Origin: Hypoxylon rubiginosum
Lineage: Eukaryota > Ascomycota > Sordariomycetes > Xylariales > Hypoxylaceae
Assembly: GCA_902806565.1 (NCBI GenBank)
Contig: CADCXA010000021.1
Span: 372,001 to 436,000, forward strand
Direction of reading: 5' to 3'
Length of the DNA: 64,000 nucleotides
Part shown: positions 1-64,000 of the stretch, piece by piece
How the letters are laid out: each line of letters opens with the position of its first letter
Position numbering within the stretch: the stretch's first letter is position 1
The notes under the pieces: model-generated
What the model was told of the DNA's origin: nothing
What the model saw: the letters and a program-made list of their open reading frames with translations, nothing else
Databases searched by the model: none
Position numbers and translations under genes: made by a program

Positions 1-3000
1 TTGCGCACATGTTTGAGGTGGTCGGCGCAAAGGATTTGTGATACGGTGTAGTACGCTAAAGCCAAATAATACACCACACATAGATTATATGTATTGCGCA
101 TACTGTCGAAAAGTATCAATACTGCTGGGTCTCTAAACATTTACGCAGAAGACCTGCTATTATGAATTAGGTGAATGTCTTCAGACTTAAATTTACGCAT
201 TATCATCATTCTTCATCTCGACCCCTGACCCCTCTATAAACACGCAGGCCTCCTGAGGTAACCTGCAGCAGGTAGCTAGCGATCTTTCTGTCGCGTTTAT
301 GGTAAATAATACATTTCGTAGTTTGAGTTATAGGGTAGGCACTTAAAGATCTGACTATGGAGTACCTACCTACATGTAGACATTACTAAGTTTATCGGTT
401 ACTCGAAAGAGACCGAATAAATGTAACGACATTGGTAGACCTGTGATCGACTCTTGCTCCCGTTGCTTAACGTCCTCGGCACCTCTAAAATCGAATACGG
501 GTTAGAGTCAAGCTAACGATCCGCGGATAACTAGTAAAACTCTAGTGACCGCGTATATAACTAACTGGATGTGATATATACGCGTAAGCAAATAATATAG
601 GATACGGAGGGAGCCTACAGAGGTCTTTCTTCATAGATCTCTAAGTGTATCTAACCGTACTGCTAGTACACTACTATACTTGAGCTATTTCATAACTCTT
701 ACCATTGTGCTACAGGCGTAGATGCCGCGGCCAGGGCAGGATCATATCACGGGCAAGAACTGGTAGAGTCTGGGATATGTTGTTGGCTTATATATGGCGG
801 GAAATAGAAGGCTAGTAGTTAGATGCTTAAGAGAAAGTAAACTCGGAACATCGAAGAGTTTGGTTTAGGAGCAATACTACCCATCTGGATGCTGATAGAC
901 TAGCCAGACGTAGCAGAAGCGACACCGACAACCGAACTTATTAATCCAGTTGGTTGATTTCTTAAAAGTTTTACCTAGCGTCGCTTTTTGATTCATCCTC
1001 TTTGTGGAAAATCTATGCGATCAAGATATATTGGCAGTTGGCTGAGTGTGCCGCTCTCTGACATAACCTAATAGAGACGCGGTTTCCCAGGGTGTAGTGT
1101 GCCCTCGTATGAATCGCTTTCCATTGAACGAGATATTCTAACGAAGTCGAAGGTCCTCCCATATGTTACCGTTCTCAGGAAACGAGATGCTGGTGAACGT
1201 CGGAGAATATAATGTGGCTGTTGGGACTGCCCGTAACAAACTAACAAACCCGTGTCTGGTCGCATCACGAAAAGCAAAATGGCAACTACTAGGTTATATA
1301 TCCCGATATTTCCGACCACATGAGTAGGAACTTCGGACGTAGAATGTTTTATATATCGTCTTCCATTGTAGACCGATCTTAGCACGCCACGTGGTCGTGC
1401 TTGCATGCGGTAATTCAAATCGTTACATACCCGCATGCTAGTAATGAGTTAGCTGACCTCAGAATGGAACGTTTACTTCAGTCAAGCCGTATATAAGATT
1501 ATTTCGAGGCCGCCGGAACGGTACATGCTAGGATATGACTTGGATGTTAGATCTTTTCCCCCAATTGGTTTGTTATCTGCTGGCCTTGAAATGTTAGACG
1601 TTTTATGCGGTGCCAAGGATGAGGTTCTTTGGATTTCGAGCCCTGTTCCCGAGACCCTGGATCGGGATCGGCGACCCTTATACGACGTAGAAACTTTCTG
1701 GATGCTACATTGAATGTACATGTACGTGTTAGATCGATCAAGTCGACGAGTTGTCTTTTACGTACGTACGTGTAGACATACTACACACACATGATAGGTA
1801 GAAAGATATTAAGGGCGAGGTGACTTGGTCTGGTTCATATATGTAGACGCGTGACACAGAACAGTGACCTACTTGCAAGCCATTCAAATGCTACTTGGCA
1901 GCTTGAGGCCAACAATGTCGCGCATATCTGGATCGAAAAAGCTCGTATTCTGGAATGATCCCACTGAAGTCACCCTCCAACTCCACTGACCCATTGGCGA
2001 ACGCGGCAGTGCTCGCCCTAGCATCGGCCAGTCAAAAATAGATTCCTATGTGGGAACTGAGCGGCCGGCGTTAGCGATTGGAGAAAGTGATTCAGTCGCG
2101 ACGATTTTGAGCTTCTTTTCCAGGGGAAAATATGGGCCATTATGGGCCATTATGCGGGATGTGTATTCTACCTAGTATTGGAGTTAGCAGTTGTGAAGAT
2201 TATGTATCAACCTTATAGAATACCTGTTTAGACGGATAGAATTGAAGAGTCTGAGAGTCTGATTTAAAATATTGGTGGTGAAATATCCTTGCCTATTGTG
2301 CTTTTCACATGCATCCGTGCTCCTCTTATTAGGCTATTGCAGGAGAAAGAAGGTCTGTTGAATTTTCGGGTACAGTACAGGAGGTGGTACAGGAGGTATG
2401 CAACATGCATGCAACCTTATTAGTCTTATTCAAGCTTGAATTTCTTTAACGGATGTTGCTACGCGATTCAACAAATAGAAGTCCGTCGATACGGCCTTAC
2501 CCACCTTGCTTACAACCATATACCACTTTATCTTGATGGATAACTGCATTCGATCGGATCCCCCCCCTGAAATCTCGTAGCCGAGCGGGCTAGCTCAACG
2601 TGTTCCTCCGGGAGGGAAATCTATCTTTCGTCATTCCATTGCATCTCCTGGGTCTAGAAGGGATCTCAAGTAGGGTCGTCAGTCTCTGAATTTTCTAAAA
2701 ATTTCTCCTATATACATTTCATTCGTTTCTTCCATATTCCTAACCCTGTATATGGTGTATACATTCGTTTCTATACATACCTAATGCACTATACACGTGC
2801 ATAACTACGATAACTACGGCGTCATTGTTCTTTATTCCTACCTACGTAGATATCCCCAACTGAACCTATCGAACCTATCCGACCCGATATACGTGTGACC
2901 CAACTCTCGTTTCCCTACGTCTAGTCTCTACACCAAGATCAACGACTTCTCGATCCAAACCTACGTAATATATCTATTTTCCCTCCTCCCTCTACTCGTG

Positions 3001-3356
3001 TAACCTAATTCCGCTCTTCGACCCACAACAGCGGTCGCGTCGCTCGTTTGCACCGCTTTGTGGCACATCAACTATCACCACTGCCTTTGTTGAAGGACAA
3101 GAGCCCACCTTGTAACCGGAAAGAGTGCTTTGCAAAGTCAAGTCGAAATACTAGGGGCTCCTTTTTACAACAGTATCCTTGGAGAGCAACGCGATCCTTC
3201 ACGAGTATACTAGCTGTCGACAAGACGAATGCTTCCGATACGGTCCTAGAATATCCTTGAACGATTTGCCACTGCCAGAGTCCCTCGAGGTCGGGAGGCG
3301 AATATTGGCTGCGAGTTACAATAAAAAACTGGCCCTATACGGGCTTCCTCGCCAGA
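1..3356. other. Gene-less AT-rich left edge and upstream region of the channel gene
   Basis: No open frame here shows a recognisable domain or a consistent exon chain. The first 2.4 kb is rich in TA steps and short direct repeats, for example a 10-bp unit TATGGGCCAT twice in tandem at 2131-2150. From about 2550 the sequence turns pyrimidine-rich, as in a fungal promoter and 5' leader, and several short upstream frames lie at 3048-3400 before the chosen start of the channel gene. A decayed transposon is possible for the AT-rich part but nothing identifies one. Confidence 0.5.
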
Positions 3357-6300
3357 ATGGATGCCTGGAACCACGTTCGACATCTTGTATTAAGGGATGA
3401 TCCGCTGACTCCAGCTCAAGAGTTGCTGGAGTTGCTACAAAACCCCTTCAAGCAAACGGTAACGAGACGATCCTATTCCAACCACGAAAAACCAATACTG
3501 ATATCGATGTGTTCTAGCTTACAGATGGTGCTATATGGTCTGCCTTGGGCACATCAGTAGGATTCACTGCCTTTATAGCGATCGCATTTTCGTTTGTTCG
3601 GCCGTACAATTCCGTCGTCTACGCACCAAAGCTCAAACACGCCGACGAGGAACATGCGCCGCCTCCGATTGGTAAAGGGTATCTAGCCTGGCTCCCGCCG
3701 TTATGGAAGACGACCGAGAAAGAGATGATCTCCCACGCGGGCATGGACGCCGCTCTATTTTTGAGATTCACTAGGATGTGCCGCAATATCTTCCTGACGC
3801 TTGGTGTCGTAGGGTGTTGTATTCTCCTACCCGTCTACTACACGCTTAACAGCGACAAGACGGGGAACCAGCAATGGTTTATGAGGTTGACGCCTTCCAA
3901 CGTCAACGATCAACCCCTTTGGGCCCTTGTGGTGGCAGCGTACTCATTCAACCTCATCATTATAGGATATTTGTGGTGGAATTATAGACGAGTACTGCAG
4001 CTAAGACGCATATACTTTGAAAGTAAAGAATATCAGCAGAGTTTGTCTGCCCGGACTTTGATGGTCAGTTCTTTTCCCCTTTCGTGCTAATGGTTGGATC
4101 GTAACTTATCAAAGCTTAGTTGAATGATCTGCCTAAGAAGAACGCCAACGACGAAGGCATTGCGAGAATTATCGACGACGTAGTCCCACATGCTTCGTTT
4201 GCCAGGACTGCTGCTGCTCGCAACGTTAGGGACCTGCCGGATTTGATTTCCCAGCACGGTCATACTGTTCGGAAGCTCGAGAAGGTGCTGGCCAAATATC
4301 TTAGAGACCCTCAAAACCTGCCAGCCGCACGGCCCCTGTGTCATCCTTCCAAGAAGGACCCTTCGTACAGCACCTATCCCAAAGGACAGAAAGTCGACGC
4401 TATTGAATACCTTACCCAGCGAATAAGGGAACTTGAAATCGAAGTAAAAGAGGCCCGAGCGAACATAGACAAGCGCAGTACCTTGTCATACGGTTTCGCA
4501 AGTTACGACGACATCTCCGAGGCCCATAGCATCGCATACGCCCTGCGTAAGAAGAAGCCAAAAGGTGCTACCATTGTCCTGGCCCCGAGGCCTAATGATA
4601 TTATCTGGGACAATATGCCGCTCACTCCTGCGAATCGAAGCTGGAAACGGATATTCATTAACTTCTGGATCGCCATACTCACACTCATATGGATTGCGCC
4701 CAGTGCCATGATCGCCATCTTTCTGGTCAACTTGAGTAATCTAGGCTTGGTCTGGCCTGCTTTTCAAACCCAGCTATCCGGAAATACCGGTTTCTGGTCC
4801 ATCGTTCAAGGTGTGGCATCTCCGGCCATCTTGTCCCTGGTTTATCTTGTCCTCCCAATCATATTCCGTCGACTTTCTATCAGGGCTGGTGACCGTACGA
4901 AAACCGGACGTGAGCGCCATGTCGTCGGCAAGCTGTACGCCTTCTTCGTCTTCAACAATTTGATCGTATTCTGTCTCTTCAGCACGATATGGAATCTTAT
5001 TTCTTCGGTTGCCAAAAGCCCGCAGTCGGCTTTGGACACATTGTCAAATTTTGGCACGACCTTGTTCATTTCGCTATGCACCATCTCATCATTCTGGGTC
5101 ACCTGGCTATTGCAAAGAAACTTGGGCGCTGCCATCGACCTGGCTCAATTATGGACCCTGATCTACAGCTTCTTCATGCGCAAGTTTTCGAGTCCTACGC
5201 CGAGAGAGATGATTGAACTTACGGCGCCCCCGGCTTTCGACTATGCCAGCTACTATAATTACTTTTTGTTTTATTCCACCGTGGCCTTGTGCTTTGCTGG
5301 TCTCCAGCCGCTCGTCCTCCCCGCTGCAGCATTATACTTTTCTATCGATGTATGGCTGAAGAAGTACTTGCTGCTATACATTTTCGTTACGAAAACAGAG
5401 TCTGGCGGCATGTTTTGGCGGGTATTATTTAATCGCTTCGTTTTTGGGACTATTCTCTCAAACTTGGTAATCTTCCTAACCGTTTGGGTTCACGGCGATG
5501 GGATTCACACGATGGCCTTTGCATCCGTTCCTCTGCCCTTTATCATGATCTTCTTCAAGATTTATTGTGCTAAGACGTTTGACGCTAAGATCCACTTCTA
5601 CTCGACTCGCAACATTCATAAGCATCCTGAAGGGGCCATGCAGAAAGATCCGCTGCGGTCGGTTGGTCTTGCTCACCGATTTGGCCATCCAGCCCTTTAC
5701 AAACCCCTTATCACTCCAATGGTGCACGCCAAGGCCCAGAATATTCTAGCCTCGATCTACAAAGGGCGTCTGTCGGATGGCCGCGAAGCCTACTCGGGAG
5801 ATACGATGTCTACGTCTGGCTACTCTGATGCCTACGTCATGAACCCGATGAACGCCGGCAAACCTGGCAAAGTGGCGGGCCTGCCTGGTTTCGAAATAGT
5901 ACCCGAATCCAGGCTTGATTTCGAGTATTACAAAACTCGTTCCGAATTCGCAGCCGAACATGGCGGTGGCGATATCTTCGGACGTTCTAACGATGTTCTT
6001 CGCCCGGGCACTCCTGGAAGCATGTGGAATGGCAGCGACCCGCCTTCTAGGTCAGGTAGTCCCACCATTCCAACGATTCCCAGGATGGACAGTCCCGGGC
6101 CAGCGAGCAGGGCTCTCTCGCCTAGTTCTGATATAGGTGTGACTTATCCGGGCGGATATACTCACCCATTAGGTAGCCCCTATGCCCCCCCAGAGGCGGG
6201 CCCCGGCCGCTCACGTAGCCCATTTTACTCGCTTGGAAATGATAGTGGTTCCAACTTGGTGGGTAACGCAGCAGCGATGCCGATGGCCACCCCTGGGACA

Positions 6301-6462
6301 AGAGACCGAAGTCCTCTTAGAGCACCGGGTGGCGCAGGAATGCTAGGGGGCGGTCCGCGGGGTTACGGCGGTTTACCGCAGGAAGAAGACGCCGGATCTA
6401 CCGAACACGACCCTATGCAGTATAATTACTTCCGAGAGGCACGACATTCACGCAGATACTAG
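3357..6462 (+). CDS. CSC1/OSCA-type (DUF221, RSN1-like) calcium-permeable stress-gated cation channel
   Basis: The predicted protein has 996 aa in three exons: 3357-3458, 3518-4063 and 4120-6462. The frame fits only if intron 1 ends at the TAG before 3518 (59 bp) and intron 2 is 4064-4119 (56 bp). It matches the CSC1/OSCA family: a first membrane span (SVGFTAFIAIAFSF) followed by RPYNSVVYAPKL, then APPPIGKGYLAWLPPLW, a cytosolic RNA-recognition-like loop, and a block of hydrophobic helices at about residues 385-700. Known members are osmotically or mechanically gated cation channels of the plasma membrane or endomembranes. The last 220 residues are Ser/Pro/Gly-rich and probably disordered. 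The start is the first ATG that gives the usual short N-terminus (MDAWNHV). The membrane role is inferred from the family. Confidence 0.9.
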
Positions 6463-7355
6463 CGGCAATCACGGAAATGGGTGTATATACATACAGACTC
6501 GGCGTAATTAGAAAATTGTGGCTTTTTTTGTTCAATAGAGGGTTTCCGGGAGAGGGCGGGGGCATTACAAACGGGCGGTGGGCGTTTTCTTTTTGTTACG
6601 ACGAGGGTCAGCCCCGGCGACGGCGCGACCAAATGACGACTTTTTCCGATAACTGAAGTTATAGTCCGTAATAGAAAGAAAGGGGAGACGCATGATCATG
6701 AATGGGTTTCTCGGATAGACGGCGTCGAGCTCGACACCTCATTTATAGCGGTTTATTCACTTTCATAATACGCAGCGCTGGGAGAGAGTGACGGGCGCGC
6801 TCTGGGAGCCCTCGTAAATATACTTCTAATATCTTATACTTGCCAAAACTGAGGGGTTCTTACGAGATCCGTGTCGACGTGTCTGGGGATGTCGTTGATT
6901 GGATTGAGGACGCCAAGACGATCCATGTGTAGGTCTTATGAGCTGTCATTTATCGTATGGTAAGTACACATCTCATAGGTTCTTTCTGCAAACACTTTCT
7001 TCGGGGGGACGTGGGTGTGTTCAACCCGCGCAAGTATCCGCTATCATATCTCATCTAATATATGTCTTTTTAGGCTTACCTCCTCCATATTTCTAGACGG
7101 ACCGTTCCGAAGCCCGCCATGTTGGTTCCATGAGAAACATACCGATTTGGTCAAACTGCAACGCTTGGTCGGTCTACAGACTTGTCAATGTTGCATGAAT
7201 TCTGCAGGCTGAGTTGGAGGCCCGCTGGAGGCCCCGCGGATGTGCAGGCGAATTCTCCTCACTCTCAACTTATATAAGTTCGTGTCGGAGATGATGTTTA
7301 CAATTTCCCATACTCGAGTTTCTCACTGACAATAGTACCTCGATCTACTTCGAAC
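6463..7355. other. Intergenic region between channel and BTB genes
   Basis: No coding sequence is supported. It should hold the 3' end of the channel transcript and the promoter of the BTB gene. A short open frame at 7015-7212 has no recognisable features. A TATA-like TATATAAG lies near 7270, about 85 bp before the BTB start. Confidence 0.5.
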
Positions 7356-8280
7356 ATGGCTATTCCATATGAACTGTAGGGCTAGCACTAAGCTACCGAT
7401 GTATCGGGGGGGGTTTCTTTTTTTTCTTTTGGCTAATTCATGTCACTTTAATAGCATCGCAGCTTCGAAGCCATTCAGGATCCTCGTCGGGCCTGACAAG
7501 AAAGAGTTCACAATGCATACCGAGCTGCTTGGCAGGATGTCGAAGCCCCTCCGGACCCTAGTAAAGGGCGACATGAAAGAGGCCAAAGAAGGCGTCGCGG
7601 AGTGGCCCGAAATCGACGAGGGGACGTTTATCCGATTCTGGGAGTTCGCGTACACGGGAGACTACAAAGCCGCGGAGCCTTTCATTGACGCGCCCGCGCC
7701 TTCGGATTTGGCGAACGGCAACGCGCAGACGCTCGCTAATAGGAACCAGAACGGGCAGTACTACGAGGAGGAGCTGGAGGATGGGTATCACAATTACAAT
7801 TACGGCTATGGCTCTAGGACAGCCACGATGACGTCCAAGAGGGAGATGTGGAAACAGTTCCAGAACCAGTTCAGCACGGAGCAGGACAAGGCGCCGGCGG
7901 AGCAGCCGAACAAGGACCCATCGGCCAACTACTCGGAGGCGCTGCTGTCGCACGCGCGGCTGTACGCGTTCGCCGACTACTACTGCGTGGACGCGCTCAT
8001 GGCGCTGTGCCTGCGCAAGCTGCACCGGACGCTCAAGGTCTTCAGCCTGCACGGGGGCGCGCGCGTGACGGACGTGGCGCAGCTGGTCGACTACGCGTAC
8101 AAGAACACGGTTAGCGGCAAGGCGGCGGGGGGCGAGCCGGACGGGCTCCGGAGCATGCTCGCGACCTATGCGGCCTGCAAGGTGGAGGGGCTCTGGGATA
8201 ATATTTACTTCCAGGACGTCCTCGAGTCCGGCGAGGTTGCTAAGGCGATTATCGGGCAGCTGATGAGGAGGTTGAAGTAG
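7356..8280 (+). CDS. BTB/POZ domain protein
   Basis: The predicted protein has 281 aa in two exons, 7356-7375 and 7455-8280. The 79-bp intron is inferred because the first ATG (MAIPYEL) is followed by a stop unless GTAGGG at 7376 is a donor; joining at the TAG before 7455 gives a typical BTB start. The fold is visible as FRILVGPDKKEFTMHTELL, then SKPLRTLVKG, then FIRFWEFAYTGDY, the usual BTB strand-helix order. A Tyr/Asn-rich acidic insert follows (about residues 120-150). The C-terminal part (LYAFADYYCVDALMALCLRKL) resembles the region after fungal BTB domains. Such proteins bind partners through BTB dimers and often act as cullin-3 adaptors; the partner is unknown. The second half of the gene is much richer in G+C than the first. 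Confidence 0.82.
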
Positions 8281-8998
8281 TCATGCTCGAGAGATTGGTG
8301 CTAGGGTCAGTGTGTGTTGATTCAATAACTATTGCTATTATTATCCTATCAAGGACTTACATGTGCATTGTGTGCAGTCCTGGGTAATTCAAAGCGCAAA
8401 CACATTTTCAATAAAGTACCAAGGGAGGTTATGGTAGGTACTTGAGCTTGAGTGACGATGCTATCAATATCAACAGGTACCTGGTTGCTCAATAGCCCCC
8501 ACGGGCGACCTTGACAGTCAATTTTTGAACTGCACCTCTATAACATTTCTTTGCCTCTCTATTAGCCCATGAAGGTAGCTGAGAACGGGTGCTACATGTA
8601 GGTATTGACATTGAACACTTGTTAGAAATTTCAAGGCTGACAGTTCAATTGCTTAAAGCCAGATTAACCCCTTTTCGTTAAGAATGGCGCTGCTAGTACG
8701 CCTAACGCTACGCAATGGCGGTCGCGAAACTAGTTGCCTACCTGCTGCCTCGTTTGATGCGCAAATCACATCGCGCATCGTAGGGCTCGTGATCTATCTC
8801 TTGGCGGTAGGCACCTAGGTAGTGTTACACAAACGAGGAGATACTGCAGCATCCATCTATTGGGCCAGAAGCTGAATCCCCCAGCCCAAAGCCCAAAATT
8901 CAGCCTACCAGGTAGGATGTAGGTAAACGTGCGGGGGTTTTCTTATTCAATTCCAACTCTTCTTCAAGAAGACGCCAGAATCAAGCAACAGCACAACT
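8281..8998. other. Intergenic region upstream of the NLR gene
   Basis: No gene is seen. The stretch contains ACCTAGGT-type short palindromes (about 8812 and 8908) and presumably the promoter of the NLR-like gene. Confidence 0.5.
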
Positions 8999-11900
8999 AT
9001 GGACCCGGTGAGCGCGGTTGGCGTGGCCGCTGCAGCTTTGCAGTTCGCCCAGCTTACTGTCAAAGTCACAACACGAATTGCAGTCTTCACCATTTTAAAA
9101 GACGTATCCGATGATGCGGAGGGCCCGAAAGCCTTTGTCGAGAGCCTGCGCAACCAACTCCGTCTTCTCAACCACGTCGTCCGACGAATCGAGGAAGGAC
9201 TTACGAGCAATAAAGACAAGTTCCGACACGACGAAGTTCTCGAACTCGGCGAATATGTATCGAATCTCAATCGTCATGGGGAAAAGTTGGACAAGTTGCT
9301 CAACAAGTATCTCCCAAGTGACGATGCCTCGACTCCGGCTAGGCTATTGGCTGCCTTAAAGAGTATTGCTGCCGACATCGAGATTAAGTCCGCGATGGAT
9401 AGAATCAAAGAATTACACCCTGGACTGCAAACATTCATTCTTACTTGGGCGGCTTTCAAAGACGGTGCTGTTCTCGATACACCAGACATACTTGGAATTG
9501 GCATGGAACAGGACCGGCAACGATCACGCTTCGATGCGACTTACCAAGTGTCTCGCCACGAGGTTCGACACTTCGTTGATAGGCCTAGGGTACTGGATGA
9601 GATCGACCGCCTTCTTAGTAGCGCGGACACTTCTCATCCTAGGATTGCTATACTGCAGGGGATGGGTGGGCAGGGCAAAACACAACTAGCCCTAAGGTAC
9701 TGCAGAAATGCTAGATCCTGGAATATCCATGACTGTATATTCTGGGTAGATGCTTCAACTAGAGCGTCTACTGTACAAGGTCTGGAGAAGATTTCTGAAG
9801 AGCTGAATGATAATAATCAGGTCTTGCCCGACTCCGACGCCCGGATAGCCTTTGCGAAGCGAAAGTTATCAACCGGTAACTTGAAATGGCTTTTGGTATT
9901 TGATAACTACGACGACCCGACTGCGTTCGACCTTCGAGACTATATACCCAATAGCACTCTCGGCAATGTGCTGATTACTAGTCGAAGTACAGATACTGAG
10001 AGGATTGGCCCGATGGTACATATTTCTGGCATGACTGAGGACGAGGCGACACAATTGCTTTTCAAGCAACTCGATATTCTTGATGATGGCACGAATCAAG
10101 TTGCTGCAGCCGACATCGTTAGGCGACTAGGCTATTTACCTCTCGCAATAGACCAGGCCGGAGCATACATGAAGGAAGAATGTCTCCCGTTAGCAGAGTT
10201 CCTGAGCCACTATGAGCAATCTGCGAGGGACATTCTCGAGTCGGTTCCAAGTCTATGGGAGTACAACGAACCTGTCCCAAATGAGGATGGAGAGAGAACG
10301 GCAGATGTTATGGCGAAGACAGTCTTTACGACTTGGAATCTCTCGTTCACTTTACTGAAACCAAGCACCCCGACTGGCGCTTTGAAAGTTACCGTCCTCT
10401 CATTATTGGCTTTTTTTGACGAGCATGAGATCTCCGAGGAGCTTTTTGAGGTGTACTACTCTGCAAATGCCACCAATCAGCAGCTTGAGTACATGTCTCT
10501 ATTCACCGACGAAAAACAGCAGTGGTCAAGTAGGAAATTCGACAGTCTAATGAGAGAATTTTCGCGACTGTCGTTAATCACTTCCCACGATACGGGGAGG
10601 AAGGAGACTGGGTATGCTCTCGTATCCCTTCACCCTCTCGTGCGAGATTGGATCAACCTGCGTCAAGACCTTGACACGCACCGAGCATATTTTATAGCAT
10701 TTACTCGTATTCTTGCGGCTAGCCTATCATCAAAATTCTGGGAAGACTTTAATTTAGACTTCGGGTTTAGAATGTCTACTGCTGAACGACGGCGGTTGGA
10801 GAAGCACATCATTCCCTGGATGAATGTATTCAAAAGGCATAAAACCAATCTCCGCCCTACCATCATAGCTCCAGAGAGTGGTGGGGGTTCCGCCGAAACT
10901 GCTGCTGAATACCTGACAGCTATTCTTTTGTCGGAGATGGGTCAATCAGAGAGTAGCTACGAGGTATTAAAGTGGCTCTGGGAGTCTTGCGATACGTCAG
11001 ATGGCCAGATGCTGCGAATCAAACTCAAGGCCGGCAACCAAAGAGTGTTTCGACTCTGGGGAATGGGGCAATTTGAGCAGGCAAAGGCCGAAAGTCGAGA
11101 AAAATACCAATTTTGGAAAGCAGTACTGGGTGTCGATCATTCCGCAGATGATATGCTTCATGCTAGCTTCATAACACTTGTCGGCTCTCTAGGGCAAACT
11201 GTCTACATGCAAGACAAGAGGGAGATCATCGATCTTTGCAAGTGCGAATTAGAGCGAGTACCAGACGACATACAGAATCTTCAAAAACGCCATCAGATCT
11301 TAATCGAAATGTTAAACGCAGCTAGATTCCTCGGCCAAGAAGACCTTCGAGACTCGACACTCGGTGTCATTTTGGATGAAGCGGCGGTAGGCCGCGGCAA
11401 CATCTATCCGAAAGATGTTTGGTCTGGCAACAATTGGTATGATATTGTACAATGTTACATTTATTATTCAAATGACCTAGACCTCATAGAACAGCTCACC
11501 GAGGCCGGGGTCAAATGGGCTGTAGATAAGTACGGACCAGACGATATTATAGTCTTTAAATTTCTCATTCTGAGATCAAAGGCTCTCCGGAAAATGAAAA
11601 GGCTTGCAGAAGCAGAGGCTATGGTTAGAGACTGTATTGCAAGACTTAGAAATACGGGTGGTTATTTCTACGATTACGCTTACGAGGTACTAGGCGATAT
11701 TCTGCATGACCAGGGAAGATACGAGGAAGCCTACGAATCATTCAATATTGCGCTTTTACAGACGCGCGGACAGAATTTGAGAAACCAACAGTTAAGACTA
11801 TTGGGCTCATGCGGTAATGCTGCTATGGAATTTAATACCGCACTCGCCGACGCCCATTTCACCTTGAGATTGCAGCTCGTCAAAATGACTGACGACTGGG

Positions 11901-12682
11901 GTGATATTGTTGACAACACCATAGATCTATATGGAACTAAAACAGCGGCACAAGATGCACTCGACGTCCTTATTGAGGGGCTCGAAGTATATGGCCTTGC
12001 AATCGTGTATTGTAAGAGCAACACCCCACGGGAGGCTCTGCGGGCGATCAATGCGACGATACATTTAGAAGATTCAAATTCGGTCGGGTCTTTACCAGAA
12101 GATGAGCTCGTTTATGAGTTGCTCATGAAGAAAATCTTTCACTGGTACGGCTTTGACCTGTTGATGCGAATGGCAATAGAACTGTTAAAGACCGCAAACG
12201 TGAATGCAGCAGAGCAAGCGTTTCGACTGGCCAATGTTGCATTCGAGAGGACTGCGAACATGGATGAACCCGGTATACTTAATTTCATTCGACATGTCTT
12301 GATTTACGCCCAGCGGCACTTCGAAGCCGACAGTGACGGGCAAAGAGTTCAGGTCACAGTAGAGCGGGCGAAACTTCTACTCTGCGGTAAACGTGAGAAT
12401 GGGATGGATGGCCTTGAGGACTGGTGGGACTGTGAAACTACGCCACTACTAAAACTAACTAAAACTCGACGAAAATATCGCGTTGGTTTGAGAACGATTC
12501 AAAGGATTTCTGACAAGTTCTCTCGAGCGGTGTCCTTCAATCCGCCCGGCTCCTCCTCTTCGCGATCGAGCCCGTCTCTAAAGCGTAGTCTCAGGTCCGT
12601 TCATAATGTTGCTGCCTCGCTCGCCGGGCCCGCCACCTTCGGGTCGCGCGACCGTGGCATATTGCGAGATACCCGAGCGTAA
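8999..12682 (+). CDS. NLR-like STAND protein (fungal N-terminal domain, NB-ARC, TPR-like repeats)
   Basis: This is one uninterrupted frame of 1227 aa. Residues 1-150 resemble the helical N-terminal domain common in fungal STAND proteins (MDPVSAVGVAAAALQFAQ). The NB-ARC core has a P-loop GMGGQGKT (221-228), a Walker B LLVFDNYDD (298-306), an LITSR strand (325-329) and a GLPL-like GYLPLA (378-383). The C-terminal 600 residues carry helical pairs of TPR type, clearest in the segment GDILHDQGRYEEAYESF. The last 70 residues are basic and Ser-rich. Family members are switch ATPases in programmed cell death, vegetative incompatibility or non-self sensing; which of these applies cannot be read from the sequence. 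The motifs look intact, so the protein is probably functional. It lies just outside the metabolite cluster. Confidence 0.88.
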   Translation: MDPVSAVGVAAAALQFAQLTVKVTTRIAVFTILKDVSDDAEGPKAFVESLRNQLRLLNHVVRRIEEGLTSNKDKFRHDEVLELGEYVSNLNRHGEKLDKLLNKYLPSDDASTPARLLAALKSIAADIEIKSAMDRIKELHPGLQTFILTWAAFKDGAVLDTPDILGIGMEQDRQRSRFDATYQVSRHEVRHFVDRPRVLDEIDRLLSSADTSHPRIAILQGMGGQGKTQLALRYCRNARSWNIHDCIFWVDASTRASTVQGLEKISEELNDNNQVLPDSDARIAFAKRKLSTGNLKWLLVFDNYDDPTAFDLRDYIPNSTLGNVLITSRSTDTERIGPMVHISGMTEDEATQLLFKQLDILDDGTNQVAAADIVRRLGYLPLAIDQAGAYMKEECLPLAEFLSHYEQSARDILESVPSLWEYNEPVPNEDGERTADVMAKTVFTTWNLSFTLLKPSTPTGALKVTVLSLLAFFDEHEISEELFEVYYSANATNQQLEYMSLFTDEKQQWSSRKFDSLMREFSRLSLITSHDTGRKETGYALVSLHPLVRDWINLRQDLDTHRAYFIAFTRILAASLSSKFWEDFNLDFGFRMSTAERRRLEKHIIPWMNVFKRHKTNLRPTIIAPESGGGSAETAAEYLTAILLSEMGQSESSYEVLKWLWESCDTSDGQMLRIKLKAGNQRVFRLWGMGQFEQAKAESREKYQFWKAVLGVDHSADDMLHASFITLVGSLGQTVYMQDKREIIDLCKCELERVPDDIQNLQKRHQILIEMLNAARFLGQEDLRDSTLGVILDEAAVGRGNIYPKDVWSGNNWYDIVQCYIYYSNDLDLIEQLTEAGVKWAVDKYGPDDIIVFKFLILRSKALRKMKRLAEAEAMVRDCIARLRNTGGYFYDYAYEVLGDILHDQGRYEEAYESFNIALLQTRGQNLRNQQLRLLGSCGNAAMEFNTALADAHFTLRLQLVKMTDDWGDIVDNTIDLYGTKTAAQDALDVLIEGLEVYGLAIVYCKSNTPREALRAINATIHLEDSNSVGSLPEDELVYELLMKKIFHWYGFDLLMRMAIELLKTANVNAAEQAFRLANVAFERTANMDEPGILNFIRHVLIYAQRHFEADSDGQRVQVTVERAKLLLCGKRENGMDGLEDWWDCETTPLLKLTKTRRKYRVGLRTIQRISDKFSRAVSFNPPGSSSSRSSPSLKRSLRSVHNVAASLAGPATFGSRDRGILRDTRA

Positions 12683-13336
12683 TGAGATACGGTACGGTTT
12701 AGATGCGGCACTCATCAGCAAGGCTCCTGTTTAGGGGCACGGTCTACCTCGAGACGATTGACTGATTTAGTCGCCTGATCCGTCGTACAATGGCAGCAAC
12801 GGACCTACGTCTTGGTATGTCGAGATTACGCGACGCAAATGACTACCCATATTTGAAGAGTTTCTGGTATTATGAATGGGTTGTTTATACTCCGGCGTTG
12901 GTCAGGTTTCCTTACTACATCGATATCTACCCGAGCAGGCGACAGTGATGTTTGAAATGTACTGGAAAATGGGTTGGCGATTGATTCTTTAGGGAGATGG
13001 TATGATTTTCTTACTCACCATTCGTGGGCATCTAAGCTCATTTTAGGTAGTATATACATTTATCTTTCTATGTATTCTATATATCATTAATATCCTCAAT
13101 GCATTCCTTTCACCAACATACCCAATTATTAGTGCCATCCCAACTATTGACATCCCTATCATTAGTATTACTTTGGTAATTACCTACCTAGGTATATATC
13201 GCATTATATTATAAGCCGTATACACCACAGAGTCCAGCTACTTATTACCAGAAGCGATCCACTACCGGGTGACTCGCAGTCCGTTCCTGGATCCTATATG
13301 CATAATTTTTTTTCACAAGACGCCTCGCGGAGAAAA
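12683..13336. other. Intergenic region between NLR and MFS genes (convergent)
   Basis: No gene is seen. It holds the 3' ends of two convergent transcripts. An ACCTACCTAGGTA motif lies at about 13182-13194. Confidence 0.5.
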
Positions 13337-15140
13337 TCAAGTCTCGAACTGCTGCCTTCCGCGGTCCGTCCGCTGCAGGCTCAGCTCCCTGGTCAGCAGC
13401 GACGTCAGGAGCCCGAACCCGGAGAACCCGAGCATGGCGTAGAAGATGCCGCGCGTGGACGTGGTGTAGGCCTCCAGCACGGGGGCCACGACGTCGGCGG
13501 GGAGGTCCAGGGCCCGCAGCTGCGGGACGAAGGCGACGGCGTTGTGCGGGTCCCGGAGCGCGCCCAGGGCGTCGGGCAGCTCGCCGACGGCGGCGATGGC
13601 GGCCCCGAAGAGGCTGTTGAACACCGTCGAGGCGATCGCGAGGCCGACGAGGCCGCCGAGGCACCGGAACGTCAGCAGCAGCGCGATCGCGTGGCCGGTG
13701 TCGTCGACGCTGGGCACGCTCGCCTGCATGGGGAGGTGGAGGAGACGCAGCAGGGCGCCGATTCCCGCACCCCATATCATGGGGATACCGTAGCGCATAC
13801 CCGCAGACGAAGAGGAGTCGAGTGTGATCAGAAGACCCGTGCCCAGCGTTATTAGGAACCAGAACAGCCAAATTCGCGGCCTGTAGCCCATTCCGGCCTT
13901 TCCGATCGCAACCACGGAACCGATTGCGGCCACAACGCTAATGACGCTGGTGGGTAGCAGCGAAACTGCCGACGTGAGCCGGGTATCAAGCATAACGGCT
14001 TGATAGAACAGAGGTATATATTGCAGTAGCGTGAATAGCGACATCCCGTGTATGAAAGCACCGCATAGCGTCACTATTGCCGTCCGAGTCCGCAAGATGT
14101 GGTGCGGCACGACCGGCGCTTCGGGTTTGGCTTCGTATACCGCGAAGACGACAAGGAGGGCGGCGCCCAGGAGTAGCGGAAGGATTGTTTGGTACGAGTT
14201 CCACGGGTATAGAGCGTCGGCCCAACTCAGGGGTAGAACGAATAGGGTGCATCCGGCTGCGAACAGTGACATGCCGCCCCAGTCTAGACGCTTCATCTTG
14301 GCCTGGAGCGATGAGCTAAGAGGGCGTAAACGGAGGAAGAAGGCTAGTAACGGAAAGGCAACACCGAGTAGCGGTAGGTTTATCCAACCTATCCACCGCC
14401 AAGTAACGTAGTCGCTGAAAAGAGCGCCGATGGTTGGTCCGAGGATGCTGCCAATGGCAATGGGCAGTGCCATGATTCCCAAGTAAAGCGGGCGTTCCTT
14501 CAAGGTGGTCATGTCGGATACGATGATCTCGCCGAGGACATCCAGACCGCCGCCACCTAGGCCCTGGATAACACGGCCGGCGATGATGGCGGCCATGTTC
14601 TGGGCGAGGGAGAAGGTGAGAGCGCCGGCGGTAAAGAGTAGAAAGCCGACATAGAGAGGTGGTTTGCGGCCAAAGACGTCGGATATGCTCGCGTATAGGG
14701 GCTGGCCGACGACGAGGCCCAAAAAGTACGCGATTCCCGCCCAAAACGACTCCAGAGTTGTGCCATGAAGCTCGTTTGCGATAGCCTAGCAGATGTCAAT
14801 ACAACCATGGTCTCACAAACCTTGCCGGAAATTGGACGTAAATAGGGGGAAAAGGGGTCACACGACTACTTACCGGAATAGCTACGGCAACTGAAGTAGA
14901 GTCTAGAGAGAATAGGAAGACTAAGATATTAATGGCGAAGAAGGAGAGGTAGAAACCGATAGGCTTTTTGTTGTTCGTCGTAGCATCATCGGTTGCGTCG
15001 GCTGCCATCTCCATCTCGATTCCTTCAGGATCGCTAATCTCACTAGGTCGATTCTCTCTAAGATCCATCTCAGGGCCCGATATCTTGGGTTCAGTAGAGG
15101 GGGATTCTCTCCCATTTGAATCTACGGCGGCGTTTATCAT
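13337..15140 (-). CDS. MFS drug/metabolite exporter of the cluster
   Basis: The predicted protein has 571 aa in two exons: 15140-14874 and 14785-13337 (88-bp intron). A longer frame begins at a TTG (15242), but the first ATG is at 15140. Many hydrophobic helices are present. The first loop carries the MFS motif A (SDVFGRKPPLYVGF), followed by GRVIQGLGGGGLDVLGE. Together with the length this points to the multidrug-type exporters that often sit in fungal metabolite clusters, here probably pumping out the amino-polyketide or protecting the producer. The first ~55 residues are hydrophilic and cytosolic. A CGG-N3-CCG site at 15458 lies 318 bp before the start. The 3' half-kilobase is unusually G+C rich. 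Export of this cluster's product is inferred from position. Confidence 0.88.
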
Positions 15141-16060
15141 ACTTGTATATGAATAATCGTCTCCGTAACGTCGTAGTCCAATATTCCGGATATGGGCAGA
15201 GTTGGTAGCTGTAAGCACAGCTAAGCGGGGGTCAGATCCCAATCGTGCCGGCGAAAGCGATTGGACTGCGATGAATCTGTTAGGTCGTGACAGTCAGTCA
15301 ATTCGGCATTGATGCTACGTATTCTCATCAACGTAAAATTTTGAATAGGAACGACGCATTTGATTTTAACGATGATTATTGAAATCTACACAATTGACGA
15401 ATTTTCTATGTCCACCGGCGGCCTCATACCGTAGGTAGATTACTAGGATATAAGAGACGGGACCCGACCCGTCGGATAGTTCTCAGGGGCAGGCTCATTG
15501 TCCAAGATCCACATCTCTCTCCAACGGCACTTCGTGATATGCCTCTTACGGCGGTAGTCCAGGGCAAATTAGTGGATCTGTCAGCTAAAGCTAACCTTAT
15601 TATAGCGGTCTTCAGCCCTACGCTAGGCTACTGTTTGGAGATGCTCTTAAGCGAGATTAATCGGTATTAAGGTATTAAGGTATGACCTTAAGCCCGAGCA
15701 TTTTCCCAGACTTCCATATTTCCACCTCGAGAACCAACTCTGGGTTTCTTCCAACTCTCGTTTTTTGACTGAGGTTCTATTCTGTGCCGCAACCCTCGAC
15801 TTGACACGTCATCTATCCTGACACCATATAATCGAGGAGTAACTTGGCAGAGGCCTCCTATATAACATGGCATCTGGATTCAGTTACCGTAGATTCTAGC
15901 TCGGTAAAGACACCCATAATACTGCACCGAGACTTAGCTGTAGCTACCTCGCTGAGGTGTACTTGAACAACACCCCTACAGGCTACCATGATTCCATCCT
16001 CGTCCCCAAAACGTCAGGAGATGTCTAGAAAATAGGAGAAACGACCCCCGGCAATCTCGG
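15141..16060. other. Promoter region of the MFS gene and 3' end of the P450 gene
   Basis: No coding sequence is supported. The notable element is a CGG-N3-CCG palindrome at 15458-15466, listed separately. The rest is ordinary AT-rich spacer. Confidence 0.55.
15458..15466. promoter_or_regulatory. Candidate Zn2Cys6 operator (CGG-N3-CCG), MFS promoter
   Basis: The sequence is CGGGACCCG, 318 bp upstream of the MFS start codon. CGG triplets in inverted orientation are the classical contact sites of dimeric Zn2Cys6 regulators. The same 3-bp spacing recurs in the P450, AOS/SDR and PKS promoters. Confidence 0.5.
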
Positions 16061-17879
16061 TTAGGTTTGTTTCTCTTCGAGCAGCTTGAGCATCACATGC
16101 AAACCATACACAGGCGCCAGTGTAATCGCGCCACCAGGGACGACATCCTTCTCATCCATGTCCAACTGCCATTCGAAACGAGAAACCATGGCGGCCACGA
16201 GACACCTCAGCTCGGCCTTCGCAAAGTTCTGTCCAATACACGCCCGCGGACCGTGGAGAAAGCTCAGGAACTCGTAGTTGCTACTGGCACCGCCGGTGTT
16301 GTTTGGACGCCCGTCCTTCTCGATCCAGCGCTCGGGTCTGAACTCGGCCGCACTTGCGCCCCACAACGCGCTTGACCTGTTGATCACCCATGGTGACACC
16401 AGGATTTCGGTGCCTTTAGGGATCGGCTGTCCGGCTAGAAAGGTGTCTCGAGCCGCGATCCGAATGGTGACGGGGATACTTGGGTACAGGCGAACGGTCT
16501 CGTTAATTACTCCATTGAGATATGGTAGACGCTCTAGGATGCCGGAGATATCCAATTCGTCGCTTACAGTGCCTCCCATGGACCCAAGTGCTTCACGGAC
16601 TTCGCTACGTAACGTGCTCTGCCGAACCGGGTCAATGGAAAGCAGATAGCATATCCATGTCAGTGCAAGTGCTGATGTATCATGGCTGCAGACAGATGTC
16701 AGTCTTTTTGTGCATTCGGAAGCGGTTTTTAATCTCATCGGAACACACTCACCCAGCTGCTAAATACGTAAGAAGCTGATCGCAGAGATCGCTATCGGAG
16801 AAGTTCTCAGACTGTATGAGGAGTGACAGTATGTCGACATTTTCGCCCTCGTTCTTTCGTATCGCCTCGCGTTTATCCCGAACGAGCTGGCTGCAGATTC
16901 GTTTCAGCGCCACCATTGCTTGTTCGAAGACTTGATTCTTTTTCCAGGGGAGCATCCGAACCAAACGGACAGAGAACCATGCAGATAGAACGAAATATAG
17001 GAGCATCTGCTTGCTCGGGTTGAAGATCGTTTCATAGTGTTCCACTAGGGGATCATCGGAATTCTTGAGCACGTTGAAGTCACGCCCTAGGCCGGCCATA
17101 CCAATAATATTCAGAGTGACCTTGCTCGCCCAGCGGGTGATCTCAGCCTTTCCCTTCGGCGGGTTACTGCTCTCATCAGCTTCAGCTTCAGCGCTCTGCT
17201 GCCGAATATCCTCCGCCAACGCTTCCGTAAAAGCGATGGAATTTTTCCAAATCATAGGATATAAGCCTTTAACGCGGCGGAAACTAAAAGCGTTCAGACT
17301 ATTTTTACGGAAGAACTTGTGCTCATCTCCTTCCGTAGTGACAAGCCCTTTACCTAGAACGCTGGCAAGGAACTTGCGCATGTTCTGAGGCTTCTCAAAG
17401 TCATAAGAATTATGCACGAGTAGGTCGGCAAGCACGTTCGGTGCTGTAACCAATAAACGGCTATCGGTAACCTCCCTTAGAGCTACAAGACCATCGTTCG
17501 GGATATCCTGGATTATGTCTAGCAATAGCTCAGCCTGTGTTGCCTTTCCAGCCAGTCGAATGTAGATCATCCGAGGTAGCCACCACTGCAGTTCACGCGT
17601 TAACACGAGGTTCTTAAATTCATCAACGGACATAAAGAAAATGTGTCCACAGACCTTGGGCCTTGGGATGTTTCGTAGAGGGCTTATAAAATCGGGATAT
17701 ATTATCGCGGAGTACACAAATAGGAGCCCATAGTTGATGGTGAAGACCAAGGACACCAACTTGACAAACCCTAGGGAGTACGCGTCGGCGATATCCTCAG
17801 GTAAAACTTTGATAATAAGGGCTGACTCAATCGTAGCGATGAGTGTGACACCTTGCAGGCTGAATATTGACGAAGCCAT
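16061..17879 (-). CDS. Cytochrome P450 monooxygenase of the cluster
   Basis: The predicted protein has 583 aa in two exons, 17879-16753 and 16685-16061, with a 67-bp intron that splits the I-helix motif. Joining them restores AAGHDTSALALTW, the oxygen-activation helix. The ExxR motif is ETVR (438-441), the PERW motif follows, and the haem loop FLHGPRACIG (518-527) carries the ligand Cys525. The N-terminus has two hydrophobic segments (about residues 8-26 and 37-60) and a Pro-rich hinge (PLRNIPRP), as in ER-anchored P450s with a double anchor. The likely role is hydroxylation of the polyketide or of the amino-ketone product, as P450s do in fumonisin- and sphingofungin-type pathways. The site of oxidation cannot be predicted. 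Two copies of CGGGTTCCG lie in its upstream region. Confidence 0.92.
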
Positions 17880-18747
17880 CCTTAAGATATGTTAACACTA
17901 AGCGCCGAAGAGCTCTTTGGTCTTGTCTTGGATTCCTAGCTTCAAAACTTGTTGAGGACGTGAAAAATATTTACGGTCTATTCTAAGAGGAATCGTGCCC
18001 AACGTTACGGCCACTATATCACTATTTCGCATCGGTCATCGGTGAAAGATGTGCGCAAATCAACCCATGCTACCACTACCACGTCTTCCGGATCACCCCG
18101 CTATAGCGCTCCTCTGTGCCCAAGAATATATGCGGTGGGATCCTTCAGGAACTGCCTAGTCATGAGTTGAGATATCTATTCTAGGCAGGGCTAAAACGAA
18201 CCTGAACGATGATCTGCCAACGTCTTATAGGAACATAAGAAGAGGCTGAAATTTGACGTACAAAGGAGTATATGCTGACATAAATACCTAAGTAGTGATA
18301 TACGCTTTGAAAGATCTAGAAAAGCCTGACAGCTCATAAGATTTGATGTTGACTTACTATGCTATATTCTAGAAATAGACGTCGGGTCCCGGGTGCCTGC
18401 ATTAGCCCTTCCTAGGCTCTCGCTAGCTGCGCTAGATTCCGTGAAGCCATCGCCTATCGTCCCATCGTGGGATGAAGGATAAAAGATGCTGTGCCGCAAT
18501 GTCAAAAGAACCCCGCCTTAAACGGGTTCCGTGTCGTACAGTACCGGGTTCCGCGTAGCTAAGTCTTTCTAATGTAATAAACGAAGTTATGTCTTAAACA
18601 ATGCTATCTTTTAATCAAACGGTTAGCGAAGAAAAAAAGGGCTACACTGATCATCAATCATCAACAGCCCTGTGTACTAAGCTTTCAGCTGGTAATACTT
18701 TATTTCGACTCTTTAAAATACCAATATTACGTTATTTACCGCGTACT
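17880..18747. other. P450 promoter and 3' end of the AOS gene
   Basis: No gene is seen. The region carries two copies of the nonamer CGGGTTCCG (18523 and 18545), listed separately, closer to the AOS stop codon than to the P450 start. Confidence 0.55.
18523..18553. promoter_or_regulatory. Two tandem candidate operators CGGGTTCCG
   Basis: Two exact copies of CGGGTTCCG occur at 18523-18531 and 18545-18553, 22 bp apart start to start, which puts them on about the same face of the helix. They lie about 650 bp upstream of the P450 start. The motif is the exact reverse complement of CGGAACCCG in the AOS/SDR divergent promoter. Confidence 0.55.
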
Positions 18748-20283
18748 CTAGACATCAGCCATCATAGCATAGATCTGCTGCGCAGCCTTAGGAATCTTCG
18801 ATTTGCTGTCGCCCCCCTTTTCGATGTCGATCATCTCCTTGGCCCACTCGCAAATAGAATTCGCCAGCAGCTCTACCTCAGCCTCGGTATTCGCTGCGTG
18901 GAACATGAGTCTGATCCTGCTCTGACCCTTCGGAACTACAGGATAGTCGATAGGGAAGGCCGAGATTTTTGCCAGTTGTAGGTGGAACACCAGCCAGAAG
19001 TTGTATCGCTGCCGCGTCCACACGGGCACGATGTGCGTCACGAAGTCGCGAAATTCCCAGTTGTCGCTGACAGGGATGGAGAGAATGCCCATGTCGTTGG
19101 CCTCATCCCAGATTTCGTTTGATGTTATCGTCGTTAGAAAGTGCTTGACCAGATGCTGGATCTTCTCTTGAGACTAGACGACGTGTTAATTCCATGTCCT
19201 TGCGATGAAGATATTTGGCAGATAGAAGTCAGGAAGAGAGATGTATTTCGTACCTCTTGTGTTGCGCCCGTCTTTAGCAGATTATACGCTGCCCGAATTG
19301 CGGCGACTGCTGGGAACGAGGGTGCGGTGGTGTAAATGACGGATCGCGCGAAATTCATCAGCGCTAACCTGACAGATTGGTTCCCAAGAATGACGGCTAG
19401 AAACTATAAGCGAATGCCAGACCCAAATATAGAATAACGTTAGGATCTTACCCCCTGAAGAGGCGAGTGCCTTTCCGAAAGTATGGAGTCGGATTGCAAT
19501 CTCATTTTGAAGTCCCAGCTCACATATAAGACCAGCACCGTTCGGTCCTATTATGCCAGTGGCGTGTGCTTCGTCTACAATGAAGACCGCGTTTCCTTTC
19601 GTACAGACTTCTTTCGCGATATCAATTAATTCCTCTATCGGGCAGACGTCTCCATCCATGCTGTATATCGACTCAACAGATATAAGCACGGAGCGTGACC
19701 CGTCCCTAATCAGGGGCTGCGAGTCCACGACGGAGGCTATCGTGTCTCTAAAAGAATCGACATCGTTATGGCGGAAAGGCATCTTGCAGAGCGCTAAGCT
19801 ATGCGCCATCCCGTCGTGCGTGCTCGCGTGGACGAGTTCATCGTAAACAATCGCGTCACCCGGCCTCGGGATGGAGGCGAAGATAGCACCGTTGGCTTCG
19901 TAGCCCGAGTTCAGAATCAGAGCGGTCTCCGCGCCGTGGAAGTCGGCTATCTCCTGTTCCACCTTTTCGATGTAGTCATAGTTTCCATCCATGAGACGAG
20001 ATCCTCCCGCATATAGCCCAAAATTGGGATTACGCGCAAGCTCCTCTAGGAACTCGGTACGCAGCTGTCCGGTTGCTCCTAGGGATAGCAAGTCGTTGGA
20101 GCAAAAGTCGATGGCCTCACCGGTCTTCCACGTGCTCTGTGTCCTTGTGGCCATCGCATGGTCGGCCCTTCGAACATCAAGAGCCTCCTCGAGGTTTCGA
20201 TAGAAAGTGGGGGCATCCTTCATCCGAGGGGCCTTTAGCTTCTGGGCCTTCATCCACGTTGCCAGGAAAGCTGGGGTCGCCAT
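18748..20283 (-). CDS. PLP-dependent alpha-oxoamine synthase (8-amino-7-oxononanoate synthase / Fum8-like class II aminotransferase)
   Basis: The predicted protein has 466 aa in three exons: 20283-19452, 19396-19254 and 19173-18748 (introns 55 and 80 bp). A longer frame starts at a TTG (20352); the first ATG is at 20283. Signature residues of alpha-oxoamine synthases are present: the PLP-stacking His in DELVHAS (His152), the Asp and His of DEAHATGIIG (Asp237, His240), and the Schiff-base lysine in HTFGKALASSG (Lys271). The enzymes condense an acyl thioester with an amino acid, losing CO2, to give an alpha-amino ketone. In a PKS cluster this would release the chain from the ACP, as Fum8 does in fumonisin synthesis. 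It is about the size of a stand-alone AONS. It is divergent from the SDR at 20635, sharing a 351-bp promoter. The amino-acid substrate is not known. Confidence 0.9.
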
Positions 20284-20634
20284 CTTGAGCAGTCGAACTG
20301 AACAGGGATGTGTTGATGTTTTGCGGGCATGCGGCACGGTTGTGCGGCGCAAACAGATTGGGGATCTGATGTTGTGATACTCTGTTTAGTTCAGACTTTC
20401 CAACAGCTAAGCCTCGCTATCAGGCGGATGCATTCTATTGACTTATCTGATCCGATTCGGCTCTGGGTTACATTCGGGGGCGGAACCCGACCAGGATCGT
20501 GGACAAGTTGACGATGCGATTGGCTGTTGTTAACGTCCCACTTCTCAGTGCTAAAACTTCGTGAATCCAGAAGGTCGGCTTACGTTGGTTAGATTGCCCC
20601 GGAATTGCATGTGTTGAAGAGCTGAAGCTATATC
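20284..20634. promoter_or_regulatory. Shared divergent promoter of the AOS and ketoreductase genes
   Basis: This 351-bp spacer separates two divergent genes predicted to act in succession. It contains two inverted CCAAT boxes (ATTGG at 20357 and 20519) and a strong palindrome, TCGGG-N7-CCCGA at 20474-20490, inside which lies CGGAACCCG. One control element could therefore switch both genes together. Confidence 0.6.
20474..20490. promoter_or_regulatory. Candidate operator in the divergent promoter
   Basis: A perfect 5-bp inverted repeat TCGGG...CCCGA with a 7-bp spacer overlaps CGGAACCCG (20481-20489), a CGG-N3-CCG site. It is the reverse complement of the two sites at 18523 and 18545. A near copy, CGGGTTCCA, occurs in the first intron of the SDR gene at 20684. 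Confidence 0.55.
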
Positions 20635-21848
20635 ATGGGGTCTGCGAAGAGTCTACACGGAAAGGTGAGGAAGTCCCTGTGATCGGGTTCCATGAAGGAA
20701 GATTGTAACCTACAATTGTACTGACGTTCTGAGCAGACCGTCTTTATCACGGGGGGCTCTGGGGGGCTGGGGAAAGCAATTTCAAAGGAGTTAGCTACAC
20801 GAGGTTAGTTGTATTACTCTGATATCCCCGTCTCTATGATACTGACTAAGACAGGTGCTCATATTACGATATTTGCACGTAGACAAGGTCCTCTCGATGA
20901 GGCCAAGAATGAAATACTGGCAGCTCGCTTGAATGAAGACCAGGATGTCAACGCAGTATCATTGGATCTAGCCGATGCTTCTAAGGTCATACTACCTGCC
21001 TTAGTTTACAGGAAGATGACAACTGACTGAACGACCAGGTCGACGAGGCGTTCAGGGCCCAGCCCCGAATTCCAGATATCTTATATTGCTCAGCTGGTGG
21101 CAATCATGCTGAGAATGGATTCCTTGCAGATATCGAGGCCAGTGACATTGAAAACTGCATGAAAAACAACTATTATTCATCGGCCTACGCAGCTAAGTCA
21201 GCCATTGATATATGGACTGCGGATGACAAGAAGGGCGGTTCTCAGAGTGCCCAGCCACGGCTTCGCCAGATCATTTTCATCAACAGTGCCGCCGCATTTC
21301 TGGGCATACCAGGCTCTATTGCCTATACACGTACGCCCCTGATACTTCATTTGACTTGAGGAGGAGAGCTAACTTTAGCCCCTGAAGCCGCTAAATGCGC
21401 CGTTCGTGCGTTAGCGGATACCCTAAGGATGGAAGTTCTTCGATACAATAGTCCGGCCTCTACCTACACCATCCATTGCGCGTTCCCAGCTGACTTCGTC
21501 TCTCCTGGGTTCATCCTAGAGCAGAAGACGAAGACGCCGTTGACCAAACGCATTCAAGGTCTAGACCGCCCTTATGAGGAACTCGAAGGACGTTTTCCCT
21601 CTTCCGAGAAGGTCGCCTCGCTTACTATCGCGGCGGTGGACCGAGGCGAGTTCATTATCTGCGAGGACTCGTTCGCGGCCTCGGCTCTCTTCACCAACAT
21701 GACCGGGCCATCGCCGAAGAGAGGTTTCGGAATAATCGACTCTGTAATGGGTCTACTGGTTGGATGGATCGTCTGGCCGGTCTTGAGACGAAGATGGGAA
21801 ACCATGTGTAGAGAGGATGGCGAAGAGTCTAGGAAACGGGCGGAATAG
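20635..21848 (+). CDS. 3-ketosphinganine-reductase-like short-chain dehydrogenase (Tsc10/KDSR/Fum13 type)
   Basis: The predicted protein has 326 aa in five exons: 20635-20664, 20737-20803, 20855-20985, 21039-21330 and 21388-21848. The NADPH loop is TGGSGGLG (15-22), the NAG-type motif is CSAGG, the catalytic Ser lies in INSAAAF (Ser159) and the YxxxK motif is YTPAK (Tyr172, Lys176). A C-terminal hydrophobic segment (about 289-305) followed by basic residues looks like a membrane anchor, as in 3-ketosphinganine reductases of the ER. The predicted role is reduction of the ketone left by the neighbouring alpha-oxoamine synthase. Intron 4 has two possible in-frame acceptors nine bases apart; only the downstream AAG gives the YxxxK motif. 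Confidence 0.88.
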
Positions 21849-22384
21849 GAGTCTAGCTTTAATTTTCTATCTTTTGACTAATACCTTAGGGATCTATTTA
21901 GCGAGTATTTCAAGAGAAGAAGTACATATGCCAAGATGACATGAGCAATGCGATGTATTAACTGTGATCTAGACTACAGTACCAAATACGAACGACCACA
22001 ACTGGGATTTTTAAATATATCCCTAACATAAGCTTTGGATAGACCTTCAAGCATTATTTCTTTGATATTTCCCTTTACTTCTTTTAATCCCTACCTCACA
22101 GCAACTTACTCAATCGCATTCCTCTTTTGCTTAATTGCATAATGCATAATGCCATCTTGATAATTGCGGGTATCTTCCGGGGTGGTTTCGGTCACGGAAT
22201 CCGTACTCGGAAGAAATGAGCCCGTTACAAACACGGGACGCGCTACCTACCTGGTAGGTAGTCTAATAGCTGCATAGTATAGATCTAGTAAGTCCCAGAT
22301 GATAGATCTCACGCAGCTCGGGACACTCCCAACTAAGCGCTAAAGCCTAAGGCACAGCGTCCGGGAGACTATTTCCTGCCGATC
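21849..22384. other. PKS promoter region
   Basis: No gene is seen. The region carries CGGAATCCG at 22195 and an inverted repeat CCCGT-N7-ACGGG at 22221-22237, both within 190 bp of the PKS start, plus a short palindrome CTACCTACCTGGTAGGTAG near 22243. Confidence 0.55.
22195..22237. promoter_or_regulatory. Candidate operators in the PKS promoter
   Basis: CGGAATCCG (22195-22203) is a CGG-N3-CCG site 182 bp upstream of the PKS ATG. Eighteen bases further on, CCCGT and ACGGG (22221-22237) form a perfect inverted repeat with a 7-bp spacer. The first is the PKS member of the series found in the other cluster promoters. Confidence 0.5.
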
Positions 22385-25300
22385 ATGAGCGTCAACGGGC
22401 ATCTCGTTGCCAATGGGCCTAAGCTCAATGGTGAAGCTATGGCCAACGGTTCGAATTCGAAGATGAATGGAAGCGGGGATCTTTCCAATGGTGTCACAAC
22501 CAACGGCGGTGCTACAAACGGGACTTCCACTAATGGATGGTTAAAGAACGGCGACCATGCCAACAGCCATCATGTCGCCAATGGCGTCAATGGTACTACT
22601 GGTACTACTGGCGAGGGCGCCATGCCGATCGCCATCTGTGGAATGGCTCTTCGTCTCCCCGGAGGATTGACGACGCCGCAGGAGTTTTGGGAGTTTCTAC
22701 TCGCCAAGGGAGACGCACGATGTCGAGTCCCCAAGTCTCGATACAACATTGATGCCTATTATTCCCCTACTGGAAAGCCGGGAACCGTTTCAACAGAGTA
22801 CGGATGCTTCCTCGATGAGAGCGTGGATCTAGGAGCTTTGGATACCTCGTTCTTCACAATGCCGCGAACAGAAGTGGAGCGTGCAGATCCACAGCAGCGG
22901 CTGCTGCTAGAAGTTGCGAGAGAATGTTTCGAGGACGCCGGCCTCACTAACTGGAGAGGGAAGACGATAGGTTGCTACGTAGGAAACTTTGGAGAGGACT
23001 GGCTCGAGATGTTTGCAAAGGAGCATCAACAATGGGGCATGCATCGAATAGTTGGCACTGGGGATTTTGTTATCTCCAACAGGCTGTCGTACGAGATGGA
23101 TTTACGTGGACCAAGGTATGTTCGCAAGATATGACCTACCTCAGCCTATTCTAATTGTTGCAGCATGACGCTTCGTACGGGTTGCTCGGCAGCACTGGTT
23201 GGCCTGAACGAAGCCTGTATGGCAATTTCTCGAGGTGACTGTGAAGCTGCACTAATCGGAGGTGTCAATCTCATTCTGTCACCAACGATGACTACGGCCA
23301 TGACAGAACAAGGGATCGTCTCAAAGGATGGTTCATGCAAGACCTTTTCAGCCGATGCTAATGGATATGCCCGTGGTGAAGCAGTGACGGCCATTTTTGT
23401 TAAGCCCCTGAGTGATGCTATCAGAGACGGCAATCCGGTGCGGGCGGTTATTAGGGCGACCTCCCACAATGTTGATGGAAAGACTCCTGGAATGTCACAG
23501 CCGAGCACCGACGCGCAAGAGGCTCTAATGCGGAGAGCATATAAGGTTGCCGGTATAACGGACTATTCGCAGACCGCTATGGTAGAATGTCATGGTACAG
23601 GCACACCAACTGGCGATCCAATCGAGGTTAAGGCAGTTGCTCGAGTATTTGGAGAGTCTGGTGTTTATATCGGATCAGTCAAACCAAACCTCGGCCATTC
23701 AGAAGGGTCATCCGGGCTGGTATCAATAATGAAAATGGTTCTAGCCTTGGAGAATCGCACCATACCACCCAACATTCGATTCACGTCCCCTAACCCAAAG
23801 ATCCCGTTTAAAGAGGCAAAGCTTACGGTTCCTGTAGAACCTACCCCTTGGCCAGCTGAGAGGCTTGAACGTGTGAGCGTGAACTCATTCGGTGTGGGTG
23901 GTGCGAATGCCCATGTAATTCTGGATTCTGCTGCCAGCTTCAATGCGTCGACTATATCACAAGATGCGCCCACGACACCCCAATTACTATTGTACTCAGC
24001 AAACAGCGCAAAGTCGCTTACGAAGATGATTGCTATTTATAAAGATTGGGTGGAAAAGCATCCAGAAAAGGTCGGCGATCTGGCCTACACATTAGCTTTG
24101 AGAAGAGAACATCTGCCTCACCGAACGTTTACCATCGTTAATAACGGTATAGTCGAGAACGCGTCACCGCCTACGAAATCCTCCCAAAAGCTCAACGTCG
24201 TAATGGTATTTACCGGCCAGGGGGCTCAGTGGCCGCTCATGGGCAAGGAATTACTGCAATCTAACGAAACCTTTAGATCTTCTATTCGTTCACTGGATCA
24301 GCATTTAAAGACCGCGTTAGGAGATGCGCCTCCCTACTCCATAGAAGAGGAGCTTCTCAAGCCTGCTAGAAAGAGCCGACTTAACGCCGCCGAACTATCC
24401 CAGCCACTCTGTACAGCCGTGCAAATTGCGCTTGTCGACACCCTCAGGGTCTATGGAGTTACGCCTAGTGCTGTTGTTGGCCACTCAAGTGGTGAGATCG
24501 CCGGAGCTTATGCTAGTGGAGCTCTTACAGCTGAAGAGGCTATCATTGCGGCTCACCATCGCGGTGCGGTAACATCGAAGCAAAAACGACCAGGATCAAT
24601 GGCAGCTATAGGAATGAGCTGGGAAGACACCGAGAAACACCTAATTCCTAATGTCACTATTGCCTGTGATAACTCACCCAAAAGTGTGACGATTTCAGGA
24701 GATACGAAAGACGTTAAAGCAGTGGTTGCCGCCATCAAAAAGTCTCGCACAGACGTATTAGCCAGATTACTCCAGGTCGATAAAGCATACCATTCGTACC
24801 ATATGGCCGAGATTGGGGAGGATTACCTTTCATTAATCGGACAGCAGGTATCCGGGAAAGAGCCTACCATCCCTTTCTTTTCCAGTGTAACGGGTAAGCT
24901 GTTGAACGGAGAACGCGGCCTTGGGTCCAAGTATTGGAAGAGCAACCTAGAGTCTCCGGTCCGCTTTAAGGAAGCTGTCACTGCCCTCCTGCAGCACGAG
25001 ATTGGACAGAACGCGGTCTTCCTCGAAGTTGGGCCGCATTCGGCCCTCGCAGGCCCTTTAAGACAGATATTCACTGAAGTTTCCTCGCCCGCCCCCTATG
25101 TCGCAGCGATGGCGCGCAATCAAAATTGTATATCATCACTTTTTACTGCTATTGGAAAACTTCATTCTCTCAATGTTGCGGTCGACCTAGAGGCGGTATT
25201 TCCAAACGGCTCGTGTCTTCCGGATTTGCCTCGATACCCATGGAACCATGAAGACAGCTATTGGTATGAGCCTCGAATCTGCAGAGAATGGCGCCAGCGG

Positions 25301-28300
25301 AAGCACCCCTATCACGACTTATTAGGAGCCCGATCCCCCGAAAGCTCGGATATTGAACCTGCGTGGCGAAATCTGTTCCATCTTGCTAACGCACCCTGGA
25401 TTCGCGACCATAAAGTCGGGGATGACGTGATATTTCCATTCGCTGGCTACATTGCCATAGCCGGAGAGGCTGTGAAGCAAATAAGTGAAGTCGATGAGGG
25501 ATTCAGCATTCGAAATATTATTGTTAGTATGGCGCTCGTTCTGGCCGAGGGAAAACCTACGGAAATGATGACCACCTTCCGCCCGCATCGCTTGACGACT
25601 TCTCTTAATAGCCCGTGGTGGGAGTTTACTATATCCTCGTTCAACGGTCATGTATGGACGAAGCATTGTTGGGGAGAGGTAACAGCCCTGTCGTCGAATC
25701 TGGGGCCGGCGCAGGTGGATGCCCCTGGTGATCTTCCTCGAAAGGTGAATGCACGAAAGTGGTACGAGACTATGCGGAAGTCCGGCCTGGATCTTGGGAC
25801 GTGTTTCCAGACGCTTGACACAATAGAGACCTCGACCAACTCAGAGAACCGTGCTATCGGAAAGGTTATTAACGGCAGGCAAGGGGACGAAGCGAATTAC
25901 CATATCCACCCTACCGTCATCGATGGCACGCTGCAAATAATGAGTGCTGCCACCGTGAATGGCTATGCGCGCAAAGTCAAGAATTGGCTCCCGACTAGCA
26001 TTGACAAACTCAGCATTATTCGATGCTCCTCCGATATGGTCACGGATGTTTCGGCAAAGGCGACAAGCAACCACTCAATCGTCGGTCATGGACACTGCAC
26101 TTCTGAGGGCCTCACGGTTATAGAAGCTTCTGGTATTCGGATGTCCCCAGCAGATGGTGCACTCTCGAGCGACGTGGCCGATACCCATGCCGCAGCTCGA
26201 TACGAATGGCGTTCCGATATAGACTTCTTAGACATTAAGGAACTGATTCGGCCGCCACCGGATCGTGCACCTCATATCGCTCTCCTGGAAGAGCTTGGTC
26301 AGCTTTGCATGTTATCATCTCAACGAGCGCTTTCTGTATCGGAGACACACCTAAGCCATATAAAGAAATACTCAGAGTGGATCACCTCTCAACCATTTCC
26401 AGAAGAGTTGATCAAATTAGACGAAGAATCCTTACGTACCCGAATCGATGGTTTGGTTGCACGTCTCTCCAAGACTCCAGCAGCATGCGCAGCTACCGCC
26501 CTCCATCAAATTTCGGCGAAAACAGATCTCATATTATCAGGCCAGACTCTCCTCGACATATTATCGGACGATGCCCTGGCATCACTTTACGAATTCATAG
26601 ACCAGTCTGACGTATCCAAGTTTATTCAATACTTGGGGCACTCGAAACCGAATCTGCAAATCCTAGAGCTCGGGACAGGAAGAAGTTCATCAGTGACTGA
26701 TGTACTCAAGAGCCTTGCTCGACCTGACGGTCAAATTTTATGTTCTAAATACACATTCACTTCAACAGGTTTTATTTCCGGCAAGGACCAGCAGAAGCCA
26801 TTCCCCAATATGGAGTACGCGACCTTGGACATTAGCAAGGACCTTGAGGAACAAGAATTCGAGGGCCGCCAGTACGATCTCATCATCGCTTCAAACGCCG
26901 TGCACGTAACCAAGGACGTCCAGGAAAGCCTGAAGAATATCAAGAAGCTTCTCCGTCCCGATGGCCGATTGCTGATGCAAGAATTATGTCCATCCTCAAA
27001 GTGGATCAATTACATATTCGGAGTGTTACCAAGCTGGTGGTATGGTAGTGCTGACGGTAGACCCAACGAGCCTTATTTCGACGTGAAGGGGTGGGAATCC
27101 GAACTGCTAACCGCGGGATTCGGGAGTATTGAGGGAGTTACCCTAGACTCGGACGAACCACATCAACTAACAACACTTATGGTCGCAAGACCTTCTCAGA
27201 CCACGCAGCCTTCGCCGAAACGGGTAGCCATCCTATGTGGAGAGGAAGACAACAGTGGTAGTAGTCAGGTTATCGATCAACTTGTGAAGGAAGGTTACGA
27301 GATTACAAAGTGTAGAATCGAAGAGTCCCCGCCACCAGGACAGGACGTCATCTCTTTTCTCGACGTATCGGGGCCATATTTTGAGGGAATGGACTGTGCT
27401 CGTTTTGAGACATTTAGACAATTCCTGCGCAACCTCGGCGGTTCTGGTATCTTATGGATCACACCGCTTTGCCAAATCGGCTGCCAGGATCCTAGATATG
27501 CTCAAGTTATCGGGTTAGCGAGGACGATTCGCTCTGAGATGCTGATAGACCTCGCCACATGTGAGGTTGACGACTTCAGCGCAGCGGCAAATCAAATTAC
27601 CCAAGTCTTTACCAAATTCCAGAGGCGTGATGACGACGATGTACTCAAGCCCGATTTTGAGTACGCGATCCAAGGCAAGAGCATACAGGTTGGAAGATTA
27701 TACCCCTTCGCCTTGCGAGACGAGCTCTTGGTTTCAGAGTCCAATGATAAGGCCATCCTTGACGTCGGCACGCCGGGACGCCTCAACACTCTACACTGGG
27801 TCCGGCGACAGCGTGAAGATATTCGCAGCAATGAGGTCGAGATTGAGGTACACTCTGTTGGTTTGAACTTTAGGGTAAGTCTCTTTTCTTATATTGTGGG
27901 ATGATTGCTGACAATTTCTACGAAGGACATTCTGGTCGCGATGGGCATAGTTGAACTTCCGAAACGTGAACTCGGGCTTGAGGCAGCTGGTATTATTACC
28001 CGCGTAGGTGCCGATGTGAAGAACCTCAAAGTGGGCGATCGCGTCTGTTGCTTGAAGAATCAAGCGTATTCCACCTACCTTGTCTCCCAAGACATTTATT
28101 GTGTACGGATTCCAGATCGCCTGAGCTTCGATGAGGCCGCGTCAATGCTCATGCCTTATGCCACTTCCATTCACTCTCTAGTAAATATTGGGCGTCTTGA
28201 AAAGGGCCAGGTAAGCAAGTCCATTCCCTCGCTTGTCTCCTGCTAATTACTTATGATTTAGTCGGTCCTAATACATAGTGCATGCGGCGGAGTCGGCCTG

Positions 28301-30127
28301 GGAGCTATCCAGGTATGCAAAATGTTAGGGGCTGAAATTTACGCGACTGTCAGCAACGAGGAGAAAGTACAATTTCTGGTCGAGAACTTCCAAATCCCGA
28401 GGCATAGGATATTTAACTCACGAAATAGCTCATTCGTCGAGGGTGTCATGCGCGAAACTAAAGGGGAGGGTGTCGACTTGGTGCTTAACTCTCTTTCAGG
28501 AGAACTTCTGCACGCTACTTGGACCTGCGTGGCTGAGTTCGGCACGATGTTGGAAATTGGGAAGAGAGATCTAATTGGCAACGGAAAACTCGATATGAAC
28601 ATATTTTTGGCCAATCGCAGCTACAGCTGCGTTGATATTGATAAGCTCTGGAAGAAGCCAAGGGTAATGTCGAAGTAAGTTTCATGGCGAGACTGATCAG
28701 TTCTAAAGCGAGTTCATACGACTAACCCATTGTGTAGCCTGATTCGAGACACTATAGAGTACTACGACAAGGGGTTCACGACCTCCGTTCAACCCCTGAA
28801 GATCTTCCCGGCTTCCGAAGCTGCTGATGCGTTCCGTTATATGCAGAAGGGACAGCATATTGGCCGGGTTGGCATCTCGTTGCGAAGTTTTGTCGAAGAC
28901 CGTGATACCCACTTTAACATTAAGAAGAGGTCTCGACCTATAAACTTCTCTAGCACAGCGTCTTACCTCTTAGTCGGCGGTCTCGGCGGACTTGGCCGTG
29001 CAATCTCTTCGTGGATGGTCGATCATGGCGCCCGTGAATTGATTTACTTGTCGAGAAGCGCTGGCGCAGGAGCACAGGATGATGTTTTTGCCAACGAACT
29101 GAAGAGCATGGGTTGCGAGGTTAAGTTCGTGAAAGGAGATGTTACGAAACCCGACGACGTCGCCAAAGCAGTTGCAGCAGCTTCGAGTCCATTAAAGGGG
29201 GTGATCCAAATGTCGATGGTCCTTCGCGACCAAAATTTCGAGGCTATGACAATCGACGAGTGGAACGTGGTGGTCGCGCCCAAAGTTCAAGGGACCTGGA
29301 ATCTTCACAATGCTACTATGACTACAGGAGCCGACCTGGACTTTTTCGTGCTATTCAGTTCCCTATCAGGGATAATCGGACAACCGGGTCAAGCGAACTA
29401 CGCCAGTGGTAACACATTCTTAGACGCCTTCGCACAGTATCGCAATGGGATGGGCCTCGCGGCGTCCGTCGTGGATATCGGGGCGGTCGAAGACATCGGT
29501 TTCATATCACAACATCACGGGTTGATGAACAAGATGAAATCTAGCGGGTTTAAGGGCGTCACGGAACAAGAGTTACTCGACGCGATGGCAGTGGCAATGG
29601 CTCCTCGGGCGACTAAGAAGATCGAGACCGGCGATTCTCGGTTCGTCGACGGTAGCACGTTCGTGCTTGGACTGGGCTCATCGATACCGCTTAGCAGCCC
29701 CAACAACCGAGCTACATGGAAGAAAGACCGGCGCATGGCCGCATACCACAACGCATCGACCGGCAGCGGGGACACGGCCTCGTCGAACGAGACCCTGAAG
29801 ACGTTCCTGGCGACCGTCAAGGGCGACCCGTCTCTCCTGAAATCGGCCGACTCCTCCAAGGTGCTCGCCCTCGAGATCGGGAAGAAGCTGTTCGACCTGC
29901 TCCTGAAGCCGCAGGAGGACCTGAACACGTCCTGGCCGCTGGTGGACCTGGGCCTGGACTCGCTGGTGGCGCTCGAGCTGCGCGCCTGGTGGAAGCAGGT
30001 CTTCTCGTTCGACATCAGCGTCCTGGAGATGCTGGGGATGGGCTCGCTGGACGCGCTGGGGCAGCACGCGGCGGAGGGCTTGCTGAGGGTTATGACGGAG
30101 GACGGCGAGCAGAAGGGGGCTGAATGA
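22385..30127 (+). CDS. Highly reducing type I polyketide synthase (KS-AT-DH-cMT-ER-KR-ACP)
   Basis: The predicted protein has 2509 aa in five exons: 22385-23115, 23164-27874, 27926-28210, 28262-28674 and 28738-30127. After an Asn/Gly-rich tail (1-78) the KS has Cys251, His387 and His422. The AT carries FTGQGAQW and GHSSGE (nucleophile Ser685). The DH has [10 protein letters not shown] (His993) and Asp1164. A methyltransferase region lies at about 1290-1530 but its glycine loop is LELGTGRSS, lacking the third Gly of the usual motif. The ER has HSACGGVG (1914-1921). The KR has GGLGGLG (2127-2133) and a catalytic Tyr in QANYASGN (2268). The ACP has DLGLDSL (Ser2455). No thioesterase, reductase or condensation domain follows. 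It would build a long reduced acyl chain on the ACP for capture by the alpha-oxoamine synthase, as Fum1 does with Fum8. The final 430 bp are markedly G+C rich. Confidence 0.95.
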
Positions 30128-30573
30128 GTGCGGGGTTTTTTTGTCTTGAAGTTGGATTGGGAATGGTATATAGTCTGGTGAGTGGAAGTACCATCGGAAT
30201 ATTTCTAAGAGCTCGAGTTATTGGTTGAGATTTGTCCCTTTTTACCCCTTTTTTGTACATATTTCCTATCAAGTGCCTATATGTAGAATTATTCATCATC
30301 TGTCATACATAGGTACCCACCTCCTAACCTTAGATCGGATGACCTTACCCTAAGTTTGCTTCAAGTTTCACCGCTTCCGTAGTATCATAAAATGTGTAAA
30401 TGGAAATGCCGTGTGATGGTGTGAATAGCTGACGTTAGGTAAGATGATTTCGGACTTTACAAAGTGGCGAGCAATGACAAATCTGATGCCAGGTAGGTAT
30501 ACAATGCAAAATAAGATGCCAAGGCCGTTGCCAATGCGTTGTAACGTATTATCTAACGTTTCTACTTACCAGT

Positions 30574-30585
30574 CTACCTAGGTAG
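30574..30585. repeat. Short perfect palindrome CTACCTAGGTAG
   Basis: One of a set of short palindromes centred on CCTAGG and scattered through the intergenic DNA. Others are at 40997-41010 (14 bp), 51686-51699 (14 bp) and 53793-53804 (12 bp). Confidence 0.7.
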
Positions 30586-30662
30586 GTAGATAAAGAATGT
30601 CCTTTCAACGGAATATAGGAGACAAGTCTTGGTTCTAATTGGCCTGGAAAGCACGTGGTAGG

Positions 30663-30740
30663 GCAGGAAGCGCAGGAAGCGCAGGAAGCGTAGGAGCTGC
30701 AACCCTTTATCACATGGGACACATGGGAACACATGGGAAC
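30663..30740. repeat. Two adjacent minisatellites
   Basis: GCAGGAAGC occurs three times in perfect tandem at 30663-30689. Shortly after, ACATGGGAC and two copies of ACATGGGAAC run in tandem at 30712-30740. Neither is in a gene. Confidence 0.85.
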
Positions 30741-32406
30741 ACAACAGACCCGATATGGCGGATCACCAATCTTAGCTTGACTGGGTGGTGCCCCGGTCCC
30801 CCAACGGGCCGCGCGGGTCGTATATGTAGGATCGGGACTGCGTATCTATGCTTCTGATACGTAAGCTGAAATCATCGCGGTACTTGTCGCAGGTATACAT
30901 CATGATTGGCTCTTGAGCGCTCACCTTGTTCGCCTTCGGGCGGCTTTAATTGCCAAACGCGAAGCAAACATGCGAAAGGGGCTATTGGATTACCATACGA
31001 TGCCAAAAGAAAGGAAGCCAAGTCGCAACGCAGCGACCCCAATCCTTCGGGCCGAGACTCCCTTTTAGGGGATTCGAGCCGTTGATTGCCTTTAGGATTG
31101 ACTGTCGTCGCTTTAAACTTACCACCGATGCTCCCTTTTCACCGGCACGTAACGTTTCTAGGACGGGGCGCCCGGCGCCATATGCACCCGTTGGTTTGGA
31201 TTTGTGTCACAGAACAACACACGATAACCGGGTTTTGTTAATTAAGCGTCACATTTTGGACTTGTTCGTACATAGGACTTCATCGACTCTGTCGACCTCG
31301 CGATCTAACCGCGGCACGATCCGGAGCGACATCATCGCGAGTTGGCATTTTCCATGATTGGTTAGTGAGTGCGGGGTTGTCTACGACGTAGCAGTACGAG
31401 AAATGGTCGTTAACATTCGTCAGGGGCTTGCATGGATGTAGGGCCGAGGCTCCAATGAGACGTTTTTGTTCGAGTTCACCGAGTCCTAATAAAAATAGGA
31501 TTGGTCTGGGCCAAAGTCGCTTGTAGTTGGGTGTCATCGAATTCAACCGAGTCCTACGTGACTATGCCATCATTAGGGTTGCACCGCAGGTAGGCTGATG
31601 GCTGAGTGTACTGATATCTTGAGAATCATGACTAATAGGCGTTCGCAGCCGAGAAGAATGCTCACGATATTTTACAACAGGTCATATATCAGGCGAACTT
31701 GGGCAATTTTTCATTTTTTTTCGTACAGTCGATCAAAGGAAGAAATCTCCGATTTGCTGATGGATTATCGTGTCAAGGCAGCTCTTATGGACGCATGTGA
31801 TCTCAGATCCAGTTATCGATGGGAATTGGGCTCCGTGCCTCTATTATACGTCGGGTAAACAAGCCTAGCTGAGTAAGAATCATGCAATGCAGCTCAGAGG
31901 TATCTATTACCGGTGTGAGGCATCTGGCTTTCAGCTTGAGAGCTCAAGAAGCTTGGGACATGCGAATCCTGCACTGTAGGCCCTGCTCAACGCGTCCCGC
32001 TAGCAGGGGGTCTACCTATGATCGTATTCCAAACATCGAAAGGCGGGACTTGGGGGCCGTGGAAGAGCTGGAAGAGAACTTCTGTTTGCGTAGTATCCAA
32101 GGATTTAGTGGGAGGACTAGTAAGCATATCGAATCAGACGTGCCAGATCTCTGCCGACTTAAGATAGGGCTTGCTGGCACAGATACATGGCTTTAATCCC
32201 ACGCCGCCCACGGCATGCAGACTCAAGGTTGTCAAATGGGGCCGGGAGATCTGGCCATAGGAGCAATAAGGTTGCTAGTCTTTGGACCCCAAATCTCGCT
32301 GATTATTAACGAGTTTGGTACTTTTTGTTATCAAACTCATTTTTGAGATGAGCGGTGTTCGTCTCATGTCAACATACGCGGCCGTAGGGTGCCCGTTTCG
32401 TTGAGT

Positions 32407-34990
32407 ATGGCTTCAGAAAAGCGTGCTCGGACGCACGAAGAGGTAATGTCCCACGACGATACCAACTCTTGTAGAATCTACTTGATGGGAACTAAGCCGG
32501 TTCTAACTAGATATCCAAGGAGACGAGCGGAAAAGATTACGCAGGTGAGCGGGGAACACCAAGGGTTTCAGCTACGTTAGACGCGAATTGGAATTCGCTA
32601 ACGCCGGCAGTGTGCGATCAATGCCGGATCAAGAAGATACGATGTGGGAGAGAGAAGCCTTTCTGCTCCAACTGTACGCGTCTTGGGCACAAGTGCGAAT
32701 GGTCTGGGAATGGCAAGAAGTGCAATCAAACAGCCCTCCTGTAAGAATTTCACCAGAGAACGGCTGTATTGCGCAGCTAATATGTGAAAGGAGCCACACC
32801 ATCGAAGGAATGAGTAGGCGGCTCGAAAGTCTGGAGGTATGCTGATTATCTTCCTTTCATTCTACGTATCAGCCACATGAGCTCATCACCTCTGAAGGCT
32901 GCATTGGCGGAAACACAAGATACAATAAAACGGCTCGTCTCGGGAACATCAACTTGCAAGGACGCTTTCGCAACACTCCAGCCCGCCCACAATTGGCCTA
33001 CTCCCGAGGAAACCACATCTACATTGCACGAGACGGCGGTGTTCAAAAGACCTCTTGGCCACTTTCTCCGGAGTCATGATGTCGAAGGTAGTGAGAGGTA
33101 CTTTAACCCTACGTCGCTAGAATCTCTCATGTACGACATTAGAGACCTCTTCCTCGAACCCCTTGTGAACGGCGGATCTGAGAGTCAGAGCGTGAGGGAA
33201 TGCGCTCTCCTGGCACAACATAAACTTGATGATCTGGTATCTCGAAATGATGAAATCGTTCGAAATGGCGCGCCTCCTACGGCGCCCCCTATTTCAATCT
33301 TAAAGGCAATGATCGAGCCGTATTTCGCAACCGTCAACCCACACTTCCCCATCTGGACCGAGGAATCCTTCATGCGAATAGCTACGGCGTTGCAAGAAAC
33401 TAACCACGTTAACCAAGACCTAGGGCTAGTCGTATGTTCTAATAATTTAATCCTTATGACTTTGGCGGCGAACCTTTCGCAGCCTCCTTCTCACCAGGAT
33501 AAGTCAAGAGAGTTTAGGCTGGCACGCAATGGGTCGTCTATCAACCTGGACCTTATGAACGGTTTCCTTGCAAACGCAAAGAGAGCCATCGAGTACGCGG
33601 AGCTTCTACTCTCGCCTCGTCTCGTCAATGTGCAAGCTCTTCTATCACTTGTATGATACCATGCACCTTTCCATACGTGGGCCTCGAAGTGCTGCTAACA
33701 TACAATAATGAAGTGTGTGGTAGCGCAGGAACACATGTCTCCGAGCGTCTTCGCAAGGCTATTCAACTTGACTGCTCAGTGCGCAAAGTCCATCGGTGTC
33801 CATGATTGGGAAAGATGCGCCCTAGGACTAGAGGGGGGCGAGGGTGCTCGTGAAAGAAAATGTTTATCTTATTGCTTATACATCCTCGACAAGGTAGTTT
33901 GCTCGACCGCCGGCACGTCCCCTTACATACCAGCATCCGACGTGCACATTGGCACTACTACGGCGTCATACGATGATATAATTATGAGCGATTTGGTGGC
34001 CAAAGCAAAGTTAGCTGAGATCCAAGAGACGATATACCTGGAAGTATACGCACGCCGAGCTCCGTCAAGGACCGCCGAACAAGTCCAACTGCTCATTTCT
34101 AAACTCGACCAGAGGTTACACGACTGGCTGGTATATTCGGGTGTTGATCTAGCGGATATAGACACCGATATTTCTCTAACCTCTGCTTCGAAGATCGAAC
34201 TATCTATCGGATTCACGTGTACGCAGTTATTATATATGCGGCCATTTAAGGAGCACCATGAAATCTCATTTCAGATCATAGAAGTCGCTAGAAGGGGCAT
34301 GAGGCTCCTGTTGCATCTATGGCGCTCTGCAGCAGAGTTGGAACACCAAGGGACTCTTTCGCGGTTAGTATTTCCCAATTATTTGACCATCAATTTCCCG
34401 TTTAACCTGATTATTGTAGCATTATCGCGTCTCACCCGCCTCTATATCTTTTTGAGATTTGTGCATACGTGCTTAGTGGCGAAGGACAGGATCCAGACGT
34501 AAAACTACTGCAATCCTTTACTGAGATGCTTCATGATGTTGCCGACTTGCGAGCAGATGAGTCACATAACCACCGCTTATACGAGGCATGCACGACCATC
34601 ATGGATGTTATAACTGCAATAAAGAACCAACATAAGAGACGAAAATTGCAGCATACCTCTTCATCGTTAGCGTCGTCTCAGGTATCGTCAATAGAGACGC
34701 AACGCCTATTTCCTTACAGCCCCTCCTCAGATGTACCGCCTAACAATAACGACAACAACTCATCTCCACGAGCTCAAGGTCGGAGCCAAGTCACTGAGGG
34801 CTTGGCCGCCTCCAATTTTGAGCCGTTGATGTCCCCGACAAACTCCAGGGGTTGCCCAGAAGACGAACTCGCAACGATAATGGGCCCTCTGGGAAAGGGT
34901 CCATTCGAACCGTTTGATCTTCTCGGGTATAGTGCGACTCATATATCGAGAGGCGAGAGCCTCATTGAGAAGGACCTGTGGTGGGATTGA
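32407..34990 (+). CDS. Zn2Cys6 transcription factor, candidate cluster regulator
   Basis: The model has 750 aa in six exons: 32407-32470, 32572-32740, 32791-32836, 32898-33650, 33714-34363 and 34420-34990. The DNA-binding cluster has six cysteines at 36, 39, 46, 53, 56 and 63, the canonical C-x2-C-x6-C-x6-C-x2-C-x6-C spacing, with the basic stretch RIKKIRC. A short linker and a coiled coil (SRRLESLEAALAETQDTIKRL) follow, as in dimeric regulators that bind paired CGG triplets. The middle part has the look of the fungal-specific regulator domain, and the C-terminus is Ser/Asn-rich. It lies 2.3 kb after the PKS and is the only such regulator in the window, so control of the cluster is likely but inferred. 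Exon 1 and the first junction are uncertain; introns 2, 3 and 4 use AAG acceptors. Confidence 0.83.
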
Positions 34991-35256
34991 TATGTTGATA
35001 ATCTAGAGTTACGCCTTCTAGAATGAGCAGAGGGCGTGACGCTGGGGTGCTGGTTTAAGGGAGGTTGTTAACGTGGTCATTTCATCCAAGTGACCTTAGC
35101 AAGCAGCGATCTAATGAAGAAAATCCTAATTCCACGGAAGTTGTATGATGACTGTTAATAGTAATAACTCTAATGAAAAATGCATGAGGCCAATTTAGAA
35201 AAGGAGATCCGGATATGAATCATGACCCTTGAATTGGATACGGGATTGGGATACTA

Positions 35257-36164
35257 TCATCCAGATTCATCTACTCTCTCGCCCTTTCCCGGACGCATAT
35301 GTTCTAATATGAATCTCATACTCTCGTTGCAGGGCTCTGGCGGTCCTCTAAAATATACATCGGCGACAAAGATCTCCACGGCGAGACCAACGGTCGACTT
35401 CTCGAATTTCTGCCCCCGAGAGTCCTCGAAGGCTGTGCCGTCAACGAGAGACTCGACCGTGGACGTAACCTTCTCCATCTGGGTTAGATATTCTTGCGGA
35501 TACGCATCCCATAACTCCTTGGGCAGCAGGTTTGTCCGCACCGATCCAGGACAGATAGCATACGTTCTTATCCCATCTTCATGAAAGATGGGAGCAACAG
35601 AGCGCATGAAATTCAGCATGCCTGCCTTGGACGCTGCGTAAAGAGGCGTGATTGCTTGAGGGTACTAAGAATGTATGAGGTATGGATCGCATGATGTCTG
35701 CCCTTTGACAGGATAATACTCACTATGCCTGCAATACTCGACGTTATAATAAGGACACAGTCCTTGCCGCTATTCGTGTTCGCCCTGAAGTAGTGTTGCG
35801 CAAGGTAACTCGTTCTGATTACTCCCTTGAGATTGACATCGATGCTCAGCTCCTCCGGTTCCGGGAGCGGCGAAGATAGGTCATGCCTCTCGAAGAACTT
35901 CCCGTTTTCCATAATACCGGCGTTTGCAAACACGAAGTCGAGCCGACCTTCATTCTTAAAGACGGCATCGAACGAAGAGGATAGAGAGTCCCAGGAGGCG
36001 ACGTCGACCTTGTGGGAAATGCAGTTGCTCAGACTAGCCACCCCGTCAACTTCGTGTAAGTCGAAAATGTGTACGTGCCAACCCTTCCGGGATAGCACCT
36101 CCACGACGGCAAGTCCTAAGCCTGATGCGCCGCCGGTAATGATGGCTACTTTGGAATTTGACAT
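35257..36164 (-). CDS. Classical short-chain dehydrogenase/reductase, possible tailoring enzyme
   Basis: The predicted protein has 282 aa in two exons, 36164-35724 and 35664-35257 (59-bp intron). It has the cofactor loop TGGASGLG (10-17), an acidic residue after strand 2 (HIFDLHE) that favours NAD(H), NAG at 81-83, the catalytic serine region ITSSIAGI (140-147) and YAASK (Tyr156, Lys160). The layout resembles the 15-hydroxyprostaglandin-dehydrogenase-like branch of fungal SDRs. It is convergent with the regulator, 266 bp apart. It could oxidise or reduce an alcohol on the cluster product, or it could be an unrelated flanking gene. No CGG-N3-CCG site was seen upstream, which argues mildly for the second option. 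Confidence 0.87.
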
Positions 36165-37501
36165 TCTTTATATGTAATGTTTAAATCATCGATTTTTTAG
36201 ATACACGCTGAAAGAAAAGCTTTTAGAAGCGGCTGAGGCTCGTGGTTTCGTCCTTGTTACATAACATTCTCGGTAAGGTTCCCCGCATCGGCATTTCTTA
36301 ATGCTTCATCCACTACTATGCTTGCCCTTAGGCTGGAGGATGCACCGTGGACCTTCGTGAGATACATAATAAACTTAGATAGAGCCTTTTGGTTGAGATT
36401 CGCCCTTGAAAGACGTGTGGCGTATTCGGCGTGTTGGAAATAAGATTTGATATGTTACCTAGAGCTTCTCTTGTCTGTATTGGAACTTTTCAGAGTATTA
36501 CGGGCTATCGGTGCCTCTCTAAAGTCTTGCGAGTAGTCAAACAAAAGCAACCGTTATTTACTGCCTTGATATTAGGCAAACTAAAACACACATTACCACG
36601 ACTTACTAGAGCATCATATAACGTACAAGACGACGAATCGGCTTGTTATGCTCTTGAGTGTGTTTGGCGATCATCAGTCAGCTCTGATGATTGTGATGCG
36701 GTTGATAACGACATCGATACTTCAGTGTCGTACCGAGTTGAATGATGTCCCTCTTAGGTACTCGACTAGATTCTACGTTTACCGAGCATACAGCCTAATA
36801 GGCCGGTGAGAGAATTCGGATCCATTTTACCTAGGTCACCGGCGAGTATGACGGCAGACTAACGATGCATGGGTGAATGGTCATTTATGACCTGTAAAAT
36901 TGTGTGTAGACCGGCTATCTACGGCTAGCATTCAGGATGTTAAACGTTGTGACGAGGCTACGAACCCTCTTAACATGATCTTGAGAAAGGTGTTGAAGAA
37001 ATATGTACTGAGAGATGCTGATCAGCCTCAATGTGGCTTCGTTCCTCGGCGCGGGCTGGCGGGCTATCAACGTGCAGGTGAGACCTTATCTAGCGGATAT
37101 CTGTGGGTCTGGATTGGTGGGGAGCTCAGCTGGCCAGCTGGCAGCGGTTCACCGCTTTCTATTTTGGGAAGTCCGAATCAACATGGGTCTCGACCCCAAG
37201 TCGCGACGCCATCTCAGGACAGGAGCGCCCTCCAGGCCGCGATAGCATAACAGCCTCCGGTTCCTGCCTTCTTCACCACACTCTCACAATGTGTTCGGGT
37301 TGATGTAACTCGGACAAGAAAAAGATAACCCCACTGTACATTTATTTCTTTTCACCGGCTTATCTTCCTATTCTTTTTTCTTCCTCTTCCTTAATAACTT
37401 TCCCTTGATGAACTTCACGACGCGCATGTATATTTCATTCAATCCACCATGCACTTATTTGCTTGACTCGCATCCTAGTAGCATCGTCGCTCCCCGATAT
37501 C
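36165..37501. other. Intergenic region, right border of the cluster
   Basis: No gene is supported. Two open frames of about 100-115 codons (36431-36745 and 36900-37250) have no recognisable motif and were not called. The last 200 bp are pyrimidine-rich, as expected for the leader of the next gene. Confidence 0.5.
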
Positions 37502-40500
37502 ATGGATCGCAACTCACCAAAAACTGCAGGGGTCCTGACTGCGAAGCCCAACGGAATCAGCAACGGCAACAGTCGCGGTGGTAGAAATCCGACCCAACCC
37601 TTTGGCAATCGACGACCGTCGAAAAAGAGTACCAGTAAACCCGAATCTAAAGAGAACATTACATCCGATACAGACGCTAGCACCAGTCCCAGCTCTCGAC
37701 ATCCGCTATACTCGAGCCCGAAATACATTCGCAACAGTTCTAGCCTCAGCGCATCATCACAAAAACATCCTGAATCGCCGCGCGAAACCCGAATACCTCG
37801 CCCGACGAACACCGCACCCACACCCGCTTCACTGAACCAGCAGAACAGGTTAGGCCATCTACAAACCCAATCTCTCGACATGCGCCAACCTATGAGTATG
37901 AAGTCGGCTTTTGCGCTGGCCCAAAAGCAAGAGGCCGACGACGACCCCGACGACACCTTCAGTATAAAACAGGCATTCAATATGGCCAGCGCCGAGATGA
38001 ACGGACGTATCGATGGCTCCCCTAGTCCCGCTCCACGACACATAAGACGGCAATCTTACGGCGCAATTCCACAGTCAACATTGGCTAGCAAACCAAATGG
38101 CGATCTCGGATCTCGGCTTCAACAATTCGACCGAAACCACAAGCTCGGAGCAGGGAACGGTCCGCTTAATGGCTTATTCGGCAAAACTCGAGTTGGCCCT
38201 AAAGTCTCGGAGACTGGAAATGTTCTTGCTAAGAAGGCCAGCAACAGTAGCCTTAGAGGATCCCCAGCGCGCCGCAGAGATAGTCAGTGGGATGGTGTTC
38301 CAACAACGAGGGAGGACCCAATCGCTACGGATCTAGCCGTTAGTCCAGCCGACCTTCAGCGCAATGACAAGCATGTTCCTATTCCGTCCATCGAGTATGA
38401 ATCTGCTAGCGACGAGCGAGCCTCCCCGAACGATCGACTCGCTCAACCATCACCCGAAAAGAGCCAGAACTGGCAATTAGATGCCGACTTTACAGCCGGA
38501 GATATTCAGATTTCCGACAGCCCTCGTATCCGCACCGCCCAATCCAACGGGAGGCCTTCACGACGCCCATCAAGCATTACGAATTCCCCAGTTGGTGGCA
38601 CGCCAGGTCTGCGCCGTATCAACAATCGGCTTGACCAGATCCGACAGAAGGAAATTGAGGCTGCAAATGCTGTCCTGCCGGAAGAACCATCGACCGTATC
38701 CAAACGACGCAACAGTCGAATTGAGGAAGTACGCGCGCGAGAAATAGAGGCGTTATCTAAACGAGCAGTAGCTACGAGCCGGCTCGATGAGATAAGGGTC
38801 AGAAATTCCGAAGCACGTTCAGAATCTCCAGAGACCGGGAGAAGCTCTAACAGAGAAGATCTACGGGGGAGTTCATTTGAATTGGAGAACGAAACTACAA
38901 AGACTCCAGACAACAAAGCGGGCTCAGAGACGAAAGGAGAACATGTCTCAGACACGCCTGTTACAATCTTCCGAAATACGAGTGACGAGAAACTCAGTGA
39001 TACGCCTAAAGGAGAGGGAAATGGCTCCAAGACTGAGGACAGAAAGAGCACTCAACTGCCACGTAATGATTCCCACGACTTGCTTCGACGTCTTGCACGA
39101 GCGACTAGCGCTAGCCCTCCTGTTGACAAGATTGAACAACAGGTTGTCTCAAATGATCCTCCGTCAAAAGGGGAGTCTGAGAGTAGAGAGGATAGTCGAT
39201 CACGTCTGACGCGAGAAGAGAAGAGAAGGTCGAAGAATCCGGAGATTAAGAGCTCCAGAGAAAGGCCAACAGTGGGATTCGCAGGTCTCCGAAGCCGGTT
39301 GTCCAGTGATTCGATCCGAGAAAAACGGGCTAGCCAACATGGCTCGGAAGTGGACCCTACGGATCGTATTGAAGCTGAGTTGAAACTGTTTGCGCCTGTC
39401 GACAATTATTCTGAGAAGGGTTCTGTCCGGGCACCGTCGCCTTTACCATCGGAGCCTGAGGAAGATACGCCCCGACCAAACAAAATCGACCCGTTGACGC
39501 AACCTACTCCACGTGTCACTGGGGCATATGTTGAGACACCTGCTACTATCAAAGTCAAGCAAGAGTACAGCTCAGACGAGCAGAAGGCGCTGGATAACCT
39601 TAGCCAAATTTCAAGTGTGCCTGAGCTTCGCAGCAGGAGCTCTAGTGAGCCATTAAATAAAGGCGGCGTCACCCAAGAAGAAAGCAAAGATGCGAAGCGC
39701 CCAAGAACCTCAGTACCGCGATCATCCTCAGCACCTACGCCTTCGCGTCGCCCCAGGTCTGCCTTGAGACGGCGTCGAACAATTCGCCCTCTGATTAACA
39801 CAGCCAAGCCTCCGTCTGTTAAAGAGGACATCCGCGCTATTTTACGTCTGAATCAAATTGACGATTCGAGTCTTGATGACTTCGATTCCATCATTGAGGA
39901 CCAGGAAATTGACGAGGAAGATCTCGAGCAAATGGTGAACGATACCATACATAAGATCGATGACGATTTCGGGCCTTCGGGACTCTCGGAGCGGGACCGC
40001 GAACTCCAGGTATATGACAGGATGAGCAAATCGCTGAGGACTGGTCTTCTAGGCATCCGATCCGCCAAAAAGGGGATCGAACGCTTAGAAGATAAGGTCA
40101 TGCACACCGAGCACAAGGTAGATCAGGCTCATACTGACCTGAATGGCTCCAGCGTCAAAAGCGAGATATATATCCCCTCGAAACCGAGTGATGCTACTCC
40201 TGCAATCGTCATCATTCCTGCTCTGTACCAGAGATCTCCTAAATTCAAACTCACGAAATTCGGTCTAATTACCCTCATTGCGTCGATATGGTACATCATC
40301 GAGTCGATTTTCTGCTTCCTGTATGTGGCAGACTACAACTGCACGCCGGCTGTACCATGCGATTGGTCGCCAAACGAGCCATACTTTCCTTATGCGATTC
40401 CCTTCATGTTGGATGAATGGTCTACAGGAGGTAAAGGGCGCGAACTGACGTGGAGGGCCGGAGAAGAGATAGGAGATATACTTGCTGAATTCTCGGACTG

Positions 40501-40735
40501 GGTCACGAATACCGACTTCACCCAGTTCGATGAAATGTATATGAACGTATGGCAGCGCAAGAGACACAGGAGAAGGCTGGTAAAACATGGCCTCATCCCC
40601 AAGTGGATACCACCACCGGGCTACAAGCCTCAGTATGCAGGATGGAATGCTGCACGTTTAGCTGGGGAAGCTGCTGAAGAGTACGGATATGAGGCCGAGG
40701 ACGAAACCATGAGCGCAGACGAGAGGGTTAGCTGA
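37502..40735 (+). CDS. Large disordered protein with one C-terminal membrane span, function unknown
   Basis: This is one uninterrupted frame of 1077 aa from the ATG at 37502; an upstream TTG (37463) would add 13 residues. About the first 760 residues are rich in Ser, Arg, Pro and charged residues with no obvious fold. Inside are three related motifs, RLDQIRQKEIEA, RIEEVRAREIEA and RLDEIRVRNSEA (about 376-440), and a pair, KSAFALAQKQE and KQAFNMASAE (about 137-170). An acidic helical region (about 785-830) precedes a single hydrophobic span (about residues 920-940, LITLIASIWYIIESIFCFLY). A Trp/Tyr-rich tail of about 130 residues follows. The arrangement suggests a tail region anchored in a membrane, possibly the nuclear envelope or ER, but I do not recognise the family. 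Codon use and length indicate a real gene. Confidence 0.8.
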   Translation: MDRNSPKTAGVLTAKPNGISNGNSRGGRNPTQPFGNRRPSKKSTSKPESKENITSDTDASTSPSSRHPLYSSPKYIRNSSSLSASSQKHPESPRETRIPRPTNTAPTPASLNQQNRLGHLQTQSLDMRQPMSMKSAFALAQKQEADDDPDDTFSIKQAFNMASAEMNGRIDGSPSPAPRHIRRQSYGAIPQSTLASKPNGDLGSRLQQFDRNHKLGAGNGPLNGLFGKTRVGPKVSETGNVLAKKASNSSLRGSPARRRDSQWDGVPTTREDPIATDLAVSPADLQRNDKHVPIPSIEYESASDERASPNDRLAQPSPEKSQNWQLDADFTAGDIQISDSPRIRTAQSNGRPSRRPSSITNSPVGGTPGLRRINNRLDQIRQKEIEAANAVLPEEPSTVSKRRNSRIEEVRAREIEALSKRAVATSRLDEIRVRNSEARSESPETGRSSNREDLRGSSFELENETTKTPDNKAGSETKGEHVSDTPVTIFRNTSDEKLSDTPKGEGNGSKTEDRKSTQLPRNDSHDLLRRLARATSASPPVDKIEQQVVSNDPPSKGESESREDSRSRLTREEKRRSKNPEIKSSRERPTVGFAGLRSRLSSDSIREKRASQHGSEVDPTDRIEAELKLFAPVDNYSEKGSVRAPSPLPSEPEEDTPRPNKIDPLTQPTPRVTGAYVETPATIKVKQEYSSDEQKALDNLSQISSVPELRSRSSSEPLNKGGVTQEESKDAKRPRTSVPRSSSAPTPSRRPRSALRRRRTIRPLINTAKPPSVKEDIRAILRLNQIDDSSLDDFDSIIEDQEIDEEDLEQMVNDTIHKIDDDFGPSGLSERDRELQVYDRMSKSLRTGLLGIRSAKKGIERLEDKVMHTEHKVDQAHTDLNGSSVKSEIYIPSKPSDATPAIVIIPALYQRSPKFKLTKFGLITLIASIWYIIESIFCFLYVADYNCTPAVPCDWSPNEPYFPYAIPFMLDEWSTGGKGRELTWRAGEEIGDILAEFSDWVTNTDFTQFDEMYMNVWQRKRHRRRLVKHGLIPKWIPPPGYKPQYAGWNAARLAGEAAEEYGYEAEDETMSADERVS

Positions 40736-42363
40736 GACCGAGGGCTGGTACGGTACAAACTACGACCGTTCTTTCGGTTCTAATGAGAATATCGTTTTTA
40801 CGAATATGGTCCTACATAAATTCCCGAGTGAGATCATCCGTTGTCGGCTTAGGTATGCGGTGTACAGGCTGCACAAAAAAAATCTTTCTCCAAACTAGAG
40901 ATTGTGAGATCGAAAAAAAAGGTCATCCTTTAATACCATACAATCATGAAAAAAAACCCCTTTTACGCAACTTTTATAGCATTGCCTACCCAGGTACCTA
41001 CCTAGGTAGGAAGTATAGTAGTGACCTTGTACACAAATGTTTTGTTCCCTATTGCGCTATTATCTTTAGCAAAGTGAATAGATAGGGCAGGGCCGGCACA
41101 TTCGGCCACATGTAGAATGTTACCAAATAAGCTGTTATCTTGGCAAGATGACTGCGTTAACCAGTCTGTTCGTGAGGACTCTAGTATACCTTAGGAGGTA
41201 GGCATACCATATACTACCTCGAAGTTACGTCGATCACCAACGTTCAACGTTGTATTTACAAACTCATGGACAAAGTAACATGATATTTTGAAGTGTAACG
41301 GGGGTGTCTCAAAATAACTGCATTGCTGTTTTCTTCTGGGAGGGTAGGCAGGGTAGGGGGCAGGGGGCCGTCAAGGGGGGCCGATCCGGATTAGGGGTCG
41401 GTTAGCCTACTGGCGGAAGTGGAGATCGCAACCGTTGGCTGTGTTAGATAGACAGTATACGTGGCGCAGTTAAGAGGTCAGCCTTTCTCTATATATATGC
41501 TTAACTTCAGCTTCAGCTTTGTAAATTCAAGCGTAGTATGCGAGACCAGTACTGGTAAGATAAGCGCTACTTTCACAAGGTAGGTAGTGAAAGTAGTAGA
41601 CTACATGTATATAGTGGCGAGCCTTTATGACAAGACCCGTCTTGAGGCTTTCAATTCTTATTCTTATCTTTAGGCTGGTACCTTTTTATTTAACAATTTT
41701 TTGCCTCTCTACCGTACCTTATTTTCTCCTCGGTCTTATTTGGTGGGAAGAAGGCTTATTTATATACATACACGTACAGCGTCTGTACTCGGTGGAGGAG
41801 TGGAGAGGCCTCGAGAAGAGACTAGGAATAATGACCAACCTGAACGACGTGGTACGTCTCAGGGGCGTAGCTCGTGACCAGGACCAGCTGATGCTGGGGT
41901 CGGGATCGTCGACTCTCAAGGCTACTGCCGCTATCCGGTTAGATGGCCGCGAGAAACCGCAGTATAAATTAGAGCTTGATTCACAACAAGTGGCGTGATG
42001 GAAACCCGAGACGGTTAGAAAATACATTAAGTAGCTAAACTACCGCTCGCGAATGGTTTACTCCGCCTGGACGTATCGAAAGTAATGCAGTGCTTCGAAG
42101 CTCGACGTCCGTCTGAAGACTCAGCTGACGTCAGACGCTTTCTCCAGCGCTGAGTCTGTTTAGATGCGATATCGATAATGCAGTCAGCAACGTACCCAGG
42201 TAGGGCAGGGTAGGGTATGACAGGGAGAGTATTCCTCTCTACAGCCTCATAGATGCCTTGGACACAAACGTATTCACCGCCTAGCATATTTCACCAAATT
42301 GCCCCTTTGCGAACAGAAGGCCAAGATATTCCAAGCTGTCTTGAGGCCTACCCCTAGGTAGAC
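40736..42363. other. Intergenic region upstream of the HET gene
   Basis: No gene is supported. It contains a 14-bp perfect palindrome CCTACCTAGGTAGG at 40997-41010 and a G-rich run around 41340-41385. An open frame at 41627-41998 with a hydrophobic start was considered and rejected. Confidence 0.5.
40997..41010. repeat. Perfect 14-bp palindrome CCTACCTAGGTAGG
   Basis: Longest clean copy, with that at 51686, of the dispersed CCTAGG-centred palindrome family in the window. Confidence 0.75.
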
Positions 42364-44988
42364 ATGTGTGGTAAAGACCCGCCCATTATTAGCTCGAGTG
42401 ACCAGGGGAATCCTTATGACAGCCATGACAGCCTTTTCAACCCATTACACAGCCAAGATCAACAAGAGAAATTCCACCAAATATTTCCTTCTTTGTGCAG
42501 TCCAGGAGTTGAGCAAGTGTCTGAGAGCATATTTTATGTCTGGACCCCGGAGAAACAACTATACGACATTCGCCACACCCTCTTCAACCCGCTGAATACC
42601 CGCCGCCGTCGTGATGAGTGCCACAACATGTTCCGCTTCACGTGCGAGCCAATTTATAAAGCCGTACATAAGTCCTTCACGAATGATAAGGCCAACGAGA
42701 GATGCGCCGGACGACAGCTCCTGAGAGTCATCACCAGGTTCTGCAAGGGATGGCAGCTCCGAGAGTGCGCAAACCCAGAGTGTCGGGCTCGAAAGCAGGT
42801 AGTCCTGAAGCAACTGCCACCGTGCACCTGGGAGGCTCTACGAGAATGGATGGCTACGGCCGTATCCTGCTGGCAGACCGAAAGTTTCAAAGCCGAGTCT
42901 GATCCCGAGTGGAAGGCCCGTACTCTCGATGGCTTGGATAGGACGCTCAGTGCGTCTGGCTGGCGCGCAGGCCTCTTCCGGTTCGGAGTGCCGTATATTG
43001 GCCTCCTGGAGTGCGTGAACTTGGACGACGCCGCCCAGTCGACACTGGTGAGCAATCCATGCATCGACATTGTCGGCGTGTTCAACTTGTTTTACTGGCA
43101 CTACATGACCTTCGACGACGAGACGCCCACGGGTGGCAAATTCTTACAGTCGTGGACGGATTACCATTTATTATACGAGCCATGCTTTGTTCGCGAGGCC
43201 ATGCGACTAGACCTGTCGCCCGCGGTTCGTTCCGTCGGCATCTGCCCGAGCCGTTTTTGGAACTTGGCGGTCGAAGGCTCGGAAAGTTATATAACAGTGC
43301 TGTCGACCTTCATCGGCGTAGCTCTGGGCGATCTCCCGCCTCGAGGCGACAAGCATAAGGGGTGCACCTCACAGTTCTGTAACTTCGCCAATGATAACAG
43401 CACCGGCTTCACCCAGCTTCATAAGTGCAACCAGAAACATGGTGCTTCCCCGGGAGGAGATGAAATAACATTTCCTATGAAAGAGCTCGAGATCATATTC
43501 AAGTCCCCGTTGACCTCTTGGGTTCCTTCGTCCTGGGATGTCACATCCATATCACTCCTTCAGCCAAGGATCAACCTTGATCCAGCCTCCAAATACATGG
43601 CGTTATCGCATGTCTGGTCGGACGGCACGGGGGTAGGCATGAAGGAGGCTGGCTCCGCGAACCGTTGCCTTGTCGAATATTTCCAAAGTATCGCTCAGTG
43701 TCTCGGATGCAATGGTATCTGGTGGGACGCAATATGTCTGCCCAGTAGTCGAGTGGCGAGGCGGAGGGCTCTGGACCAGATGCTCGAGAACTTCGAGAGG
43801 GCTTCGTTCATGGTCATCCATGATATGGAGCTCGTCAACTTTGAATGGAGGGACGACGGAACCCCAGCCTTGGCCTTGATGCTATCGCCCTGGTTTACCC
43901 GAGGATGGACGGCTGCCGAATTCTTCGCGGCGAGACAAGGGCCGGGTCGAGTCAAGGTTCTATTCAAGTCGCCCGACGACTCCGGCCAACCCTGCATCAA
44001 GGACCTCGAAGACGAAGTCTTGGCGCCGATCCGAGGTCTTCATCAGGGTAGGTTCACGAACCTGCCGCACCTCGTAGCTTCAGAGGTTATCCGGCAAGTA
44101 TCCGGCGACGTTTGCAATCCAGGAACGAAGGCGGGGTACCGGATATCCGACCTTAATGTTCTCCTACGTATTCTCAGGCCCAGGACGACGTCGTGGGCCA
44201 GAGACCGGATGGTGCTCGGCGCCCTGCTAACGCTTCCCCGAAAAAAGTTTGACACGTCGCGCACGGAGCCTGAACTAGTGACGGACATACTACGAACGAT
44301 CAAACACCTGCCCGGGACAGCCATCTATCACGGCGAGATACCCATCGCCCAGCACGGACCGTGGTCGTGGTGCCCGCCGACCGTCTTCGATTTCGGCCGG
44401 ACTGGAACCGTCCTCATTCCGTCCGCCGCGGAGGGGCAAGGCGAGGGGTGTGAATTGACAGTTAAAGAGAGCGGTGTCGTCGAGGGTGTATTTACCATAT
44501 ATCACCTGCATGAGTCGGACCTAGGCGAATTATTGCCGTGCGGAACCCATCCGAGCATGGAAGCCCGTATCAGAAATGCGCTCGTAAGTTTTGCCGCCGG
44601 CTGCCCGACCTTGATCATGCAAGTGGAAGGCCAGGTTTGGCGGAGGCATATAGATCTATGGCTCCTAGCCGTCCCCGTGGCTACCCCCCTTTACGGGAAG
44701 ACGACAGATCTTACGCAAGGCTATCCCGGATTCGACGCCGCGAATCGCTGGAGATGCCGGTGGGTGGGATGTGTATATGCCGGTAACACTAGAAGGGGCG
44801 ACTTTTACGGAGAGAGGTTGGTAACTTTCGGTGAAGACGTAGACGATGCAGGCAATCCAGCTTCCGCCGTAGTGCCCCCTGACGAGGCCGTCGAGGAGGC
44901 AAAGAGCGTTTTGCTATTGTTAGAGAAACATAAAAGGGAGAGAATGGAAAGGGATGAAGCGGCACTCTCAGCCTTGTATGATCATTAG
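42364..44988 (+). CDS. HET-domain (heterokaryon incompatibility) protein
   Basis: This is one uninterrupted frame of 874 aa. Three HET blocks appear in order: YMALSHVWSDGTG (about residue 411), GIWWDAICLP (about 450) and WFTRGWTAAEFF (about 509). About 400 residues precede the domain and include a Cys-rich segment (CANPECRARK) that could bind metal. The C-terminal third has no recognised domain and ends in a charged helix. HET proteins trigger cell death on contact with genetically different strains or act in immune-like responses. The gene is intact. It is the second self/non-self type gene near the metabolite cluster, the other being the NLR at 8999. Confidence 0.9.
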   Translation: MCGKDPPIISSSDQGNPYDSHDSLFNPLHSQDQQEKFHQIFPSLCSPGVEQVSESIFYVWTPEKQLYDIRHTLFNPLNTRRRRDECHNMFRFTCEPIYKAVHKSFTNDKANERCAGRQLLRVITRFCKGWQLRECANPECRARKQVVLKQLPPCTWEALREWMATAVSCWQTESFKAESDPEWKARTLDGLDRTLSASGWRAGLFRFGVPYIGLLECVNLDDAAQSTLVSNPCIDIVGVFNLFYWHYMTFDDETPTGGKFLQSWTDYHLLYEPCFVREAMRLDLSPAVRSVGICPSRFWNLAVEGSESYITVLSTFIGVALGDLPPRGDKHKGCTSQFCNFANDNSTGFTQLHKCNQKHGASPGGDEITFPMKELEIIFKSPLTSWVPSSWDVTSISLLQPRINLDPASKYMALSHVWSDGTGVGMKEAGSANRCLVEYFQSIAQCLGCNGIWWDAICLPSSRVARRRALDQMLENFERASFMVIHDMELVNFEWRDDGTPALALMLSPWFTRGWTAAEFFAARQGPGRVKVLFKSPDDSGQPCIKDLEDEVLAPIRGLHQGRFTNLPHLVASEVIRQVSGDVCNPGTKAGYRISDLNVLLRILRPRTTSWARDRMVLGALLTLPRKKFDTSRTEPELVTDILRTIKHLPGTAIYHGEIPIAQHGPWSWCPPTVFDFGRTGTVLIPSAAEGQGEGCELTVKESGVVEGVFTIYHLHESDLGELLPCGTHPSMEARIRNALVSFAAGCPTLIMQVEGQVWRRHIDLWLLAVPVATPLYGKTTDLTQGYPGFDAANRWRCRWVGCVYAGNTRRGDFYGERLVTFGEDVDDAGNPASAVVPPDEAVEEAKSVLLLLEKHKRERMERDEAALSALYDH

Positions 44989-45584
44989 GTGGAAAAGGGG
45001 TTTATTTGGTAGCTTACGAGGACAAGGGCTTCGACCGCATGAGTTTGATTAGTAACCACCTCATATATAACATACTGGCACCTGAGGAGGACGTGGTTGT
45101 AATTATTCGCGTAGGGTAGGGCTAATGAAAAGTGCCCTATCCAGTTATCTCCCTACTTCATCCGCCGGCATATGTTACAATACAAAGACTACTTAACCTG
45201 GCCGATGCCACGTTGTTTTTATTCCCCCCCTTTTCCCTCGGCTTCCGAGTACTGCAGACGACACAACTCAAGTAAGTCAATATGCTGAACATATTTCAAT
45301 TATTAAGAGTTATCTTATTTATAATTATATATTATTACCGCCGAAGACAATAGCCATTGGTTGTGCGGCGCCGCATCCGATGCTCTCGGGTGGACGGCTG
45401 AATATTGGGTAAGATCAGATGCGGATAGTCGGTCCCCGTTCCTAGATCGTCGCGATGTCGCAAAATACAATTTGGTCGGTGGCTTATAACTGCGTACTCG
45501 CACTCTTTTTGAAATCTCAACCCATTTTTCAGTATTCGTGCCTTTTCCTTTTCGGATTCCAAATCCGAGAGACTGTCTGTGGCA
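44989..45584. other. Intergenic region upstream of the sugar transporter
   Basis: No gene is seen. Presumed promoter and leader of the transporter gene. Confidence 0.5.
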
Positions 45585-48096
45585 ATGGCGATCATCGGGA
45601 CCAAGGAGCATCATGTCGACCCTCGTTTGGCCAACATCGCGAAGGAGGATACCAAGAGATGGTATCAGAAACCTAACCTACGAGCACTTTATCTGGTCAG
45701 TTACGCTTCCCAAGCTCATTTTTATAAAAAAAAGGAAATAAAAAACGACCTCTTCACGTTATCTACGTTTCGAGCGAGCCTGTTTCGCCGTAGGAAGAAC
45801 TTCAAATAGAAAAGAAATCCACCAGGCAACTGATTCGTTCGCCATACTCGATATACACTTACAAAATCCTCTGACATTGCATCCGTAGATTTTAATCCCG
45901 AGTGCCCTCGGCGTGGAATGGACATCCGGGTTCGACTCATCGATGATGAACTCCCTGCAAGCCGTAGCGGCTTGGGTTGAATGTACGGTGACAGCCCGGC
46001 CGTCATGCACGTTATCAGAGTTTCACCTCCGTTAACATAAGCTTACAGACTTCGACAACCCTACGGAGGGACGCCTTGGCCTCTTGAATGCCATGTATTC
46101 ACTCGGGGCACTGTGAGTAGCATCCGGTGCTGCTGGCTCCTTTTCCTTCACAATATATCCTGGGTCTCTCCCTTCTGCCGCGAGGCGTCCGCTTATACAT
46201 TTGCTCAGAGGCGCAGTTACTAACCTATGAATACTATAGAATGGCTATCCCGTTTATTCCCTCCGTGTCGCAGTATTTCGGCCGCCGCTGGTCCATAATG
46301 GCCGGATCTCTGATCCTATGCCTAGGGGCTGGGCTCCAGGTAACGAACTTACCCTGTCTCTCCTTCACATCACTCATGGCAATACGACTGACATTGTCCT
46401 ACTAAAGGCGGGAGCCCGAAGCAGCGACATGTTTCTCGCCTCCCGATGGGTCCTCGGATTCGGTATCCCGTTTGCCATCGTGAACGCCTCCTCGCTCGTC
46501 GGAGAGCTCTCCTACGAGAAGGAGAGGTCTACCATGACTTCCCTATTCAGTTCTTCGTGGCACGTCGGAGCTATTGTCGCCGCGGGCGTCACCTACGGAA
46601 CGTTCCAGATGAGCAGCACGTGGGCCTGGAGGCTGCCGTCTCTGCTGCAGTTGGTACCTAGTCTGTGCCAGATATGCTTCATCCCGTTCTGCCCGGAGAG
46701 TCCGCGATACTTGATCTCGGCCGACCGCGCGGACGAGGCGTACGCGATCATTCAAAAGTACCACAGCGAAGGGGACAACGGTGAGGAGTTCGTACGCCTC
46801 GAGTTTGCGCAGATCCAGAGCACCATCGCCCAGGAGCAGGCAACAGCTAGGGGGTTCGTGTGGGCTGACGTTTTCCGGTATGCTCATCCACCTGGCGGGC
46901 AGGTTAGGACGACTTTGGCTGATTTCGTAACCACAGCGATCCTCCGATGAGGCGTAGATTTCTCCTCGCCGCGATCTTTGGAATATTTACGCAGTGGAGT
47001 GGCAATGGGCTCCTTAGTTACTACAGGTGCGTATGTTCAGTTATATTCATGGACCCAGTTGGGCCGCCCATCCCGGCGAAACTGCCTTGCTTGAGTTGTA
47101 CGCTGACGCCCGTATAGTAAGTGTACCGATTGCCAGCCTTGATATTTCTTGTTATTTGCCTTCATATCAAGGTTCACTAGGTGCCTATCTTCACGATCCG
47201 TACGGTGTAATTACCACAAAGAAAAACATTGACCGTGACTTCATCTGGCGGAGGGCGTTAACACTTTGCAGTGAAAAAGATTCTGAACCTCGTTGGCATT
47301 ACGGAGAATCGCACAGTACAGCAGGTAATCCTGAGCAACACGTGCTGGGGTCTGCTAAATGCCGTACCTATCGCCATAATCGCACCACGCTTCCCTCGCC
47401 GCGTCATGTTTTTGACCTGCACCATCGGTACAGCTGTCGTCTATACTGTGTGGACGGTAGCCTCGGCACGATTTGCCATCGAGAACTCGACAGCCGCAGC
47501 AATACCCGTGTTGGTGTTTATTTTCGTCTATTCCCCCGTAAGTGCCTAATCGCCTCGTCTCAGGCGACTCAATAAAACTAACGGGCTTCGAGTTTTATAA
47601 CATTGGGTGGAACTCCCTACAATACACCTACTGTAAGCAGCTCACCCCAAGTTCTCTATCGTGCCTGTTTTCCGTGTTCGGGGGCAAGCCGAGGCGGGAT
47701 CTTATCCCATCTTTCATGTGCTTTTCCCTCCCGTAATCTCTGACCCCTTGTGTTGCAGTGGTGGAGCTCTTCCCGTATGAGCAACGAGCCAAAGGAATAT
47801 CGGTCGAACAGCTCACGACTCGAATCGCCGTCTTCTTCAACACGTACGTGAATCCAATAGCGATGGATCGCATCGGATGGAAATATTACCTAGTGTATTG
47901 CGTATGGATCCTGGTAGAGATTGCGGTGGTCTACTTGTTGTTTCCCGAGACCCATAACCGAACGCTGGAGGAGCTCTCTTTCATGTTTGAGGGTAGAGAC
48001 GTCCAAGACAGAGTCCAGAGCAACGTAGACAAGCAGCTGGAACTTCAGCAGATTGACCAAGGTCCCGCCAGTGGTGCCAATAAGATGGAAGCTTGA
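45585..48096 (+). CDS. MFS sugar transporter (lactose-permease/hexose-like)
   Basis: The model has 522 aa in nine exons: 45585-45695, 45889-45982, 46049-46112, 46240-46339, 46408-46877, 46937-47030, 47280-47537, 47593-47632 and 47759-48096. Family motifs appear in order: SGFDSSMMNSLQ, the YFGRRW loop, ASRWVLGFG, PESPRYL, TQWSGNG, VELFPYEQRAKG and PETHNRTLEEL. These place it among fungal sugar:proton symporters of the plasma membrane. Exon count is high for the window. The junction between exons 6 and 7 is unsure: the best frame-keeping solution uses a GTATGT donor (47031) and an AAG acceptor, making a 249-bp intron. If that is wrong the gene may be damaged. The sugar cannot be predicted. Confidence 0.78.
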
Positions 48097-49467
48097 GCGG
48101 ATAGTCTAGAGCAGCGTTAAGTCTTGTTTTTCTGGATGATGTACATCTGGCTGCCGAGTAGATACTATTGGGGGTTAAGGGGTTTGTCACCAATCCACGG
48201 ATTCGATAGAATATCTACGCTTGGTGCTTTAGTCAGTTAAGCTGAAAGGAAATGGGAAATCGAGTCAATCAGGAGAGCTCAAGACAAGACCTCGGCATCT
48301 TTCATCTTTCTGCAAATCCTATGAACATACATAGTACGTACATCCTTGGTGTGTGAGGCTCAGTCGGAGGATGGTACGTATTCTTGCCTACCCACCTGTC
48401 TCCTTGGGCTAGGGCTAGCTGGAAGAGATAGGCGCACATGCCGTTCTGGATCTAGTGGCCGTAGTGTGAACCAATCAAATGGCGGTCGAATCTGGGGATC
48501 GTCAGCTCGAATCAAGTCCCTCCATCTACCCCTGTTTGGGCAGCTAAGTTATCTCGGCCATGCTGGAATTCGCCGAGCGGCGGTCTCAAATAGGTCTTAA
48601 ATATGAATATAGGATGGCGGCGAATGGGTCAGCTTCGTTCAGCTCGTCTCAAATCTCCTTTTGAAAGTTTCCCTCTCAAAAAAGCTGTTTCCACCTTTAA
48701 CCAGTAGATGTCTTGATGGCTGTTCGCCGGGCGCTCGTCGGCGAGCCACAGCATCGAGAATATTACGGAGTCCGGCGTAAAGCTGAATCCCATTTTTTTG
48801 CCAAGCATCTATTTCCGTCCGCCTCGAATAAAAATTTTCTTTTAAGCTAGCTGGCTAGCCATGATTGGAATTGATAAGGGACGGTTAGGGGGGGAATAAT
48901 GTATTCGAAATACATTATCGTCGGAGATAGTTGCTATCTTGTAATACAAGCTTATAGTATTCTGTTGCTGATGTACTGGTAGTAGTTAGCGTCGCGATAT
49001 ATGAAAGGGGTAATAATCTAGAACACCCTATGCCTAGGGCTGGGGCAAGGTGATAAGGCCTGTAAGAGGTATTATCTCATCTGATTTATTCTAATCGCCG
49101 CCGACCAATACGAGCAGGAGTTGACATCTTGACGCTCTTCGGCTAGCTAGGGTCCTGGTCTTTCTGCGCGTCAGGTAGGGACTTGCGTGCTGGATCTTGT
49201 TAAGATCTCTTCGTGTGTATTCTTGCTTTCCGAGTCAGTCCTTTTCTTCTTCTTCTTCTTCTGGCGTCGCTATCTTCCCATCTCGATTGGTGATTTAAAT
49301 GTCCCCACGGTAAACGCCACTTAGATAGCTGTTAAGCAACAAAATTAACTAGAGCCGTGGCTATATTAGCTGCTCTACCCCGTCCTATCTTACTGCTCGT
49401 ACGGCGCCTGGCCAAGCATCCGATCCTTTAGTAGCAGCTGGGTTCATTGCCGCCGACAATAATCACC
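48097..49467. other. Intergenic region between sugar transporter and purine permease
   Basis: No gene is supported in 1.4 kb. It holds a (TTC)6 run at 49244-49261 and presumably the purine-permease promoter. Confidence 0.5.
49244..49261. repeat. (TTC)6 microsatellite
   Basis: Six perfect TTC units, about 210 bp upstream of the purine-permease start. Confidence 0.85.
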
Positions 49468-51560
49468 ATGGGTTGGGCTCACAACATCAACGCCAAGGTT
49501 GCGAAGAGCCCTGTTGGGCGGTGGTTTCAGCTTGAGGGCTCTGGTCACGTAAGTTGACGACCGTCGAATAGCAAAACCTAGCCCGAATGTCGACCGCTGA
49601 CGAGAAACCCCTTCCGGGAAATAGCCTAGGGAACGAAAGGGCTCGTACTTCTTCACCGAAGTGCGTGCTGGTGTTGCCGCCTTTTTCGCTATGGCTTATA
49701 TCATTGCGGTGAACTCGAGCATCTTGGCTGATACTGGTGGTATGCTTCTGACTGGCCCCCGTCACTGTAACGTCTGCAGAATTAACTCTCGCGTGAAGGC
49801 ACTTGCGTCTGCAACGGCGGACTGGACGATCCCGTCTGCGACGTGAACGAAGAGTATCTCCTATGCGCCGCCGAAGTCAAGCGTGACCTCGTCACCGCGA
49901 CCGCGGCTATTTCCGCTTTATCGTCATTCTGCATGGGCCTATTTGCGAATCTGTGGGTGTGATGATGACGCTTTCCGACCGAGCTTAGCTAACCCCTTTA
50001 ACCTTGTAGACCAGTGTCGTTGGCTCCCGGCATGGGCTTGAATGCATACTTTGCGTATACGGTAGTTGGATACCACGGTACGGGCGTTGTCCCATACGAA
50101 GTGGCTCTAACGGCCATATTTGTCGAGGGATGGGTCTTCTTCGTCCTCGCTCTTTTCGGTATGCGCCAATGGCTCGCGCGCCACATCCCGCGCTCCATCA
50201 AACTGGCCACGAGCGTCGGTATTGGTCTTTTCCTAACCCTGATCGGGTTTACGTATAGCGAAGGCATCGGTCTCCTGACCGGAGCCCAAGATACACCGCT
50301 TGAGCTAGCAGGCTGCCCGTCGTGGGCACTCGACGCCGTGACTGGGCTTTGCCCCAATAGCGAAAAGATGCGCAACCCAACAATGTGGATTGGTATTTTC
50401 TGCGGTGGCGTGCTAACCGTCATTTTGATGATGTATCGTGTCAAGGGGGCCATAATAGCCGGTATCCTTCTCGTTAGCATTATCTCCTGGCCGCGGACAA
50501 GTTCTGTCACATACTTCCCATACACAACTGTCGGGGACGATGCGTTCGACTTCTTCAAGCAGGTGGTCGACTTTCACAAGATTTCCAAGACTCTGAATGT
50601 CCAGCGGTGGGACATATCTGAATACGGCGGCCAGTTTGGGTTGGCGTTCATAACCTTCCTTTATGTTGATATTCTTGATTGTACGGGTACTTTGGTGAGT
50701 CTCTCTTTCTCGTTCTCTTCCCTCCCACACGAACTTGGGTAGAGTCGTCGCAGCAGAGGTTGCTTGCTCGATCTCTTTCACGAGCCACGCGACAATATAA
50801 TACTCTCTTTTCGAGAGACAGCTACTGACCATAGATGCTGTAGTATTCGATGGCACGTTTTGCCAATGTTATGGACCCCGTTACGGAAGATTTTGAAGGC
50901 TCGACTATTGCGTACATGGTGGATGCCATTAGCATCTCTATCGGATCCCTTCTAGGATGCTCTCCTGTTACCGCCTTCATCGAATCTGGTGCGGGAATAT
51001 CAGAAGGGGGCAGGACCGGTCTGACCTCGATGACCACGGGTCTGTGCTTCTTCATATCCATATTCTTTGCACCAATCTTTGCCTCGATCCCTCCATGGGC
51101 CACGGGTTGCGTGTTAGTTCTCGTGGGATCGATGATGATGGCGGCGGTGACCGAGATCAACTGGAGATACCTCGGCGACGCGATACCCGCTTTCGTCACA
51201 ATCTGCGCAATGCCTTTCACGTATTCTATCGCCAATGGGCTCATCGGCGGAATTTTCTTGTACTTCATACTTAACGGCGTGGTATGGCTGATCGAGAAGG
51301 CATCGAGAGGACGAATTGTCCCGCCTAATAAGTCTGAGAAGGACCCCTGGTCGTGGCAATTCGGCGGCGGCATTTTACCGCCGTGGATGATGCGCCTTGG
51401 TAGAGGTAAAAAGGATTTCTGGCGCGAAGACACGCCTATCACCACCGAGTCGACTTCGGATGTGCCTGGCGAGGAGAAGATGGCGATGACAGGCTCGGGG
51501 GACTCCGCCAAAGGTCATCCCGAGACCGTTGCTCTCCACGACCAAGAAAAATCTGCATGA
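49468..51560 (+). CDS. AzgA-type purine (hypoxanthine/adenine/guanine) permease
   Basis: The predicted protein has 583 aa in five exons: 49468-49548, 49625-49739, 49799-49952, 50010-50694 and 50844-51560. Family hallmarks are [12 protein letters not shown] in the first helix, [36 protein letters not shown] and [22 protein letters not shown]. It belongs to the AzgA-like branch of nucleobase:cation symporters, which import adenine, hypoxanthine and guanine across the plasma membrane. A Cys-rich outer loop after the first helix ([15 protein letters not shown]) is typical of the fungal branch. The C-terminus is hydrophilic and cytosolic. All introns but the last (149 bp) are 57-76 bp, and intron 2 uses an AAG acceptor. 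Confidence 0.93.
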
Positions 51561-52156
51561 GTTTTGGTTACATGATGTAGATTATATTTTTATCCGCTGT
51601 ATGTAAATCTTTTGGATATCTTCTAGGATACCACGGACATGTATTTGCCTTGGATATATCTGCTACCGAACAATACATACCTATATATACCTAGGTATAC
51701 CCCTTGGTCTCTTTTGCAGTTGAGAGGAGCTGGTTCGTTTTCGGTGCTGCAGACCACTCAATGTCCTACGGAAATATAATAAAAATAAGGTGAAGCATGG
51801 GTAGGTAAACAAGAAGTCGACAGCGACTCTCATAAGGAAGGCTCTGATCTTCAACGGCCGCTTTCTACTGCAATGGATTGTGCCTTGTATCAGAGGAGGT
51901 CAAAAGTCTAAAGATCCGAAGTGATTATGTAGTGAGTCGCGCTGTATTATAAAACTTCACGCAATTGGTAGCATAGGTGGCACCGTGTAAGGCTCTAAAT
52001 ACTGGTATTCTCCCAAAGGTAACAAACAAACCCGACCCTGTGCCCTATTCGCCGTCACCCGCATCCAAATTCCGAACGCCGCCAGGTACTAGTGACCAGT
52101 AACCAATAACTAAAAATCCAGGATCAATATAAATAAACGCTACTCCGTGCGGCTAA
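51561..52156. other. Intergenic region between purine permease and ATG3 (convergent)
   Basis: No gene is seen. It contains a perfect 14-bp palindrome TATACCTAGGTATA at 51686-51699. Confidence 0.55.
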
Positions 52157-53331
52157 TTATACGCCCATCGTGAAATCATGCTCGATGCCGGGGGTTACGC
52201 TAGCCATGAACTGGATGTCCGTCAGTATATATTTCAGGTTTACCCGTCTAGATCACCAACGACTCGCAGGGGACAGTTTGCTTACCTTGAGAAATACAAC
52301 GAGGTATTGGTCGACCCGAATAGCTACCTCTTGGTCTTCCACCTCGACCTCTTCCCAGTCATCGTTGCTGGACTCGGCGGCCGCTTCTGCGCTCTTGACG
52401 TCCAACTTATTTATCTCGTCTACGAGACCCTCCATGCCCGGATCGCTTCCGACCGCTTTCCCTGACTTCATCTTGTCACGTCTAAGCTTCAGGGCAGCAT
52501 CTGCGCGATCTAAGAGGGTCTTCATGACGGAAGCATGTTTGCACGGGTGTACGCTGGCCATTTTGACGTTGTTGGCAAAGAAAGGGAAATCCTCCAAGGT
52601 AACTGTCTTGTCCTTGTAGTCGCCAACGATATCCTCCATCATGAGATGAGGTGCGAGGGGCTGCCCTTCGGAATAGCCGGACAGGTAGAGGCGGGGTGTT
52701 CGGTAGTATGGGGAGTACATGATGTAGAGGGTGTATGTGCGGCGAGCTCTGTAACGGCAGCAAAGTCAGTATACAAAGAGAGAACCAAAGCTGAAAGCGA
52801 ATCTAACGCTCACCCTGTTTTCCTGTGTGCATCAGTATCCCGAATTATGGCTTCGTCGTCATCGTCATCCTCCATGTCCGGGATCTCATCCTCGTCGTCT
52901 AGGCTATCTCCCACGTTTCCCGCGTTATCGATAGTCCGAACATCTTTTGCCTTGAGCGGCTGAGAGCTGCTAAGACCACCGGTGCGCAACCATCCATCGT
53001 CGTCTGCGCGACCTTTGGTATTGAAGTCGTCGCCATCACCGACGACCGCTTCCTCGTGTCCTGCATCTCCAGCAAAATCTTCATCGAGGCGGCGGTTACA
53101 CGGAACGTTTCGAGTGACTAAGAACTGCTTCCCGGGTGGTAGGTAGGTAACGCGCTTGGACTCGGAGTCGGCATCGGCCCAGGACCAAGTTGGGAACTTG
53201 AAGACGAGATAGTCTCCGGCGGCAAGGAACTCCTCGGGGGTGATCTGGCCCGTTTTTCGAAAGGTCGACGTATGACTCACGGGGGTGTACTTGTCCCGGA
53301 TCGTGTTGACGGTCGAGTAGAAGATATTCAT
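52157..53331 (-). CDS. ATG3: Autophagy E2-like conjugating enzyme Atg3
   Basis: The predicted protein has 344 aa in three exons: 53331-52814, 52748-52286 and 52210-52157 (introns 65 and 75 bp). Recognition rests on the N-terminus ([15 protein letters not shown]), [15 protein letters not shown], the catalytic HPC motif (Cys242) in [15 protein letters not shown], and the C-terminal [20 protein letters not shown]. Atg3 transfers Atg8 from Atg7 to phosphatidylethanolamine on the forming autophagosome. The acidic flexible region (about 90-172) is as expected. In the second insert, WEEV at 304-307 after Asp-Asp fits the Atg8-interacting motif W-x-x-L/I/V. The third exon encodes only 17 residues. 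It is divergent from the eL37 gene. Confidence 0.96.
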
Positions 53332-54206
53332 CTTTGTACGAGTTTCTCTAGGTAACTATCGCGTATCGAGTATCGAATATCGACGAGGGCTCTCTGGTAC
53401 CTAGTTTGTCGACTACAAACGAATGGGGAGAAAGGTGCCTTGATTAAAGTAAAGGGTGTATGCTCAATGGAAGACTACCGGTAGATAAAGGGTATAAAGG
53501 AGAAACTTATAAAACGCGACTTGTTAGAAAGAGTCGTGGTCAACACTTGATTTAGGAATAGATGCCTAAGCTGGTAAATGCGAAAGGCAACCTTTTAGGT
53601 ATTAGCAAGCAACCTTGGAAGCTTTCCCGCCGTCACATGGGGGCGCAAGGCACAGGGACAAATAAGTCAGTTACCTAAGGTTAGGTACTTTAGTGTCGTG
53701 ACAGGAGCTGAAGACTCAAGAGGGGGGGAGAGAGGGGCAGAAGCTCTGACTCCGCCTCGTTATCTTATCAGACATGAATCCCTGCATTTTAGGTACCTAG
53801 GTACATACATAGTGTTCTTGGTAGTCTGGATACTTGCATTTACCTATTCTTCGGAACATCTCTGAGCTAATGTGCAATTAACCAGAAAATCCCTAAATCG
53901 GCACCAGCTGTTGTTAGCCTGTTAGGGCTGCCATCTCGGTTTCTCTTCGGATAATTACCCTGATTCCCCACGAAAATCGCTAAACCGCAAAATTTCACAC
54001 AACACGGCAAACATTAACTACTAGACCAGACGCATACAACACCCAACACCCGACCATCCACGAACTTCTCTCTCTCTAGACCACATTGAAGGTATGTACC
54101 ACTCTTCAGTCTCCAAACAACCCCTACAAATGGAAATTTTGCAACCTTGTTTATTTAACAAATTTTATGGTACTGACAAATCTAATCGTACAGTTTCGCC
54201 GTCAAG
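53332..54206. other. Divergent promoter region of ATG3 and eL37, with the eL37 leader intron
   Basis: No coding sequence. The eL37 leader appears to start near 54040-54080 in a CT-rich patch (CTTCTCTCTCTCTAGA). A probable leader intron runs from GTATGT at 54092 to CAG at 54193. A 12-bp palindrome GTACCTAGGTAC is at 53793-53804. Confidence 0.6.
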
Positions 54207-54766
54207 ATGAGTGCGTACCTTCTCGAAACGATCCCATTACCAGCGCCCGACTGACCTCGAATTTAGCCAAGGGAACTTCCAGCTTCGGAAAGCGTCACAA
54301 TAAGACGCACACTCTGTGCCGACGATGTGGTCAGTAACCAATCACCCCTAAACCTCACGAACGATGCGGACGACGGCGCAAGACACGCAATGCAATTGAA
54401 TCCACCTTCAAATAGCGACGGTATCGGCTGACAAGTGCATTCATAGGACGTCGATCTCTTCACATCCAGAAGCACACCTGCTCCTCGTGCGGATATCCGG
54501 CTGCTAAGACCCGAAAGTGTACGTTCGACCTTGACTACTTGAACTTGGAATAGCACTCCAACAATCGTTGATTCGACGTGACGAGCTCATTTTATCATTA
54601 TGCAAGACTAACCTCGATATGCTTAGACAACTGGAGCGAGAAGGCCAAGCGCAGAAAGACCGTCGGCACCGGCCGCATGCGCTACCTCAAGGACGTATCC
54701 CGCCGATTCAAGAACGGCTTCCGAACCGGCGTACCTAAGGACGCGAGAGGCCCAGCCCTGACCTAA
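54207..54766 (+). CDS. RPL37: Ribosomal protein eL37 (RPL37)
   Basis: The predicted protein has 92 aa in four coding exons: 54207-54210, 54267-54329, 54447-54518 and 54627-54766. The first coding exon holds only ATGA, and the second codon is completed across intron 1 to read [16 protein letters not shown]. Two zinc-binding pairs, CRRCG and CSSCG, flank the core, followed by [13 protein letters not shown] and [19 protein letters not shown]. This small protein sits in the large ribosomal subunit near the exit tunnel. The intron-dense structure with a tiny first coding exon is common for fungal ribosomal-protein genes. A further intron probably lies in the leader. Confidence 0.97.
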
Positions 54767-55146
54767 GGTGCGCATCAAGGGGCGATGGGTGTCGGCAGTG
54801 GCATGGCAGGGAACGGTGTTTCTGACATTTGGACTGGCTCATCATGAACTCGTAATTCTATGAGTTCCACGGGATTGCTAGTATAGCACTTTCAACCAAA
54901 AAATGGTATCATGATTCGACAAGCTCTACGGTTCTCTTCGATTTTCGTGATGTGAGCACTGGAAGATTCACACAGGTTACTCGATGCCCAGATTCGCAAG
55001 TGAGATTGGTGAGGAAGGGCTTGTTTTATGATGGAACGTGACCATGACCTAGAGGAACATGCTGCCTACTATGTAGTGCAAAGATTATAGAGATCATATG
55101 GCTGGTGGGGGGCCACTTCTATGGTAGAAGAGCGATGAAAGTGCGG
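54767..55146. other. Short convergent spacer between eL37 and ELP6
   Basis: No gene is seen; it holds the two 3' ends. Confidence 0.6.
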
Positions 55147-56080
55147 TCATTGGCCTCGTTCAAACACTCGCACTCCACCATCGCCAGCCACGAAATATAG
55201 CAACTCCCGTTCCTCGACTACTTCCATACTGTCATCAATACCACCGCCCGGCGTGACCCTAAGAACGCCGCTTACATCTCTTGCCGCACCCGTATCCAGC
55301 ATCCTCAAGCTAATTATGAGATGGGCGTCATGAGCAAGGGATATACCGAGAGCTGCGTGGTCCTTTTCTAAGGATGTTGCTTGTGATGATATCAATGGTT
55401 CATCTGCAGACAGGGTGACAATGGACGAATGCACTTTCTATTTTGAACCTTGTATTAACCTCTGATACAAAGAGGGAGCGCGACATGATCGATATATGTA
55501 TATGGACAACATGTGACCCCGTACAACTTACCTCGCGAATGTCAAGCAGTGTTTCCCGGAGTCCCTGGCTTGATATGCCATCTCCTGAGGCGGCTAATAG
55601 TAGATCCGGTTGGTCGACTATCAAGACAGTTCTCTGCTCAAGCGAAGCCGAGTGCTGAACCTGAGCTACGGCATCTTCTAGTCCTTTGCGTAGGTGCTGC
55701 AACGTAGCGGAGGACAAACTCCTCCCTCCAGGAGCACCTCCGGGGGTACGTATTGGGGCGTGGCTTTGCGGTGCGTGGAATAAGCCACTGAGGCCATCGA
55801 CGAAGACAAATTTGCCCTTCCGTGTCGATACGTCAAGATCTATGCCAAGCTTTCCGACACCGTCCTTCCAGAAGGCATAGTCTCTTAAGAAACTGACGAG
55901 GACTACATTGACGCCATCTTTCTTCGCTACGGGATTAGACGGGGCGGAGAGAAGGGAATAAAGATAGCGGAAGACGAGCCAGTTCGTAGTCGACCCTAAG
56001 ATCCCACTGAGGAGGACAAGCGATGTTTCAGGCGGTAGGCCAAGATAGGTGTCCAGGAGCGGTGGAATCCGTGATGCCAT
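55147..56080 (-). CDS. ELP6: Elongator complex protein 6 (Elp6)
   Basis: The predicted protein has 279 aa in two exons, 56080-55532 and 55437-55147 (94-bp intron). It shows the degenerate RecA-like fold of the Elp4-5-6 ring: a hydrophobic strand and Ser-rich turn in place of a P-loop (LVLLSGILGSTTNWLVF), the segment FVFVDGLSGLF and a strand with Asp-Gln (VLIVDQPDLLL) where a Walker B would be. The C-terminal half carries VHSSIVTLSADEPL and a final beta-rich segment. Elp6 is part of the accessory ring of Elongator, which modifies wobble uridines in tRNA. The missing catalytic P-loop is normal for this subunit. Confidence 0.85.
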
Positions 56081-58210
56081 AAGATACCAAGGTTACCAGG
56101 ACGGTTAGCGAGCGAAGATAAAGTCTATGCGGATCATCAGCAATGGTGCCTAACACATTACCCACGGGGTTGCGGACTAGATCTGAATTCGAGTGTGGGG
56201 AACGTCAAGGCTACCAGGGTGTACTGTTGTCGTCGATGGGATCTGCGTATATATACTGGGAACCTGGGGAGACAGACGAGATAGGCGCCGTAATAACAAC
56301 CCAAGGGCGTGCGGCAATGTAGACGTTAATGTTTTTAGATAAACTCTCGATACAATGTTATACCAAGTTTAATTAGTACGGGGTAAGTAGGGAGACAACA
56401 GAAAATTTCCGAGAAGATGCTTAAGAATAAATTATTCCGTCATTTATAATTAATGGTAATGGTAAGAATTTAACGTGGACGTTGATAAAATAATGTATTA
56501 CCAGGTAGGTAGTATAATTTTGAATGTATAGGAAATCGTAAAATCTCTAAATTTTGCAGATTGGAATGGGGGGTAACTGAGTACTTAGGTACTTGCATAT
56601 AACTCACATGCAAAGGCGCCAGGCGGCAAGGGCACATGCTACTTAGTGGGACCTTTAGCGGAAGTACAATCTGTAATGACCTGGTCTGCCTGGTGCGGTG
56701 CCGTCATAATGCATCGATAGGGTCCCTGGAGATCCCTCTAGCCAGCTAAGAGGCCTGGCTCTTATTGTAGAACCCCCGCCAGGCCGTCCCTAAAATCTTT
56801 TGGTCGGCGGGGGAGCCCCCAACCGCTTTCAGCGGCTCGCAGCTCAAAATCTGTAGATGCATGCACGTATATCTTCGCCATCATCCACACGGACATTATA
56901 TTCTCAGATCTTTGTATATCTCGCGCACGTACTCCGACAACAGTCCCGCGGCCGTCCAACTCATTTGCGGATTAATATGGCCCATCATAACCTTGCCAAT
57001 CACGTATACTTACCTGGTATACACCGTACCTAACCCCGTACCCAGCCGCATTATATATCCTTGCTTAGAAGAGCCGCTCCGTTCTAGCGGCTGATGGCGG
57101 CAAGTTTGATGGTGTATGTGTGTATGTGTGCATGTGTGCATGTGCTCATCACCGCCTGACCACCTGCGGCATTGCAGCGTGCCCCCCAACAACGAGACTC
57201 CATATTTGGATATCCTCTGTCATCTCATTGGCTTGCCAGGCAGCCAGGGGTCTTGTTGTTAGCAACGCTATTCCTACTAGACGACTACCTACGTACTCGT
57301 ATCCCTGGCCTAACCCTTGGAATGGTTGGTCATATAATATATTTTGTATGCTTCTGTAGTCGCTGTGGTCCTCTCGGACTTACAAAACCACTTCATATAT
57401 CCAGGACTTTACCTAGGTGGGCAGTTTCCATCATTCATATACTTCTATACGCCCCTCCGTAAATTCGTAAAGGCCCAATCCGAAAGCCGGACCCTTTCAT
57501 ACCTACTTTTCCGCTTTCCTTGGAGTCTAGGATTACTTCGGCGCTTTGTTAATACTATATTAAACAATACCATAGGTAAACTACACCTCTTATCCTCGCA
57601 ATATTTCCTCTCCTCTGGCAGCGCTCACGCATCCCTAGGACCCGCCGTCTTTGAATATAAATCATGTGGCGCGAGCTCTGAAGCTGAACTATCATATTTC
57701 CGCGACATCGAGACCACTGTGCTTGAATCGGTGTTCCTGTTATTTCCTGTACCAGCATTTTAGCCTTACACCTTCTCTCCGTCTATTATCTGACGTACCT
57801 TTAACTCGTTGGCGTTGGCATTACTCGTAGTAGGCAGTGTCGCTTGGATGCGATAATACAGAGATGCCAGCTACCTAAGTGGATCTCCCACCTTGCTTAC
57901 CCCTATATCAGTTCTCCTAGTTAGTGGCAGAACTGTAGGATCTTTCCCAAATAATCACCCTACATACCTACATTCCCACCTATTTAAGCAACCCTACGAT
58001 CCCGCCTATGCTAAACCTATTAGCTCATATTACTTACCTCCGGTACCAATACCTAGAACATCCATGATTATCACCCATTAATTGTTATACTAGATATAAT
58101 ACAGAATTTATCAATCACCGGGAGCATCTGGCATTTCCCATAAAACTGAAGTTCGGTTGAAGCTATCCAAGAAACGTCGTCCGTTCGTTTGAGGATATCT
58201 TACGGATAAC
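56081..58210. other. Intergenic region between ELP6 and the second MFS transporter
   Basis: This 2.1-kb stretch has no supported gene. It contains an 8-bp perfect inverted repeat (56773-56813, listed separately) and a TGTATGTGTGCATG-rich patch near 57114-57142. Several open frames at 57010-57760 have no consistent motif or splice chain. Confidence 0.5.
56773..56813. repeat. G+C-rich inverted repeat with 25-nt loop
   Basis: CCCCCGCC at 56773-56780 pairs perfectly with GGCGGGGG at 56806-56813. It could form a stable hairpin. It is isolated from genes, and no function can be assigned. Confidence 0.65.
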
Positions 58211-60687
58211 ATGGCGGGCATAGAGGATCAGGCGCCGAGGAGCCTATGGAAGACGTTCTTTCGGAGGGGAGCTAGTCCTGGTGCTGAGAACCAGCATAAG
58301 GAGAAGCCGAAATGGAATATGGGAATGCTTAATGATAGGGAGACAATAGAGGTTCCCGGTAAGTTGGCACGGACCGGACCACCCCATAACCTTCTGACTT
58401 TGTTATAGGATCTGTCCTTCTTCTTGCCCAGGGCCGAAATGAGCCTCTAGGTCTTCGTAGTGCTCCGGCTAGGACATCACATTCTTCTCTTCCCACTGGC
58501 TTCTTCCAGGAACCACCACCCCAGCCGACGCCTAGGGAACAAGATGACAAGAAAAAGACGAAGGACGGACAGATAATTTTAGAACCTCAGCCGGATGATT
58601 CCCATAACGATCCGCTGAACTGGCCAACCTGGCGCCGAGATTCAGCGCTCCTCTCTTTAGGCCTTTATTGCATGGTTGGAGGCGGAATTACCCCTATTAT
58701 CGCAGCAGGTTTCACCGACGTTGCGGATGGTACGTAGGAGACACTTGCCCGATCCAACGCCGGTGGCCTCTCTCTAAATACCTTAACAGATTACCACGTT
58801 GACGTTGCCGATGTGTCACTTACAACTGGATTGTATATGATGGGTCTCGGCATTGGCTGCGTCATCTTCTCACCTACCGCCATCCTATACGGAAAGCGTC
58901 CAATTTACCTTTACAGCGCGATACTCTTCATTATATCAGCTATGTGGTGTGCTCTGTCGCCTAATTTCGTCTCGCTTATTTTAGCCCGTATTTTCCAGGG
59001 AATCGCCGTGTCCCCAGTCGAATGTCTCCCGTCTGCTACCATCGCAGAAATCTTCTTTTTGCACGAGAGGGCGTATCGCATCGGTGTTTATACTCTGTTA
59101 CTGCTTGGCGGGAAAAACTTGGTTCCTCTCGTGAGTGCTGCCATCATCGAAAGGCTTGGCTGGCGATGGGTGTTCTGGTAAGTCAATGCTAGCATATTAG
59201 CTGGTATCCACTATCCTCGTCCTTCTCCGGCTTACGGCTTCTCATGTAGGGTTGTTGCAATGGTCGTCGCCTTGTGCGGTACTCTGCTGTTTCTATTCGC
59301 CCCTGAGACATTCTGGGACAGGTCTCCCACACCACGATCACGCCGACATCCAAAGCGACCAAGCCTTTTCAGCAGAAGGTCCTCGGCTCGACAGATTTCG
59401 AGGCAGGTATCAAAGTCTCACCTCAACGAGGACACTGCTGTCGGGAGCGAGAAGCCGGCTGTGGATATGGGGGACGAAAAAGATAGAGGGAGCTATCATG
59501 AGCCTATATCGCCAATGACACATTCGCGGCACAAGAAGGTTCATGTCGGATTCGCGCCTGACGTCGATAGAGAAACGACGTTAGAATTGGGCCACGGAAA
59601 CAGCTCGCCCGTTTCGACTCCGGTAGGAGAAGCCGCCATGCCTCCAATCCCCCGTCCGATCATCAGCCGCGCACAGTCAAATAGCAGCGCGCGGTCACGG
59701 GCAATCTCTGAGCGTCCGGGCCATCTTGGTCTTCCAACACCGGACATAAACAGCTCCAATTCGCCGTATCATAACAACCATGTCTCCGATGACTATTTTC
59801 GGGTAGGCGGAGGCGATTCGTCTCACCCTGCCCCAGGCACGGTCCATTCTGATACGGAGAGCGAGAAACTATCGTTTTCAAACCTGGGCACGATAACCAG
59901 GGGACAAGCCTACACACACGCCTTGCGACATGCACCACCCAAATCCTTTAGCCAGCAATTAAGGATACACCACGGGCGTCTCAACCAAGACAAATGGTGG
60001 AAGGCAGCTGTTCGTCCTTTCATACTCTTCTGCTACCCGGCGGTCCTGTGGTCTGCTGCGATCTACGCATGCTCTATAGGTTGGCTGATTGTTATCTCGG
60101 AATCGGTTGCCGTCATCTATCGGGAGGGTAGTTATAAATTCAGCGCGTTGTCGACAGGCCTCGTCTACATATCGCCTTTTATCGGCGGGGTGCTGGGCAC
60201 CGCTGTGGCAGGCAAAGTCAGCGATATCATCGTCAGGGCCCTCGCCCGTCGGAACGGCGGCCTGTACGAGCCCGAATTTCGTCTCGTCATGGCGGCACCG
60301 ATGGCGGTGACGACGGTCATAGGCCTCATGGGATTTGGATGGTCCGCGGGACAAAACGACTCCTGGATCGTTCCGACCATCTTTTTTGGCGTGGTCTCTT
60401 TCGGCTGCTCTCTAGGCTCGACGACGTCGATTACGTTTTGCGTCGATAGTTACAGACAGTACGCCGGAGAAGCTTTGGTCACGTTGAACTTCAGCAAGAA
60501 CATATTCCACGGTCTAGTCTTTAGTCTGTTCGTCACCAAGTGGCTTACACACGACGGCTCCAAGACGGTTTTCGTCTGGATCGGCATCATACAGCTCATC
60601 GTCCTTCTATTCACGATTCCCATGTACATATTCGGGAAAAGGGCTCGTATGTGGACAGTGCGCAAGAACCTGATGGAGAAGTTCTAG
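58211..60687 (+). CDS. MFS transporter with a long central cytosolic loop
   Basis: The predicted protein has 764 aa in four exons: 58211-58358, 58409-58729, 58790-59177 and 59250-60687. It has the NDPLNWPTWRR entry motif of fungal drug:proton antiporters, a motif-A-like loop (LYGKRPIYLYS), and GIAVSPVECLPSATIAEIFF, typical of the DHA1-type family. Between the sixth and seventh helices is an unusually long hydrophilic loop of about 220 residues, rich in Ser, Arg, His and Pro (from about 309 to 530), with several SRS/RxxS patterns that could be phosphorylation sites. The substrate is unknown. It is too far from the PKS (28 kb) to assign to that cluster. Confidence 0.88.
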
Positions 60688-61182
60688 AGTCCGGCCCTAT
60701 TCGGGCTATCTCGACCCGTGGACGGAGTATATTCTCGTTTAGAGGTCTATAAGGATTGACGTTTCTCCGTGGTTACTTTACATAGTTGGATTTAGCTATA
60801 ACACACTGTTTGTAGGTTATTATACACTTGAGGAGTAAATATTTTGTCATGGCATTTTGGGTATAGCATTTATCAGTATTTACGTTATAACATGACATAA
60901 ATTTAGCATATATATATATATATACAATGCCGAAGAATTCCTACCTTGTCGAGTTTGATAATAAGCTGCAAATAGGTAGTCATGACAGGACACCCAATCC
61001 CCCCCTTTTTAGGGGGCTGGTGTATAGAAAATGACGTATTAAATAAGACACCTCAATGTACGCACGAGCCACGTACAAACCTGGCTCGACCTACATCTTG
61101 AGCTCTCCATCTTCAAAACAAAAATATATCAAGTCTACCATAAGACGCTCTACCTCAACGCCGATAATCTCAGACGGCCACT
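60688..61182. other. Intergenic region with (AT)n tract
   Basis: No gene is seen. A run of alternating AT lies at 60908-60924, and a C8-rich patch follows near 61000. Confidence 0.6.
60908..60924. repeat. (AT)n microsatellite
   Basis: About 17 bp of perfect alternating AT in the spacer. Confidence 0.85.
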
Positions 61183-61830
61183 ATGGGACTCGGGGTCGCC
61201 TACAGCGGTTCATTGCGAGCATCGGGAGCCCTCTTCCGCCGCCCTTTAGCAAGTCGAACTTTTTCTATATCCCATCGTCTTAATGCTAGCAATCAGATTT
61301 ACACTTCGTAAGTAAATGCGACTCGCAGCACGTATTAAGACAGCCAATTGGAATGGAAATTCTCCGCCGCGTAAAAACTGATCCTCTCCGATAGCGTCCG
61401 CCGACCCGACGACCTCCACACGTACCAGCTCTTATCGTCGTCGTCGAGAACCCCGCTCGTCACCCTCTGGACTACTTCGTGGTGCGCCACGTGCCATGTC
61501 GTAGCGCCGCTTCTCAGATCCGTCGTCGAGTCCGGCGTGGGCGAGGCCGAAGGCGGCGTGGGGTACTGCGAGGTGGAAACCGATGCGCCCGATATTATGA
61601 GCGACGCGCTCGGTGCCAAATACATGATTACCTCCATACCCACGCTGCTCAGCTTCGACGCCGGAGAGGCGCAGGTCCGGACCAAGATCACCGACGCTAG
61701 AAATATGGCGGACCGGGCTTTCTTGGAAGAATGGATCCGGAACGAGGCGAGGAGACACGGGGGGCGCGGTGGCGGCGGCGGCGGCGGTGGTTTGGGGATC
61801 CTCGGTGGGTTGTTTGGATCGTGGAAGTGA
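61183..61830 (+). CDS. Thioredoxin-fold protein with a mitochondrial-type presequence
   Basis: The predicted protein has 186 aa in two exons, 61183-61307 and 61395-61830 (87-bp intron). The first exon encodes a basic, Ser/Arg-rich, acid-free N-terminus (about 42 residues, including LFRRPLASRTFSISHR) that looks like a mitochondrial targeting peptide. The second gives a thioredoxin fold: VTLWTTSWCATC with the redox pair Cys72 and Cys75, then a cis-Pro segment SIPTLLSFDAGEAQV. It ends in a Gly-rich tail. The active site WCATC differs from the WCGPC of true thioredoxins, so it is a thioredoxin-like oxidoreductase rather than a classical one. The start was chosen because only this ATG gives a frame-consistent splice into the domain. 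Confidence 0.8.
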
Positions 61831-62112
61831 GATGGTGAGGTAGGATCTGCTTCGACTTTTGCTAACAGCACACACGCACCATGAAGCCGGCTGTAGCCCG
61901 AGTAAATCATCTTCCGGTACCCATCTCCTAGTCGATTCCCGATATGCATATAGCAGCCACCAGACACGGTGTCAAACGAACAGACGCTGGCTCTATATTT
62001 GTACAATGTCTATTATATATTCTATGGCCTATATCCGTCGTTCCGACGTTGAAGGTTGACGCCGAGGAAACAGTTCCGATACACATTTAGTTGTCGATCC
62101 TCTCCCAAATCG

Positions 62113-62706
62113 CTATGCCAAATAAAATACTTCCTCGAGCTCTTTCCACCACGGCGGACTTCCAGACTCGCTGTCTTTGGCGCCGGGTACCACGCTCTGC
62201 GACGGAACTCCAGTTAGCTGTCCAAGTCGTTTCGTGATAGGTGATGGGGGGGTTGTTACCTCTTGAAAGCCGTCTGTCATGGCCCACCACTCCCTAACTT
62301 TGACGTTTTCGCGCATCCGCTCCATGTCGCCTTCAAAGTCGATCCCGGTATATTTGAAGGTGGCGAAGAGGATGCTCGTTCCGGGATCGTGGTAGATGCT
62401 ATCTAGATACGGCGGAAAGGGTCAGCACGATAAGGGATATATATACCTACACATAAATACACATATAAATGTATTGGTACCTAAGTTGGAACGGCAAAAA
62501 GGGGAGAACATACAATCCTCGATATTACAAACTTTGATCTGCTGCAGAACTTCGGGCCACACCGAGGCGTGGACCTCCTTATACTTGTCGATGAACTCGG
62601 GCTTTAGCTTGACGATCTGCGCTATGCGGCGGACGCTCTTCTGTTGCGACTCCGGATCGGGCGACTTGGTAACACGCTGAGGCGGCGGAGCGTGTGGTTT
62701 CCACAT
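62113..62706 (-). CDS. L-rhamnose mutarotase-like protein (RhaM/DUF718 family)
   Basis: The predicted protein has 160 aa in two exons, 62706-62514 and 62402-62113 (111-bp intron). The family pattern is visible: VKLKPEFIDKYKEVHASVWPEV, then after the splice DYSIYHDPGTSILFATFKYTG, and later REWWAMTDGFQE. Rhamnose mutarotases interconvert the anomers of L-rhamnose through a His and paired Trp residues in a small dimeric alpha/beta barrel. The N-terminal ~25 residues are Pro-rich and extend beyond bacterial relatives. It is a single gene with no other rhamnose-use gene in the window, so the substrate is only inferred from the family. Confidence 0.84.
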
Positions 62707-64000
62707 TGTTGCTTTTCTTCTTATAGTCTCGTATATTTATACCAGGGTAGGTATGTAGATGTAGGTATGTATGTATGTATGTATGTATGTATGTATGTAT
62801 GTATGTATGAAAAGGACGGAGGATCGAGAAAATAGCTGACCAAAAAGATGGGACCTCTTATTTCCTCAACTTTCTTTTATGTTGTCTCTAGGGGATGGAG
62901 AAGTCTACTACTTACCGTACTGCGAGAGCCGCTGTATTTTAAATATACAGACTCCTCTCGTAGATCGTCGCCAACTTCCTTGGCTACTAGGTACGTCAAT
63001 ACCTAGGTAACGAAGCAGCTATCTCGTACGACGCGGGGTTCGGCGGAAGTACGCCGAGAGCTGTCTGCCAGGGTGGGCAGAGGCGGGGGTCTCCAAGAAA
63101 AGGGTCTACCTATTCTCCTATCCCCCTCGTCCCCCTCGTACGTTTTTTGCCGTAGATCTACATATCTACATGTAGGTACCTAACATTAGGTTAGGTACTT
63201 GGATATTGATAAGTACATATCATGTGTATGTTGTGTGGAACAAGGAGCTTGCCGGTGGATGGGCATAGTCATAACGTTATAATGATGGGTTGTTCATCAG
63301 CCAGATCAGCCCTACGCCAGTACGCTACCCGCCGCCACAGCAGCTTTTTATCGGTCGTCCCGCTGCGGCGAATCATCAGAATGTAGGTCAGCTGTATCAA
63401 CATTGGCAGTTGACGGGCTTATTATGTACTACAGTAGCCCTCTACATTATATCAGTCTTCATAACTCTGAGTAGATCCGATACTGAGGGTTGCATAATAT
63501 TCACATCTCATAGCTCGAAGCTCGATATTTATAAATTAGAAGCATCTATCAATTCCTATTGGCGAGCAATGGCTCTTGAAGGAGCCGCTGCTTTGACCTC
63601 GAATGCTTCGTGTAATTCTACAGGATTGGGTTGTGACAATGGCCACCTCTTTATATATTTCCAAACTCCGCCTATGCAGCAACGTAACCCACTCCTTTCC
63701 ATGTACCGGTTTCCATGTCCCTCGAAGCCCGTGGCAGTAGTATTACAATGCGGCCGTGAAATATCGTCCGCATCCTTTTCCCCCCTTATGTATGTCTGGA
63801 TTAGCCGCAACTTTTTCTTTTCTAACTGAGACGCCCGCTGGGAATCGAAGAACCGCCCTCGGTTCGTCTTATTAAAAGCTTGTGAATCATAAAAGCAAGG
63901 TAGAGAAGCAAGGTAGAGCTATACTGCCGTCTACGGCCAAAATGCCATCTCGTTCGGCACCGGGAAATGATGACGCTATGCGTAGAACGCCTCAACAAAG
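62707..64000. other. Gene-less right edge
   Basis: No gene is supported. It contains a (GTAT)n microsatellite (62765-62809) and CCTAGG/TACCTA-type short repeats near 62996 and 63170. An open frame at 63290-63829 has no recognised domain and was not called. Confidence 0.5.
62765..62809. repeat. (GTAT)11 microsatellite
   Basis: About eleven perfect tetranucleotide units, roughly 60 bp upstream of the RhaM-like start codon. A likely length-polymorphic locus within that gene's promoter. Confidence 0.92.

What the first reader, a model, noticed from the sequence alone, without database searches (positions are those of the whole stretch)
13337..36164. Cluster predicted to make a sphinganine-mimic amino-polyketide
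Five adjacent genes form a complete minimal route: HR-PKS ending in an ACP, PLP alpha-oxoamine synthase, ketosphinganine-reductase-like SDR, P450 and MFS exporter, with a Zn2Cys6 regulator nearby. This combination is established for fumonisin/AAL-toxin (Fum1, Fum8, Fum13 types) and is shared by sphingofungin-type pathways. The gene order here, with the AOS and SDR divergent and the P450 and MFS on the AOS side, is not one I recognise. No tricarballylic-ester genes (acyl-CoA ligase, NRPS-like or condensation genes) are present, so the product should be a simpler sphingoid-like amino-polyol, possibly new.
Basis: partly seen in the sequence, partly recalled or inferred. Interest (0 to 1): 0.85.

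Follow-up and report, generated by a model that had tools for sequence, protein, structure and literature searches.

The report
Sphingofungin-type gene cluster, Hypoxylon-like fungus
A fungus close to Hypoxylon carries an intact set of neighbouring genes that probably builds a sphingolipid-mimicking amino lipid of the sphingofungin kind; this cluster type is already known from other moulds, so it is a good new member rather than a new kind of pathway.

Summary
The five genes are real, intact and arranged as described: MFS and P450, an alpha-oxoamine synthase (AOS) divergent from a ketosphinganine-reductase-like SDR, then a highly reducing PKS ending in an ACP, with a Zn2Cys6 gene nearby. The pathway idea holds, but the kin is sphingofungin, not fumonisin. 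The AOS scores 732 and 712 bits against two solved fungal enzymes, one named sphA; the next structure scores 146. The genome's likely biotin enzyme lies elsewhere. The PKS is 64% identical to an Aspergillus fumigatus PKS, probably SphB. The AOS-SDR-PKS core recurs in other ascomycetes, and a 2020 survey already named Hypoxylon in its SAM1 sphinganine-analogue PKS tree (PMC7376913). New here: the C-methyltransferase motif is degraded in 69 of 71 PKSs of this clade and intact in 41 of 44 outside it, predicting an unbranched chain; and the genome holds two further PKS+AOS clusters and one AOS+MFS pair without a PKS in 30 kb. Product, head group and expression are untested. Verdict: new member of a known kind.

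The parts
13337..15140 (-). MFS transporter, 2 exons, 571 aa; putative exporter (SphD-like role proposed)
   Evidence: MFS_1 140.3 bits; model; the same transporter type (47-49% identity) lies near each of the AOS paralogues on C35, C59 and C9
16061..17879 (-). Cytochrome P450, 2 exons, 583 aa, with two hydrophobic stretches in the first ~62 residues (SphH-like role proposed)
   Evidence: p450 143.1 and 60 bits on the two exons; haem motif and N-terminal hydropathy; distant to plant carotenoid, sterol and fatty-acid P450 structures
18748..20283 (-). SphA-type alpha-oxoamine synthase (aminoacyl transferase), 3 exons, 466 aa
   Evidence: 732 bits to 9dos, 712 bits to 9pep 'Aminoacyl transferase sphA'; 93% to Hypoxylon rubiginosum P0002; tree
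20284..20634 (.). 351-bp divergent promoter region between AOS and SDR
   Evidence: model starts
20635..21848 (+). 3-ketosphinganine-reductase-like SDR (SphF-type), 5 exons, 326 aa, with a C-terminal hydrophobic stretch
   Evidence: best PDB hit TSC10 8jat, 76.9 bits (first model); 98.8% to H. rubiginosum P0121 and YxxxK present with the corrected splice site; hydropathy
22385..30127 (+). Highly reducing PKS KS-AT-DH-MT(degraded motif I)-ER-KR-ACP, 5 exons, 2509 aa (SphB-type)
   Evidence: domains; 92% to H. texense, 64% to A. fumigatus P0264; motifs; KS tree
32406..34990 (+). Zn2Cys6 transcription factor, approximate limits, exons not modelled; possible cluster regulator
   Evidence: Zn_clus 35.2 bits; Fungal_trans matches below cut-off
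35257..36164 (-). Second, generic SDR, 282 aa; membership of the cluster unproven
   Evidence: adh_short; model; no counterpart at E 1e-6 in the four other loci read

Best explanation
This is a sphingofungin-type ('SAM1-like') cluster. The PKS builds a highly reduced, unbranched acyl chain held on its terminal ACP. With no thioesterase seen, the chain is off-loaded by the SphA-type PLP enzyme, which condenses the acyl thioester with a small amino acid (aminomalonate by analogy with A. fumigatus SphA; alanine and serine stay open) by decarboxylative Claisen chemistry to a 2-amino-3-ketone. The SDR reduces the 3-ketone, the P450 hydroxylates the product, probably on its tail, and the MFS protein exports it. 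The product would be a sphinganine mimic likely to act on serine palmitoyltransferase. Shown here: gene integrity, family placement, catalytic motifs, the recurring AOS-SDR-PKS core and the degraded methyltransferase motif. Inferred: every reaction, the substrate, the target and the order of steps.
For: AOS 732/712 bits to two fungal structures against 146 for the next. 9pep is named sphA; 9dos is named 8-amino-7-oxononanoate synthase and counted as SphA-type by me. They are near-identical to P. variotii P0029 and A. udagawae P0025. AOS tree: the window in a 51-row clade with both (SH-aLRT 99). PKS 64% to A. fumigatus P0264, 62% to P. variotii P0268, same KS clade (SH-aLRT 94). SDR 63% and 66% to A. 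fumigatus P0166 and P. variotii P0150. Of 47 named AOS hits, 24 share a contig length with a typed SDR row, 24 with a typed PKS row, 16 with both, 15 with neither. Roles of SphA, SphB, SphF, SphH and SphD: PMC10936153 passages.
Against: No product is known and no expression data exist here. No shared promoter word ties the genes together. No oxygenase other than the P450 and no acetyltransferase was found among 50 scanned ORFs, so full sphingofungin decoration is not in view. P450 orthology to SphH was not tested. The AOS has SGYEAN (SGCEAN in H. rubiginosum) where the Aspergillus and Paecilomyces enzymes have SGSNGN/SGFNGN, so its substrate may differ. A protein named sphA from Aspergillus stella-maris (P0096) falls in a different clade with the C35 paralogue, so the name alone does not define one function. 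Pfam methyltransferase models still match the PKS above cut-off, so loss of activity rests on one motif.
Confidence: 0.82

Rival explanations
1. A fumonisin or AAL-toxin-type pathway (Fum1/Fum8/Fum13) with the ester genes lost.
For: Same enzyme classes; the SDR is closest to the ketosphinganine reductase TSC10, and Fum13 complements yeast tsc10 (PMC10936153 passage).
Against: The AOS is far from the serine palmitoyltransferase chains (at most 108.5 bits against 732); the PKS methyltransferase motif is degraded, whereas fumonisin chains are methyl-branched (recalled). Fum8, a longer protein (recalled), would have lain outside the length limit of the search, and neither Fum8 nor Fum1 was compared directly.
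Confidence: 0.05
2. The AOS releases the chain with alanine, giving a 1-deoxysphinganine-like or cyclised alkaloid product (fungal AOS/HR-PKS alkaloid routes such as curvulamine, recalled) instead of a sphingofungin-like head group.
For: Serine in GGSR, which I take as the position equivalent to ALAS 83; PMC7376913 section 9 reads such a serine as alanine use for SAM1. The SGYEAN motif is unlike the Eurotiomycete enzymes.
Against: The A. udagawae and P. variotii enzymes have the same GGSR serine, while A. fumigatus SphA, of the same family, is reported to use aminomalonate (PMC10936153 passages); so that residue does not settle the substrate.
Confidence: 0.25
3. The AOS and SDR mainly act as extra serine palmitoyltransferase and ketosphinganine reductase that protect sphingolipid synthesis, alongside biosynthesis.
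For: A. fumigatus SphA shows SPT activity in vitro and sphF restores growth of yeast tsc10-1 (PMC10936153 passages).
Against: It does not explain the PKS, P450 and exporter; it is a possible second role rather than the cluster's purpose.
Confidence: 0.1
4. The AOS is a primary biotin enzyme that happens to lie beside a PKS.
For: BioF is its best NCBIfam model (252.7 bits).
Against: That score is far below the family cut-off of 426.45; the genome's likely biotin enzyme sits on contig C53 next to BioA/BioD-like and radical-SAM genes and its pieces are about 27-41% identical to the window AOS.
Confidence: 0.01

Closest known systems
Sphingofungin cluster (sph genes), Aspergillus fumigatus / Paecilomyces variotii
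   Same: SphA-type AOS, SphB-type HR-PKS, SphF-type ketoreductase, a P450, an MFS and a transcription factor; degraded C-methyltransferase motif in the A. fumigatus and P. variotii PKSs too
   Different: No further oxygenase (SphC role) or acetyltransferase (SphE role) found in the scanned ORFs; AOS motif SGYEAN instead of SGSNGN/SGFNGN; product unknown
SAM1-like clusters of Fusarium, Metarhizium and other ascomycetes (Kim et al. 2020, PMC7376913)
   Same: PKS+AOS+SDR core; the AOS clade holds Metarhizium and F. anthophilum rows; Hypoxylon is named in the SAM1 PKS tree
   Different: Fusarium SAM1 carries a dioxygenase besides the P450; none was found here
Fumonisin / AAL-toxin clusters
   Same: Same overall logic of HR-PKS, AOS and 3-ketoreductase
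   Different: AOS far from SPT chains, no ester or acyl-CoA-ligase genes in the scanned ORFs, degraded methyltransferase motif; FUM and ALT proteins not compared directly

Membership tests
Sphingofungin-type (SAM1-like) cluster | SphA-type AOS | tested here: met
   732/712 bits to 9dos/9pep, next 146; tree clade SH-aLRT 99
Sphingofungin-type (SAM1-like) cluster | HR-PKS of the SphB clade, ending in ACP, no TE | tested here: met
   domains; 64% to A. fumigatus P0264; KS clade of 71 of 115 rows. That P0264 is SphB is inferred, not labelled in the output
Sphingofungin-type (SAM1-like) cluster | 3-ketosphinganine-reductase-like SDR in the cluster | tested here: met
   TSC10 is the best structure; intact YxxxK; adjacent and divergent to the AOS
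Sphingofungin-type (SAM1-like) cluster | SphH-orthologous P450 | tested here: inconclusive
   P450 with two N-terminal hydrophobic stretches, as reported in outline for SphH (PMC10936153 passages); no direct sequence comparison made
Sphingofungin-type (SAM1-like) cluster | SphC-type oxygenase and SphE-type acetyltransferase (tailoring, not core) | tested here: inconclusive
   none among 50 scanned window ORFs; a PhyH search of the genome gave no hit inside the window, but the Pfam family of SphC is not known from my calls and short ORFs remain unscanned
Sphingofungin-type (SAM1-like) cluster | Makes a sphingofungin or SPT inhibitor | not testable with these tools
   needs metabolite analysis
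Fumonisin/AAL-toxin cluster | SPT-like Fum8-type AOS | tested here: not met
   SPT chains score at most 108.5 bits against 732 for the SphA-type chain; Fum8 itself not compared, and that it is SPT-like is from PMC7376913 section 9 (class II, with SPT) and recall
Fumonisin/AAL-toxin cluster | Tricarballylic-ester genes (acyl-CoA ligase, condensation domain) | tested here: not met
   no such Pfam hit in 50 scanned ORFs
Primary biotin synthesis (BioF) | Over the BioF cut-off, beside biotin genes | tested here: not met
   252.7 bits against a cut-off of 426.45; likely biotin locus on C53

The most novel reading that the evidence does not exclude
One Hypoxylon-like genome runs several parallel sphinganine-mimic pathways that make chemically different families: an unbranched one from the window cluster, whose PKS methyltransferase motif is degraded, and probably methyl-branched ones from the C35 and C59 clusters, whose motifs look intact. 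All are built around a paralogous AOS+exporter pair. The window product would be an undescribed, sparsely decorated sphingofungin relative with its own head group.
Probability: 0.4. Interest if true: 0.55.

Novelty: new member of a known kind. Interest (0 to 1): 0.36.

Why it matters
Sphingofungins and myriocin inhibit serine palmitoyltransferase (PMC9603476 passages) and serve as research tools and antifungal leads (recalled). A recurring, apparently uncharacterised branch in Hypoxylaceae is a defined place to look for related inhibitors. The methyltransferase split across the PKS clade gives a simple sequence rule (branched or unbranched chain) that metabolite data could test at once.

Tried and rejected
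Primary-metabolism origin of the AOS: rejected. Fumonisin-type filing: rejected on the AOS and the missing ester genes; FUM and ALT proteins were not compared. Shared promoter motif: none; 7-mers in at least 4 of 5 promoters were 3 observed against a mean of 3.05 in random stretches of the window (123 of 300 reach it), longer words none. Residue-83 rule for the amino-acid substrate: not decisive, because enzymes of the same family share the serine while A. fumigatus SphA is reported to use aminomalonate. Ceramide-synthase-type genes (possible self-resistance): hits in the genome, none listed on the window's contig C21. Literature: curvulamine (20 papers) and SphC with dioxygenase (none) gave nothing used. 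'Hypoxylon' with 'sphingofungin' found 2 papers, one of them Kim et al.; two of 'sphinganine', 'Hypoxylaceae', 'biosynthetic gene cluster' found 92 papers, 20 listed, of which PMC8403587 was looked into: its held text has no 'sphing', 'fumonisin', 'myriocin' or 'pyridoxal'. 'Hypoxylon' with 'myriocin' found 11 papers, 10 listed, only Kim et al. relevant by title. No structure prediction or fold search was run.
Full report
What is there. The window is G000:C21:372001-436000 of a 48.3-Mb genome in 70 contigs. Its proteins are closest to Hypoxylon: AOS 93% to H. rubiginosum, PKS 92% to H. texense, SDR 98.8% to H. rubiginosum; the species itself is not named by any search. Spliced models of all five core genes are open from start to stop. 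From left to right: MFS(-), P450(-), AOS(-), then SDR(+), PKS(+), a Zn2Cys6 gene(+) and a second SDR(-). Pfam gives MFS_1, p450, Aminotran_1_2, and KS, AT, DH, MT, KR and ACP on the PKS exons scanned; the ER is read from its motif and from alignment. No thioesterase match was seen in the exons scanned.

What the AOS is. Against solved structures it scores 732 bits with 9dos (named 8-amino-7-oxononanoate synthase) and 712 with 9pep (named Aminoacyl transferase sphA); the third hit scores 146 and the serine palmitoyltransferases at most 108.5. The two chains are near-identical to Aspergillus udagawae P0025 and Paecilomyces variotii P0029. In a tree of 114 rows (short search, SH-aLRT only, long branches flagged) the window AOS sits with Hypoxylaceae and Durotheca (7 rows, 99) inside a 51-row clade (99) that holds those two, Metarhizium and Fusarium anthophilum. 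The C35, C59 and C9 paralogues fall outside that clade, and so does an A. stella-maris protein that its source names sphA (P0096, near the C35 paralogue). The fourth own row, on C53, lies beside BioA/BioD-like and radical-SAM genes and is the likely biotin enzyme.

What the PKS and SDR are. The PKS is 64% identical to A. fumigatus P0264 and 62-63% to P. variotii and Metarhizium. KS, AT, DH, ER, KR and ACP motifs resemble those of 19 relatives. Motif I of the C-methyltransferase reads LELGTGRSSS in place of LEIGAGTGGS. By a simple pattern rule 72 of 115 PKSs are degraded and 43 intact. In the KS tree the clade with the window and A. fumigatus has 69 degraded of 71 (the exceptions are two Annulohypoxylon rows); outside it 41 of 44 are intact (clade support 94; fewest changes on the tree 5). 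A degraded motif suggests, but does not prove, an inactive domain, and Pfam methyltransferase models still match above cut-off; unbranched sphingofungin chains fit it (recalled). The SDR is closest to TSC10.

Is the arrangement unusual? No. AOS, SDR and PKS carry consecutive locus tags in Annulohypoxylon sp. FPYF3050. The lists were capped and only partly typed, and equal contig length says nothing about distance.

Own-genome repertoire. C35 has PKS, SDR, AOS and MFS; C59 has PKS, AOS and MFS, with no SDR hit in the 30 kb read; C9 has AOS and MFS with no PKS hit in 30 kb. The MFS is 47-49% identical to the window's in all three. The C59 PKS pieces are 38-59% identical to the window PKS, the main C35 piece only about 30%. 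The window P450 has no counterpart in these regions at E 1e-6. The C35 and C59 PKS methyltransferase motifs look intact.

Mechanism. In A. fumigatus SphB and SphA make the first intermediate, SphF reduces the 3-ketone, SphH and SphC oxidise, SphE acetylates, and SphD is an MFS transporter (PMC10936153 passages). The window encodes counterparts of SphA, SphB and SphF and plausible ones for SphH and SphD; nothing in the SphC or SphE role was found in 50 scanned ORFs. A lightly hydroxylated, unacetylated, unbranched amino-polyketide is the modest prediction. Kim et al. predicted alanine for SAM1 enzymes from one residue (PMC7376913 section 9); A. fumigatus SphA was reported to take aminomalonate, and serine with palmitoyl-CoA, so the head group stays open.

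What is known. Kim et al. 2020 defined PKS+AT+SDR sphinganine-analogue clusters, tied SAM1-like clusters to sphingofungin, and named Hypoxylon among the genera in the SAM1 PKS tree (PMC7376913 abstract and sections 5, 8, 9, 12, passages); which Hypoxylon strain it was, I did not see. Hence: new member of a known kind. Other papers seen: PMC10936153, PMC9603476 and PMC8403587 (passages only); all others in search listings only.

Noticed in passing
G000:C35:51625-69843 (L038-L039): A second PKS+SDR+AOS+MFS cluster with an intact-looking PKS methyltransferase motif; AOS 84% to a Hypoxylon sp. FL1284 paralogue.
   Followed up: partly
G000:C59:452150-467729 (L041-L043): A third cluster: PKS and AOS divergent, MFS and a cysteine-rich gene resembling a Zn2Cys6 start (no Pfam hit), no SDR hit in 30 kb.
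   Followed up: partly
G000:C9:76759-80407 (L045): AOS of this family next to the same MFS type but no PKS hit within the 30 kb read: an orphan pair or cluster remnant.
   Followed up: partly
window 8927-12682 (+): 1251-aa NB-ARC/TPR NLR-like protein with a weak SesA N-terminal match, left of the cluster.
   Followed up: no
window 42358-44988 (+): HET-domain protein to the right of the cluster.
   Followed up: no
window 37412-40735 (+): 1107-aa open frame without any Pfam match at E 0.01.
   Followed up: no
Annulohypoxylon PKS P0250 and P0252: Two PKSs inside the degraded-motif clade have a near-normal GSGTGS methyltransferase motif; possible retention or regain.
   Followed up: no
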